Of a stretch of 64,000 nt of DNA, positions 1-64,000 are shown piece after piece. Where the stretch lies: positions 9,273,854-9,337,853 of the forward strand of contig CP092869.1 of NCBI GenBank assembly GCA_030710605.1, read 5' to 3'. This stretch comes from Cordylochernes scorpioides. Lineage: Eukaryota > Arthropoda > Arachnida > Pseudoscorpiones > Chernetidae. The translations under genes were made by a program, and so were the position numbers. The notes under the pieces were generated by a model that ran no database searches, was not told the DNA's origin, and worked only from the letters and a program-made list of their open reading frames with translations. Numbering within the stretch: position 1 is the stretch's first letter; each line of letters opens with the position of its first letter.

Positions 1-276
1 GACTGAACTTTTGGTTCACTATAGCCATGTTTGGTTATTATTTTTACTTTTTAAAATTTTAGATGGTTCAACTAAAGGACAGCCAATACACACAGGAAAA
101 AGCTGCCTCTTAATAATGGTACTTTATTTTAATTTCCTAAATTGGACCTATTTCCTTATATTAATGATGAATAATAGAAGTCATTTGATGATAGGTTCTT
201 TATATCATTAGCATACATGTACCTCTATGTCAAATTTGAGAATCAAGACAAATCCTAGGCAAAGCTTTAATAATTA
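1..276 (+). mobile_element. pogo/Tigger-like element fragment, cut by window start
   Basis: Matches the left-end sequence of the 1326-2765 element (the GGTTCACTATAGCC block and the downstream AT-rich body). The first ~35 bases of the element lie outside the window. It is interrupted at 277 by a second member of the same family in the opposite orientation. Non-coding. Confidence 0.7.
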
Positions 277-463
277 CAATAAAACCCTATTAATTTGAGC
301 CCAGAATATAGCGAACCTTCCCTTATAACGAACCTAAGGTAATCCCCAATTCCAATCCATTGAAAATACTATTGTTATAATGAACTTGGAGAATTTTTTA
401 AATAACAAACTTAATTTTAAGTCCCAAAATGATAAAATCTATTTAAAATACTGGGCTTATAAT

Positions 464-658
464 TGTTGAAGTTTGAGATTGAATCAAGGAATAAAAGGAT
501 TATTTATTAAACAAAGTAACTTAAAACAAGATGTTAAAGTAGCAACATTTTAAAGGCAAGTAGGTAGTGACGTCGACCGCAGCGCCGCCATGGCCGTTGA
601 TTGGTGGATCCCCCACGCCATTGGCTCCACGCCAATCTTTGGATCGCTTATTCCAACA
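464..658 (-). repeat. Copia-type LTR (3' LTR of a truncated element)
   Basis: A 195-bp block starting TGTTGAAG and ending TTCCAACA. It is directly followed on the + strand by CTCCCTCTCG, which on the - strand reads as a purine tract (GAGAGGGAG) abutting the LTR. This places the 3' LTR of a - strand element here. No second copy is in the window, so the 5' part was lost. Confidence 0.6.
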
Positions 659-824
659 CTCCCTCTCGATCCAAAATGTTCAGGTGACCTCTTAAGTAGT
701 GGAATTGGTTTCGTGGAAGAGGTTTAGTCATTATATCAGCTAGCTGTTCTGAGCTGCAAACATGATGCACTTTAAGTTCACCTTCTTCATGTTTGGATCT
801 AATGAAGTGGTAGCGAACATCAAC
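659..824 (-). pseudogene. Copia RNase H C-terminal fragment
   Basis: The - strand reading frame shows the Copia pol tail: VDVRYHFIR, then EEGELKVHHV, then EQLADIMTKPLPR. These are the conserved C-terminal motifs of Ty1/Copia RNase H. Everything upstream is missing. The open frame runs on into Tigger-like sequence (MEIYELKNAQ...), which is not part of the protein. A dead fragment attached to the LTR at 464-658. Confidence 0.75.
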
Positions 825-1325
825 AATAATGAACTGGTAATTAATAGATTTTAAAATAACCATATTTTGAGCATTTTTCAGCTCATAGATTTCCATTTCA
901 AAACAGTGAATTTAGCGGCATTATTTGTTTACATTTACATTCTATTTTTCCCACATGTTATATACATTTTGATATATTATACTTTTTATTAAATAGAATG
1001 TCTTTGCATTCATAATTTTGGAAATGGCTTGGATAGCTTTTGGAAATTTTGGAAAAAATAAAAATGGCTTCCAAAATAAATAAAATAAAAAGCAAAGAAA
1101 GAGGGGTTCTAAAAAAAATCCATTACTAAAAAAAATCCAATATCAAAGCTTTTCAAAGTGAAACGACACACAAAATTTTTCAGAACATGTTAAAATAAGA
1201 AAATTCAACTCTTATTATAAAAGATAAAAATGGAAAGCTATTAAAAATTTCTACAAAGAGGAATCAACCCAACTTTTGAAACAATCATACGTGTTAGTAT
1301 GCTCTTTTGAAGTGTTCTATATATT

Positions 1326-2765
1326 CAGTAAAACCCCTCTATAGTGAACCCCAATGGGACAGAGCTTTTGGTTCACTATAGCCACGGTTCACTATAGCCA
1401 CGGTTTGGCCATTTTTTTTAACTTTTCAAAATTTTTAGACCATATAATAAAAAAAAAACATACAAACAGATAAAAGCAGCAACTTAATAATGGTCACTTT
1501 ATTTTAATTCCCTGAATTGATCTATTTCTTTACAGTAATATGCTGAATATCAAAAGAAGTCATTTGTTAATAGGTTCTTCTTATCATTAGCATACATGTT
1601 TATATACAAACCTATGTATCATTTAAAAATTAAGCCAAATCCCCTAGGCAAAACATTATTAATTATATAATTAAAAGGTATAAGAGTATTTTAGAACATC
1701 TTTCTCAAATAATATAATACTATATTTATTTGAAAAAATGCGTCTAATACCTTGTTGTTTGAAAGTGAAAAGTGAAATTTGAAAATCAGAATTTTCTTAA
1801 AATATCGTTATTTCCATCAAAGGAATAATTCTCAGTGTATTCTGAATCAATTGAAAATGAATCAAAAGTATCCAATTCAGAAAAATCGGATGCGAAACAT
1901 GTTGATACGATAGCGCGATCGGTAAAATGGCAAATAAAAAACGCCAATTTGCAAAAACAAAATCGGTGGTAAAACGGCCGGCCAGGGGGGAATATCTGCG
2001 AACCCCGAATGAGTCATATACCTAACAAGAATTCCATTCTAAAAATAGAACTGTAGTGATAGTTTTTGAGAATTTATAAGTCGATTTGTTTGTGGCTCAT
2101 GAGACAGGGGAACTTGGGGGAACTTTTTTTTTCCTTCTTCTTCCAATTCCAGTTTACACATATTCTTCTGAAGTATATATTAAATTTTGTTTTTAACCTG
2201 TTATTCAAACCATTTCTGGCTTTAAATTATTTGGAATTATGTTTTAGCTTAGCTTAAACTTGATATAGAACGCTTTTAAAAGGGCATGCTGCCACTGTTT
2301 TTTTTTAGAACGCCACTCTTTGCTTCTTTTCTTCATTTTGGAAGCCATTTGTATTTTTCTTCTATTTCAAAATTGTCAAATGCAAATATATTCTATTAAA
2401 TAAAAGTATAATGTGTAAAAATTCATACAACAGACAGCAAAAATAGAATGGAAATGAAATCAAACAATGCCGCTAATTTTTTGTTTTGAAATCACTATCC
2501 GTGAGCTGAAACATGCTCAAAATTTTGTTGTTTTAAATTTTTTTTTAAATCACAATTTTGAGTTCGTTATAAGCATAGTATTTTTAATATATTTTATCAT
2601 TTTGGGACCGAAAATAGGTTCGTTATAGGGTATTTTGTTATTTTAAAAATCGCAAAGTTTGTTATAACGATGGTATTTTCAATGGAATGGAATTGGGAAT
2701 CGCCGTGGGTTCGTTATAAGGGAAGGTTTGCTATATCCAGGGTTCGTATTAGCGGGGTTTTACTG
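1326..2765 (+). mobile_element. Full-length pogo/Tigger-like non-autonomous element
   Basis: A 1440-bp element that starts CAGTAAAACCCC and ends GGGGTTTTACTG, with TA-rich flanks consistent with TA target duplications. The two ends share only the first 12 bases. One side continues CTCTATAGTGAACC, the other GCTAATACGAACC. The latter side contains several GTTCGTTATAA repeats. It has no complete transposase and is best read as a defective derivative. At least eight related copies lie in the window. Confidence 0.8.
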
Positions 2766-2789
2766 TATATATATATATAGAGAGAGTGC

Positions 2790-3338
2790 TAGTTTAACAT
2801 AGGCTAAAAAAGCACAAATAAAGGAGCCCAGGATGCAACAAAAATATTTTTTATGCCTTGAACTATGGTGATTTTAAACCCAGCATTGGGTTGCATGACA
2901 AGTTGAAAACCAAATGAAATCTAGACTTGAGAATATTTGGAAAAACAAGAATTGGAATATGAACACTGATAAAATATATTTTAAAGGGGCAATGCTTGAA
3001 GATTGTTTTCAAGCAACACGGTATTAGAGATATTTTACCACATATTTTTATTATTAATTTATAATTAATAAAACTTTGCCTAGTATTTGTCTGGGTAGAG
3101 GTACATGCATTCTAATGATAAGAAGAACCATCATCAAATGATTTCTTTTATTATTCAGCATTAATGTAAGGAAATAGGTCATTTAGGGAATTAAAACAAA
3201 GTGGCCTCTATTAAGAGGTAGCTTTTTCCTGTGTGTATATATGGTCTAAAAATTTATAAAAGTAAAAAAATAGCCAAACTGGGGCTATAGTGAATCAAAA
3301 GTTCAGTCCCATTGGGGTTCACTAAAGTGGTTTTACTG
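2790..3338 (-). mobile_element. pogo/Tigger-like element, one end missing
   Basis: Reverse-oriented copy ending GTTCACTAAAGTGGTTTTACTG at its intact end. The internal blocks match the 50330 element. The GCTAATACGAACC side is lost. Confidence 0.65.
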
Positions 3339-3356
3339 TATATGGATGCAGAAGCA

Positions 3357-3484
3357 AGGGGGAATCTACATTTACTATATAGATATTTTGTAATGTAGTT
3401 GTATCCTGGGGGAGATTGCAAGGGAGAATCTACATTTACTATATAGATATTTTGTAATGTAGTTGTATCCTGGGGGAGATTGCA
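3357..3484. repeat. Two-copy 64-bp direct tandem repeat
   Basis: The block beginning AATCTACATTTACTATATAG and ending GGGGGAGATTGCAA occurs twice in tandem with a 64-bp period (AATCTACA at 3363 and 3427) and almost no divergence. A recent tandem duplication with no coding content. Confidence 0.85.
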
Positions 3485-3567
3485 ATCATATTATCATTCC
3501 TATGGAAAACTCAAGGAGTCCTTAAAATGATGTCTCATTAAAATGCTAATAAAATCAAGACTAAATT

Positions 3568-3750
3568 GTGTGGCTAGGTCATGTGCTAAGACTTGATAAC
3601 CTACATAAAATAATAATTGATGGATGCATTAAAGATGCTAGATTAAATGGACACCTTCAAGCTACTTCTGTGAATCAACTGAAGAGGGAAACCAAATCAA
3701 GTTCTTGTTACCTTTTAAAATTAGGGTTTGACTTGGATGTGCCCTACTGA
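3568..3750 (+). pseudogene. Possible LINE reverse transcriptase C-terminal scrap
   Basis: The frame begins MWLGHVLRLDN, which resembles the WLGHVLRM motif common at the C-terminus of RTE- and Jockey-like LINE polymerases. The remainder (to residue 60) shows no further recognisable motif. Weak evidence; it could be chance. Confidence 0.25.
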
Positions 3751-3792
3751 GGAAGTACACTAGTCTTGGGACAGATTACTTGTGAATACAAT

Positions 3793-4445
3793 GCAGTAAG
3801 ACCTCCATGAGAGGATACTCTCACTAGAAGACACCTCTCTATAAAGAACATTTTTCCTCACTAAAAGTACCATTTTCACCAATTAGCAACTCTCCATTGA
3901 GAGAATACTTATTTCTGAAGGATACTTTGAAACTAGGTTTCCTTTATACAGATAGATTCTATAGTTTGTATATTATTACAATTTTCATTGTTAGGCTAAA
4001 TTCTTAACTTGGTTTGAATATTCTAGTCAAACTGGCATTCATTCGGGAAATCATTCGGAGCATAATTTTAAATTTATTCTTTAAAAAGGCTACGTTGAGC
4101 ATGCTACTGTGGTAATGGTAGCTTGTTGTAAGTGAACTCCTTGTTGTTGTGGGGACGCCATCATCTTCACTAGTTTATGCTGTAAACATACCAAAACACT
4201 CTTTCTCAATATGCTCTCACTGAGCTAATGCCGGTTTGTGGTCAAAATATAATAATCTTTAATCTTAGTGGAAAATCTAGCAATAATTGGATTGAAAATG
4301 AATAGATTGATATTTGCAATTGCTGTAGATTCTCCAAGAGCGGATACCCTCACTATCAGACACCTCTATATAAAGGACAGTTTTCATTGCCAAAATTATC
4401 ACATTAGGTGCTCTCTGGTAAGAGGACACCTCTCTCTAAAAAACA
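3793..4445. mobile_element. Second MITE-like family (CAGTAAGACCTCC end), rearranged
   Basis: The segment at 3793-3960 starts CAGTAAGACCTCC and contains GACACCTCTCTATAAAG and AATTAGCAACTCTCC. Related wording returns at 4335-4445 (GACACCTCTATATAAAGG, GAGGACACCTCTC) and at 49590-49750. This looks like a separate small Tigger-like or other TIR element family, here broken or doubled. No protein. Confidence 0.4.
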
Positions 4446-4733
4446 CGTTGGCTTTGCAAAACATATTCAATTGTATTTATTTTCACTCAGCTGTTCACAT
4501 TTACCTGCATTTGTTTCTAGGGCCCTTATCAGCCCCTAAGTTGAAATGATGTTCCATGATGGCAGAACTATATAATATTTTTTTGTTGCACTGGCATCAA
4601 CAAAACAATTAGCCTCTTAGAACACTTGTGTTACCTTTATATTGTTACCTTTATATTGTTACCTTTATATTGTTACCTTTATAGACAACCTCTACAGATT
4701 ACTCCTTTAACTCACTGGGTTTGTTATCCTCAG

Positions 4734-4806
4734 ATTATTGCCATGGACAAGTACAACTATGACGTTGAAAAGAAAGTGGTGGAATTTGATGTCAGACCTA
4801 AACTGA
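4734..4806 (+). CDS. Sarcoglycan alpha/epsilon-type, internal exon A
   Basis: A 73-bp exon bounded by a pyrimidine-rich acceptor (TTATCCTCAG at 4724-4733) and a consensus donor GTAAGT at 4807. It reads in phase 0 as IIAMDKYNYDVEKKVVEFDV plus RPKL and ends in phase 1. By family knowledge this matches the end of the cadherin-like domain of alpha/epsilon sarcoglycan, a single-pass protein of the muscle dystrophin-glycoprotein complex at the plasma membrane. It joins in frame to the exon at 5349: the last base A plus GC gives Ser. Earlier exons were not found in the window. The identification rests mainly on the next three exons. Confidence 0.7.
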
Positions 4807-5348
4807 GTAAGTTTCTCCCAGAATTTTTATTGTTTTGAATTTATTGAACTTAATGTGTGCCATTTTTGCTTCTCCAAGTGGAAGTTCTGAATTTTTCAAA
4901 GCTAGTGTTGTAGCTTTGTCACTCTCCAGAGTCTGCTAGATTGCAGAGATGGTCACTAGTTGGCACATAGTTTTTGCGCCTATTTTGATGAGAAAAGCAG
5001 CCTTTCTTTTTTTATATCAATTTCCTCCCAGAAAAATTTCTATCTATAGCAAGTGATGAATTCAAATACTTCCAGCAACACCACCATGTACATATAGTGG
5101 AAAGTCTAAAGAGTGAAGAAGAAAAGTTTCTTTTTATTATAAAGTTTAAACACACAAGCTCTTATAATAAAAAAATTGAATAAATAAACATTTCTCCTCT
5201 TAGACTTGCCGTTATATATATGTAAGGTAATTATTGAATAGTTAAACAATAAAGTACCATGAATAAATCCTTATAAAACATTATTCGGGGACAACTAGAC
5301 CAGCCCAGCATCAGTCAAGTGGAATGTGTAACAGTGGTTTGCTGCCAG

Positions 5349-5555
5349 GCCCAGCCCAGTACCATGTGGAGCTGAAGCTGAGGAATGTCAACGTGGAGGA
5401 CATGGTGCTGGAGAGCCGGCTGGCCCAGCTGATGGAGATATTCCGCCACCACCTATGGCCCCTCCACCTGATGGGGGCTCAGTCTACATCACCCAGCTCA
5501 CTTCCACTGTCGACGTGGTGGGCAGACTGCCCCTCAACCCCATGGAGAAGGAAGG
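5349..5555 (+). CDS. Sarcoglycan alpha/epsilon-type, internal exon B (frameshifted)
   Basis: Acceptor CTGCCAG ends at 5348; donor GTGGGA starts at 5556. The first part reads PAQYHVELKLRNVNVEDM, matching the segment after the cadherin-like domain in alpha/epsilon sarcoglycans. From about 5440-5466 the family-like protein continues in a different frame: VYITQLTSTVDVVGRLPLNP, equivalent to the conserved INITSALD..GRVPL stretch. The frame change equals a 1-bp deletion, so it is either an assembly error or a lesion in the gene. The exon is GC-richer than its surroundings. A Tigger-like element starts only 66 bp downstream in the intron. Confidence 0.8.
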
Positions 5556-5620
5556 GTGGGACTCTACAACAACTAAAGAGGAAAAAATGACTTGCCATTG
5601 ATGAGAGAGAGAGCAATCTA

Positions 5621-6928
5621 CAATAAAACCCCGCTAATACGAACCCTGGATATAGCAAACCTTCCCTTATAACGAACCCACGGCGATTCCGAATTCCATT
5701 CCATTGAAAATACCATCGTTATAACAAACTTTGCGATTTTTAAAATAATGAACCTATTTTCGGTTCCAAAATGATAAAATCTATTAAAAATATTATGCTT
5801 ATAACAAACTTGATATTATGTTTTAAAAAAAAATTAAAACAACAAAATTTTGAGCATATTTCAGCTCACAAATCGCAATTTCAAAACAAAAAATTAGCAG
5901 CATTGTTTGTTTTCATTTCCATTCTATTTTTTCTGTATGTTGTATAAATTTTTACATATTATACATTTATTTAATAGAATATCTTTGCATTCGGCAATTT
6001 TGAAATAGAAAAAAATATATATATACAAATGGCTTCCAAAATAAAGAAACAAAGAATGGCGTTTTAAAAAACAGTGGCAGCATGCCCTTTTAGAAGCGTT
6101 CTATATCAAGTTTAACCTAGGCTAAAAAATAATTCCAAATAATTTTAAAGCCAGAAATGGTTTGAATAACAGGTTAAAAACAAAATTTAATTTATACTTT
6201 AGAAGAATATGTGGAAACTAGAATTGGAAAAAAAGGAGAAGAAAAAAAAAACAGTGACCGTGTCTCTTGGGCCACAAACAAATCGACTTATAAATTCTCA
6301 AAAACTACCACTACAGTTCTATTTTTAGAATGGAATTCTTGTTAGGTATATGACTCATTCAGGGTTCGGATATTCCCCCTGGTCGGCTGTTTTACTACTG
6401 ATTTTTGTTTGCAAATTGGGGTTTTTTATTCGCAATTTTACTGATCGCGCTATCATATCAACATGTTTCGCGTCTGATTTTTCTGAATTGGATACTTTTG
6501 ATTCATCCTCAATTGATTCAGAATACACGGGGCTTTATTCCTTTGATGGAAATAACGATATTTTAAGACAATTCTGATTTTCAAATTTTACTTTTCACTT
6601 TCAAACAACAAGGTATTAGAGGCATTTTTTCAAATAAATATAGTATTATATTATTTGAGAAAGATGTTCTAAAATACTCATATAGCTTTTAAATATATAA
6701 TTAATAATGTAAGCCTAGGGGATTTGGCTTAATTTTTAAATTATACATTTTAAAATTATATAAACATGTATGCTAATGATAAGAAGAACATATTATCAAA
6801 TCACTTCTTTTTATATTCTGCATTATACGGTCTAAAATTTTAGAAAAGTAAAAAAAAATGGCCAAACTGTGGTTATAGTGAACCAAAAGATCTGTCCTAT
6901 TGATGTTCACTATAGAGGGGTTTTACTG
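5621..6928 (-). mobile_element. Full-length pogo/Tigger-like element in sarcoglycan intron
   Basis: Starts CAATAAAACCCCGCTAATAC (one change from the consensus end) and ends GAGGGGTTTTACTG. It is 1308 bp long and flanked by TA. A 75-codon open frame at 6350-6577 contains DFSELDTFDSSSIDSEYTG, acidic and seen in other copies, but it carries no transposase motif I recognise. Confidence 0.8.
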
Positions 6929-8193
6929 TATATATACATTAAAACCCCTCTAAAGTGAACCCCAATGAGACAGAGCTTTTGGGTCACTATAGCCACAGTT
7001 TGGCCATTTTAAAAACTTTTCTAAATTTATAGACCATATAATTAAAAAACAGCCATACACACAGGAAAAGGCAGCCACTTAATAATGATCACTTTGTTTT
7101 AATTCCCTAAATTGACCTATTTCCTTACAGTAATGCTGAATATCAAAAGAAGTCATTTGTTAATAGGTTCTTCTTTTCATTAGCATACTTGTTTATATAT
7201 AAACCTATCTATTATTTAAAAATTAAGCCAAATCCCCTAGGCTTACATTATTAATTATATATTTAAAAGGTATAAGAGTATTTTAGAGAACATCTTTCTC
7301 AGATAATATAATACTAAATTTATTTGAAAAAATGCCTCTAATACCTTGTTGTTTGAAAGTAAAAAGTAAAATTTAAAAATCAGAATTGTCTTAAAATATC
7401 GTTATTTCCATCAAAGGAAATAATCAATTGAGGATGAATCGAAAGTATCCAATTCAGAAAAATCGGACGCGAAACATGTTGATATGAAAGCGCGATCAGT
7501 AAAATTGCGAATAAAAAAACCCCAATTTGCAAGCACAAAATCGGTAGTAAAACAGCCGACCAGGGGGAATATACGAGCCCTGAATGAGTGATATACCTAA
7601 CAAGAATTCCATTCTAAAAAAAGAACTGTAGTGGTAGTTTTTGAGAATTTATAAGTCGATTTGTTTGTGGCCCATGAGACACGGTCACTGTTTTTTTTTT
7701 TCTTCTCTTTTTTTTTCCAATTCCAGTTTCCACATATTCTTCTAAAGCCTATATTAAATTTTGTTTTTAACCTGTTATTCAAACCATTTCTGGCTTTAAA
7801 ATTATTTGGAATTATTTTTTAGCCTAGGTTAAACTTGATATAAAACGCTTCTAAAAAGGCATGCTGCCACTATTTTTTTTAGAACGCCATTCTTTGTTTC
7901 TTTTCTTTATTTTGGAAGCCATTTGTATTTTTCTTCTATTCCAAAATTGTGAAATGCAAAAAATTTCTATTAAATAAATGTATAATGTGTAAAAATTGAT
8001 ACAACATACAGCAAAAATAGAATGGAAATGAAAACAATGCCGCTAATTTTTTGTTTTGAAATTGCGATCCGTGAGCTGAAACAAGCTCAAAATTTTGTTG
8101 TTTTAAAAAAATTTTAAATCACAATTTCAAATAGATTTTATCATTTTGACACCGAAAATAGGTTCGTTATAGGGGTAGTTCGCTATTTTAAAA

Positions 8194-8473
8194 TGTTGGG
8201 AATCTTTTATGGTTCAGACAATGAAACAACAAATAACAAGTTTACTTACAGCTGAAGTGGTTTTAAAGAATTAGGCGATTTTACCTTTTATGAAAGTATT
8301 TTAAATTTATTATTTTCAAAGAGAGATAGAAAAGAACATTTAACAATTTACATTACAATTACTAATTTTGTAAACAAAACCAACACTCCTTTGTTCTAGT
8401 TTTTATATTACAGTGTTGTCAGTCTAAAAGTATTTCAAGATCATTGATTTACTATTCTTCTTTTTTTCCAACA
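8194..8473 (-). repeat. Copia 3' LTR
   Basis: 280 bp, TGTTGGGAATC...TTTTCCAACA on the + strand; same as 11103-11382 at every position compared. It is the 3' LTR because pol reads on the - strand and the purine tract lies at 8474-8482. Confidence 0.95.
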
Positions 8474-8531
8474 TTCCCTCTTAAATCAGTGATCTTATCA
8501 CATTCAACAGTTTCTTCACTTGACTTATGTT

Positions 8532-9956
8532 TTAAATGGTTGTCATAAGAAGGGATTTGAATTTGTCAAACTTTGGTCTGGCTAGAGGTTTTGTTAGGAT
8601 GTCTGCAATTTGGTGTTCTGTTGGACAATATATCAGGTTAAACTTTTGAGCTTGATCTTTCACAAAATGATATTTGACATCAATATGTTTAGTTTTAGTG
8701 GTGAATTGGCCTGATTTTATAATTTTTATAGTGCTTTGGTTATCAACATAGAGATTTATATCAAAATTATCTGGAATTAATTCTTCTAATAGGGATCTTA
8801 TGTATGACACTTCTTTGCATGCATCTGCTGCAGCAATGAACTCTGCTTCAGTGCTGGAAAGGGCAATTACAGGTTGCTTTCTGGAGCACCAACTTATAGG
8901 ACCTCCACATAAGTAAACTACATATCCTGTGGTACTTTTTCTAGTTTTAATATCTCCAGCAAAGTCAGAATCACAATACACATTTAATTCAAATGGCATC
9001 TCTCCATCATATGATATGCCTAAATTGGTGGTGTGATTTAAATATCTTAGGGTTCTTTTGATGTTTATAATATCTTGAGTTGTAGGATCATGCATTGACC
9101 TGCTTTCAAATTTTGTGGCAAAGGTCATGTCTGGTCTAGTTTTGTTTGTCAAATATAAAAGGCTTCCAATTGCTTGTCTGTAGGGAAATTTGTTATCATT
9201 TGATATTTCTAAGTTTTTGTCTACTTCTTTTGCTACATCTGTAATGGGAGTGGGTACTGGTTTTGAGTTTTGCATATTATATCTTTCAAGAACTGATTTT
9301 GCATAATTTTCTTGTGAAAGTAAAATTTTATTTTTTTCCTCAAAACACAAATCTATTCCCAAAAAAGTTCTTGGATCATTGTTTATTTTAACTTCAAACT
9401 CTTGGGATAGTTTTTCTAAAATATTATTTAATTCTTCTTCATTATCTCCCATTAAGATACCATCATCTACATATATTGCAAGGTACATATTTCCTTTGTT
9501 GGTTTTAAAAAGACATGGCTCTGATTTTAGTTGTATGAAATCTTGGGATTTGAGAAAGGTTTTTAATCTTTCATTCCATTTTAATGGGGCTTGCTTTAAA
9601 CCATACAATGCCTTTCTTAACTTGCATATGTTCCCTTTATAACCTTCTGGCAATTGAACGTATATTTCTTCATCCAAAAACCCATATAGAAAAGCTGTTT
9701 TTATGTCAAATGTTTTAAAAACAAACCTTCTCTTAGCCATTAGAGCAAAGTATATCCTTAAAGAGACAGTGCTTATAACTGGACTGAATGTCTCATCATA
9801 ATCAATGCCTGCTTCTTGTTCAAAGCCTCTTACAACTAGTCTTGCTTTGTAGCGACCATCTTCTTTCACTTTAAAGAGCCATTTAGAGGTCAGAATCTTC
9901 TTGTTTGACGCTTCATTTTCTTTTACTATTTCCCAAACTTCATTTTTGGCAAAAGA
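8532..9956 (-). CDS. Copia pol, reverse transcriptase and RNase H
   Basis: Continues in the same frame as the integrase part after one TAG codon (9957-9959). Counting from residue 1 at 9869, it shows ARLVVRGFEQ (~10), KTAFLYGFLDEEIYVQLPEG (~57-76), the catalytic YVDDGILMG (~133), and RNase H motifs YCDSDFAGD (~297) and ALSSTEAEF (~335). It ends with the family's ADILTKPL tail. The RT and RNase H catalytic motifs look intact. The start is not a real one: in an intact element this is part of one gag-pol polyprotein. No other break is visible in this half. Confidence 0.93.
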   Translation of the reverse strand, partial: SFAKNEVWEIVKENEASNKKILTSKWLFKVKEDGRYKARLVVRGFEQEAGIDYDETFSPVISTVSLRIYFALMAKRRFVFKTFDIKTAFLYGFLDEEIYVQLPEGYKGNICKLRKALYGLKQAPLKWNERLKTFLKSQDFIQLKSEPCLFKTNKGNMYLAIYVDDGILMGDNEEELNNILEKLSQEFEVKINNDPRTFLGIDLCFEEKNKILLSQENYAKSVLERYNMQNSKPVPTPITDVAKEVDKNLEISNDNKFPYRQAIGSLLYLTNKTRPDMTFATKFESRSMHDPTTQDIINIKRTLRYLNHTTNLGISYDGEMPFELNVYCDSDFAGDIKTRKSTTGYVVYLCGGPISWCSRKQPVIALSSTEAEFIAAADACKEVSYIRSLLEELIPDNFDINLYVDNQSTIKIIKSGQFTTKTKHIDVKYHFVKDQAQKFNLIYCPTEHQIADILTKPLARPKFDKFKSLLMTTI

Positions 9957-10973
9957 CTATTTTTCTTCTTTTATTGCCTCTTTCCATTTTTCTTGATTTG
10001 GATCAGATATAGCTTCAGAGTAAGTTAGAAGAGCTGATTCTGTTGTTCCATCCTGCTCTAAATAGAAGTCTTCGTATCTTGATGGTGTTTGTAAACTGCT
10101 TCTTGGTCTAAGATTATATTTTGAAGTACTTGGTTTTGTAGGGATATCTTCTTTGTCTTCAGAGACTTCTGGTAGACTTGGTTCTTCATTTAATTCTAGT
10201 TGATCTTCAGATTCTTCTTCTGGTTCGACAATAGGTATTTTTTCTTCTTTATTTATACATCCTTTATCTAAAAAAATTACATCTCTAGCTGTAAAGATTC
10301 GTTTGCTTTGTTCATCCCAAAGGCGATAACCATTTGGTGCATAACCTATAAAGGTATATTTTTTACTTCTGACTTCCAATTTCTTTATGTGTTTTAGGGT
10401 TTTGACATAAGCTTCACAACCAAAAAGTTGTAAGTTTGACAAATTTGGTCTTTTGTTGAACCAAAGTTCTGCAGGGGTTTTCTCTAATTCTTGAGTAGGG
10501 CTTCGGTTCAGCAAATAGGCTGAAACCCTTACAGCTTCTCCCCACATGTATTTTTCTACACCAGAATCAATCAAAAGAGCTCTAGTTTTCTCCATCAGGG
10601 TTCTATTTAATCTTTCGGCTTTGCCGTTTAGCTGAGGTGAGTGTGGTATGGTGAGATCCATAATGATTCCTTTAGCTTTGCACCAGGATTTTATATCTTC
10701 ATTTACATATTCTCCGCCGTTTGTACATCTTATTTTTGAAGCTTTTAGATTCATTTGGTTTTCTGCTTCTGTAATAAATTCTTTTAGATATCCTTTTACT
10801 TCATATTTATTTTGTAACAAATACACATGACAAAAATGTGTGTAATCATCAAGAAATGTTAGAAAATAGTTTTTGTTGTCATGGGTAGTGGGATCTAAAG
10901 GTCCACATACATCTGTATGGATTATTTCTAAAGGCCTTTTGCTTTGAAAATAATTGTTATCTGAAAATTCCAT
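9957..10973 (-). pseudogene. Copia pol, integrase core and C-terminal region
   Basis: The frame opens directly into the integrase catalytic core: IIHTDVCGP (first Asp), then IRCTNGGEY where the family has Asp before NGGEY (here Thr, so the second catalytic Asp is lost), then NGKAERLNRTL (Glu present). The C-terminal part has LQLFGCEAYV and the acidic linker before RT. The zinc-binding N-terminus is missing through the internal deletion. An in-frame TAG separates it from the RT half. The integrase is therefore expected to be inactive. Confidence 0.9.
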
Positions 10974-11035
10974 AAATCAAAATTTTCAGGATTTTTAAGC
11001 CTCACAATATTTGCGATATCTTCGCTGACAGCCAT
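10961..11035 (-). pseudogene. Copia gag, 25-codon stub
   Basis: After the primer site and an AT-rich leader, an ATG at 11035 opens MAVSEDIANIVRLKNPENFD followed by LWNFQ. This is the typical N-terminus of Copia Gag (a short acidic start, then NPENF.LWNFQ). The frame then falls into the integrase region in another phase. The deletion junction therefore lies at about 10935-10961, removing the rest of gag, the zinc knuckle, the protease and the integrase N-terminus. Confidence 0.75.
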
Positions 11036-11102
11036 TTTTGTTTTATTTATATTTTATATATATATTTTACCGCGATTCAAAAAGAACCACGCTCTGCTAC
11101 CA

Positions 11103-11382
11103 TGTTGGGAATCTTTTATGGTTCAGACAATGAAACAACAAATAACAAGTTTACTTACAGCTGAAGTGGTTTTAAAGAATTAGGCGATTTTACCTTTTAT
11201 GAAAGTATTTTAAATTTATTATTTTCAAAGAGAGATAGAAAAGAACATTTAACAATTTACATTACAATTACTAATTTTGTAAACAAAACCAACACTCCTT
11301 TGTTCTAGTTTTTATATTACAGTGTTGTCAGTCTAAAAGTATTTCAAGATCATTGATTTACTATTCTTCTTTTTTTCCAACA
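11103..11382 (-). repeat. Copia 5' LTR
   Basis: 280-bp partner of 8194-8473, followed on its inner side by the tRNA-Met-like primer binding site at 11087-11102. Flanked outside by the TAAAA target duplicate. Confidence 0.95.
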
Positions 11383-11747
11383 TAAAAATCGCAAAGTTCG
11401 TTATAATGATGGTATTTTCAATAGAATGGAATTGGGATTCGCTGTGGGTTCGTTATAAGGGAAGGTTCGCTATATCCAGGGTTTGCATTAGCGGGGTTTT
11501 ACTGTAAATCATCTTTACCATCAAAATAAGCTGAAAACAGTGCATCATTATTTTTGCCTGAACTGATGAGGCTTCAACTCCAAACCTTAGATTTTAGGTG
11601 GGCTTTTCACAATTCCCTAACTTCTCTCATGTTTGAAAAACCAAGCTTAGAATCCTTACTCTTCATTTTATATAAATAAACCTAACATATTTATTTATAG
11701 ATTTTGTAAAATGACATTTTTGTATAATTTTTTTGTTTAAAGTAATG

Positions 11748-11925
11748 TAGAGGTGAACCTTTCATTATAACAATAACACCTGGGACCACACAGGATTTGA
11801 TGTTGGTATAACCATGGTTAAAACAATAGAGACTCTTAAAACTTGGAACTTTAGAATTACAATATTTTATAACAAAGTAGCTATTATAAAGAAGGCTGGT
11901 ATAACAAGGATCTACTGTACACTGA
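11748..11925. mobile_element. Decayed TIR element fragment
   Basis: Contains GAGGTGAACC, TATAACAATAACACC and, at the far side, GGTATAACAAGGATCTACTG. This resembles the paired ends of a small Tigger-like MITE distinct from the CAGTAAAACCCC family. Short and diverged. The flanks 11505-11747 and 11926-12240 show no gene. Confidence 0.35.
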
Positions 11926-12259
11926 ATTTGGATTCAAAGTTAGTGAGGTGTTGCCCTTATTTTGTTCCTTCTCATTCATGATAGGAATTGTGGTACTGAC
12001 AACAGAACTAAGGTGTATCTTACCTCTTAAAGTGACTCCCACTTGTATTTTGGAGATAAATGATACTTTGGCCAGAAGAAATTGTTTGATTTGTGTCAGT
12101 CTATATCATTCATCAAGATTGGAATGCCTTCTATCATTCACTTCACTTTCTAATTTTGACAAATGTAAAAAAATAAATATCTACTATCCAATTGTCATTT
12201 AGCTGCAGAATAGGAGTGCTGGTGGGTATCTTTATATATGTTTGCCATTAAAATAATGA

Positions 12260-12432
12260 TTTCTGGAGGTGTTTCTTCATTCTTTATTAATGTAATCTCA
12301 AGGTTTTTTTTGGCATCTCTGCCCTTTTACAGGAATACAAAATTAATAATAATTTTGTACTCCTGTAGAAAGGCAGAGATGCCCAAAACCTTGAGTATTA
12401 CATTATTAAAAAATGAAACTCATCTCCAGAAA
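12260..12432. repeat. Long near-perfect inverted repeat (hairpin, ~80-bp arms)
   Basis: The left arm (from TTTCTGGAGGTG, through CTCAAGG, GGCATCTCTGCC and ACAGGA) is the reverse complement of the right arm (TCCTGT, GGCAGAGATGCC, CCTTGAG, CATCTCCAGAAA). The centre is AAAATTAATAATAATTTT. It lies in the sarcoglycan intron. It could be a foldback MITE or a hairpin-RNA locus. No protein. Confidence 0.85.
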
Positions 12433-12982
12433 CCTGTGTATTATTTTAATTTATATCCAGGAGATTCAAATCAAGTATATTTTCCATCATAATATTTGCT
12501 TGATTTCATACACCATTCATCGTTTCACCCCCATATGTGAAACAATTAATATATTACATATATCACAGGATTGGTCTCTTAACACTGTTTTGGAAGTTTT
12601 TCAAGACGTAAAGATGAGCCTCTCTTAAATATAATTGCTTTAGAGAAGCTTCAGATGTAGATGACATAGATTCAGATGTAAATGGTAATGATCACTTTTA
12701 ATTGTGCCACATAATTTATCCATTCACCCAGTATTGTCATTGATTGTGTGGCCTTTTATAGGTCTAACCTAACCACTAGCTAGATCACCACAATGTGTTT
12801 ATGACTGTTGGTGTGGGACTTATTATTAGAAATTTTCAGCTAACCACCACTACATGAAAAATTCATAGCCCATGTTATAAAGCAGTTAGTAAAATTGCTC
12901 ACCTTTAGTAAATCTTATTTAAAATGGATCACCATTGTGTTGTATTAAAACATTAGAGAAAGTCAACCAAAGGTGTAGAGAG

Positions 12983-13172
12983 AGACTCTCTGCCTTGGGT
13001 GATGATCAGAGTGGGGGCCAGCTACAACTACTCCCTGGACCTACAAGGCCTGGCTCGAGAGGTGCAGCCCCTGCGGACCAGGGTGCCCTGCCCTCGAGAT
13101 TACAGGAGGACCTCAGCCGAGCTCTTGTTCCGCCGTCGCAGCTTTATTTCTGATTGGTGCCATTTCTCCTTG
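12983..13172 (+). CDS. Sarcoglycan alpha/epsilon-type, internal exon C
   Basis: Reads DSLPWVMIRVGASYNYSLDL, later VPCPRDYRRTSAELLFRRRS and FISDWCHFSL. This matches the membrane-proximal ectodomain of alpha/epsilon sarcoglycans (the VMVGADV..., then CP/CS, then ...IDWCKISLV pattern), including the conserved cysteines and the DWC motif. The acceptor AG at 12981-12982 keeps phase with exon B's downstream frame. The donor GTTACC at 13173 is weak but gives phase 0, which matches exon D. The intron before it is 7.4 kb and is filled with the Tigger and Copia insertions. GC-rich compared with its surroundings. Confidence 0.85.
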
Positions 13173-13379
13173 GTTACCATGCCAAGTGCTCCTGCATGCC
13201 TCTGCAAGTTTATGGAAGATATTCCATTAGAGTGCATCCTCTCTTGCTGCCTTAGCTTTCAAACATCCATTACTTGAGAGCAATTTTTGTTTGCTCTTGG
13301 CAGGAGAATGTTGCTATAATTTATTAATTTTTATTGTTGCTTTAAGTAAAAATATTTTTAGGCAAAGTTAAACCTAGTA

Positions 13380-14522
13380 CAGTAAAACCCCGCTAAGACG
13401 AACCATGGCTATAACGAACCTTCCCTTATAACGAACCCATCGAAAATCCGCATTCCATTCCATTAAAATTACCATCGCTATAACGAACTTTTCACTTTTC
13501 AAACTAGCGAACTATCGCTATAACGAACCCAATTTTGGTCCCAAAATATTAAATTCTATAAAAAATACCATGCTTATAACGAACTTTTAATTTTAATTCT
13601 AAAATTCCAAAATTATAATTTTCAAAACTAATTAAAATTTTGTGTGAGCTCTAGCTCACAGATCGCAATTCAAAACAAAGAATTTAGCGACATTGTTTGT
13701 TTATATTCACGTTCTATTTTTATACTGCGCACTTTTATAAATTTTTCATGCCTTATTGAAAACTAAATTTCTTAACTCTACATTAGGAAAATTCCTTAAA
13801 ACATGATTAAATTATTAAAACCAGTTTTAAAATATAATGGAAGTGCCAAAGAAAAAGTCGCTCGTACCAAGATATCACTTGAAAAGAAATTAACCATCAT
13901 AAAAGCTATTGAGAGTGGTACATCGCAAGCGGAACTTCGGAAGAGAATGAAAATGAGCAAAAGTAGCATTTCTACGATATGGCAAAAAAGAAGACTATAA
14001 AAAAAAATGCTACAAAGAGGAATCAATCCCAACTATTGCCGCTATCGTCAGTGTCATTATGAGGAATATGTTAAAGCAGAAAAAAATAACAGACTTCTTC
14101 AAGTAAGCCTTTGTGTCCTATATTGTAAAATAATAATATTTATTTAAAATATATTTTTATACCTTTTAAAATATTATTAATAAAGTTTTTATTTAATTTT
14201 TATAAATAAGGTATTCTTTTCTTGGATTTTTTTGACATATGGGGGGGCAGGTTGCATTTATACTAATTAAATTATCAGAGGAACTGATCAAAAAGGCAAT
14301 ATTTTCACATGATTTTGTTTTTATTTTAATATACAGCTTTAATATATAGAAATAGGTTAATTTAGGGGGAAAAAAAGCAGCCAATATTAAGAGGGAGCCT
14401 CTTTTTTTTTTTTGCGCATGCCCTTTAATTATATCCTAAAAAAAAATTTAAATACCCAAACCGTGGCTATAGTGAACCAAAAGTCCCGTCCCAATGGGGT
14501 TCACTATAGAGGGGTTTTACTG
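13380..14522 (-). mobile_element. pogo/Tigger-like element with transposase N-terminal remnant
   Basis: Starts CAGTAAAACCCCGCTAAGAC and ends GAGGGGTTTTACTG; 1143 bp; TA flanks. The GCTAAGACGAACC side carries at least five TATAACGAAC repeats within 200 bp, likely transposase-binding subterminal repeats. It is the only copy in the window with a recognisable transposase piece (13803-14000). Confidence 0.85.
13803..14000 (+). pseudogene. CENP-B-type helix-turn-helix of a pogo/Tigger transposase, truncated
   Basis: A 65-residue frame: after a short lead comes KISLEKKLTIIKAIESGTSQ, then AELRKRMKMSKSSISTIWQK. This is the psq/CENP-B N-terminal DNA-binding fold used by pogo-superfamily transposases (L.EKL.II..IE.G.....A...G.S.STI..I). 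The frame stops there. The second HTH domain and the DDE domain are absent. It lies inside a CAGTAAAACCCC-ended element, which ties the family to pogo/Tigger. Confidence 0.75.
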
Positions 14523-14687
14523 TAGTTAGTCATGGCATGCCTTTTAATTTCCATTTGATTTGCTTGATCTTTCACATCCTTTGTCATATAGATTCTCAAC
14601 AAGGTTTTTGCTTGCCAATTTAGAAGTGCATGCCTGGTGTTTTTCCAAAAGAACACAATTTTCTCACAAATTGTTGGAATGTTTCAG

Positions 14688-14887
14688 GTGACGGATGAAG
14701 TCCAGGTTACAGAACCCAACCAGTTCCAACCCATGGTGGTTCAAGACACCTTCCACTTGAGACAGCTCTCCTTTGAGCCCCGCAATAACTTTGCGGACTT
14801 TGTCCTGTCTCTCTTAGTGCCGGGGTTTCTACTGGCTGTTCTTCTGGGGCTTCTCGGCACGGCCATGTGTCGCCGGGCCTTCAATGG
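14688..14887 (+). CDS. Sarcoglycan alpha/epsilon-type, transmembrane exon D
   Basis: Acceptor TGTTTCAG ends at 14687; donor GTAACT at 14888; phase 0 in, phase 2 out. It reads VTDEVQVTEPNQFQP, then FEPRNNFADFVLSLLVPGFL, LAVLLGLLGTAMCRR and AFNG. The ~24-residue hydrophobic span followed by CRR corresponds to the single transmembrane helix and start of the cytoplasmic tail in alpha/epsilon sarcoglycans (a D(F/Y)...L..VP...A..L...L..MCCRREG pattern). The cytoplasmic-tail exon was not found with confidence. The following intron would contain all the retroelements to at least 50 kb, if the gene continues on this strand. Confidence 0.85.
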
Positions 14888-15019
14888 GTAACTTCTTGCC
14901 CCTTGAACTGATGTGCCAAAGACCAATTCCTATTCATGTATAACTTATTTCACGTTAAAAGATATTCTATTACAATGTAAAAATAAAGGCAAGCTATTCT
15001 TCTACTGGCCTATTTAAAG

Positions 15020-15550
15020 AAAAATCAGTAAAAATATATTGTCTCAGAGTTCTTTAATTCAACACCTCAAGGGATCAGAATTTTCAGTCAAATTATAGTC
15101 AGTTGATTATTAATTCATTGAAAATTCACTATTTTTCTTGAAATTTTTTTGTCAATGTTGAGGGGTTGTTGATTGAAAGTCTGTGTTGAATTATAGCTGG
15201 TTAGGTTAAAGTAAATAGGCTTTTGGAATTTGAAAAGCCTTTGAGTTATAGTCAGTTAAATTAAAACAGTAATTTGAAAGGGTAATGGTTGATATTTTAA
15301 AAATTGGTTGTATTAAAAAGTCAGTTGTATAGGAGTGCTCAATACTCGAAAGTTTGCCTTTCAGATAATTTTTATAATGTAATAAAGAAACACTTTATTG
15401 GAGAAATATTTCATATAAATTCCTATACAAGTACGGAGCAGCAGATCCAATAATTGGCAGCATTGGTAAACATCCCAGTGTTTTCAATCTCCCAGGCCAC
15501 TACATCCATTTGATACAAAAGTGTACTGTCATCATGTGGTTAAATCAAGA
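15020..15550. other. AT-rich non-coding stretch
   Basis: No open frame, RNA gene or repeat end seen. It contains several short imperfect GTTAAATT / AGTCAGTTG-type words, but nothing I can name. Presumed intron of the sarcoglycan gene. Confidence 0.5.
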
Positions 15551-15701
15551 AGTTCCTGTATGTGTTGGTTTTTTGTATATAGAGGTTGTAATGTTGTTAT
15601 TGTTGTATGATAAGTTCATGTCCAGGAAATTTATTGATTTGTTGTTATCTACTTCCATAGAGTAATTGATATTAGGCACTAGATTGTTGAAAGTATCCAA
15701 A
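15551..15701 (-). repeat. Inverted copy of the Penelope-like ORF (5' inversion)
   Basis: Reverse complement of the segment at about 15849-16005 of the adjacent ORF (for example GAAAGTATCCAAAAT here against ATTTTGGATACTTTC there, and TTCCTGTATGTGTTG against CAACACATACAGGAA). The inverted piece abuts the forward copy at 15702-15703. Such 5' inversions are known for retroelements that insert by target-primed reverse transcription. Confidence 0.85.
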
Positions 15702-15702
15702 A

Positions 15703-16731
15703 TCAAATCCAATATCACCAAACGCAGCTTGTATTACTATAGGCCAATTAGAAATAAAAGCTCTAAATTCACTTAAAAATGATGTTTATTATTTTAAAAG
15801 ATATGTGGATGACTCCATTTTATTTATTAATCAGGGAAGTGAACAAAAAATTTTGGATACTTTCAACAATATAGTGCCTGATATCAATTACTCTATGGAA
15901 GTAGATAACAACAAATCAATAAATTTCTTGGACATGAACTTATCATACAACAATAACAACATTACAACCTCTATATACAAAAAAACAACACATACAGGAA
16001 CTTATTGGAACTTTAGCTCACAGCACCATTTCAGCCAAAAAGTAGGATTAGTAAAAGCTCTTATATATAGAGCTTTTACACTCATTAATGATACAACTAA
16101 AAGAAATATAGAAATTAACAACATCAAAAAAGAACTAATCAATGAAGATTTTCCCATCAAATTGATAGATAGAATAATAGAAGACATGAACCAAAAATAT
16201 GAGAATAATACTTTAATTCAAAATCTAAAGTGCAAAAACAAAGAAGCCAAATTTATCACATTGCCATTTATAAACCAAAAGTTTGCAAGAAATTTGACTA
16301 ATATATTCAAAAAGTATGAAAAAATAAACATTGCATGGAAACCATGTAACCCTATCTCTCAATATATCAACAACCATAAGAACACTCACATACCAAATAG
16401 AGCAGGTTTAATTTATGAAGTGAAATGTGAAAAATGTGACCAATGTTATGTAGGGCAAACATCCAGAACTTTAAAAGAAAGAATGAAAAATCATGAATAT
16501 GCTCTGAAATGGGATAAAATTGAGAATTCTGCACTTGTAGAACATAGAAAAATCACAGGACATAATAATTTTAACCTAAAAGAAACAAAGATACTAGATT
16601 ATGAGAAAAATTATTTTAAGAGACAATTTAAAGAAGCATTTTTCATTCAAAAGAAATGTGCTACAATTAACAGAATGGAAGAAAGAGGAAATATAAATGA
16701 TATTTATAGATATGCTTTTAATTATATTTGA
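15703..16731 (+). pseudogene. Penelope-like element RT C-terminus and GIY-YIG endonuclease
   Basis: 5'-truncated but open from 15703 to the stop at 16731. It begins with the RT motif NPISPN...GQLEIKAL, followed by FKRYVDDSILF (catalytic YVDD at ~15795-15815). Next comes a thumb/linker and then the GIY-YIG endonuclease module: GLIYEVKCEKCDQCYVGQTS, then R.LKERMKNH. The paired cysteines (CEKC...C) are typical of Penelope-like elements. The internal start at 15805 is only a GTG/ATG within the RT. No frameshift is visible in 340 codons, so this copy decayed little. Function: RT plus endonuclease for target-primed insertion. Missing: the N-terminal RT motifs. Confidence 0.9.
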
Positions 16732-16965
16732 AAAAACTTTTAATTCTAAGAATATTAATCAGCAGGTGTTTTTCCCATCTGTTTATCAGATAAATATCTT
16801 CTTATCTGTTATCTTGTTTACACACTTGATAACAGGAACTATTTAAAAGCATGCTGTGGTAAAATTCTCTCATTCAGTACTTTTGTCTGAAGATGGTAAC
16901 AACGCTGTTACCGAAACGTCACACACTATTTATTTATTTGGATTTGGTCTTATTACCTTGTGTTT
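16732..16965 (+). mobile_element. Penelope-like element 3' untranslated end
   Basis: Non-coding tail after the stop, with the hammerhead-like motif at 16887-16920 and the terminal block GGATTTGGTCTTATTACCTT. The same terminal sequence recurs at 58150-58243, showing it is a fixed 3' end of the family. Confidence 0.7.
16887..16920 (+). ncRNA. Hammerhead-ribozyme-like motif in Penelope 3' end
   Basis: Order of elements: core CTGAAGA (16887-16893), stem II GGTAAC / GTTACC with loop AACGCT, GAAA, then C and the cleavage-type triplet GTC (16918-16920). The flanks TGT and ACA can form a short stem I. Penelope-like elements are known to carry type I hammerheads with tiny stem III. Here stem III is nearly absent, so any activity would need a dimer or a variant fold. 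Confidence 0.5.
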
Positions 16966-16989
16966 AAAAGATAAGAAAGTTTAAAAAAA

Positions 16990-17937
16990 AGGCTCGAAAT
17001 ATTATTCATGACTGTAAAAATGTCACCAGCACTCATAATATTTTCCATGAAAAAATCAATATGAAAGAGCTGGATTATGCATTAGAAAATACTGACCTAA
17101 ACAAGACTCCTGGGCCAGATGGAATCCATGGCCAAATGATATCAAACTTGGGCAAAAATGGCAAAGAAAGACTTCTTGATATTTTCAATAACTCCTGGAA
17201 AACTGGAAAATTGCCTCAAGACTGGAAAACTGGAACAATAATTCCTATTAAAAAACTTGACAAATCTGCTGATGACCCAAAAATCTACCGACCTATCTCT
17301 CTCACAAGTATTTGCTGCAAATTAATGGAAAAAATTATACTCAGACGAGAGACTCACCTACCACCTCAACACAATAAATCTCTTACCAGAAGAACAATAT
17401 GGATTTTGGAAAGGACATGGGACAATAGACCAACTCTTATTTTTCACACAAAAGGTAAAAGATGCACAAAACAGAAAACCAACTATCCACACCATAGCTG
17501 CTTTTTTAGACCTTACACAAGCTTTTGACAAGGTATGGAAAAACAAGTTAATTACAAAATTATACAAACATTTTAAAATTGATGGGAAAGCTATCACTTG
17601 GATAAATGATTTCCTTAAAATAGATACATCAGGGTCAAATATAATGGCACTCTATCTAAAACCTTCAAATTGTACCAAGGATTACCACAAGGATCAGTCC
17701 TTAGCCCAACTCTCTTCACCCTATTTATTGCAGGCATAGAAGAAAAAATTTGCATAAAACCAATATTGGACTTTTCGCTGATGACAATATTCTATGGAGC
17801 AGCTACACTAACTTAAAAAAGCTGAAAGGATTTGAACAAGACTCTTCTCCACCTAGAAAAATTTGCTAATAAACATAAATTAGAATTTAACCCCCAAAAT
17901 CTGAAACCTGTCTTTTTACTACCGATAGGAAACTATA
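16990..17937 (+). pseudogene. I/Jockey-group LINE reverse transcriptase, 5' part (frameshifted)
   Basis: Reads KTPGPDGIHGQMISNL, WKTGTIIPIKK and YRPISLTSICCKLMEKII in the first frame (17061-17345), then frameshifts near 17348. It continues with the RT motifs EEQYGFWKGHGTIDQL, LDLTQAFDKVW, GLPQGSVLSPTLF and FADD (~17770) across at least two more frame changes. These are RT domains 1-5 of a non-LTR element. The endonuclease domain upstream is missing. It stops at the Tigger-like insertion at 17938 and resumes at 19382. Confidence 0.88.
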
Positions 17938-19381
17938 TAGTAAAACCCCTCTATATTGAACCCCAATGGGACAGAGCTTTTGGTTCACTATAGCCACGGT
18001 TCAATATAGCCACGGTTTGTCCATTTTTTAAAACTTTTCTAAATTTTTAGACCGTATAATTAAAAAACAGCCATACATACAGGAAAAGGCAGCCACTTAA
18101 TAATGGTCACTTTGTTTTAATTCCCTAAATTGACCTATTTCCTTACATTAATGCTGAATATCAAAAGAAGTCATTTGTTAATAGGTTCTTCTTATCATTA
18201 GCATACATGTTTTTATATAAACCTATGTATTATTTAAAAATTAAGCCAAATTCTCTAGGCAAAACATTATTAATTATATATTTAAAAGGTATAAGAGTAT
18301 TTTAGAACATCTTTCTCAAATAATAAAATACTATATTTATTTTTAAAAATGCCTCTAATACCTTGTTGTTTGAAAGTGAAAAGTGAAATTTGTAAATCAG
18401 AATTGTCTTAAAATATCGTTATTTCCATCAAAGGAATGAATCTCCATGTATTCTGAAACATTTGAAGATGAATTAAAAGTATCCAATTCAGAAAAATCGG
18501 TCGCGAAACATGTTGATACGATAGCGCGATCGGGAAAATTGCGAATAAAAAACGACAATTTACCAACACCAAATCGGTGGTAAAACGGCCGGCTAGGGGG
18601 AATATCCGCGTGTGTGAGTCATATACCTAACAAGAATTCCATTCTAAAAATAGAACTGTAATGATAGTTTTTGAGACGTTATAAGTCGATTTGTTTGTGG
18701 CCCATGAGACACGGGGGAACTTGGGGGAACCGCTTTTTTTTCTTCTTCTTCTTCCAATTCCAGTTTCCACAGATTCTTCTGAAGTGTATATTAAATTTTG
18801 TTTTTAACCTGTTATTCAAACTCTTTCTGGCCTTAAAATTATTTGGAATTATTTTTTAGCCTAGGTTAAACTTGATATAGAACGCTTCTAAAAGGGCATG
18901 CTGCCACTGTTTTTTTTTTTTTTTAGAACGCCACTCTTTATTTCTTTTCTTTATTTTGGAAGCCATTTGTATTTTCTTCTATTTCAAAATTGTCGAATGC
19001 AAATATATTCTATTAAATAAAAGTATAATGTGTAAAAATTTATACAACCTACAGCAAAAATAGAATGGAAATGAAAACAAACAATGCCGCTAATTTTTTG
19101 TTTTGAAATTGCGATCCGTGAGCTGAAACATGCCCAAAATTTTGTTGTTTTAAAATTTTTTTAAATCACAATTTTAAGTTCGTTATAAGCATGGTATTTT
19201 CAATAGATTTTATCATTTTGGGACCGAAAATAGGTTCGTTATAGGGGTAGTTCGTTATTTTAAAAATCGCAAATTTCGTTATAACGATGGTATTTTCAAT
19301 GGAATGGAATTGGGAATCGCCATGGGTTCGTTATAAGGGAAGGATCGCTATATCCAGGGTTCGTATTAGCGGGGTTTTAAT
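17938..19381 (+). mobile_element. Full-length pogo/Tigger-like element inserted in LINE RT
   Basis: ~1440 bp, starting (T)AGTAAAACCCCTC with the first C changed and ending GGGGTTTTAATG (two changes). The body is the same as the 1326-2765 copy. LINE coding similarity stops and restarts at its edges, which fixes its borders and orientation. Confidence 0.85.
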
Positions 19382-20139
19382 GAAAGAACAACAATTACAA
19401 TATAATAAATACCTAAATATCTCGGCTACACCCTGGATCCAGAAATTAACTCCAGTAAACATATTGAAGAAGTTTTTAGAAAAGGAAGAGACAGACTAAA
19501 AATCCTGAAATATATTTCAGGAAGAGAGTGGGGAGCCGATGCAACCACACTAAAATTAACTTACACATCTCTAATTATACCTATCCTGGAATATGGTTAT
19601 CAAATCTATGGTACAGCATCTGAAACAAATCTAAAATCACTGGAAAGGATACAACTAAGCGCAGCTATAATTATTACAGGTCTTCGAAATACCTGTCCTA
19701 ATGATATTGTACTTTACGAAGCAGACATTATGCCCTTAGAGGATAAAAGAAGCTACAATATGCCAAAATACAAAAACAAAATCAAGAGTTATGGCAACAA
19801 GCACAGAACTTCCAATTACATACTTAATTGAGAATCCAATATAAGACTCAAAAAAGAAGGCCCTCTCTACCTGGCCAAAAGAAATGGATTTTTAAAATAT
19901 AAAGTGAAAAAAAAATTATTTTGCAGAAAAAATATCTCCTGCGAACGACTACAAAATGTTATTTTTAATGACACTTTAAATGAACCCTCCAACAAACAAT
20001 ATCAAAATCCCGAATACTTAAGACAATTATCATTAGATATAATTAATAACACACACATTCCTAAAAATGCTATAACTATCTACACCGATGGTAGCAGAGA
20101 CGAGTTAGGACACACTGGCAGTGGCTGTCTCATTAAAAC
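19382..20139 (+). pseudogene. LINE middle section: RT thumb and RNase H start
   Basis: After the Tigger-like insert the LINE continues: RLKILKYISGREWGAD, then LTYTSLIIPILEYG and SLERIQLSAAIIITGLRNTC (the conserved post-RT region). From 19904 it is open into the RNase H domain with ITIYTDGSRDELGHTGSGC (first catalytic Asp in YTDGS). The coding sequence is cut after codon Lys-Thr at 20139 by the giant LTR element and resumes in frame at 48336. Confidence 0.9.
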
Positions 20140-20999
20140 TGTTGGATCCGTTCTTAGCGTCCCATAAGAACATCCCTCTTCTAATCCTACCTAGCTCAGT
20201 GGACTAAATTCTTTTCTTTTAGCCTATATGTGCAGAAAATGTAACACACGCCAAATGTTTACACCAACTTGTATATCAACTTGGGTTAAAACTCAGATAC
20301 ACACATAATAGGATATAGCGAACACAAAAGATCCATGTTTAATACTTAATATGTAATTTGTTTCAGGGTAAAGGTATCACACATATTTAAAATAATAATA
20401 ACTCAAAAGTTTTATTGTTATCTCAGTGTACAAATCTCAATTATGGGTGATTCTACATGGATAAAATTTATTGTTTAAGGATTTCAAGCAAGAATGAGAT
20501 TTTATACTTATTAGGAACATAAATATGCCTTTCTCTACATATAAAAAACATGCCATAATTGGCAAACCTACCAAATAATACTTAATGAACATAAAATCTA
20601 ATTTCCTTTTAAACTCTAAGGTCTCATACAAAGGGCAAAAAAAATATGAAATTTTCATACCTATCGAAGTAAGTTAAAACATGTCTTTCTGACATATTAA
20701 AGTAAGCTCAAAATTAACAAAGATAAGATGTTAACATACCGTTTCTACTGGATACCAGCGTTCCCAGCGGTCGGCCATTTCGTCCGCGTCCCGTTCAAAA
20801 GCTTGATCAAAACTGGCGTTGTTTTTCAAACAGCGCGCGCGCCCTCAGTGTAAAAAAAAAATTCCTACAGAGTAATAAAACTTATATATAAATATTCTCA
20901 GAATAGTTAAAAATGAATATTATTATTTTAAAAAAATATAGAAAATTTTGGAATAAAATAATAATATTATTTTTTTTTCTTAAAAGAGAAATATCGAAA

Positions 21000-21330
21000 T
21001 AATAAATATAGATGCTTAATCCTTTAAGAAATTTAAAATTCTTCCTTTCTTTTAAAAGAAAAGTTTGAGGTAATAAAAATTGATAAAAATAAGGATAACA
21101 AAATATATAATTTATCTTTAAATTTAAGGTAATTTCTACTTTAGGAAATTCGAAATTAGGCTCCTTCTTATTAGAAGGTTTGAGATAATAATAAAATTGA
21201 TCAAATATAGGGATAATAAAATATAAATTTATTTATTTTAAATTTAAAGTAATTTCTTCTTTAAGAAATTTGAAATCAAACCTCCTCTCTTTAAAAGAGG
21301 GCTTGAGATAATAATAAAATTGATCTGGGT
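21000..21330. repeat. Hairpin-bearing ~115-bp tandem units in the LTR
   Basis: Three consecutive units share TTGAG-TAATAA-AAATTGAT wording. Each contains a local inverted repeat with a different sequence: TTTCTTTTAAAAGAAA, CCTTCT-TATT-AGAAGG and CCTCTCTTTAAAAGAGGG. A second hairpin (AATTTCTT...AAGAAATT and variants) accompanies units 2 and 3. The same arrangement is in the other LTR at about 47040-47375. Confidence 0.65.
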
Positions 21331-21448
21331 ATATAATTAATTGATTTTATTCATTTTAGAATAAAGAATGGACTTGAAATTTCCCTAAAGGCAACATGAT
21401 GTTGGGCGTTTCGTTGCATATAAAGGGTGATTGGCGAATCTATATACA

Positions 21449-22300
21449 GGGCAGGACTCGTGTCATCTCCACCTTTCTGGACTTTAAAGGCATAGGTGCC
21501 ATCTCCCGCTGGGCATCTTCTCCGGCTTCTGGTGTAGATCCTTCGCTGGACCTCTCTGCAATGGGCTCCAGGATCCTTGGGCAGGACTCGTGTCACCTCC
21601 ACCTTTCTGGACTTTAAAGGCATACGTGCCATCTCTCGCTGGGCATCCTCACCGGCTTCTGGTGTAGATCCTTCGCTGGACCTCTCTGCAATGGGCTCCA
21701 GGATCCTTGGGCAGGACTCGTGTCACCTCCACCTTTCTGGACTTTAAAGGCATACGTGCCATCTCTCGCTGGGCATCCTCTCCGGCTTCTGGTGTAGATC
21801 CTTCGCTGGACCTCTCTGCAATGGGCTCCAGGATCCTTGGGCAGTACTCGTGTCACCTCCACCTTTCTGGACTTTAAAGGCATACGTGCCATCTCTCGCT
21901 GGGCATCCTCTCCGGCTTCTGGTGTAGATCCTTCGCTGGACCTCTCTGCAATGGGCCCCCGCATCCTTGGGCAGGACTCGTGTCACCTCCACCTTTCTGG
22001 ACTTTAAAGGCATACGTGCCATCTCTCGCTGGGCATCCTCTCCGGCTTCTGGTGTAGATCCTTCGCTGGACCTCTCTGCAATGGGCTCCAGGATCCTTGG
22101 GCAGGACTCGTGTCACCTCCACCTTTCTGGACTTTAAAGACATACGTGCCATCTCTCGCTGGGCATCCTCTCCGGCTTCTGGTGTAGATCCTTCGCTGGA
22201 CCTCTCTGCAATGGGCTCCAGGATCCTTGGGCAGGACTCGTGTCACCTCCACCTTTCTGGACTTTAAAGGCATAGGTGCCATCTCCCGCTGGGCCTTCCC
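21449..22300. repeat. 130-bp minisatellite, 6.5 copies, in the 3' LTR
   Basis: GGGCAGGACTCGTGTCA recurs at 21449, 21579, 21709, 21839, 21969, 22099 and 22229 (exactly 130 bp apart) with 0-4 changes per unit. 130 is not a multiple of three, so the long - strand frames across it are not a protein. Confidence 0.95.
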
Positions 22301-22558
22301 GGTTTCTGGTGTTCCTCTGGTTCTGTCTGCATCGGGCTTCTGGCTACTTAAACAGGGCCGATGTCATCTTTCTACAGCAGATCTTGGGATACACGTCCAG
22401 GGCTGCGTCCTCCCCTGCCTTGACCCTTAGAACCGTCGGCCATTGTTGTGGGACTTCCATCTGGACAACAAACATTCCGGCAAGACACTGTATATATATA
22501 TATGATGTAAATGTTTACATCTTTGTTGGGTCTGTTTGGTGGAAAATCTGGCCCAACA

Positions 22559-22569
22559 ATTCCTCCCCT
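22559..22569 (-). other. Polypurine tract of the giant element
   Basis: The - strand reads AGGGGAGGAAT directly before the TGTTGGGCC edge of the 3' LTR. This is the expected plus-strand primer in LTR elements and supports the - orientation. Confidence 0.75.
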
Positions 22570-23358
22570 GCCAGAGTGAAAGAATGTGTTTATTCTAATT
22601 CATATCTGTTCATACTCTATGAGAAATATGAAATTGGGAGAAATGCATTCTTTTATGATACCAGTATGCAATCACCGACACTCAGGCAAAGGGGGAACAA
22701 ACGGGCCATGGAACCTGGGACAGGTTAACTCATCGTAATAACTGAAGGAAATTCTATCCTACCATTTAATGGGCGAAGTACTAAGCCCATCCTTTCGCTG
22801 TCTGTATTCCAGGGAGTCTTGGCCCAGATGTGAGTCGAATCCACACATTCCCGGCCGCAGTTCCTATGGGTGGAAATGGGGGTGGTATATACACAGATTC
22901 TGTGCAAACAGATTCTTAGACCATTCTGGATAAACATAATAATTACGGGCGCCAAGGAATTGTACGTATAAATGTAGATGTGCCCAATTCCTAAAACACA
23001 TCTAAAAAAAAAACTTTATTAACTCTATATGATACATACGACAGCAAAGGAATGACTATACATGGTCACATAAGATAATGATAATAAAAAAAAACAACTA
23101 AAATTGCAGCTCCTATCAAATGACATCAATAATAGGGCAAACAGAATCGTGGGAAGTGAATATACATATCAAAGTTGAACGGATACGATGTATGCCAAAA
23201 TGGAGCAATGTAGATATACACGATGTTAAATAACAAAATTTTTAAAATGGATATTTACTATAAGTAGAAAGGGAATGGCTTGATATATATATAGGATATA
23301 CTATGGTAAACAAATGAATATATAAATTGTGATTAAATTCTTTGTTCGGTACATTTGT

Positions 23359-23392
23359 CCGAAGATGGTAACAATGCTGCTACCAAAATGTC
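23359..23392 (+). ncRNA. Degenerate hammerhead-like motif 1 in giant element
   Basis: CCGAAGA, stem II-like GGTAAC...GCTACC, then AAAATGTC. Same layout as the Penelope 3' motif at 16887 but with changes in CUGA and GAAA. Probably inactive: a Penelope 3' scrap or a derived copy. Confidence 0.3.
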
Positions 23393-23697
23393 ACACATAT
23401 TAATTATTTGTTCTGGAATCGGTCTCGTTATCTTATCTTTTTTTTTTGTAGTCTATAGCTCAAACTGTGCCTTATCTATATATGAATATACATGCAGATA
23501 ATTAGGGAAAAGTGTAAACATGGTGGATGATACATTAAATGAGTAAATATTACCTCTGTATAATAAATATGCCAAACTTCTTGAAGAATATGATATATGG
23601 GAAGGAAATAACAATGATATGGGAATATATTATGGTAAATAAACAAAACATATATATATATATATGCAGTGGTTAAAACTTGTTTAGTGCATTTTGT

Positions 23698-23732
23698 CTG
23701 AAGATGGTAACAACGCTGCTACCAAAATGTCA
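23698..23732 (+). ncRNA. Degenerate hammerhead-like motif 2 in giant element
   Basis: CTGAAGA, GGTAAC-AACGCT-GCTACC, then AAAATGTC. The CUGA box is intact; GAAA has become AAAA and stem II has a mismatch. It forms a tandem pair with the motif 340 bp upstream. Confidence 0.3.
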
Positions 23733-26700
23733 CACATCTATAATCCGAATCGTGCTTTCTATATATACAAATATACATGAATATAATAAAGGAATGATAC
23801 ATGATATATGGTAATAATGAATATATAATAATAATAAAACGAATAGATATGCACTGAGGGTCTAGGTCATTTCACTAGCATTTCAAAATCTATATGTAAT
23901 ATCTTAAAAACTTGTTCTTACCAGCTCGTCACTGGGAGTGTTTGTCTGGCGTGTTCCCCGCCTCTCTTAATCCAAGAGAAAACCTATAGGAAAGGAAATC
24001 TTGGTAGTCAATACGTCCTTAAACCAGATTATTTCTGAATTACCTTATCTGTGGTGGCAATCTCACCTATCTTTGTTCTTAGCTGAACATTGTTGTTAAC
24101 CTCTACTATACATTGTTTAGCTTATCTATAGAATGTGTACTCATATTTTTGACCAACAAATCCACTTAAAAAAAATTAAATTAACCCTGAAAATAAATTA
24201 TGATGATTAACAACCTAGGTCTAACTTATACCTTATGATATATCTTCCCACTTGAGTTCTTAATATCTCTCTGAAAATTTGACTCTTTGTCCAAAAATAA
24301 AATAGAATAAACTCATTGCTCTGGGCCATTTCATAGCCGAAACAAAAATTTGATATTCCATCCCCCCTTTAAACTTCCCTTTCTTCAAATCTGGAATACT
24401 GGTCTGGCTTGTTCTGGTAATCTGCTTCAAAAGCTCATTTAGGTGTCCTACTGATTAAAAATTTATCTTATCTTATAATGAGTTAGTCTCGTTAAAAAAA
24501 AAAATTCTACTTACTAACTGATATTTAGACTTGAATTCGTTCTAACTAAACGTATGGTAGACTATAGTCTTTAATTAGGTGATTAACTTTTGCTAGCCTG
24601 GGGCGGTATAAAACGCAAAGAATCTGGACAGTCCATCTGTCACTTTGCTAATTGGTACCTAAAATCTGTAGACGGAATCGCCTCGTCTAATCGTAACTTT
24701 GTCTCTTGCACGCTCTCATTGTTAACCCTCATTAGAAACCCCCTTTAGACTTTGACTTAGGGACAAGGAGTTATAGGGACTCTGTTTACCCACCACATGT
24801 TCCAAGCTTTTGTCCATAGAGGATTGGTTCCAGGCTGCGCAATATATAGGAGAGCCTTCAACGTGCCGATCCTTCCCAACCTCCCGTCTGAATCACCCTC
24901 ATCTCAGCCACGCTTAAAGCGTCGTAAACTAGGATGTCAGATCGGTTATCCGAGGTTTGTCGCTGTACACTTAGCTTGCGACATCGGCAACTAAATCCCC
25001 CACCTAGCACAAAGTTCGCCTGATACCTCTCCGTTCCCTCTACTGGGGAGGGGATTTGTAGGCTTTTGGTCTGACCGTGACCTCCCACAATCCCCCAGTC
25101 TGAGAATCGAGACATGGTCATTATCTACGACTCTTAGAATTCAAGTTGATATAATGAAATAGAGAAATTGATTACCCTAATAAAAGAAATCCTACTTATA
25201 CTCCTTTAAAAGGAGTCCTAACAAAAGGGAGCAAATACCTTCCTATCAATAGAGTTGTACAGTCCTGTGAGGCTATCGATCCTAACAAATAAAGAAATCA
25301 AAATTAAAATTGAGCCTGTTAGTTCCCTAACACTATTCTTATGTACCTTTGGTCTAACAGTATAATTGTTTTTAACCTTCTTACACATTCATTAAACCAA
25401 TCCATTCATACACCCTCCCCCCCATCATTCACGGTTTGCATATAAACTAAAGTTAAAAGCTGCTACACAAGCCAAAGTACTATAATTATCATCATCGATA
25501 GACCCTAATAATAACAAATCTTTCAGGACAAATGTGAAATCAAATAAAATATACCTAATTAATACAAATCGGGAACTAAAGCCCTACTTACTCAAATAAA
25601 GTGCCTCTTACAAACTCTAATATAAATTATCTATATTCAAGTAGATAAATAAGTCAAAATATGTTGATTGTCAACAATCAAATCTGAAATCCAACCTATC
25701 ATTAAAACTCTGCGTATAATAGTTTGTAAATCTCCTTCTTATCTTGACACTTGGTGTCTACACAAGATGAACCATCAAAACTAGCACTTAAATTGGAGCG
25801 AATTGAACTTCAAGCATTTACCTCATTGCCAAATATGATAGACCTACAAGTGCTCGCCAACCCTACTTCCCATATAAGGTTATTGGCCTCTTCCCTTCCC
25901 TGCTATTCAGTTGAACCCCTCCTTTGAAATCGTAGGACTTTCAGTACCCACCCGCTCTGGAGTTTAACAACAGGGGCCACTTGTCACCCTATCATATCAA
26001 CTCTTAGACCACAACTGCCTTACACACTCTCATTAGAAATTCTTCTTGGGCTGCGTCCTGGACATAAGGAGTTAGAGGGTGTCAAGTTTTAACCCAGCGC
26101 ATATTCCGAGCCAGCCCATAGAGAATATATTACAAGCACAGCAGATATCTAGTGCGTCTAAGTTCCTTTGTTATTCTTAAAGTTGAACCACTGTTCAGAA
26201 CCTTAAATAAAATTAAAACAAAATATACTGTTGAACTTAAGTCTTAAATCACAACCTGCTATTAATACAGAATAGCATCATCAATAAAAAAAGGAAAAAC
26301 TGAAAACTCCTTACAATGAACATTTAACACAAACACAAGGCTGTAGCCTTAAAAAAAAGAAACTGAAACCCTTTACAATGACACTTAGAATCTACAACCA
26401 TGGTTGTAGCGTAAAAAAAAAATGAAAATTCTTTAAGACCATAATCTAGGGCCTTTAACTCACTTTCTAACACTTCATACTAAGATCAAAATTTAACTAA
26501 ACTCTAGTACACATTCTATAGATTTATTCATTGGCAGCCTGGGCACGATCTACACCCCGTGGGCTTCTTGACCCTGGCTGAACGGCGTATTCCCAGGCCG
26601 CCTACATTGTCCTCAATTACCCCATTCACTATCCCTAGTGGATTTCTTAAGATTGCCGTCTCTTGTGGTTCCTCTGGTTCTACAGGTCTTTGGGAATATA

Positions 26701-26739
26701 TAGGATACGTTGGGTGTACCCAGTGATCTTCATCATTGA

Positions 26740-27733
26740 TGACATCCTAACACTAAAACAAGGTTGTGAAAACCCCTTTCAACGATGAACTAACATTAAA
26801 ACACGGTTGTGAAATTCTTTAAATGATATACTACACAAAGACAAGGTTGTGACAACCCTTAAGAATGAAATACCAACACTAAAACAAGGTCGTGAAAACC
26901 CCTTTCAACGATGAACTAACATTAAAACACGGTTGTGAAATTCTTTAAATGATATACTACACAAAGACAAGGTTGTGACAACCCTTAAAAATGAAATACC
27001 AACACTAAAACAGGTTGTGAGGGCTCTTTATAATGATCCTTTAGAACTAAAGCACATATTGTGGCTTAAAATAAAAAGAAAACTGAAAACTCCTTAAAAT
27101 CATCATAACCTTAGGACAAAAAATGTAGCATAAAATAAAAAGTAAACTGAAAATTCTTTAAAATTCATCATAATACTAAGACAAAACTGTAGCTAAAATT
27201 AAAAAAAATACATAAGGAGGACTGAAAACTCTTTAAGTCGCATCCTAATATTAAAAACAAAGTGTTGTTTAAAAAAAAACTGAGTAACTCTTTAAATTAT
27301 ATACCAACACTAAAACAAGGTTGTAGAAACCCCTTTCAACGATGGACTAACATTAAAACACGGTTGTGAAACTCTTTACAATGACATATAAACACTAAAA
27401 CAGGTTGTGACAACTTTTTAAAGATGACATACAAACACTAAAACAGGTTGTGAGGACTCCTTAAAGATGACACACTAACATTAAAACAGGTTGTGACAAC
27501 CTTTTGAAGATGACATACAAACATTAAAACTTTATTATGATCCTTTAGCACGAAAGCACATATTGTGGCTTAAAATTAAAAGAAAAACTGAAAACTCCTT
27601 AAAATCATCATAACCTTAGGACAAAATTGTAGCATGAAATAAAAAGTAAACTGAAAATTCTTTAAAATTCATCATAATACTAAGACAAAACTGTAGCTTA
27701 AAATAAAAAAAAATACATAAGGAGGACTGAAAC
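26740..27733. repeat. Imperfect tandem repeats in giant element interior (continues 32920-33060)
   Basis: Units built on ACTAAAACAAGGTTGTGA followed by AACCCCTTT or ACTCTTTAAA and ATGA.ATAC, 35-65 bp each. A ~125-bp higher-order unit (26764-26888) is repeated almost exactly at 26889-27012. The BEL element is inserted in this array: the same wording (GAAAACTCTTTAAG..GCATCCTAATATT) continues at 32920. Confidence 0.8.
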
Positions 27734-28204
27734 TGTTGGAAAAGAAGCCGTCCGAAGCAGCCAATGGGAGGCCGGCAGAAACGGCTACGGGGATACAGCG
27801 GCAAAAAATGAGAAAACAATAACAGAAGAACCTGTGGACAACTTTAGTACGTTAGAATTTGCCTGATCTCCGATTCTTTTTGTAAATATTTGAATATTTA
27901 CTTAATTAAATAGTACTTTTTTTTTACTTTTTGTTTCTTGAAAAGGATGGTTGATTTGCATGTCCGCGAGAAGCGCGAGATATAAATATAGGTCAAGATA
28001 ATAATAAAGTGTGTTTTTCTGTTGCTTAGAATCTTTTTGGTGTTATCTTTTAAGCTGGTTCTTGTAGTGAGAGCTCTACAAGTGTGGTGGGCAGCGACAC
28101 CTTAATCTGGACCCTTCAACCCCGCCGACCAGGAATAGAGGTGTGTCTACCTCTATAGAATTTAGATCGTCGCCACAACAAAGAGTGGCGGTGAAATCGC
28201 AATA
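27734..28204 (+). repeat. BEL 5' LTR
   Basis: 471 bp, TGTTGGAAAAG...GAAATCGCAATA. TATAAATA at 27981 and AATAAA at 28003 mark the likely promoter and polyadenylation signals. Confidence 0.9.
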
Positions 28205-28320
28205 TTTTTGGCATCCCAGCCGGGACAGTTGAAGGTAAATTCTAGAAAAAAAGAAAATCATTTTGAGCTGACCATTTTTGGAACTCGCTGGCTAACCCTA
28301 CTTGCTACTCTGTTTACAAG

Positions 28321-30858
28321 ATGGCGGAAGAATTAATTCTACGTTTAAAAAAGAAGCGTGCTATTAAAAGATCACATTTAACGAAAACATGCAATAAGAT
28401 TGAAAGTGGACTTGACACGCTAATGAGAATTGATCTTGAAGAATTATTAGAAATATTGAATGAATCATTTAACGAACTTAAATTAGTGGATCACGAAATA
28501 GAAACGCTTCTTGAAACTGACGATTTAGAGAAGGAATTACAGGGCGTAGAGGAATATCGAGAGAAATATATTACTTGGAGATTTAGGGCGAATAAAAAGA
28601 TTCGCCAATCAGATTTTCATGACGAAAATATACCGAATTCGAACTCACGAATAGATGAAAATGAAATGAGACATTATGTGCCTTCCTGCACGACTGTGAA
28701 ACTTCCGAAATTGATGATATCGAAATTTTATGGAAATTTTAGTGAATGGCTGACGTTCTGGAATTCTTTTGATGCAGCTATACACCAGAACAACTCACTG
28801 AACCCGATCGATAAATTTAATTATCTGAAGTCACATCTCGGCGGAACTGCACTAAACACAGTCGAAGGTTTCGCTTTATCTGCGGACAATTATGAGAAAG
28901 CTATAAAATTGCTTAAAGACAGATTTGGGCGAGAAGACATTTTGATTAGCCGACATATGAACAATTTGTTGTCAATGAGACCACTCAAAGCGTCAAGCGA
29001 TATAAGAACCTTCCGCGAACTTTTTGACAACCTTTCTGTTCAAATAAGAAGTCTCGAGTCATTAAACGTGTCCATTGATGTTTACGGACAACTGTTGTGC
29101 CCGATAATAATAAAGCTTCTACCTGCAGACCTTAATTTGGAATTGAACAAAGAACTCCCGACAGGTTACGTAATTAATGACTTGATTACCTTTCTAGAAA
29201 GACAATTAACTGCACGGGAGAGGAGTTTTGGAAACGAAATCGGTACCGGGAATGAATCAACTTCTAAACCTAATTTGGTAAACAAACATCCAAGGACAAG
29301 ATTCTACAATGAAAAACCAATTGCGACAGCTTCAGAACTTTTGAATTCAGTTCACAAATCGAATGAATGTGTATTTTGTGGTAAAGACAACCATGGAAGC
29401 CCTAAGTGTGACTTTGCAGCTAATATGAGTTTAAACGAAAAGAGATCACTCATGAAGAAAAAAGGCGTTTGTTATAAATGTCTTCGGCCTTCTCATTTAA
29501 GTAAATTTTGCAGAAATGTAGTCCGGTGTTTGATCTGCAACATGTCTTCACACATGGATGTCATGTGCACAAAACGGATTTTAGATCGAGGTGAATCTTC
29601 TAAGTCTTCAACGGTGCAAGATGAAACTCTCACCAACTTAACAACCTCCCCAGACGTCTTGTTGCCTACTTTGAGAGTGACCCTCAAAGGGAATAGAACG
29701 GAGAAGACGGCACGGGCTATAATAGACACCGGATCCCAAAGATCATATATTTTACATAGCACAGCAGTGGAAATGGAATACGAACAATCTAGGAGTGAGT
29801 TCTTCCGGCATTCCTTGTTTGGAGGATCGAGTACCGACGTAGTTGAACATGAGGTCTATACCATTCATTTATCTGACATCAATAATTCCTATCGCTGTGA
29901 GTTTGAAGCACTAGGTCAACCCCTTATCTGTGGAAGCATACCTCCGGTGTGTCCAAGATCATTTTTAGAAGGGAGTGAAGAACTCGATGTGTCTGATTTG
30001 ATGAGAGACCGTATAGAAGTCCTTATAGGCGCGGACATCGCCGGGAGATTGCTAACTGATGATCAGAGAAGAATCTCATCTGGACTGGTGGCAATCCGTA
30101 CCAAACTAGGATGGACTGTGATGGGAAAGATTCCTCCAACGGAGGTGAGAGATGACATCAGCTCCCTTTGCGTGACCACACTTCTATCTTTGGATCTAGA
30201 AAACTTGTGGAAATTAGATGCAATTGGAGTCTCTGACGCGGAGGTTGAGAAGAAGACTCAGTCATTACAAACTGAAATGGAGGAACATTTCGCCCACACC
30301 ACGACGCGAGATATCGAGGGGCGCTATGAGGTAGCTCTACCCTGGGTACAAGACAAGGAAAGGATTCCTTCGAATAGAGACTTAGCCGAAAACCAACTAA
30401 ATTCTGTAAAAAGAAAACTTGAAGAAGTTGGAGACATGAATGACTATGGACAAATCTTTGAAGAATGGATGGAACAGGGGATAATCGAGTATGCCAGAGA
30501 GGATAAACTAGATGGTGTACACTACTTACCACATCGACCAGTGTATAAAAGGAACAGTCAAACTTCTAGAATACGGCCAGTATTTAATGCGTCGGCCCGG
30601 AAGAGAGGTAAACTTTCCCTGAATGACTGTCTGGATAAGGGACCCAATTTGATAGAAATTATACCAAGACTTTTAAATAAATTCCGGAAATATGAAGTTG
30701 GTGTCTCTTCCGATATTGAGAAAGCATTTTTACAAATTGGAATAAAAGAAGAAGACCGAGATTATTTACGATTCCTGTGGCACACAGAAGACGGAAGATT
30801 GATCACGTATCGACATAAAAGGGTTGTTTTTGAATTACCACTAGTCCGTATCTTTTAA
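28321..30858 (+). CDS. BEL gag, protease and RT N-terminus
   Basis: 845 codons from an ATG 116 bp after the LTR. It has an N-terminal coiled region (residues ~1-95), then the gag core with SKFYGNFSEWLTFWNSFDAA (~130-150, typical of BEL/Pao gag). Cys-rich knuckles CVFCGKDNHGSPKC (~349) and VCYKCLRPSHLSKFC (~381) follow. The aspartic protease motif IIDTGSQRSY is at ~465. RT starts near 735: RPVFNASAR, LNDCLDKGPNL and SSDIEKAFLQIGI. The frame fails at about 30830, where the conserved VVFGL block is met, through a 1-base deletion. The rest continues in another frame. Confidence 0.93.
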   Translation: MAEELILRLKKKRAIKRSHLTKTCNKIESGLDTLMRIDLEELLEILNESFNELKLVDHEIETLLETDDLEKELQGVEEYREKYITWRFRANKKIRQSDFHDENIPNSNSRIDENEMRHYVPSCTTVKLPKLMISKFYGNFSEWLTFWNSFDAAIHQNNSLNPIDKFNYLKSHLGGTALNTVEGFALSADNYEKAIKLLKDRFGREDILISRHMNNLLSMRPLKASSDIRTFRELFDNLSVQIRSLESLNVSIDVYGQLLCPIIIKLLPADLNLELNKELPTGYVINDLITFLERQLTARERSFGNEIGTGNESTSKPNLVNKHPRTRFYNEKPIATASELLNSVHKSNECVFCGKDNHGSPKCDFAANMSLNEKRSLMKKKGVCYKCLRPSHLSKFCRNVVRCLICNMSSHMDVMCTKRILDRGESSKSSTVQDETLTNLTTSPDVLLPTLRVTLKGNRTEKTARAIIDTGSQRSYILHSTAVEMEYEQSRSEFFRHSLFGGSSTDVVEHEVYTIHLSDINNSYRCEFEALGQPLICGSIPPVCPRSFLEGSEELDVSDLMRDRIEVLIGADIAGRLLTDDQRRISSGLVAIRTKLGWTVMGKIPPTEVRDDISSLCVTTLLSLDLENLWKLDAIGVSDAEVEKKTQSLQTEMEEHFAHTTTRDIEGRYEVALPWVQDKERIPSNRDLAENQLNSVKRKLEEVGDMNDYGQIFEEWMEQGIIEYAREDKLDGVHYLPHRPVYKRNSQTSRIRPVFNASARKRGKLSLNDCLDKGPNLIEIIPRLLNKFRKYEVGVSSDIEKAFLQIGIKEEDRDYLRFLWHTEDGRLITYRHKRVVFELPLVRIF

Positions 30859-32534
30859 AGGCTACCTTATCTCTCCACTTAGATAAGGCTCCTGAACATT
30901 TAAAAATCACAGCTGAACGGTTGAAATCATCCTTTTATGTTGACAATTGCTTAGCCAGTTTTCAGAATGTTGAAGACACGGAGAAATTCGTGAAAGAATC
31001 TACTGAACTGCTCTCTACAGCTTGTTTCAATCTCCGAGATTGGGTGAGTAACGTTACAGACTTTTCTCTTATGAACCAACTGAATAAGGAAGTGAACATT
31101 TTGGGAATAACATGGAATACTGATAGAGACACACTGACAATTGGTTTGGAAGATTTTGAATTAATTGGACCAACCACCAAGAGAAAAGTACTTTCAATGG
31201 CGAGCAAGATATTTGATCCATTAGGAGTTGCTTGTCCTGTGACTTTAATTCCCAAGCTGATATTACAGGAAACTTGGATACAGAAGTTGACATGGGACGA
31301 AGTCCTCCCTGGATGTTTAGTACAAAGATTTTGGAAGTGGTTTAGCAAACTGAAACACTTGCCTAACATAGAAATTCCTAGATGGCTTTGTTTTAATGAC
31401 TCCTATGTAGAGAAAACCACTCTCCACATCTTTTGCGACGCCAGTCAGTTTGCCTATACAACCTGTATTTTCCTCCGCATTGAAAAGGAAGATAGAGTGG
31501 ACATCCAATTGATACAGGCTCGAACACGAGTAGCTCCATTGAAGAAACTCACCATCCCAAGATTGGAGCTTTTGGCTTGTCTGATTGGAGCTCGTTTGGC
31601 AGCTAACATCATACAAGATCTGGAATTTGAGGAAATTCCAAGATTTTATTGGACCGATTCGACCAATGCTCTCTGTTGGATCCAAAGGGAAGACAACTGG
31701 GCAGCCTTTGTGATGAACCGTGTTAAGGAAATTCATAATCTTAGCTCCCCCGAATCTTGGCGCCACATACCAGGCCGATTAAACCCGGCAGACCTCCCAT
31801 CTCGGGGATGTTCAGCAGAAACACTTAAGGAGACAAGATGGTGGGAGGGACCTGCATGGTTAAAAGTATCTCAAGAAGAGTGGCCCAAATCAACCATTAT
31901 CCCTGATTTAGAGATTGTGTATTCTGAAAGGCGCAAGACCATCCTGAACACCTTGTGTACGACAAGAGAAAATGAAAATATATTTGGACGTTATTCCCAT
32001 TTTTTGAGAATAGTACGAATCATCGCCTGGATATATAGATTCTTCAACAACGCGAAGATTGATAGAAGAAGGATAATTTCGGAAGATCTCAGTACAGAAG
32101 AAATCACTAAGTCAGAAATAATACTGATGAGACTTATCCAGAGAGAATCATTTTCAGGGCATGAAGATAAGAAACTACGAGGCTTTAAGTTGCTGGTAGA
32201 TTCTTCAGGGATTATGAGAATAAAAACTAAAATTTGCAGAAGAGAATATTTCGCTAATTTTAGAATGCCCATTTTATTGCCTTCAGATCACTTCTTGGTT
32301 TCCTTGCTCATCAGGTGGAACCATGAAACCCCGAATGTTGTGTCAAGTTACGGACGGCCCATCAAGAGACCCAACCGATTGGTTCTACTGAACTTTTCCT
32401 TTCCATGTTTGAGTCGTCGAGACGCCGACTCAAAGGTGGGAGAAATGTTGGGAAAGAAGCCGTCCGAAGCAGCCAATGGGAGGCCGGCGGAAACGGCTAC
32501 GGGGATACAGCGGCAAAAGATGAGAAAACAATAA
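30843..32534 (+). pseudogene. BEL RT C-terminus, RNase H and integrase remnants
   Basis: Similarity resumes about 30843 (TTSPYLLKATL) and includes the RT active-site block SFYVDNCLASF (YVDN is common in this clade). Next are LGITWNTDRDTL, ASKIFDPLGV and the RNase H motifs HIFCDASQFAYTT and IPRLELLACLIGARLAA, then WTDSTNALCWI. After the linker, the H2C2 region starts (ILLPSDHFLVSLLIRWNHE) but jumps at ~32340 to GRPIKRPNRLVLLNF, the C-terminal end of pol. The zinc finger and DDE integrase core between them are deleted. The frame ends inside the 3' LTR. Confidence 0.9.
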
Positions 32535-32919
32535 CAGAAGAACCTGTGGACAACTTTAGTACGTTAGAATTTGCCTGATCTCCAATTCTTTTTGTAAATA
32601 TTTGAATATTTACTTAATTAAATAGTACTTTATTTTTTTTACTTTTTGTTTCTTGAAAAGGATGGTTGATTTGCATGTCCGCGAGAAGCGCGAGATATAA
32701 ATATAGGTCAAGATAATAATAAAGTGTATTTTTCTGTTGCTTAGAATCTTTTTGGTGTTATCTTTTAAGCTGGTTCTTGTAGTGAGAGCTCTACAAGTGT
32801 GGTGGGCAGCGACACCTTAATCTGGACCCTTCAACCCCGCCGACCAGGAATAGAGGTGTGTCTACCTCTATAGAATTTAGATCGTCGCCACAACAAAGAG
32901 TGGTGGTGAAATCGCAATA
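32446..32919 (+). repeat. BEL 3' LTR
   Basis: 474 bp, partner of 27734-28204. Preceded by a purine tract and by a hairpin GAGTCG...CGACTC at 32411-32431. Confidence 0.9.
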
Positions 32920-33060
32920 GAAACTCTTTAAGTTGCATCCTAATATTAAAAACAAAGTGTTGTTTTAAAAAAAAAACTGAGTAACTCTTTAAATTATATA
33001 CCAACACTAAAACAAAAATTGCAGCCAAAAAAAAAAAAACAAACTGAAAACCCTTTAAGG

Positions 33061-33325
33061 AAATTCTAGCTTCTCAAAGGAGAATACATATTTGTTATTT
33101 AATATAACCTAATATTATAATTAATATAGACCTATGTATATAAATTAGTGTATACAGTTGCTGAAATTTAAGTAAGTCAGCTTATACAAACTTTCGGTGC
33201 ATATTATGTATTATTTACAAATATTGGCCTCTAGTCTAAAACAAATTATCTATCAACACTACGTGGTGAATAGCCAAAATAGTTCTATCGAGGCGATAGT
33301 GCGGTCAACAGCTACGCTTTAAACA
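33061..33325. other. Giant element interior, AT-rich spacer
   Basis: No gene, no repeat beyond the end of the tandem array. Confidence 0.4.
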
Positions 33326-33835
33326 TTGAATGCACTTTCTTCTATCATCTACCCACCGTCTTTCTATCAATCTTTATCTTCTATTTACAAACCCTTTACC
33401 AACTTTACTCAATTCCTCTCTTCGCTTTCAACATCTCTCCGCATCTTCCTACAATTCTCTCTGTCGATTTTCGACATGCTTCGACACCTTTCTAACATGT
33501 CTCCTTTACGCTTTATAACACCTTTCACTGTCGATTTCTATCTCTTTCCTTCCTTTCATCTCTATTTCGTCATTATTCGTCTTTCTATTCTTCGCTTTCT
33601 ATCCCTCTCAACACTTCTCATCTCTTTCAACGCTTTCAACACATTTCAACTCTTTTTCATCTCTTTTAACAAATATAACCGCCTTTTCATCACTCTTTTA
33701 ACGCTATTCAACCCTCTTTCATCCCTCTTAAGTCTCTTCGAAACCCGTCATCGGGAACCAATCCCGATCTATTATTATTCTTCAATTCGAAGCTATTCTG
33801 GTATACTATCCCCTCCCCTGCCAGCTCTATGCTAA
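33326..33835. repeat. Strongly pyrimidine-rich tract (500 bp)
   Basis: The + strand is almost all C and T words (TTTCTATC, CTTTCAAC, TCTCTTT), with CTTTCAAC-like units repeated around 33600-33720. It is open for 169 codons only because CT-rich DNA lacks stop codons; composition is low-complexity and no domain is seen. In the element's own (-) sense this is a purine-rich tract. Confidence 0.6.
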
Positions 33836-33910
33836 AGTCTGACATTCGTTCAGGGCGAAAGCTACCGCAAAATCTCGAGGAAATTCCTCAGGACCTGCTT
33901 CCACCCCCTA

Positions 33911-33929
33911 ATCTCCCCTTCGGGGAGAT
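33911..33929. other. Perfect GC hairpin
   Basis: ATCTCCCC-TTC-GGGGAGAT: 8-bp perfect stem with a 3-base loop in an AT-rich setting. A comparable hairpin, CTTCCCGC-AAGA-GCGGGGAGG, lies at 37926-37946. Structural role unknown. Confidence 0.6.
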
Positions 33930-36900
33930 AAGCTCTTCCTGGATGTATTGAAACTAGCTAGCTATGGTAGCCTACTGATAAAGGCGTTGTTCTCACTGCT
34001 TTTACTGCATATCAGAATAAAATATTAGTTAATACTAGTATAATATTATTCTGATAGCCTATGATCTTTAAGCCTTTATACACACTCGGCGAGGTAGTCA
34101 CCTTGTTACCAAAAAAAAATCCATAACATTATATACCAGTTAAAACACAATAAAGTTAGATAAATAGTTTGCTTCAACCAAATGAGATAGTGCAGCCTTA
34201 TCATGGAAATTGGAGATATATACATGTACAAAAGTCAGTTGCCCTATAACTTGAATATTTGTGCCAAATGGGTTACACCTAATTGCTAATATTAAACAAT
34301 GCTGATTGTCTACACTTACAATATGCATTGACTTGAGTAACTTTGAAAATTTTAACATAAGATTTCAAATTTTAAGGTGTCATAAAGAAAAAATTCTATA
34401 AAAGAAAAAAAAAATTCTGCTCAATTTTATCTTTCCCATTTAATACATAATAAATTTTATGAAATGACTGTTTCTTATACAGCTTTCTATCATATTGTTC
34501 CTTTCCATATTCCAGCCGGAACTCTTGTTCACTACACGTTGGTTCGAAAAAAAATACTGTCAATTGTAGGCTAATCTCTCTTACGCCTTTCATGATATCG
34601 TGTACTTTGCCTTGACCTGGTTCGATTCAGCACGCCTTCCTATCGGAATCTTGTTAGGATACAGAGTTGGACATTTAACGTATATATATTGTAATGGTAC
34701 CAAAGATTTGTCTCGTTAAGACATGGCTGTCGCAGTGATTTCTCGTGGTATGACAGAGGTGAACCGAGCTTAGATACGTCTGATCGGGTCCGAGTTGGCA
34801 CTACCATATCTTGCGGAATTTACTTGGCATGTCGATTAGCTAATTTTGGAAGATCTGAGCGAATCAGGTGCATCAGCCTGGCAGATGGATGTATATAGAG
34901 TAAATCTCTATATTTTATAAATGATGCATATATTTCCGATGATTTCTTCACATACTACCACAATGACCCCCTTTTCAACTGGTTCATGTCACGTGGTTTT
35001 GCGCGCGGAGGCGCCCATTGGGATATTATTATATATCGTTCTTCAGCTCACGTCCATCTTCGTGAGCATCTTAAACCCTATTAAATAATGTACAATCTTG
35101 TAGGCAAAATTACATGCCCCAACATCCACAGTTCAAGACTACGCAAGATACCCTCCTTAGTCTTCAAGGCCTATTCCCGACCCCCAGAAATGTAGTCTTT
35201 GCTACTGGTTACCAATGTCTAATGCCACATTTCATAAAATTACGAAAGCCGATGTCGAAACGGGTTTTAGGTCTGTTGTGATGCTATAATCCTTTCCTTT
35301 GTTACTGGCTTCTGCTGCCAAATACTCTGAAGGTGGTGGAGTAAATAAATGCTTCTGGAAGGGCTTATCAAACCAGTCAAGTGCAAACATACACGAGGTG
35401 CTATACCCTCTATCTCTGTTTGTCTAAGGTTATCTATAATCATAATCTGGTGAACTGCTAAGTTCTTATTTCAAAATAGAGTCATTAATTTCCAAAGGAC
35501 GCAGGTTATAATAAAAAATGATTTCGTTCTGTGGCTGGAGTTAAAGAAATTAAACAACAAATTTCATTACTGTCATTAAAAAAAAAAAAAGGAGAAAGCC
35601 TTTCCCACCAAGCTCTGTAATATGGATTATCATACCATAAAATCGCTATTAAATTGAATACGAAAATAACTAAACAATAAAATATAAATACACCTATAAA
35701 TGGGAGAGATAAAATTATGTGCAGTAATTATTTGTAATGTGCGTGACACATGCAAAAAAAAAATACAATCAAAGATGACCGAAAAAAAAAATTGTATTAT
35801 TTAGTTGTTCAAATCTTTAAAAACAGTTGTCCAAATCTACCAAAGATAGTTTGTTAATATCCGATGATTATTGTAATTCTCATTAAACGGAATAACTACT
35901 CCCTTTGATATAGATACACATCCAGCTATCAGGATATATCTTGCTGTCCACCTTTCTTTGCTTTATAACGGTTCAAAATTATGAAGAAAAACAAAGCTAA
36001 ACATATGACTGGCCTAAATTTCTATGGAATTTCATCATGCCCTCTGCTGGCAACTATTCACTGTAATCAAATACTATCGAGATGTTTTTATTTGTCCTCA
36101 TCCAAGAAAAAAAAATGTTTCAGAAAATAGAAAATAGACATTTTTGTGGAAAGAAAAAAAAGAAAATTGCACAATTATAACTTCAAGGTGACCTTCCCAT
36201 GCCAGTGTGTATACAGGATATTTAGGATTAAGCAGGAAAAGGAATTCTTTAGCGTCTTCAAACTCATATATAGTTGGAGGCAAAATGGATTGGAAGTCGG
36301 TCGCCGGGCGCGTTCCTTGATCCGCCATATTGGAAATTTATCGTGATTAGGTTGTCACACAAATATTTATGTTGAAATTCGCATCAGAAGGGGGATGGAA
36401 AGGCGGTGAAATCCAACACTTGAAGGATTATTAGCAGGGAAAAACAAATCGGGTTATAGCGGTGCTGGTATGCAAAATGTTTGCAATAAAAATGTTGCAA
36501 AAATCAAAATATACAATTAAATATTGGGCGGATTCTGCCCACAAATGCCAAAGAAATAAAGGCTCAGTAAATAATATGAATTCAGTTGTCCCAGTTCATA
36601 ATCTAAATGCTTTAAAAAAGGAAAACGAGTAGAGAGATAACGGAATTAAACACTCATTCTTGGAAGGTACACACTTTCGTGTTAAAAAAAAAATTAAATA
36701 ATAAGTGGATTACAAGAAAATGAAATAAATAAAACCCTGTGGATGGGTAGGCGATAAATGAATTTAATTATTAATCATAAAGTTGGATGTAACAGGAGTT
36801 GATATTCGGGCGTTGTACGCGTCCATTGACCGCCATTTTGATATTTTACCGTGGTTGCATCGACATGTAAGCAAGTCTTGTAAATTACACCATATTGGGA

Positions 36901-38400
36901 TAAGGAGGATGGCGGAATCCAACGACTTAATGAAGCAGGCAAACTATACGCTTGTCTAAAAATATCGGGGGTTAAATCTTAAAAGAAATTCTCATTCATA
37001 TAAAGTTAGAAAAATTAAAAGAATATCAAAATGCTGTTTTATCTCGTGTACACTACCGGGATTTGTACTACCGTTACATATAAAAATGATCATTACATAA
37101 AATATAAGCTAAGGGAGATATTTATGGGAAAGCATGACTAAACTCATCTACGATTGATGATCGGGGTGGACGCTTAAGTCTGGACATTATGTTCATATCT
37201 GGACATAAAAATAAAATAAACAATCGCACTACCGAATAAAATTAATACCAGTGTGTTATTAAACCTGTAGGATGGAATTACTTAGTAAAAATTAAAAAAT
37301 TATAATTGAAAACATTTATAAATTAAATAAATCGCATGACATATGCACATTAGGTAAGAAAATAAATGCTTCGAATTATTATATTGATAATGTTAAATAC
37401 CATAAAGATAAGGGAGAACTGGGAGAACAATTTGACAAACTCAAAAGAAATATCTTCAGACTTATCGAGCGGAAATTTTTGTTGGACAAAGTAATTGAAA
37501 ATAAATTATGTTCATATATGGACATAAAAATAAAATAAACAATCAGTCTACCGAAAAAAAAAAATAATAACAGTGAGTTATTAAACCTGTAGGATGGAAT
37601 CACTTAGTAAAATTAAAAAATTATGATTGAAAACATAAATTAAATAAATTGCATGACATATGCACATTAGGTAAGAAAATAAATGCTTCAAATTATTATA
37701 TTGATAATGTTAAATACCGTAAAGATAAGGGAGAACTGGGAGAACAATTTGACAAACTCAAAAGAAATATCTTCAGACTTATCGAGCGGAAATTTTGCTG
37801 GATGGAAATAATTGAAAAATAAAATTATTAAACCTTAGTATAAAAAATAAGTCGCATTGATTTTTACAATTAAGAAGGTAATGGTGAAAAACTAAAAGGA
37901 AGATGGAATATTTAAGACGTGAAACCTTCCCGCAAGAGCGGGGAGGGTAGCAAAAACTGACCTTTTCAACTCAGATGCTGGCAGCGAACTGACTTCTTAG
38001 TTGTTTTCTATCTCCCACCTTGGGATGCCCACATGTGTTTGACACATGTCCACCCCAAAAATACCTCTCTTCTCCACCCCCCATGCACACGGGTTAGCAG
38101 GAGGGGGGAACACATGTGTTCGTCCCTAAGGACTCCAAATTTGGAACTCGTGGGAAATTCTCAGGTTACTGAGAAGGCGTTGATTTTTAGGCCTAAGTTA
38201 GCGTCCCTATATTTTAAGAATTATCCGAAACAGTACCCAAAAAAAAAATAGAACAAGCGCGACCCTTTTTTTTTCTTTTTACACATAAAACATTCACTCG
38301 AACACACTCAAAATTGGATATTAAACAAATTTCGCTTTAAACCATGAATTACACTAAATAAATGAAATTAGAGGTCAGACCTCCTTTGATTAAAAGGAAG
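33930..38400. other. Giant element interior, 5' third: no gene
   Basis: AT-rich, no frame above ~76 codons, no motif. The segment 34570-35560 is less AT-rich and may be decayed unique sequence. It contains a two-copy direct repeat of ~305 bp (37195-37495 and 37510-37800), keyed by GGACATAAAAATAAAATAAA and GATAAGGGAGAACTGGGAGA. Confidence 0.55.
37195..37800. repeat. Two-copy ~305-bp direct repeat
   Basis: Shared order in both copies: GGACATAAAAATAAAATAAA, CCTGTAGGATGGAAT, GCACATTAGGTAAG, GATAAGGGAGAACTGGGAGA, CTTATCGAGCGGAAA. Only small differences. Confidence 0.8.
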
Positions 38401-38410
38401 AACATGTCAT

Positions 38411-40325
38411 ACGCGAGTGGGTAACGGCGTCCTGTACAAAAAAATATAATAATTTTTACTCAAAAACGAAAAAATGATTGTTCACCATTACTACATACTG
38501 AACAAAAATAAAAAAAATTTACTCGAAAACGATTGTTCATCATTGCTACGCTTTTCTAGATATTAAAACAAAGCTCTTATCAAAACATGAAAATACACAA
38601 AGAAGGCGTATTAAACGTTAAATATTTATATTCTATATTTCACCTTTTATTTTTATTTTATTTTAATTTGTGAATTCGAAATGAATCATGTCTCAATTAT
38701 TTTCTGGCATAACGTTTTTAATAATTCATTCCGTTATATGCAAATATTTTTTATTATAATATATATAAATTCTCAGAGATAATTTCAATTGTATATATGT
38801 AAAAACACCTACCACACCTCTATATATACTGTTGTAATTTGCGAAATTACTTGGCCTGATGATGAGCTAACGCTCGAAAGCTAGCCGTTTTATATTTTAT
38901 ATTAAAGAAACTTTTTGCAATTAATTTGATCGGTTTATTCCTTTTTAATCGTCATTGCAATTATTCCTCAATCTGAAACATTTCTTTGAAATTATACAGA
39001 AAATCGAATAAAAGGCATAAAAATAGCACGCTCGTAAAATATGCAACGGCGTCCTGAACAAAAAATCAAAAAATTTTACTCGAAAACGATTGTTCACCAT
39101 TGCTACGCATTTTTAGATATTAAAACAAAGCTCTTATTAAAACATGAAAATACACTAAGATGGGCGTATTAAACGTTAAACATTTCTTTGAAATTATACA
39201 GAAAATTGAATAAAAGGCATACAATAGCACGTTCGTAAAATATGCAACGGCGTCCTGAACAAAAAATCAAAAAATTTTACTCGAAAACGATTGTTCACCA
39301 TTGCTACGCATTTTTAGATATTAAAACAAAGCTCTTATTAAAACATGAATATACACTAAGATGGGCGTATTAAACGTTAAACATTTCTTTGAAATTATAC
39401 AGAAAATTGAATAAAAGGCATACAATAGCACGTTCGTAAAATATGCAACGGCGTCCTGAACAAAAAATCAAAAAATTTTACTCGAAAACGATTGTTCACC
39501 ATTGCTACGCATTTTTAGATATTAAAACAAAGCTCTTATTAAAACATGAAAATACACTAAGATGGGCGTATTAAACGTTAAACATTTCTTTGAAATTATA
39601 CAGAAAATTGAATAAAAGGCATAAAAATAGCACGTTCGTAAAATATGCAACGGCGCCCTGAACAAAATAAAAAAAATTTTACTCGAAAAGGATTGTTCAT
39701 CATTGCTACGCATTTTTATATATTAAAACAAAGCTCTTATTAAAACATGAATATACACTAAGATGGGCGTATTAAACGTTAAACATTTCTTTGAAATTAT
39801 ACAGAAAATTGAATAAAAGGCATACAATAGCACGTTCGTAAAATATGCAACGGCGTCCTGAACAAAAAATCAAAAAATTTTACTCGAAAACGATTGTTCA
39901 CCATTGCTACGCATTTTTAGATATTAAAACAAAGCTCTTATTAAAACATGAAAATACACTAAGATGGGCGTATTAAACGTTAAACATTTCTTTGAAATTA
40001 TACAGAAAATTGAATAAAAGGCATAAAAATAGCACGTTCGTAAAATATGCAACGGCGCCCTGAACAAAATAAAAAAATTTTACTCGAAAAGGATTGTTCA
40101 TCATTGCTACGCATTTTTATATATTAAAACAAAGCTCTTATTAAAACATGAAAATACACTAAGATGGGCGTATTAAACGTTAAACATTTCTTTGAAATTA
40201 TACAGAAAATTGAATAAAAGGCATAAAAATATCACGCTCGCAAAATATGTAATGGCGTCCTGAACAAAATAAATAAAAAAAATTTACTCGAAAAGGATTG
40301 TTCATCATTACTATGCATTTTTATT
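38411..40325. repeat. ~200-bp satellite-like array next to the primer site
   Basis: The unit contains AACGGCGTCCTGAACA, TTTTACTCGAAAACGATTG, GGGCGTATTAAACGTTAAAC and TTTGAAATTATACAGAAAAT. The first motif recurs at 38423, 39045, 39246, 39446, 39649, 39849, 40050 and 40251 (period 200-203). The first gap is longer because a ~345-bp insert (38628-38972) splits a unit. The array occupies the leader position of the giant element, just after its primer site in - orientation. Confidence 0.92.
38628..38972 (+). mobile_element. 345-bp insert with hammerhead-like core inside the 200-bp array
   Basis: It interrupts one array unit (array sequence breaks at GTTAAATATT and resumes at AAACATTTC). It carries CTGATGA (38856-38862), a stem GAGC-TAAC-GCTC and GAAA (38876-38879), bracketed by GGC and GCC. 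The fixed order CUGAUGA-stem-GAAA is the hammerhead core, but I see no clear UH cleavage triplet. Likely the 3' end of a Penelope-like element or a retrozyme-like sequence. Confidence 0.4.
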
Positions 40326-40420
40326 TTAGGCTTAATGTGAATCCTGGTAGAGCATGATATTTTTTTCATTTCGGGTCGTAGGGTCTACTTCCTGCAAAGT
40401 TGTTTTGCACTTTTCGACAG

Positions 40421-40443
40421 TAACTCGCCCCGCGTGGGCGCCA
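40421..40443 (-). other. Primer binding site of the giant element (tRNA-Lys-like)
   Basis: The - strand reads TGGCGCCCACGCGGGGC, two bases from the LTR edge at 40446. From general knowledge the complement of the metazoan tRNA-Lys(CUU) 3' end is TGGCGCCCAACGTGGGGC. The site differs by one missing base and one transition. It starts with the TGG expected opposite the tRNA CCA end. Confidence 0.7.
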
Positions 40444-40496
40444 AATGTTGGATCCGTTCTTAGCGTCCCATAAGAACATCCCTCTTCTAATCCTAC

Positions 40497-40717
40497 TGTA
40501 GGCGCCATCCCGACCAGAGAGCCACAGATAAACAGATTATAAACGCACAGAATATAGAATCCGAGCTCCCCAGTAGAAGGAATACCCGGAAGACGACGGT
40601 ACTCTCTGTTATATGTGTTGTTCATTATTATGTTTTTGTTTTAATAAACACTACTAAATTATTTCATTGAATCCTCTCTTTCTTTTTCCCAGTAAGAAAC
40701 GCCTACGGAAGCCAACA
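40497..40717 (+). repeat. Gypsy 5' LTR
   Basis: 221 bp. AATAAA at 40643-40648 is a plausible polyadenylation signal. Differs from the 3' LTR only at AAACGCCTACGG against AAATGCCTATGG. Confidence 0.93.
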
Positions 40718-40847
40718 GAAATTCAGAAGTGGGATGGTCCTGAAGAAAATTGAAGATTCACTGGAATAATTTGGAAACGAGAAGGACGTGGCGCGGTGAC
40801 CGATCAAGGAAGAGGAGTTGCATGGTATGTACGAAATTTAATTACCT

Positions 40848-41060
40848 ATTCCTAAAAGTATTATCGCAAAGTATCGCGGTAAAAGTATTATTACAAGTCA
40901 CCTCGACAAAAGTATTATCGCAAAGTATCGCGGTAAAAGTATTATTGCAAGTCATCTCGATAAAAGTATTATCGCAAAGTATCGCGGTAAAAGTATTATT
41001 GCAAAATCATCTCGATAAAAAGTATTATCGCAAAGTATCGCGGTAAAAAAAAAAAAAAAA
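40848..41060 (+). repeat. ~55-bp tandem repeats in Gypsy 5' leader
   Basis: AAAAGTATTATCGCAAAGTATCGCGGT plus a second half AAAAGTATTATTGCAAGTCATCTCGAT occur about four times between the LTR and gag. Each unit is itself a pair of related half-units. The position is analogous to the repeated insulator-protein sites in the Drosophila gypsy leader; the sequence is not the same. Confidence 0.85.
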
Positions 41061-41195
41061 GTATTGTCTCAAAATTACTAAAGAAAAGTTGATTTCGTTT
41101 AAAGAAATAATTGAAACAGTACGTATCTGGTTTAGTCAGTTTTATTTGTTTATTTTAAAATTTTTTTGCTTTGTTTATTTTTCCTTTTGAAAAAC

Positions 41196-44100
41196 ATGAC
41201 TTATTTAGCGAAAGTAAGGAAATGCGATTTGAGCAAGTTGGCGTATGAACTCGGCGAGGTAGTACCGCCAGAGAGCAGGATCGTCGACTTAAAACACCTT
41301 ATTTTGAATAGCCAATCTTACGAAGAAGAGTTCGTAAAGCAACTGTTGGAGACTCTGATCGAGGATCGGGAACGAATCGAGGAGCGGGAACGAATCGAGG
41401 ATCGGAAACGAATCGAGGATCGGGAACGAAAAGAACAAATGGTAATGGAATTCGAGCTTGAGAAGCTGCGCATCCAGACTACACGCGGAAACAACGATAC
41501 GTCTCGAAGTACCAGCAATGACGCACATTACGAGATACGTAAACTGATGCCCAAGTACGAGTCGAAGGACAATGATTTGAGTTTTTACCTAATTCTTTTC
41601 GAAAGACAGGCAAAGCGACTAGGATTGGATGAAGACCAATGGGCGTTCAGCCTCCTAGGATTGCTACCTTACGAAATGACTCAATTAATCGCTCGGGAGA
41701 CAGAAGAACAAAGCGGCGATTATAGGTTCGTGAAAAGGTTGCTCCTAAAACGGTACAAGTTGAGCCCCGAACAATTCAGACAAAAATTCGAGAAGCACGA
41801 GAGATCTCAAAAGGGTTCCTGGAGAGACTTCGCTTTCGAATTGCGAGGATATTTCAACGAATGGATCGAAGGAATGAACGTGGAAAATTTCGACGCCCTA
41901 AAGGATTTGTCCGTCACTAACCAGCTAAAGAAAAAAGTTCCAAATGTGCTGCGTAATCATCTCATTGACGATTGGACCAAGTTAAACAACCCAGATGAGT
42001 TGGCGGATAAACTGGACGAGTACGAAAATGTTCGCACCGAGATGGGACCTCCGCATTGGAATGCGAAACACCTCATACCACCGTCGTTTCAGCAGAAATC
42101 TGCGAGATTCCCCAACCAAAGCGAAGTTAAAGAGACTAAACAAGGAACGAATGTTTCGGGTCAAGACGCTGCAAGGAACGAAATCAGTGAAACGTACCCT
42201 AACACCTTGAGGAGAATGGTCAACCGTACGATCAGAAACGACAAGGGAGAACCGAAGTGCTTCAACTGCAATCAGTTTGGACACATTGCCAGAGACTGCC
42301 CAGCACCCAGGACTACGTTGACATGCCGAGGATGCGGTCAAACGGGACACAAGGAAAGGAATTGCACAAGACCCAAAGAAGGACTAAAAGTAGCCAACCT
42401 GGAAGTCGAAGGACTGGAGACTGTCCCGCCAGATGTATATTTGAAGGATGTCAAGAACGACAACAAGGAAACCGTGAAGGCAATGATAGACACCGGGAGC
42501 AGCAGTTGTCTAATGAGAGAATCGGTCGCAAGGAGGATCAGCGTCGACATCGAACCAGACTCGACTAGTCTGTACGGCATCGGTAACCAGACTGCACCAG
42601 CTGCCAGGACCGTTGGGAAGACGACAGTCGACCTGGAGATTGATGGCATCGTCGGAAGGGAAATCACTGTATTCATTGTCAACGATGATGCCCAACCCTA
42701 TGACCTATTAATTGGAAGAACATGGACAGATCTGCCCTACGTATCCTTCGCCAGAATTGGTAAAAACTTGCATATTGGCTATTCATCCGAATTTCCGTTT
42801 GCTAATCTGCAAGAAGAAATCAAGTCGCGTCGCATCGAACTGAGAGCAACCGAAACTGTTCAGTTGGAGAGCGACTCCATTAACTTTACAAGTGCAATCA
42901 CAGACGAGGTAAAGGACGGATATGTATTGTTCACAGGAGTAGATGACGCCTGTGTCGATTCCCTATTGGAAGTGGTCGATGGAAAGACGACCGTACCCAT
43001 CATCTCAGCTGGCAAGGGCAAGTTGAGAGTAAGGAAGAACCAATGTGTAGGGCGAGTTGAACTACTGAACCTTGATGATATTGTTGTTAACCTGGACGTC
43101 GCAGAGGATTCGTTTCAGACTAAAAATGAAGAGAAGAGGGAAGGACAAGACCAAATGAAACGTAAGCGCCCCATACTGCCTGAGGACATCAACGTCAATC
43201 ATTCTCTGACTTCGAAAGAGAGACAAGAAATCCTAGATGTAGTAAACGAGTATAGAGACTGTTTCGCTCTTGGCATGGAGGAATTAGGGTGCACCGATGT
43301 CACCAAGATGGACATTAAGGAGGTTGATGGAAGCAAGCCAGTCTGTCTGAGACCGTATAAGACGACTGCAAGTGAACGCGAAGCAATCAGGGAGATTGTC
43401 AGAGAGTGGAAGGACAATGGAATAGTCACGGAAACTAGATCACCCTACGCTAGTCCCGTCCTACTTGTGAGGAAGAAAACTGGAGATCATCGTCTGGTGG
43501 TAGATTATAGGAGACTCAACATTCAAACAGTTAAGGACAAGTTCCCATTACCAAGGATAGACGACCTTCTGGAAGGCCTAAGGAATGCGAAATTCTTCAC
43601 CACTCTGGATCTGGCGCATGGATATCTGCAGATACCACTGACCGATAAGGCAAAATTAAAGACAGCATTCATCACCCCAGATGATACAGGTCAATTCGAA
43701 AGGATGATTTTTGGACTCGCCAACGCACCAGCTGAATTCCAAAGACTGATGCACACTGTCCTAGGTCCGCTGCTGAACAAGAAGGCATTCTGCTATCTCG
43801 ACGACGTGATTATCCCGGCAAAGGATTGGCGGGAGATGATCGAAAGGTTGAGGGAAGTCCTCGAAAGAATAAGATCAGCGAAGTTGACACTGAAACCCTC
43901 CAAATGTGAGTTCGGAAGGAGGGAAGTTGAGTTCTTAGGGTATGTCATCAGTACAGGCGGACTTAAGCCAGGCCCAAGAAAGATCAAGGCGATAGAAGAA
44001 TTTCCAGAACCCAAGAATGTCCACGACATACGACGCTTTCTGGGACTGACGAACTTCTTCAGACGATTTGTAAAGGACTTCGCGAGGAAAGCAGAACCGC

Positions 44101-44729
44101 TAAGCAGACTTACGAAGAAAGGTTCACAATTTGAATGGAAGGAAGAACAGCGAAGGTCATTTGGAGGACTACGAAAGGATCTGGTCGAATATCCGGTACT
44201 AGCTCATTACAACCCTGAACTCAAGACAGAAGTACATTGCGATGCGAGTGCTGAGGGATTAGCAGGAATGGTGCTACAGATGGACGAAGACGGCAAATGG
44301 CGCTTGGTCTACTGTGTGAGCAAGAAGACAACAGAGGCCGAGAAGATGTACCACTCAAGCAAATTGGAGCTGATGGCGATAGTGTGGACCTTGGATCGAC
44401 TACGTCAGTTCCTTGTAGGAATCAAGTTTACAGTGGTTACAGATTGCCAAGCACTGGTCTACATGAACGCGAAGAAGACTACAAATCCTCAGATAGCGCG
44501 ATGGTACAATCTGATTCAGGAATACGATTTCGAAATTCGACATAAACCAGGGGAGAAGATGGCCCACGTAGACGGAATGAGTAGAGCTCCAGTCGACGAC
44601 CCTAGAGACACGATGGAGGAAATCGTGGAGAAAAACCTTGAAGTGTGCCTCACAATCACACTGGAAGAACAAATCTTGATGATTCAGCATTCCGACCCTG
44701 AATTGAGAGACCTGATCCAGATCTTTTGA
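41196..44729 (+). CDS. Gypsy gag-protease-RT-RNase H
   Basis: I choose the ATG at 41196 (MTYLAKVRKCDLSKLAYELG) because the upstream open codons lack an ATG and lie in AT-rich leader. A charged repeat RERIEERERIEDRKRIEDRE is at residues ~65-85. The gag core follows, then two CCHC knuckles: CFNCNQFGHIARDC (~354) and CRGCGQTGHKERNC (~378). Protease AMIDTGSSSC is at ~430; RT LDLAHGYLQIPL at ~803 and YLDD at ~866; RNase H EVHCDASAEGL at ~1012; and PQIARWYNLIQEYDFEIRHK near the end. All catalytic motifs look intact. It stops at a TGA (44727-44729) that lies in frame with the integrase. Confidence 0.95.
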   Translation: MTYLAKVRKCDLSKLAYELGEVVPPESRIVDLKHLILNSQSYEEEFVKQLLETLIEDRERIEERERIEDRKRIEDRERKEQMVMEFELEKLRIQTTRGNNDTSRSTSNDAHYEIRKLMPKYESKDNDLSFYLILFERQAKRLGLDEDQWAFSLLGLLPYEMTQLIARETEEQSGDYRFVKRLLLKRYKLSPEQFRQKFEKHERSQKGSWRDFAFELRGYFNEWIEGMNVENFDALKDLSVTNQLKKKVPNVLRNHLIDDWTKLNNPDELADKLDEYENVRTEMGPPHWNAKHLIPPSFQQKSARFPNQSEVKETKQGTNVSGQDAARNEISETYPNTLRRMVNRTIRNDKGEPKCFNCNQFGHIARDCPAPRTTLTCRGCGQTGHKERNCTRPKEGLKVANLEVEGLETVPPDVYLKDVKNDNKETVKAMIDTGSSSCLMRESVARRISVDIEPDSTSLYGIGNQTAPAARTVGKTTVDLEIDGIVGREITVFIVNDDAQPYDLLIGRTWTDLPYVSFARIGKNLHIGYSSEFPFANLQEEIKSRRIELRATETVQLESDSINFTSAITDEVKDGYVLFTGVDDACVDSLLEVVDGKTTVPIISAGKGKLRVRKNQCVGRVELLNLDDIVVNLDVAEDSFQTKNEEKREGQDQMKRKRPILPEDINVNHSLTSKERQEILDVVNEYRDCFALGMEELGCTDVTKMDIKEVDGSKPVCLRPYKTTASEREAIREIVREWKDNGIVTETRSPYASPVLLVRKKTGDHRLVVDYRRLNIQTVKDKFPLPRIDDLLEGLRNAKFFTTLDLAHGYLQIPLTDKAKLKTAFITPDDTGQFERMIFGLANAPAEFQRLMHTVLGPLLNKKAFCYLDDVIIPAKDWREMIERLREVLERIRSAKLTLKPSKCEFGRREVEFLGYVISTGGLKPGPRKIKAIEEFPEPKNVHDIRRFLGLTNFFRRFVKDFARKAEPLSRLTKKGSQFEWKEEQRRSFGGLRKDLVEYPVLAHYNPELKTEVHCDASAEGLAGMVLQMDEDGKWRLVYCVSKKTTEAEKMYHSSKLELMAIVWTLDRLRQFLVGIKFTVVTDCQALVYMNAKKTTNPQIARWYNLIQEYDFEIRHKPGEKMAHVDGMSRAPVDDPRDTMEEIVEKNLEVCLTITLEEQILMIQHSDPELRDLIQIF

Positions 44730-46040
44730 AAGGACCCGTGTGATAGGACAGTAGGAGAACAAAATAGAATTAACGACTACAGCTACAAAGGAGGCAGACT
44801 TTTCCGCATGGTGAAAAATGGAGAAGAGGAACGAGCCCTGTATGTTATACCCAAAAGTATGAGGAAAAGCTTAGTTGTCAAATTCCATGATCTAATGGGA
44901 CATTTTGCGACTGATAGGACTGTCAACAAAATTAAGGAATTGTACTGGTTTCCTTCAATGAAGAGGTACGTTCGACGCCATGTGGCTATGTGTCTCGAGT
45001 GTCTATTTAACAAAGTTCCCGGTGGAAAACAACAAGGCTTCCTACATCCCATTAAGTCAGGCAAGAGACCGTTTTCCATCGTACACATGGACCACGTAGG
45101 CCCCTTCGTGAGAAGTACAAAAGGTAACCAGGAACTTTTAGTGATTGTCGATAATCTGACAAGATTTGTCCGATTAAGCCCTGTAAGGAATACATCGACG
45201 CAGAACGTCCTGAAGGTAATGAAAAGTTTTGTGAATGATTTCAGACTACCCGACAAGATCATCAGCGACAGAGGGTCATGTTTTACCTCAAGGCAATTTG
45301 AAGAATTCTGTCGAGGAAATGGAATACATCATACTCTGAACTCTACGAAACATCCGCAAGGGAACGGGATGGTCGAAAGAGTGAACCGAACAGTATTGTC
45401 CACTATAGCAACCAGTATCGAGGATCCGCGACGGAAGGATTGGGACCTGAAGATCAAGGAGGTAGAGCGAGACCTGAACAATGCGGTGAACAAGACGACG
45501 AATAAAACACCGTTCGAAACACTCCACGGCTATTCCCCTCGATTCCACGATGGGATACTTAGAAGATTAGCCGACGAAGACGTGGACCCATGGACCGAGC
45601 CGGATAGAATTCAAGAGAGTGTGAGAACCCAAATTGAGAATAAACAAGAAATTATGAAGACATACTACGATAAGAAGAAGTGCCGTACAATCCAATTCGA
45701 AGTAGGAGAAATTGTAGTGATGAGGCATGTACCCAAAATGACGGGTGAACCAACCAAGGCACAACCCAAATATCGAGGACCTTTGATAATTACCGAGGTT
45801 CTGCCAAGCGACACGTATAGAGTGACTCAGTTAAGCGAAAGAACCAGTGGACGGTTCTACACGACAACGGCCCATATCAGTCAACTGAAGTCTTGGCACA
45901 GTGAAGAAGATGATTCAGCTACAGAAGAAAGTCCGGACGAGGAGCCAGAAGTAGAAGATACCCCCCGACGCAACCCACGACGTTCCTGCAACGCAAGGTT
46001 CAATCGAGGACGATTGAAATCCAGGAATGGCCGAATGTAG
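44730..46040 (+). CDS. Gypsy integrase
   Basis: Same frame as the gag-RT part, immediately after the TGA. It has the HHCC zinc-binding N-terminus (H...H, then CLEC), the catalytic core with VHMDHVGPF, KIISDRGSCFTS and GNGMVERVNRTV (D, D, E present), and a C-terminal GPY/F-like module KYRGPLIITEVLPSDTYRV. It ends with an acidic then basic tail; the stop codon lies in the 3' LTR. The single TGA is compatible with a CGA-to-TGA transition. Otherwise the element looks functional. Confidence 0.94.
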   Translation, partial: KDPCDRTVGEQNRINDYSYKGGRLFRMVKNGEEERALYVIPKSMRKSLVVKFHDLMGHFATDRTVNKIKELYWFPSMKRYVRRHVAMCLECLFNKVPGGKQQGFLHPIKSGKRPFSIVHMDHVGPFVRSTKGNQELLVIVDNLTRFVRLSPVRNTSTQNVLKVMKSFVNDFRLPDKIISDRGSCFTSRQFEEFCRGNGIHHTLNSTKHPQGNGMVERVNRTVLSTIATSIEDPRRKDWDLKIKEVERDLNNAVNKTTNKTPFETLHGYSPRFHDGILRRLADEDVDPWTEPDRIQESVRTQIENKQEIMKTYYDKKKCRTIQFEVGEIVVMRHVPKMTGEPTKAQPKYRGPLIITEVLPSDTYRVTQLSERTSGRFYTTTAHISQLKSWHSEEDDSATEESPDEEPEVEDTPRRNPRRSCNARFNRGRLKSRNGRM

Positions 46041-46256
46041 GCGCCATCCCGACCAGAGAGCCACAGATAAACAGATTATAAACGCACAGAATATAGAATC
46101 CGAGCTCCCCAGTAGAAGGAATACCCGGAAGACGACGGTACTCTCTGTTATATGTGTTGTTCATTATTATGTTTTTGTTTTAATAAACACTACTAAATTA
46201 TTTCATTGAATCCTCTCTTTCTTTTTCCCAGTAAGAAATGCCTATGGAAGCCAACA
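46036..46256 (+). repeat. Gypsy 3' LTR
   Basis: 221 bp, partner of 40497-40717. Its first bases TGTAG supply the TAG stop codon of pol. Confidence 0.93.
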
Positions 46257-47512
46257 CTACCTAGCTCAGTGGACTAATTTTTTTTCTTTTAGCCTATATG
46301 TGCAGAAAATGTAACACACGCCAAATGCTTACACCAACTTGTATATCAACTTGAGTTAAAACTCAGATACACACATAATAGGATATAGCGAACACAAAAG
46401 ATCCATGTTTAATACTTAATTTGTAATTTGTTTCAGGGTAAAGGTATCACACACATATTTAAAATAATAATAACTCAAAAGTTTTATTGTTATCTCAGTG
46501 TACAAATCTCAATTATGGGTGATTCTACATGGATAAAATTTATTGTTTAAGGATTTCAAGCAAGAATGAGATTTTATACTTATTAGGAACATAAATATGC
46601 CTTTCTCAACATATAAAAAACATGCCATAATTGGCAAACCTACCAAATAATACTTAATGAACATAAAATCTAATTTCCTTTTAAACTCTAAGGTCTCATA
46701 CAAAGGGCAAAAAAAATATGAAATTTTCATACCTATCGAAGTAAGTTAAAACATGTCTTTCTGACATATTAAAGTAAGCTCAAAATTAACAAAGATAAGA
46801 TGTTAACATACCGTTTCTACTGGATACCAGCGTTCCCACCTGTCGGCCATTTCGTCCGCGTCCCGTTCAAAAGCTTGATCAAAACTGGCGTTGTTTTTCA
46901 AACAGCGCCCTCAGTGTAAAAAAAAATTCCTACAGAGTAATAAAACTTATATATAAATATTCTCAGAATAGTTAAAAATAATATTATTATTTAAAAAAAA
47001 AATAGAAAATTTTGGAATAAAATAATAATATTATTTTTTTTTCTTAAAAGAGAAATATCGAAATAATAAATATAGATGCTTAATCCTTTAAGAAATTTAA
47101 AATTCTTCCTTTCTTTTAAAAGAAAAGTTTGAGGTAATAAAAATTGATAAAAATAAGGATAACAAAATATATAATTTATCTTTAAATTTAAGGTAATTTC
47201 TACTTTAGGAAATTCGAAATTAGGCTCCTTCTTATTAGAAGGTTTGAGATAATAATAAAATTGATCAAATATAGGGATAATAAAATATAAATTTATTTAT
47301 TTTAAATTTAAAGTAATTTCTTCTTTAAGAAATTTGAAATCAAACCTCCTCTCTTTAAAAGAGGGCTTGAGATAATAATAAAATTGATCTGGGTATATAA
47401 TTAATTGATTTTATTCATTTTAGAATAAAGAATGGACTTGAAATTTCCCTAAAGGCAACATGATGTTGGGCGTTTCGTTGCATATAAAGGGTGATTGGCG
47501 AATCTATATACA

Positions 47513-48105
47513 GGGCAGGACTCGTGTCATCTCCACCTTTCTGGACTTTAAAGGCATAGGTGCCATCTCCCGCTGGGCATCTTCTCCGGCTTCTGGTGTA
47601 GATCCTTCGCTGGACCTCTCTGCAATGGGCTCCAGGATCCTTGGGCAGGACTCGTGTCACCTCCACCTTTCTGGACTTTAAAGGCATACGTGCCATCTCT
47701 CGCTGGGCATCCTCACCGGCTTCTGGTGTAGATCCTTCGCTGGACCTCTCTGCAATGGGCTCCAGGATCCTTGGGCAGGACTCGTGTCACCTCCACTTTT
47801 CTGGACTTTAAAGGCATACGTGCCATCTCCCGCTGGGCATCCTCACCGGCTTCTGGTGTAGATCCTTCGCTGGACCTCTCTGCAATGGGCTCCAGGATCC
47901 TTGGGCAGGACTCGTGTCACCTCCACTTTTCTGGACTTTAAAGGCATATGTGCCATCTCTCGCTGGGCATCCTCTCCGGCTTCTGGTGTAGATCCTTCGC
48001 TGGACCTCTCTGCAATGGGCTCCAGGATCCTTGGGCAGGACTCGTGTCATCTCCACCTTTCTGGACTTTAAAGGCATAGATGCCATCTCCCGCTGGGCCT
48101 TTCTC
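47513..48105. repeat. 130-bp minisatellite, 4.5 copies, in the 5' LTR
   Basis: Same unit as at 21449, with starts at 47513, 47643, 47773, 47903 and 48033. Two fewer units than the other LTR of the same insertion. Confidence 0.95.
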
Positions 48106-48335
48106 TGGTTCTGTCTGCATCGGGCTTCTGGCTACTTAAACAGGGCCGATGTCATCTTTCTACAGCAGATCTTGGGATACACGTCCAGGGCTGCGTCCTC
48201 CCTGCCTTGACCCTTAGAACCGTCGGCCGATTTCCATCTGGACAACAAACATTCCGGCAAGACACTGTATATATATATATGAAGTAAATGTTTACATCTT
48301 TGTTGGGTCTGTTTGGTGGAAAATCTGGCCCAACA

Positions 48336-49045
48336 AAACCTCAAATGGCATTGAGAAAATGAACAGAAGAAACCCAGATTTTTGCTCAGTATTCAGATCA
48401 GAACTTATAGCCATCTATGAAGCCTTAAAATCCATCAGAAATATTAATTATCAAGACATCTGGATTCTAACTGATAGTAGAAGTGCCATGCAACACTTGA
48501 GTCACACAGGAGAACTTAGAGACAAAGTAAGCAGTAACATAATTGGTTATCTCCAAAAACTCTCAAAAACCTCAAAAATTCACTTTCAATGGATACCCTC
48601 ACACGTTGGCATTGAAGGCAATGAAGCTGCTGATGCGCAATCGAAAAAAGGCACAAAAGAACCCTTGCCACAGAAAAATAAACTTAAATTTAAAGAAATA
48701 GAAACAGCAGCCAAAACCAAAATAAACAAGAACAGGAGGATCCCACCTAAGCACAGTTGGTACAGTGGAGTGAACCCAGGAGGAGCTCTGAACATCAGAA
48801 AAAGACAGCATAAAACGACACTAACAAGATTTAGAACAGGCCATCTCAAGCCATTGTAGATAGAAAATAATAAGAAAATCTACCCCACTTGCCCAAAAGG
48901 TAGCTTGGCACCTGCAGCTCCAGAACACATTTTGGCTTGCATTAGATGTACTAAACAGGACCTTTGGGAGAGGCCGCTGCTTATCATAAAACAGCTTGAG
49001 GAGCATGAACTCAAGGAATTTGTGTTATCTTTACAAAGGGGATGA
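48336..49045 (+). pseudogene. LINE RNase H remainder, C-terminal zinc finger and 3' end
   Basis: Continues the frame broken at 20139 (KT then SNGIEK). RNase H motifs: FRSELIAIYEALKSI (Glu), WILTDSRSAMQHL (Asp) and IPSHVGIEGNEAADAQSKKG (His, Asp). The TAG at 48857 and a frame change follow, then the Cys/His finger CPKGSLAPAAPEHILACIRC and the C-terminal ELKEFVLSLQRG. The tail ends in ACAACAACAG. An RNase H after RT points to the I-superfamily side of the LINE tree. Confidence 0.92.
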
Positions 49046-50329
49046 GAAACAACAACAGAATGAATCTGCTTTTTTTCATTAAGACTGGGTGCACTACTCA
49101 GTGACTGCCCAACTTAGCTCCAATATAAAATGGCCATCTCTGACATTAGGAACAGATGCCATGTGCAGCCGCTCCTAACATGGAGTGTATAGACTGCTCT
49201 TCCTGTATCCCTGGATCATGAGCCCTTACAGGGTACTATCAGCTGGGCCAGCTGAGCTCAGGTTTTTAAGCGAGCTTGTTACTGCTCCCCTTCCTCCTTT
49301 TTCATCCGGGCTTAGGACGGGCAATGCCGGAGTTAGCACATTTCTTTTGAATGAAAAAGACATCTTTAAAGTGTCTCAAAATAATTTTTGTCATAATCTA
49401 GTATCTTTGTTTATTTTATTTTGAAAATATCGTGCCCAGTATTTTTTTCAATGTTCTACTTTGCAGAATTAACAAATTTATCCCAATTTAGAACTTATAT
49501 AAAGTTTTCCATTCCTTCTTTCAAAGTTCTGTCTGTTTGGCTTGCTGTTTGTTTCATTTTAGGAAAATAATTTTTTCTGATGAAAGATTATGGCACTGTA
49601 GAATCTCCATGTGAGGATACCTTTCTGCAAATACAGTTTTTTATATCCAAAACTTCTGTTTTACTAATTAGCAACTCTCTGGTAACCTCCTCTCCCTAAA
49701 GGACATTTGACACTGTAATTAGGTGTCCTTTACAGAGAGGTCAGAGATGGTCTTGTTGTTGCATATTGAAGATGACTTTTAAAAAGGTTGTTGAGGTAGA
49801 AAGTCACAGTTATTGGGGAAGATATTCATTTTTAAAAGTGGGTAGGATGTGCAGGGCAGCTAGGTACAAATACTCATGGAGTATTGGATCAGCATTATGG
49901 ATTGTCTTGTTGCTGGGGAATTTTGTGGATAGAAAAAGCCTCACTTGAAATACACTGAGACATGTTAGCAATAAATTAATGTCAGTCCAATCTCTACTTT
50001 CACACCCCAAGGGAGGATAGGTGTTTAACACTAGTAGGTGTTGAATTAATTAGGGTTTACTGTCTTTGTGAATCCTACCCATGCTGTGTGTATGTTCTAG
50101 TGAAAAGCCCAAGATAGAAGATTTAGAATATCTAGCTACATTTTATACTTTAGCTTCCAGATATTGGTAAGTACCTTCCTTGTAACCAGAGAGGTCGGCA
50201 TAATGGTAAGAACTGGTGGAGTGGATTAGCACCTTGGTTAGTTATGACACTCTTACAATTACTCTTCAATATGGATCTGGAGACTTAATGATTCTTTATT
50301 TAGGTTTGTGTGCTTTATACAGTAAAAAC
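49046..50329. other. Mostly unique sequence with small repeat remnants
   Basis: 49180-49345 includes GGGCAATGCCGGAGTTAGCA and other wording that looks like a short dispersed repeat. 49590-49750 is a third copy of the family at 3793 (CTCCATGTGAGGATACC, AATTAGCAACTCTC, GTCCTTTACAGAGAGG). No clear gene apart from the candidate exon at 50101. Confidence 0.4.
50101..50166 (+). CDS. Candidate 66-bp exon, unknown product
   Basis: A fully open stretch lies between TATGTTCTAG and the consensus donor GTAAGT (50167). It reads EKPKIEDLEYLATFYTLASR then YW, with one base before the first codon. Its entry phase equals the exit phase of the sarcoglycan transmembrane exon (phase 2), so it could be the next exon after a 35-kb intron. 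The peptide does not look like a known sarcoglycan tail, and short open AG-GT pairs arise by chance. Confidence 0.22.
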
Positions 50330-51560
50330 CCCTATATAGTGAACCTCAATGGGACAGAGCTTTTGGTTCACTATAGCCACGGTTTGGCTATTTTTTTTTT
50401 CTTTTCAAAATATTTAGACTGTATAATTAAAGGACAGCCATACACACAAGAAGAGGCTTCCTCTTAATAGTGGTCACTTTGTTTTAATTCCCTTAATTGA
50501 CCAATTTACTTACATTAATACTGAATAATAATAGAAATCGTTAGATGAAAGGTTCTGCTTATCATTTAACATACATGTACCTCTATGTCTAATTTAAAAA
50601 TCAAGACTAATCCTAGGCAAAGTTTTATTAAATATATATTCAAAGATATAAAATAATTTTAAAACATCATTATCACATTATATAATACATTGTTTACTTG
50701 GGAAAATGGCTCTAACACCTTGTTGCTTCAAAGCATTCTTCAGGCATTGCACCATTCAAATAAAGTTAGTGTTTTTCTTCCATTTCATTTTCCCACATAT
50801 TCTTCTAGGTCTAGATTTCGTTTTTTTTTTAACCTGTCTTGCAAAACATTGCTGACTTCAAAATCACCATAGTTAATGGCATGAAAATAGTTTTTTTTCA
50901 TCACGGAACCATTTATTTGGATTTTTTTTTTAGCCCTAAAACGTACGATCGCGATCGCGGCAAAAGTTGAGGTTGATTCCTCTTTGTAACAATTTTTAAT
51001 AGCTTTATATTTTATATTTTATAATAGAAAAGTTATATTCTCTTATTTTAATATGTTCTTAACATTTTGCCTGTGTTGTTTCACTTTGAAAAGTTCTGAA
51101 AATGGCCTTTTTTTTTTAAAGAAATAACGCTTTTGTTTTTAAAATGCTTTGTTTTCTTCATTTTGGAAGCCATTTGTATTTTTATATTTCAAATTTAATG
51201 GATGCAAATATATTCTATTTAATAAAAAGTATAATGTGTTAAAATTTATACAACATACAGCAAAAATAAAGTGCAAAATTCAAAACAAACAATGCCGCTA
51301 AATGAGCTGAAACAAGCTCAAAATTTGGTTGTTTTAATTTTTTTTTTAATTACAATTATAAGTTCGTTATAAGCATAGTATTTTAAATAGATTTTATTAT
51401 TTTGGGACCGAAAATAGGTTTGTTATAAGGGTAGTTCGTTATTCTAAAAATCGCAAAGTTCGTTATAACGATGCTATTTTCAATGGAATGGAATGGAATC
51501 GCGTGGTTGTTATAGGGAAGGTTCGTTATATCCAGGGTTCGTATTAGCGGGGTTTTACTG
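50330..51560 (+). mobile_element. Full-length pogo/Tigger-like element
   Basis: 1231 bp, CAGTAAAAACCCCTATATAG...AGCGGGGTTTTACTG. It contains the internal blocks GAACCATTTATTTGGA and GATCGCGATCGCGGCAAAAG missing from the 1326-type copies, so it belongs to a second subfamily shared with 52732. Confidence 0.82.
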
Positions 51561-52731
51561 TATATATAATTGAATACTTTTTGTCACCCTCTTATCATAA
51601 TTCTCAAACTGATCTAATAGTTGTGAGGCATCAAATTCTGCCCATTAGAGTTTTGTTCTAAGTATATAATTGTTGTTTAATAGTGGAATGTAGAGACAAA
51701 TGTCAACATTTCAGGATGACAGAATTTTTGTATTGATTGTTTATAAAAACACAAACATTGATTTAGATAATATTGTGCTTATTAAAGAGCAAGAATAGTT
51801 CAAGGTCATCAATAGAGGAGTGTTTTTACAACAACAAACAATGTTTCCAGGTGAAAATAAAAAAGTTGCTGAGGTAAAAATAACATTGCACAAGGCAATT
51901 TATTTTTATCAAAGCAATTACCCCATATTCACATTTAAAAAAAGATTTCACAAGTGAAATTGCTAGGTAAAAAAAATCTAATTTGATAATTTACGATTAA
52001 AGTAATAACTATATTCTGTTACATAGCCCCTTCCCTATGGGAGCTGTGACTGTTAGTGATGAATGATCTTGTTGTAACAGAATATATTGGACGCTGTTTA
52101 TCATCATACTCTCAGTTAGAATCATGATGCTTACTCAACTTCAATTACTGTTTGTATATATTCAATAAATAAATCACTATGTATTAAACTCATTATTTCT
52201 ATCAACTCACAACAGATCAACTGTTGTGTTACTGTCAAGGATATCCTCCACATCTTGCTGGTTCTTATTAGATTTGGTTCTGCAGTTTTATCATGGTGTC
52301 AATATAAGGACTGTCATCATTTTAGAGTTGGCTTGGGCACTGTGACAGAATCTTGGAGTCAGCGAAACAAGATGGGGTCCCATTAGATCTCCTAACAGTG
52401 AGATGTGTACAGATTCCTTTGTTTCATCTGCAGGTCAACACACTACGCAGTCATTCTTTCTTGACTAACCCTTTTAAAATAGAAGGCACCTTGCTACTAC
52501 TGAATCAACCATTGAGAAAGTCAACATGTTAATAGGTGTAGTTGCATATAAGATCTTTAAAGCCTTTGCAAATTAGCCATATTACAAATAATTAGAATGA
52601 TGTGTGTGATTTTAATATAATAAATAGTTCTTATTTTCATAACTACCAATAAAAAGTAAAACGATAATATAATTAAAATAATTGTTGAGACAGAACCCCA
52701 ATAAAGCAGGGTCATATTTGGTTACTATATA
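51561..52731. other. Unique AT-rich sequence, no gene seen
   Basis: Only a small inverted repeat (TATATTCTGTTAC near 52010 against GTAACAGAATATAT near 52075) stands out. Confidence 0.4.
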
Positions 52732-53504
52732 CAGTAAAACCCCTCTATAGTGAACCCCAATGGGACAGAGCTTTTGGTTCACTATAGCCACGGTTCTGTT
52801 TTTTTTTTTTACTTTTCAAAATTTTTAGACTGTATAATTAAAGGACAGCCATACACACTGGAAGAGACTGACTCTTAATAGTGGTCACTTTGTTTTAATT
52901 CCCTTAATTGACCAATTTATTTATATTAATACTGAATAATAAAATAAATCATTAGATGATAGGTTCTTCTTATCATTAGCATACATGTACATCTATGTAT
53001 AATTTCAAAATCAAGACAAATCCTAGGCAAAGTTTTATAAAAATATATATTCCAAGATAAAAAAATGATTTTAAAACATCATTATCACATTATATAACAC
53101 AATGTTTATTTGAAAAAAATGGCTCTAATACCTTGTTGCTTCAAAGCATTCTTCAAGAATTGCACCTTTCAAATAAAGTTAATAAGTTTTTTTTTCCCTT
53201 CTATTTCATGTTTCCACATATTTTTCAAGTCTAGATTTCGTTTTTTTTTTAACCTGTTATGCAAAATATTGCTGGCTTTAAAATCACCATAGTTAATGGT
53301 ATAAAAATAATTTTTGTTTCATCACGGAACCGTTTATTTGGACTTTTTTTTAGCCCTGAAACGTACGATCGCGGCAAAAGTTGAGGTTGATTCCTCTTTG
53401 TAACAATTTCAATAGCCTTATATTTTATCTTTTATTATAGAAAAGTTATATTCTCTTATTTTAATATGTTCTTAACATTTTTTTCTGTGTTGTTTCACTT
53501 TGAA
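52732..53504 (+). mobile_element. pogo/Tigger-like element, truncated by assembly gap
   Basis: Starts CAGTAAAACCCCTCTATAG and follows the 50330 copy closely until the run of N. The distal half is not seen after the gap. Confidence 0.8.
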
Positions 53505-53604
53505 NNNNNNNNNNNNNNNNNNNNNNNNNNNNNNNNNNNNNNNNNNNNNNNNNNNNNNNNNNNNNNNNNNNNNNNNNNNNNNNNNNNNNNNNNNNNNNNN
53601 NNNN
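53505..53604. other. Assembly gap, 100 N
   Basis: Exactly 100 undetermined bases, a placeholder size. The Tigger-like element on its left does not resume on its right, so the true gap content or size is unknown. Confidence 0.99.
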
Positions 53605-53976
53605 CTTTCTTATCAGCTTGGAATCAACCTCACCTTTGTATGTACAGGGGAAACATTTTTGCATATTGTATTTATATACGTATATATATGTTATTTAAAA
53701 AATGAGAAATTTTCTATTGATTTTGGAATTATTTTTAAGATTGAGATTATGATCTTGAGATTTGATATATTTTGGAATATACAACGTGTGATCAATACTT
53801 TACAGGAATGAGACTGGATCACGTAAAATATTCAAAATAATGAAATAATTTTATAAAGACCTTATAAATAAAACATTTATCAACACAAAGAAATAAAATT
53901 TGATCACATAGACGCACGCGCTCACGTTTTATCGAATTTATAAGCTCGAGTATATCAGAACATTTTCGAATTTCAG

Positions 53977-54647
53977 TATGGACTGTATTGAAAAACAGCG
54001 AGTCTGCATAGGCTTTTGCTTTAAAATAGGGAAAACAGCTTCCGAATCATTTAACAATTTTGAAGCAGGCTTTTAAAGAAGATGCCCTATCACAATCGAG
54101 GACATTCGAATGGTTTGCACGATTAAAAGCTGGTCGAATAAGCAAGAGAAAGCAAGGATGTTCAAATCGAAGCTTAAGTGTCTTCTTATCACTTTATTTG
54201 ATGTAAAGGGATTGGTACACTATGAATTCGTGCCTGAGGGTCAGATCATTAATCAACATTACTATCTTGACGTATTGCGACGTTTAAGAGAGCCTTTGCG
54301 TCAGAAAAGACCCGAAAAATGGCATCATAAAAATTGGCTCTTGCATCATGACAACGCACGGCCACATACGGCCGTCACTGTACCACTCTATTTGGCTAAA
54401 CACGGAATTGCTTTACTACCCCAGCCACCCTATTCTCCTGAATTGTTCCCAACGACTTTTTCTTTACCCTAAAATTGAAAGAGTCTTAAAAGGACCTCGA
54501 TTTGACTCATTACCAGAAATAAAGGAGAATTCGAAGAATATTTTGAAAAGCCTGAAAGATGAGGATTTTCAGAGGTGTTTTGATATCTGGAAAAAAAGAT
54601 GGAACAAGTGTATAGATAGTGACTGTCATTATATTGAGAAATTTTAA
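53977..54647 (+). pseudogene. mariner transposase, internally deleted and frameshifted
   Basis: It starts MDCIEKQRVCIGFCFKIGKT with the usual mariner N-terminus, then shifts frame (QAFKEDALSQSRTFEWFARL, KAGR). It jumps over the first catalytic Asp region to FKSKLKCLLITLFDVKGLVH, YEFVPEGQ, YYLDVLRRLRE and LLHHDNARPHTA (second Asp present). The third motif is altered: PPYSPELFPTTFSLP where the family has PDLAPCDFFLFP. The tail RFDSLPEIKEN...FQRCFDIWKKRWNKC is present. Dead copy, older than the one at 59332. Confidence 0.85.
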
Positions 54648-55440
54648 ATAAAACTTTATTATACTTTTGTATTTCTTTAAATATTTAGCATTCCTGGAAA
54701 CTATTAGTATTAGGTCAATGGTATTGGTAAGGCAGTCGTGGCAAAAATCTTGAAAGAATGATAAAATAATGATGATTAGAAATAGATTTAAATTTTTTTG
54801 AGCTTATGGAATATAGTTAAAAACATATTTTGATAAAGAAATTGTCTGGCTTAAGGCGTAAGAATAAAAAATGAAAAACTTATTTACATAATGTACAAAA
54901 AATTTGAGCCGGCCATCGGGAAACAACAACAATGAGTTTTTATAAGGGACGCATGACCTCTGGCGGTCGATTTAACAGAGTATTTGAATCTATGAAATAT
55001 AATTTTAAATAAAAAAATATTTTAATATAACACGTATATATATGAAAGAATTGTAACTATTAAAGGACGCAAGTTTTTTCAAATATTAGTGATTTAATGC
55101 TTTCATTTCTTAACTTTATAACGTTCGCCGTTTACCAATTTAAGAGATTCTAAGTTCAGTTTTCCTTCAAAAAGGTGATAGCGAGTCGCCTAAACGTCGC
55201 AAATAAAGATAAAAAAGGTTGTAGTTAATAAATAATAATATACAGAAAGTGTGTGTCTCAATAAAAACTACGAAATTGTCACAAAGGCTTATTTTTCTCG
55301 TTTAACATCAGCAATGAATATAAATAGTTTATTCCGTTATTTTTTAAATCTCTATTTGAGAAGAAAACTAATTAATCATTACAGGTTAATGAGACGTCGA
55401 GGCAGCTAACTACCTCCATGAATGGAAACATTTAGCTGAG
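54648..55440. other. AT-rich non-coding stretch
   Basis: No gene or repeat recognised. Confidence 0.4.
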
Positions 55441-55459
55441 ACTTCTCACCACATAGTAC

Positions 55460-56480
55460 CTACTTCAAGTTTCTGTTCTACACCAAGCAAAAAGTCGCGA
55501 CCAATTTCAACAACCAATGATATCGTTTATTTTAAACAATGCACACACACAAAGATTTATTAAGACCATCGGTCTTATACAGATTAACCACAGGAAGAAA
55601 TAATAGATGGAGATCCTATACTCCAGGCAGCGCAGCACCCAATAACAGCCTCCTGGTCCGTCTTTCAAACAATATAAACTAAGACGTATTTGAGTTTCTG
55701 TTTTTCATCAATCAAAAAGTCGCGACCATCTTCAACAACCAATGATATCGTTTCTTTTAAACAATACACACACACAAAGCTTTATTAAGACCACCGGTCT
55801 TGTACAGATTAACCACAGGAAGAAATAATAGATGGATCTTCTATACTCCAGGCAGCGAAGCACCCAATAACAGTTTCCTGGTCCGTCTTTCAAACAATAT
55901 AAACTAAGACTAATTTAAGTTCGACACCAAGCAAAAAGTCGCGACCATATTCAACAACCAATGCTATCGGTTCTTTTATACAACACACACAAAGCTTTAT
56001 TAAGACCACCGGTCTTATACAGATTAACCACAGGAAGAAATAATAGATGGAGTTCCTATACTCCAGGCAGCGCAGCACCCAATAAGAGCCTCCTGGTCCG
56101 TCTTTTAAACAATGATGTCAGGAGGACTGATTATTCCCTCTTATCTGGACTGGACGGACCGGTCAGGGAAAACAGTGGCGCCACATGGAAGGTAGAAAAC
56201 TCAGTTTTGCCCTCTTGCTCTAACTGCTGAGTCGATTTGGCTCATGTACATTGTAACTTCTATTTTATATTTAAAATATATCATATAACTAATTAAATAA
56301 ATATTTAAAGTAATTCGAAGGCCTAGTTAATTATTTTTCCTCGCGACAATTGTGGTGGAGACCAGTCCAGTCAAGATAAGAGGGAATACCAGGAAACTCT
56401 GTCCTCCTGACAATATAAACTGAGACAAATTTAAGTTCGACACCAAGCAAAATGTCACAACCATCTCCAACAACCGAGCT
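55460..56480. repeat. ~215-228-bp tandem array, 3.5 copies
   Basis: AAAGTCGCGACCA at 55489, 55716 and 55935, with a degraded start near 56447. Each unit runs through CAACCAATGATATCG, ACACACACAAAG, TTTATTAAGACC, CAGATTAACCACAGGAAG and CTCCAGGCAGCG to CCTGGTCCGTCTTTCAAAC. The last unit is split by the 300-bp TIR element at 56113. Confidence 0.9.
56113..56412. mobile_element. 300-bp terminal-inverted-repeat element inside the array
   Basis: Ends TGTCAGGAGGAC and GTCCTCCTGACA. The inverted similarity extends about 45 bp inward (CCCTCTTATCT..ACTGGAC against CCAGTCC..AGATAAGAGGG). It lies exactly where neighbouring units read straight through (AAACAATATAAACT). No protein. Superfamily not assigned. 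Confidence 0.75.
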
Positions 56481-56489
56481 GTAAGTATT

Positions 56490-57245
56490 TCACCTGTCAT
56501 CAACACAATCTCCTCCAGGCACAATCAATATTAATAATGTTGCCACCGTTTTTTTCCAAGATATCTAACTTTCTTAAATGGGAACATTCTAAAGTTTCGA
56601 ATAAATTTTCTTTTTACGATGCTTAGAAATATGTCAATTTCTCCCCTTTAAACTTTATATTAAATATAGTAATAAGTTTTATGAAAAGTATGGAATTTTA
56701 ACATATACATGTATAGCTATAAAGTGTTATATTTAATCATACATATATTGAATACTCGTTTAAAAGAAGTATATTAATTATGTTAGTTTACACAATCCTC
56801 AAGTCGTTTAAACAATCTCCATTAGGTTTCATTGTCTCAGCTTTTCTATTATAGTCCTGGAGTAAGGACAGACGATGTAGCATAAACAGAATCCTGTATG
56901 TTGTTATTGTTACTTAATCCTCAAGTGGTTTAAACAATCTCCATTAGGTCCCATTGTCTCAGCCTTTCTATTATAGTCCTGGAATTTTCCCAAATGTCTT
57001 TTTTGGAGGATTTGATATGATTCAATAGATGTTCAGAACTGGCTGTTTGGGAATCGCAATTGGGGAATTTCGGGAATGTTTTGATTTTTCCATTAAATTT
57101 GAGCATTCTAAGATGTCCTGTTCGTAATCCTCAAATCGCCGTTTGTTCTTACCTAGTAAGGGTTTGGAAAGTAGATTTGTTAGGAATGGGGGTGTACCAG
57201 GGGTGGTTTAGGGTGAATTTCCAAAGAGAGATTAATATATATTAT
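56490..57245. repeat. Non-coding stretch with a ~70-bp direct repeat
   Basis: ATCCTCAAGTCGTTTAAACAATCTCCATTAGG...TATAGTCCTGGA at about 56795-56862 recurs at 56918-56983 with four or so changes; spacing 123 bp. No gene seen in the rest. Confidence 0.7.
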
Positions 57246-57660
57246 ACATTGGTTATTAGCAGACTCTCTGGCAAAGGCTGGAGCTCTTGGCCTACCTGAA
57301 GCCAGAGAATCTACCACCCAACTAGACGAAAGAGACTTCCTCCTTACCATCAAAATCCAATGCCTGCAGGAATGGAAATCTAATGCTGCACATAACTGGT
57401 ACAGAGCAGGAGGGACAATTCTGTCCTCCCAAGAGAACAACAGTCTTTTATTTCCATACTTAAGTCTGGTCATCTACGGACAATGACTTTCCAGAGTGGT
57501 TGCAAGGTTTTCCCACTATGTACTAAGTGCCAACCTGCAATCCCAAACCACATAATTGACCGTATTGCCTCATCCATTGATGAGTTCTACTCATCCCCAG
57601 CACAGACACCATCAACAATCTATTCAAGCTTGATACCCTTATAGGATTGAGTGGAGATAA
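57246..57660 (+). pseudogene. LINE RNase H end and 3' tail, second family
   Basis: Reads ADSLAKAGALGLPEARE in frame (the end of an RNase H domain, NE.AD.LAK type), then LLTIKIQCLQEWKSNAAHNW and YRAGG. The AHI-like finger region follows in broken frames. It ends near AAGAAAGAAGAAGAAGAA. Different from the LINE at 48336. 5'-truncated insertion. Confidence 0.75.
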
Positions 57661-57806
57661 GAAAGAAGAAGAAGAATGGTTATTGTTTTTATGAAAATAT
57701 TAGATTCTATAGAATATTTTGTGTTTATTGAGATAAAAATTACATATTTGAGAGAAAGAATTTCATCCAAGGAAGTGTTTCTTGCAAAAATATAATTTAA
57801 TTAACT

Positions 57807-57917
57807 CAACTTTCGGACCTTGGACCTTTATACAGGAGTGAGGTTCAATATAACGCCGCCTCCTGGTGTTATAATCAACCTAACTTCTGTAGAAGATCTC
57901 CAAGGTCCGAAAGCTTG
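57807..57917. repeat. Short inverted repeat pair
   Basis: AACTTTCGGACCTTGGA at 57807 and TCCAAGGTCCGAAAGCTT at 57899 are complementary over about 15 bp around a 75-bp spacer. It could be paired ends of a small element or a hairpin RNA. Confidence 0.6.
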
Positions 57918-58130
57918 AATCTGTGGCGACCACACTTTGCTTCAGCGAGCGCGAACTGGGACAAAGCTTCACTACACATACGGGCGGTAGTGTGGCGGCC
58001 TCACTACGCATGCGTGGGCGGCATCCGGGACTCTTGAAACTCGCGTCGTTCGAACAACAAGGCTTGCTTCCAGAAGCCGTTACATCTTTTCCCTCTTTGA
58101 TAAGGTACTATTTGGATTATAGATTATAAA

Positions 58131-58243
58131 TACAAGGTAATAAGACCAAATCATTCAGTACTTTTGTCTGAAGATGGTAACAACGCTTTTACCGAAACGT
58201 CACACACTATTTATTTATTTGGATTTGGTCTTATTACCTTGTA
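58131..58243 (+). ncRNA. Penelope 3' end with hammerhead-like motif in a 21-bp inverted repeat
   Basis: Arms TACAAGGTAATAAGACCAAA (58131) and ATTTGGTCTTATTACCTTGT (58223) are perfectly complementary over 21 bp. Between them is CTGAAGA (58168), GGTAACAACGCTTTTACC and GAAACGTC (ending 58201). Stem II has one mismatch compared with the 16887 copy. The arms could form a long outer stem. The copy at 16887 has only the downstream arm. Confidence 0.55.
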
Positions 58244-59126
58244 TCTTTTCCTCTCTATATATTTCGAGGCTTTAAATAAATCAATTTATTTTGTAAAAAT
58301 AATTATAATTTTATCAGCGGCCTTTCCAAAAGCCACACCAACACGCACGCAACCATTCCACAAATCGAATAAATTATATTTTTGCAAGAAATACTTCCCT
58401 GGATGGATTTCCCCCCCCTTATAACGGTAGAAATTCGTGAATTGATATTGACAACAAAATCAATAGGGTTGATGGGTTCCATCATCTTCATTAGAATTGA
58501 TACAGAGGTTGTTCAAGCGTTGACAATTGTAGAAATTCGTCAATTGAAATTAATAACAAAATCAATAGCAAAATACAAAAATTAGGTGTCCAGGGAAAAT
58601 TTTCTTACATAAGATTTTCCCCTGTAGAAGGGTTTTCTTTCCCGAAAGCTAGAGATATTTGCGAAAGAGCGATTGCTCGAAGCATATTATATATTTATAA
58701 TTGTATGTAATTCTACTGTCCTCAAAGCTTATGTCCATATTCCATCTAAAATACCCATTCCAAGAGTCTAGCATCAGTATCACTATAAAAGGAAAACCGA
58801 AAAATGCAATATAACAGCCGTATGGTAGATTAAACTGACAAAACCGCTAGGAGGGTTCACCACTGATGAGCCAGGCCCTCTCATTATTTTTTCCATTGCA
58901 GTAAGGACAGTAGAAATGTTTATTTCAAAAAGAATCTTACGTGTCTATAATAGTTGCGAATTTTGATACTAGAGATATTTATTGATAAAAGATTTGTAAG
59001 AAAGAAACTTTTCCCTGCAGGTCTAATGTTTGTATTTTAAAATCAATAGGGTTGAAGAGTTCCACAATCTATATAAGAATTGATACAGAGGTTGTTCATG
59101 TGATGTCAGGATGTACTGGAACTTAC
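58244..59126. other. Intronic sequence with dispersed repeats
   Basis: The block ...AAAATCAATAGGGTTGA..GAGTTCC..AGAATTGATACAGAGGTTGTTCA occurs at about 58458-58519 and again at 59040-59102. 58880-58975 contains CCATTGCAGTAAGGACAGTAGAAAT..CGTGTCTATAATAGTTGCGA, a single arm of the foldback element at 61772. No exon seen. Confidence 0.5.
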
Positions 59127-59300
59127 GTTCTTAAGGACCATGAGATGGTCATACAGAAACATGCACTCTGACTGGAAGAGGTCCCAGAGAGCCTCTCGCC
59201 TCTTCTGTTCGTTCTTGGAGATGGTGTGACTCCACCACGTGTTGATCTGGTCCTCAATGTCGTTCAGCGTGTTGTCCTCTCCCCACTGCTCCGAGTCCGT
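59127..59300 (-). CDS. RhoGEF (DH domain) exon, PLEKHG-like
   Basis: A 174-bp exon, phase 0 at both ends. The acceptor TGTTGACAG lies at 59301-59309 and the donor GTAAGT at 59121-59126 (- strand). It reads TDSEQWGEDNTLNDIEDQIN, TWWSHTISKNEQ, then KRREALWDLFQSECMFLYDH and LMVLKN. The segment R.EALW(D/E)LF.SE..(F/Y)L.DHLMVLK is the first helix of a Dbl-homology domain, the GTP-exchange module for Rho-family GTPases, and looks closest to the PLEKHG group. The match is from memory. The next exons were not found. A mariner element sits 31 bp upstream of its 3' splice site. Confidence 0.65.
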
Positions 59301-59331
59301 CTGTCAACACACACCGTACATCTCGTATATA

Positions 59332-60636
59332 CAGGGTCCATTATGAAAGTAATGAGCATTTACTGGCAAAATACATTTATTGATCGTAATTTGTGCGAAT
59401 GTTCAATTTTCTTCAAAATACATTCCTCCTGCACCAATACACTTGCGGAGACGCGTTTGCCACGCCTGAAAGGCACCCTGAAACTCCTCGACAGGAATGC
59501 TTCTCAAGAACGTTGTAACATGGTGTTGGATGTTTTCCACGGTTTCCCAATGTTTTCCTTTCATCTCTCTCTTGAGTCGCGGAAACAAAAAGAAGTCACA
59601 TGGAGCTAAGTCGGGAATGTAAGGGGGGTGAGAGATCACCGGGGTGTTGCTCCGGGCCAGGAAGTTGGTAATGATGAAGGCTGTGTGACTGGTGGCATTG
59701 ACATGGTGGAGCTTGACCGTGTCTTTAATGTCAGTCCTCACGCGTGCGATCCGGCGTTTCAATCTCCTGAGCACCTCCAGGTAAAAGGCTAAGTTTACAG
59801 TTTGTCCCTGCGGTACAAACTCACAATGGACTATTCCTCGGATGTCAAAGAAGACAATGATCATCGTTTTGATGCGCGACTTGCTCATTCGCGCTTTCTT
59901 GGGGCGTGGGGATGATTTTGTGTGCCATGCACATTTCTGCCTTTTCGACTCTGGGTCGTATTCAAACATCCAGGATTCGTCTCCGGTTACTACAGAGTTC
60001 AGAAAGCCTGGTTCATTTTGAATCAAATCCAACAATTCTTGACAGCACAAAACTCTAAGTTCTTTCTGGTCTTGCGTCAACACTTTCGGCACAAGCTTCG
60101 CACAGACCTTAGGCATTTGCAGATCCTCGGTCACTATCCTATTTACCACAAATGTGGACATGTGTAATGTGTCAGCAATTTTCTGGATGCTTAATCGACG
60201 GTCGGTACGCAAAACTTTGAGCACACGATCCACGTTCTCGTCAGTTCTGGCCGTTGTTGGGCGTCCTGAATGGGGTTCGTCGGCGACCTCCTCCCGGCCC
60301 TCCTTGAACGCCTTGTGCCACTTCCCAGACTGTGATCTTGAAATGCAATCGTCCTTGAAGGCTTTTTGCAGCATCTGGAATGTTTTCTCCAAGCCTCACG
60401 CAAAACCTTATGGCGTATCGTTGTTCAAGCGAACGCTCCATCGCGCTATTTTACAAAAGTTGAAAACACACTTTAAGCGGAGTCATGTATCTCCCCTCAC
60501 ACTGCTCGAACTCAACTGACGACCGGATGGATTGAAAGGGCATATCCCTCCACCACATTTCCCACGGTTTTACCGTGCTGCTATCTATCGTTGCGTCACA
60601 ATAACATTATGCTCATTACTTTTATAATGGACCCTG
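59332..60636 (-). mobile_element. mariner element, full length, defective
   Basis: 1305 bp with 28-bp terminal inverted repeats (CAGGGTCCATTAT...; one mismatch), flanked by TA (59330-59331 and 60637-60638). The matching empty site can be read near 61254-61275 (TCTCGTATATAGCTCGTTTA) in a duplicated segment. Its transposase is frameshifted and lacks one catalytic residue. Confidence 0.95.
59403..60441 (-). pseudogene. mariner transposase with D-to-V change in the active site
   Basis: The N-terminus MERSLEQRYAIRFCVRLGE is in one frame, and from KTFQMLQKAFKDDC in another (1-base shift near 60385). The HTH region continues with SQSGKWHKAFKEGRE and HSGRPTTAR. The DDE triad is: TGDESW (first Asp), LHHVNATSH where the family has HHDNA (second Asp is Val), and PDLAPCDFF (third Asp), with the D34D spacing kept. 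It ends at FQGAFQAWQTRLRKCIGAGG plus MYFEEN. Not expected to be active. Confidence 0.95.
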
Positions 60637-60639
60637 TAT

Positions 60640-60905
60640 TTCGTTTAGCGATGAATATAGAGTTCGTTATACGACTCTGTCGTTAATCTTGAAGAAGATA
60701 TAGTAGTGTAGTTGTTGTTTCTTATCCCCTTATGTAAAGATTACACAATTTCCATGAGTTCATGCTTCTCGAGCTGTTTTATGATAAGCAGCGGTCTCTC
60801 CCAAAGGTTCTGTTTAGTACATCTAATACAAGCCAAAGGCTTGTACCGGGCAAGGCAATGCCAGGCTACCCTGGACATATTTATCCGTTCGTAAATATTA
60901 TATAG
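60640..60905 (-). repeat. Duplicated segment copy 1, with LINE 3' tail (60713-60836)
   Basis: The LINE tail is the reverse complement of the 48940-49055 type sequence (CTTGTATTAGATGTACTAAA...ATAAGAAACAACAAC on the - strand). The same order (CGTTATACGACTCTGTCGTTAA, LINE tail) is repeated at 61280-61500. After 60836 comes a fragment GCTACCCTGGACATATTT..CCGTTCGTAAATATTATA identical in kind to the 5' side of the tRNA-like gene. Confidence 0.75.
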
Positions 60906-61093
60906 AGTAATTTATAATACAATATAATGCGGCTTACGATTGTAGAACGACATTTGAAAATTATTCCGCATGTGTTTCTTTTGAACGAAAAATCGAAATT
61001 TATTTAAAGAATAAATAACGATTATTTATAACCTTAGGGATGAAGTATGAACGGATGAATTGTGAAGAGTAATAATAAGCAGAAAAATAAATG

Positions 61094-61168
61094 TGTCCAG
61101 GGATGGGAATCGAACCCACAGTGTTCCGCTTATCGGGCAGATGCCATGTCCACTAGGCTACCCTGGAC
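61094..61168 (-). tRNA. tRNA-like gene or tRNA-derived SINE head
   Basis: Folds as a cloverleaf on the - strand: acceptor stem TCCAGGG / CCCTGGA, A box TAGCCTAGTGG, anticodon stem TCTGC / GCGGA with loop CCGATAA (nominal anticodon GAT, Ile), T arm GTGGG-TTCGATT-CCCAT, and B box GGTTCGATTCC. A run of five T lies about 12 bp downstream. Oddities: base 33 is C instead of the near-universal T, the D stem has a mismatch, and its 5' flank is repeated at 60865. These favour a SINE or pseudogene over a working tRNA. Confidence 0.6.
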
Positions 61169-61253
61169 ATATTTTTCCGTTCGTAAATATTATATGAGGT
61201 AATATACATATAATACATATAATATATACATATATAATACAATATAATGATTG

Positions 61254-61522
61254 TAAATCTCGTATATAGCTCGTTTAACGAATAATATAGGCGTCGTTAA
61301 ACGATTCTGTCGTTAAGCTTGTAGAAGATATAGTACTATTGTAGTTTCTTATTCCCTTGTGTAAAGATTACACGAATTCCATTAGTGCATGCTTCTGAGC
61401 TGTTTTATGATAAGCAGGGGCCTCTCCCAAAAGTCCTGTTCAGTCCATCTAATACAAGCCAAAATATGTTCTGGAGCTGCAGGTGCCAAGCTACATTTTG
61501 AGCAAGTGGGATAGATTTTGTT
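61254..61522 (-). repeat. Duplicated segment copy 2, with longer LINE 3' tail (61341-61522)
   Basis: Partner of 60640-60905. The tail extends further into the LINE (antisense of TACCCCACTTGCCCAAAAGG and AGCTTGGCACCTGCAG). The first bases TCTCGTATATAGCTCG correspond to the mariner insertion site of copy 1 before insertion. Confidence 0.75.
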
Positions 61523-61524
61523 AT

Positions 61525-61770
61525 TATACAAGGTTATTCCAAAAGTTCGTAAACATATTATGACTTATATTTTGCAAGTGTTTGCGAAATTTTGGGACAA
61601 CCTTAGTAATATTGGTAACCTTGGTAAAATTATAACAGAACCATAATAGAAGAATGATTTAATCTCTGATGTTCTATATCAAGGATTGCCAATCCGCTGG
61701 TGGGTCAAGTTTCAGAATTACAAGGTTGTCCCAAAAGTTCGTAAACACTTGCAAAATATAAATCATAATA
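61525..61770. mobile_element. mariner-type MITE
   Basis: TTCCAAAAGTTCGTAAACA at 61549 and the inverted AATTTTGGGACAACCTT near 61594 form a palindrome. A third copy ACAAGGTTGTCCCAAAAGTT is at 61720-61739. The wording is that of mariner terminal repeats. No transposase. Confidence 0.65.
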
Positions 61771-61771
61771 T

Positions 61772-61923
61772 TCGAAACTATTATAGACGCGTATGATTCT
61801 TTTAAAAATTAAACAATTTATACTGTCCTTACTGCAATGGAAAAATTAATACTTCCATTGCAGTAAGGGCAGTAGAAATTGTTTAAAATGTAAAAGAATT
61901 ATACGCGTCTATAATAGTTTCGA
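61772..61923. repeat. Near-perfect 150-bp palindrome (foldback element)
   Basis: The left arm CGAAACTATTATAGACGCGT...CTTACTGCAATGGAA is complementary to the right arm TTCCATTGCAGTAAGG...ACGCGTCTATAATAGTTTCG, with a central AAATTAATAC spacer. Single arms recur at 58880-58975 and 63766-63810. It is a dispersed family, probably foldback MITEs. Confidence 0.88.
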
Positions 61924-62387
61924 ATTTTCATAACATTTCAATATATGTTTTTCAAAAAAATGTTTCCAGAGAACTTTTTCTATTGTTTTTTAATATGTGT
62001 AGAACTAATTGCTGGAATTTGTTATCGGCGTATTTTTATATATTCAACCTGTATAAATAAAAGGAAATCTCGTAGAGAAATTTCCTCTTGAACGCGACAA
62101 ATTTGGTAATACCTTCCAATTAAAGATTGATTCACTGTGTGACTCTGTAACACCAAGAATTGATGGGAAGAAAAAAACATGAAAATTTCAGGGTGAAGTT
62201 AGCTCATCAGGATAAATTATGCAAATCACGCAGCAATCCCGCGCACGTTAATTGTGATACAAGAGAAAGAACTTGCACAAATTTGTTAATATTCGCATCT
62301 CTCTGTCTGGAAGAAATAGTATTTTTTTGTTTTTTGGCTCAGAGAAAAGGTTTAGTATCAGAGAATGTCAGGCCGCCTCCAGCCGAG

Positions 62388-63085
62388 GTAGTTCCAGCAA
62401 ACAGACGATTTCACGAGAGATGATTGGACTCAGAAGTTGGTCCATATGTCAAATCTCTACGGACAAACACGCTTCCACCGTGCACCGGCTATGGCGAAGA
62501 TGGTTGTAACAAGGAAATGTGGCACAGATTGAGGGGTGCGGTCAGAGTGACGTCAGCGCACGAGGACCGACGTATCTTCCGGATGGTGTTGGCGGCCTCA
62601 CAGTCCACTTCTGTCGCAATCTTTCAGTATGTTCAGAACATTCAAGATTCTCTCATATCGACCAGAACCATTATGTACAGATTGGTGATCGGCGGCTCTC
62701 ATGGCGCCCGTAAGAAGACTGCCATTGACCCAACAACACAGACATCTCCGTTTGAAATATAGTCGGGATAGAGCCAATGGACATCTGAATGGTACAGTGT
62801 AGTTTTCTCAGATAAATATAGATTCTGTTCTAGCAATGACAGTCACTGAGTAAAAGATTGGTGAGGTCTTGGTGACAAGTCCAATTTGACCTCGTCTCTG
62901 GAACGTTGCCCTTCACGACCGTCACCTATGGTAGCAGATTCGTATTGAGGACACTATGACGGCCCAACGATATGTGAAACACCTGCTGCGTCCGGTGACG
63001 TTATCCTTCATTCATGGGTACCCAATGCCATGTTCCAACAGGATAACACACGACCTCACACAGCACGCATCAGCTAACATGTCCT
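62388..63085 (+). pseudogene. Tc1-like transposase, heavily broken
   Basis: Fragments in three frames: STVHRLWRRWL (HTH), RVTSA.EDRRIFRM and LAASQSTSVAIFQYVQN, RTIMYRLVIGG. The catalytic region follows: FSDE-like (VVFSDKYRFCSSNDSH wording), then TAQRYVKHLLRPVTLSFIHG and FQQDNTRPHTARIS. These are the order and motifs of Tc1-group DDE transposases. Stops and shifts throughout. The downstream end is replaced by LINE tails. Confidence 0.8.
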
Positions 63086-63102
63086 GTATGGAACCTCGAT
63101 GC

Positions 63103-63630
63103 TTCCATAGCCACATGGACTCGTAGAATTCGTGTAAAATTTATACAAAGGGATAAGGAACAACAACAACAATTCAGGACCTTTGGAAGAGTCCGCTTCT
63201 TATAATCAAACAGCTCGAAGAGCATGGACTCATGGAATTCGTGTAATCTTCACACAAAGGGATAAGAAACAACAACAGTTCAGGACCTTTGGTAGAGGCC
63301 GCTGCTTATCATCAAGCAGCTCGAGAAGCATGGACTCATGGAATTCGTGTAATCTTTACACGAGGAGATAAGAAACAACAACAACAGTTCTACAGTTCAG
63401 GATTTTTGGGAGAGTCCGCTTCCTATCTTCAAAAGTTCGAGGAGCATGGACCTATGTGGATTTCGTGTAATCTTTGCACAAGGGGATAAGAAACAACAAC
63501 AGTTCTACAGTTCAAGACCTTTGGTAGAGGCCGCTGCTTATCATAAAACAGCTCAAGGAGCTTAGACTCATGAATTTCGTGTAATATTTATACAAGGAGA
63601 TAAGAAAGACAACAACAGCATTACAGTTCA
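63103..63630 (+). repeat. Tandem array of LINE 3' ends, ~5 units of 105-115 bp
   Basis: Each unit runs CATGGACTCATGGAATTCG-TGTAATCTTTACAC-AAGGGATAAGAAACAACAACAG, then AGGACCTTTGG..AGAGGCCGCTGCTTATCATCAA..CAGCTCGAGGAG. This is the terminal ~100 bp of the LINE whose fuller copy ends at 49045 (CTTTGGGAGAGGCCGCTGC ... GAGAAACAACAACAG). Starts near 63103, 63223, 63330, 63445 and 63562. Short open frames here are LINE C-terminal scraps. Confidence 0.9.
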
Positions 63631-63639
63631 GCAGAAACC

Positions 63640-64000
63640 CTGAGCTAAATATCGTTTGAAAATTGCAAAAAATGACTAGAATACACCACAGTATTTGGTA
63701 TATCTCATCACCAAGACTATATATAGTTACGATGCACTAGCGCGCCATCTGTTATCAAATTACAAAACTATTTTAGAGGCGTAATATTCTTTTTTTAAAT
63801 AAAACAATATAGTTATAATCTTGTTACCTTGTTGAATCTTTCTACCTTTGTTTTCTTCTTTTTCTTTCTTGGAAACCGTCTATACAAGTCGCAATGTTTT
63901 AGTAGAAAGGTTTTGTTGTTGTATTAGGGTATATAACACAACACATCCTTCAAACCTTTTTATAGAATATTTTATAGATTGATAAATATTGTTTCTTAAA
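63640..64000. other. AT-rich end of window
   Basis: 63766-63810 (AAAACTATTTTAGAGGCGTA..TTCTTTTTTTAAATAAAACAAT) matches the left arm of the foldback element at 61772. Nothing else recognised. Confidence 0.45.

Follow-up and report, generated by a model that had tools for sequence, protein, structure and literature searches.

A gag-pol-less LTR retrotransposon and its giant Ty3/Gypsy parent family in Cordylochernes scorpioides, with a putative intron upstream of gag

The window, a stretch of 64,000 nucleotides from the genome of C. scorpioides, contained a minus-strand LTR element filling positions 20140-48335. Very probably, this element is non-autonomous, descends from a giant Ty3/Gypsy family present in the same genome and would be mobilised in trans; the parent family may have an intron upstream of gag. 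The element shared the LTR ends, the tRNA-Lys-like primer site, the leader, the 3' non-coding region and the pol tail of the parent family, and was a gag-pol-less derivative, with gag absent and pol reduced to its last 72 codons. The parent of a large retrotransposon derivative (LARD) is often uncertain. Here the parent, an intermediate (L051) and the derivative were present in one assembly, which makes the origin of a LARD traceable base by base.

Structure and interior of the element

Without the nested BEL/Pao and Ty3/Gypsy elements the native element measured 17,241 bp, and its interior was 12,696 bp by arithmetic with the nested BEL left out (Table 1), in agreement with the about 17.2 kb and 12.7 kb of the original prediction. 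The LARD-like, non-autonomous element in minus orientation, interrupted by BEL and Gypsy and using the proteins of a partner, which that prediction had described, was consistent with the observations. Direct LTRs with TGTTGG/CCAACA ends and the AAAC duplication were confirmed by alignment and by the flanks, and the predicted tRNA-Lys-like primer site, two bases inside the 5' LTR, and purine tract at the 3' LTR were both in place. The LTR pair showed 98.99% identity, as 21 of the 2075 aligned bases differed over the larger part of the right LTR, along with several small gaps and one 260-base gap corresponding to two 130-bp repeat units. The first 51 bases of the split right LTR were identical to the left LTR. 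LTR divergence was thus 1.0% for the element, when compared to 1.5% for the nested BEL and 0.9% for the nested Gypsy, so that the integration claimed to be recent can be called so in relative terms only.

Table 1. Features of the element and its flanks in the window
Feature	Position	Strand	Remark
Target-site duplication AAAC, left copy	20136..20139	.	
3' LTR (left LTR of the minus-strand element)	20140..22558	-	2419 bp
GC-rich 130-bp repeat in 3' LTR	21449-22312	-	6.7 copies
Polypurine tract GGCAGGGGAGGAA	22560..22572	-	one base from LTR
3' non-coding region, common to autonomous relatives	22573..26527	-	90-99% over 4.0-4.3 kb in eight other copies
pol tail: last 72 codons and stop of Ty3/Gypsy pol (integrase tail)	26528..26746	-	codons 26531-26746
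Tandem-repeat array where gag-pol is missing	26747..27733	-	
Nested BEL/Pao element	27734..32919	+	TSD GAAAC at 27729-27733 and 32920-32924
5' part of putative pre-gag intron	32925..37961	-	array remainder about 32925-33060, intron body after
40-codon frame within putative intron	36209..36328	-	begins MADQGTRPATDFQS
Putative splice donor GAAAAG^GTCAGT	37956..37967	-	exon ends 37962, boundary 37962/37961
3' part of leader exon 1	37962..38348	-	79.2% to L049, where it lies directly before gag
Leader 201-bp tandem array	38423..40323	-	apparent interrupting insert about 38607-38975
Leader adjoining primer site	40324..40426	-	40363-40446 85.9% to L049
Primer binding site TGGCGCCCACGCGGGGC, tRNA-Lys-like	40427..40443	-	two bases inside LTR
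5' LTR, inner end	40446..40496	-	identical to 20140-20190
Nested Ty3/Gypsy element, inside 5' LTR	40497..46256	+	TSD CTAC
5' LTR, rest	46261..48335	-	130-bp repeats 47513-48098, 4.5 copies
Target-site duplication AAAC, right copy	48336..48339	.	

When the flanks were rejoined with a single AAAC, this reconstruction of the empty site gave an open LINE RNase H frame, as predicted, and the frame at 48218-48859 matched RNase_H at 1e-11. Among named proteins, those nearest to this RNase H came from C. scorpioides, the best at 86% over 80% of the query. The primer site scored 13 against the end of tRNA-Lys(CUU), the runner-up among nine tRNAs scoring 8. This probable assignment was strengthened by the family member L019, whose primer site matched the tRNA-Lys(CUU) end at 18 of 18 positions. 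In five other copies read at this place, a one-base variant was found in two and an insertion within the site in two, while the site was absent at the guessed place in one; it was not found in L052/L053. The core of the polypurine tract recurred in six other reads at that site (five further copies). Could the two LTRs be mimicked by an assembly or segmental duplication? A sister copy with 99% identity and the same BEL, lying inverted about 0.3 Mb from the element on contig C7 (the pair at about 8.97-8.98 Mb and 9.29-9.32 Mb, the window itself at 9273854-9337853), would suit this explanation, but the restored AAAC empty site, the primer site, the purine tract and the existence of other copies with different target-site duplications make it extremely improbable.

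The pol tail was the only coding remnant recognised in the element. The statement that it has no protein-coding genes of its own therefore held for functional genes, but not strictly, since this 72-codon C-terminus of Gypsy pol remains. The interior had 90 frames at least 45 aa long, and none of them had a Pfam match at E of 0.01 or less, two weak matches at E 0.05-0.08 falling below the cut-off. An Rfam search of the interior at E of 1 or less gave three weak matches, all under the gathering score, so that neither search revealed a host gene or a host RNA. One frame of 170 aa (33323-33835), which exceeded those of each of 100 shuffles, was located in a pyrimidine-rich stretch and was read as low complexity. 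Unrelated replacement DNA was rejected as the source of the approximately 6 kb between the leader and the pol tail, because portions of this sequence precede gag in the autonomous copy L052. When the interior was compared with itself, tandem arrays and two dispersed units near 23.3-23.7 kb were detected, and a single diverged duplicate (about 81 bp) surrounded an ATGGCGG motif. Direct LTRs with a target-site duplication, a primer site with a polypurine tract, and a large interior without functional genes make the element LARD-like, and its 17,241 bp separate it from the very small TRIM elements.

Dispersed copies and the autonomous parent family

The interior of the element is conserved among dispersed copies. 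In the 2.62-Gb assembly, where part of the first-look candidates was scored, the LTR had at least 89 matches (40 of 2481 candidates scored) and the interior piece 24000-26730 at least 53 (40 of 3530), the long matches being 86-99% identical and short pieces down to 72%. The predicted proteins of the LTR repeat, used as another route to copies, gave six candidates, none of which was significant. The original prediction had been staked on the existence of another copy with both LTRs, and many copies were present in the host genome; 4-bp duplications of their own flanked two LTR pairs that were clean and a third that was complex. The two clean pairs belonged to gutted copies on C3 (15.2 kb, GGTT, LTR divergence 0.63%) and C19 (14.7 kb, ATTT, 1.21%), with no frame of at least 150 aa in the four covering stretches, in which a frame across a stretch cut would be missed. 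The complex locus, near 36.2 Mb on C7, had matching GTTG beside its outer LTRs (divergence 1.28%); these were separated by about 51 kb, in which another LTR match and a LINE frame were located. The separate target-site duplications argue against segmental duplicates of one insertion.

The array met the pol tail at one shared place in 16 of the 23 rows from outside the window, representing 14 distinct copies. Among the other seven, L034, L036, L040 and L051 had pol sequence there, L050 began there, L028 had other DNA, and L013 was a chance match elsewhere. As this junction was common to 14 distinct copies, the deletion of gag-pol most likely happened once, and the derivative was then amplified. 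A Gypsy copy that decayed long ago to its ends and leader, and founded no mobile derivative family, would also lack a functional gene and be broken by nested insertions. Such a dying relic is nevertheless very improbable, because the gag-pol-less layout recurred on C3 and C19 with low LTR divergence and independent duplications, and because the array/pol-tail junction was shared so widely.

The original prediction had asked for a search for an autonomous relative with the same LTR ends and primer site, and such relatives were found, with gag and pol present. The pol tail was matched at all 150 scored places (2010 candidates), with frames of at most 90 aa in 78, at least 200 aa in 48 and at least 800 aa in seven, and the gag start at all 150 scored places (560 candidates), 96 of which had a frame of at least 300 aa. 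In L036, L040, L049/L050 and L051, the pol tail was the C-terminus of a Gypsy integrase. The order in L049/L050 (C8) began with the LTR end GGATCCAACA, TT, the primer site and a leader 86% like that of the element. Next came a block with 79% likeness to 37959-38348, after which gag and pol, a portion of the 3' region (87%) and LTR sequence followed. The pol tail was 81% identical to that of the element, and 23898-26738 showed 86.9% identity to L050 over 2895 columns, the remainder of the region being absent from L050. The domain order of L049 pol was RT, RNase H and integrase as in Ty3/Gypsy, whereas the element itself keeps the tail only. The likeness between the LTRs of the element and of L049/L050 was patchy. 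At the U3 end, stretches of 197 and 146 columns were about 90% identical, whereas identity was 81% for 176 columns inside and 83% for 64 columns at the other end. The L049 locus is composite, as its flanking LTRs mismatch each other and a purine tract precedes the 5' LTR. Among the 7996 public protein candidates sharing most words with L049 pol, the seven closest to its N-terminal half (64-89%) were all from Cordylochernes; outside this genus, the longer matches were mostly 30-39%, and two short ones 45-47%.

The 201-bp leader array was also present in L012, L014 and, as pieces, in L051. The latter locus (C23) continued from these pieces with an intron-like part, the array and then a 451-aa frame with integrase, and had neither gag nor RT in the stretch read. 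L051 is a partly gutted intermediate between the parent and the derivative. Since the ends, the primer site and the leader of the element are common to the autonomous family, it is likely that the element was moved by the enzymes of its autonomous relatives. RNA starting in the element LTR would enter particles supplied by autonomous copies, and would be reverse-transcribed, with tRNA-Lys as the primer, and integrated through the enzymes of those copies.

A putative intron upstream of gag

With less certainty than its parentage of the element, the autonomous family may carry a GT-AG intron before gag, measuring 7763 bp in one copy. In L049, the leader block ended with GAAAAG, was joined at that base to ATCCAACA, and passed directly into ATCCAACAACTGAGGACCATG (gag). 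The exon end was detected with a score above 110 at nine loci outside the window; eight of them had GT next, and the ninth was L049, running into ATCCAACA. In the element and the eight further copies, the exon end was followed by GT(C/T)(A/G)GT, L014 reading GAAAG^GTTAGT. The autonomous copy L052 (C16) showed CCCGTAG^ATTCAACA directly before gag, and the donor AAAG^GTGGGT at the end of a diverged leader block located 7763 bp upstream of this acceptor. The leader block scored 82, none of 300 shuffles scoring higher than 42, and the interval between donor and acceptor held homologues of parts of the 33.6-36.7 kb region of the element. The spliced state was thus seen in one copy (L049), and donor and acceptor together in one (L052). 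The element keeps the donor and about 5 kb after it, without the acceptor and without gag. A splice acceptor at TTTTAGTGTTAG, the end of the array adjoining the pol tail, was considered and rejected, as no AG was found directly there in L009, L011, L026 and L027.

A MADQG block lay 4.1-11.9 kb upstream of gag on the same strand at 16 of 150 gag places, three of which look like local duplicates on C7, and in each of three control arrangements the number of pairs over 2-15 kb was zero. These lists comprised the scored parts, 150 of 560 for gag and 150 of 603 for MADQG. Long pre-gag stretches are thus a recurrent feature of the family. Several observations counted against splicing, among them the single spliced copy, in a composite locus. 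Position +3 of the donor was a pyrimidine in the element and eight other loci (GTCAGT, GTTAGT, GTCGGT), though not in L052 (GTGGGT), which is unusual for a donor, and several AGs precede the proposed acceptor of L052.

The same family and parent could be accepted with the pre-gag stretch being a long leader that recombination has inserted or removed, L049 being without it. Recombination is frequent in LTR elements, the intermediate L051 keeps integrase but has neither gag nor RT in the stretch read, and the single intronless copy is in a composite locus. The junction in L049, however, coincided with GT...AG apart from the two-base ambiguity that is usual for AG, the donor was conserved in eight further copies, L052 had both sites, and the public gene model P0133, an automatic prediction, placed exon sequence IQQLRTM just before the gag start. 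We consider this recombined leader rather unlikely, although it deserves serious attention.

The RNA of a retroelement must act as both messenger and genome. With a pre-gag intron, the autonomous family would use its unspliced RNA as genome and its spliced RNA as messenger for gag-pol, splicing setting the fate of the transcript. As the acceptor, gag and nearly all of pol are lost and the donor is kept, the RNA of the derivative would not be spliced into a messenger at the known site, and would be permanently genomic and packageable, a state which suits a parasite. We tentatively propose, at slightly less than an even chance, that an animal Ty3/Gypsy family uses an intron of several kilobases, wholly upstream of gag, to set genomic RNA apart from messenger RNA, and that the derivative is a parasite of this system which retains the donor and the packaging leader but has lost the acceptor. 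Such an intron, if real, would be a natural test of how RNA is divided between translation and packaging in retroelements.

Comparison with known elements

The LARDs of cereals such as barley, and Dasheng of rice, are large LTR elements without functional enzymes, presumed to be moved by others (PMC3281118). The present element is likewise large and without functional enzymes, but differs in its animal host, the parent in the same genome, the 72-codon pol tail and the partly kept putative intron. In barley, Gag-less BARE2 copies parasitise BARE1, and their RNA, without splice signals, is still packaged; BARE1 is a Copia element with an intron of 104 nt within the gag frame, and the BARE2 deletion removes the gag start codon, a loss of gag-pol not being described in that text (PMC3735527). 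This pair likewise combines a gag-less copy with an autonomous relative, and offers a working precedent for parasitism without splicing, whereas the present element is Gypsy and without gag-pol, and its putative intron precedes gag.

Ogre of plants and Burro of planarians are giant Gypsy elements like the family described here, but both are coding. Ogre splices between its ORFs, unlike the putative intron upstream of gag. According to the 2005 Diaspora paper, there was then no report of a retrovirus or LTR retrotransposon, Ogre included, with an intron upstream of gag (PMC1142308), and a survey of titles and openings of abstracts, with few subscription papers covered, showed none. According to the Cer1 paper, intron-bearing genomic RNA must escape nuclear retention (PMC10309623).

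The element had been called unusual for an animal genome. This stood for its size, but a LARD class of 7.26 Mb, apparently 301 elements by column reading of the table, has been annotated in honey bee (PMC4028053), and the Burro elements of planarians exceed 30 kb (PMC6431247). LARDs being already known, honey bee included, what is new here, as judged against the accessible literature, is a parent identified by sequence, the intermediate and the putative pre-gag intron. The honey bee is likewise an arthropod host, in which the LARDs were an automatic class left out of manual inspection; parent and splice architecture are given for the present element, and not in the accessible part of the honey-bee account (PMC4028053).

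A short frame in the putative intron

The putative intron, the pre-gag interval, contains a 40-codon frame, which was free of stop codons in many of those copies with greater divergence among the 150 scored out of 603 candidates. A second, diverged copy of this frame was detected near 36.78-36.86 kb of the window, and the start of the frame was similar, as judged by eye, to the N-terminus of gag.

Related copies elsewhere in the genome

An inverted copy of the element, 99% identical, was located at approximately 8969456-8984595 on the same contig, C7 (sequence stretches L022, L029 and L041), about 0.3 Mb from the element in the window. The same BEL insertion was present at the same place in this copy, which reflects either duplication in the assembly or a segmental duplication that arose once BEL had inserted.

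At another family locus (L020, C5:43061000-43070900), an LTR without interior was flanked by the TSD TATA and belonged to a run of units spaced at about 3.4 kb. On contig C20 (L037), the window's nested Gypsy recurred (99.2% over 954 bp), adjoining another family copy and apparently lying inside it, as in the window.

Dispersed repeats and neighbouring frames

In the 3' non-coding region, two units of about 90 bp (23308-23741) matched dispersed repeats at 16855-16965 and 58154-58249. The Penelope-like frame nearby had no Pfam match. A tRNA-Ile with the anticodon GAT is unusual in animal nuclear genomes.

Frames and genes located in the window
Feature	Position	Strand	Remarks
40-codon frame	36209-36328	-	inside putative intron; starts MADQGTRPATDFQS
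Penelope-like GIY-YIG frame	15691-16731		near the dispersed-repeat matches; named by eye
tRNA gene, called Ile (GAT)	61093-61168	-	Rfam tRNA, 54 bits
Copia pol frames	8532-10976	-	474 and 339 aa, each open
Mariner-type transposase frame	59403-60395	-	330 aa, open
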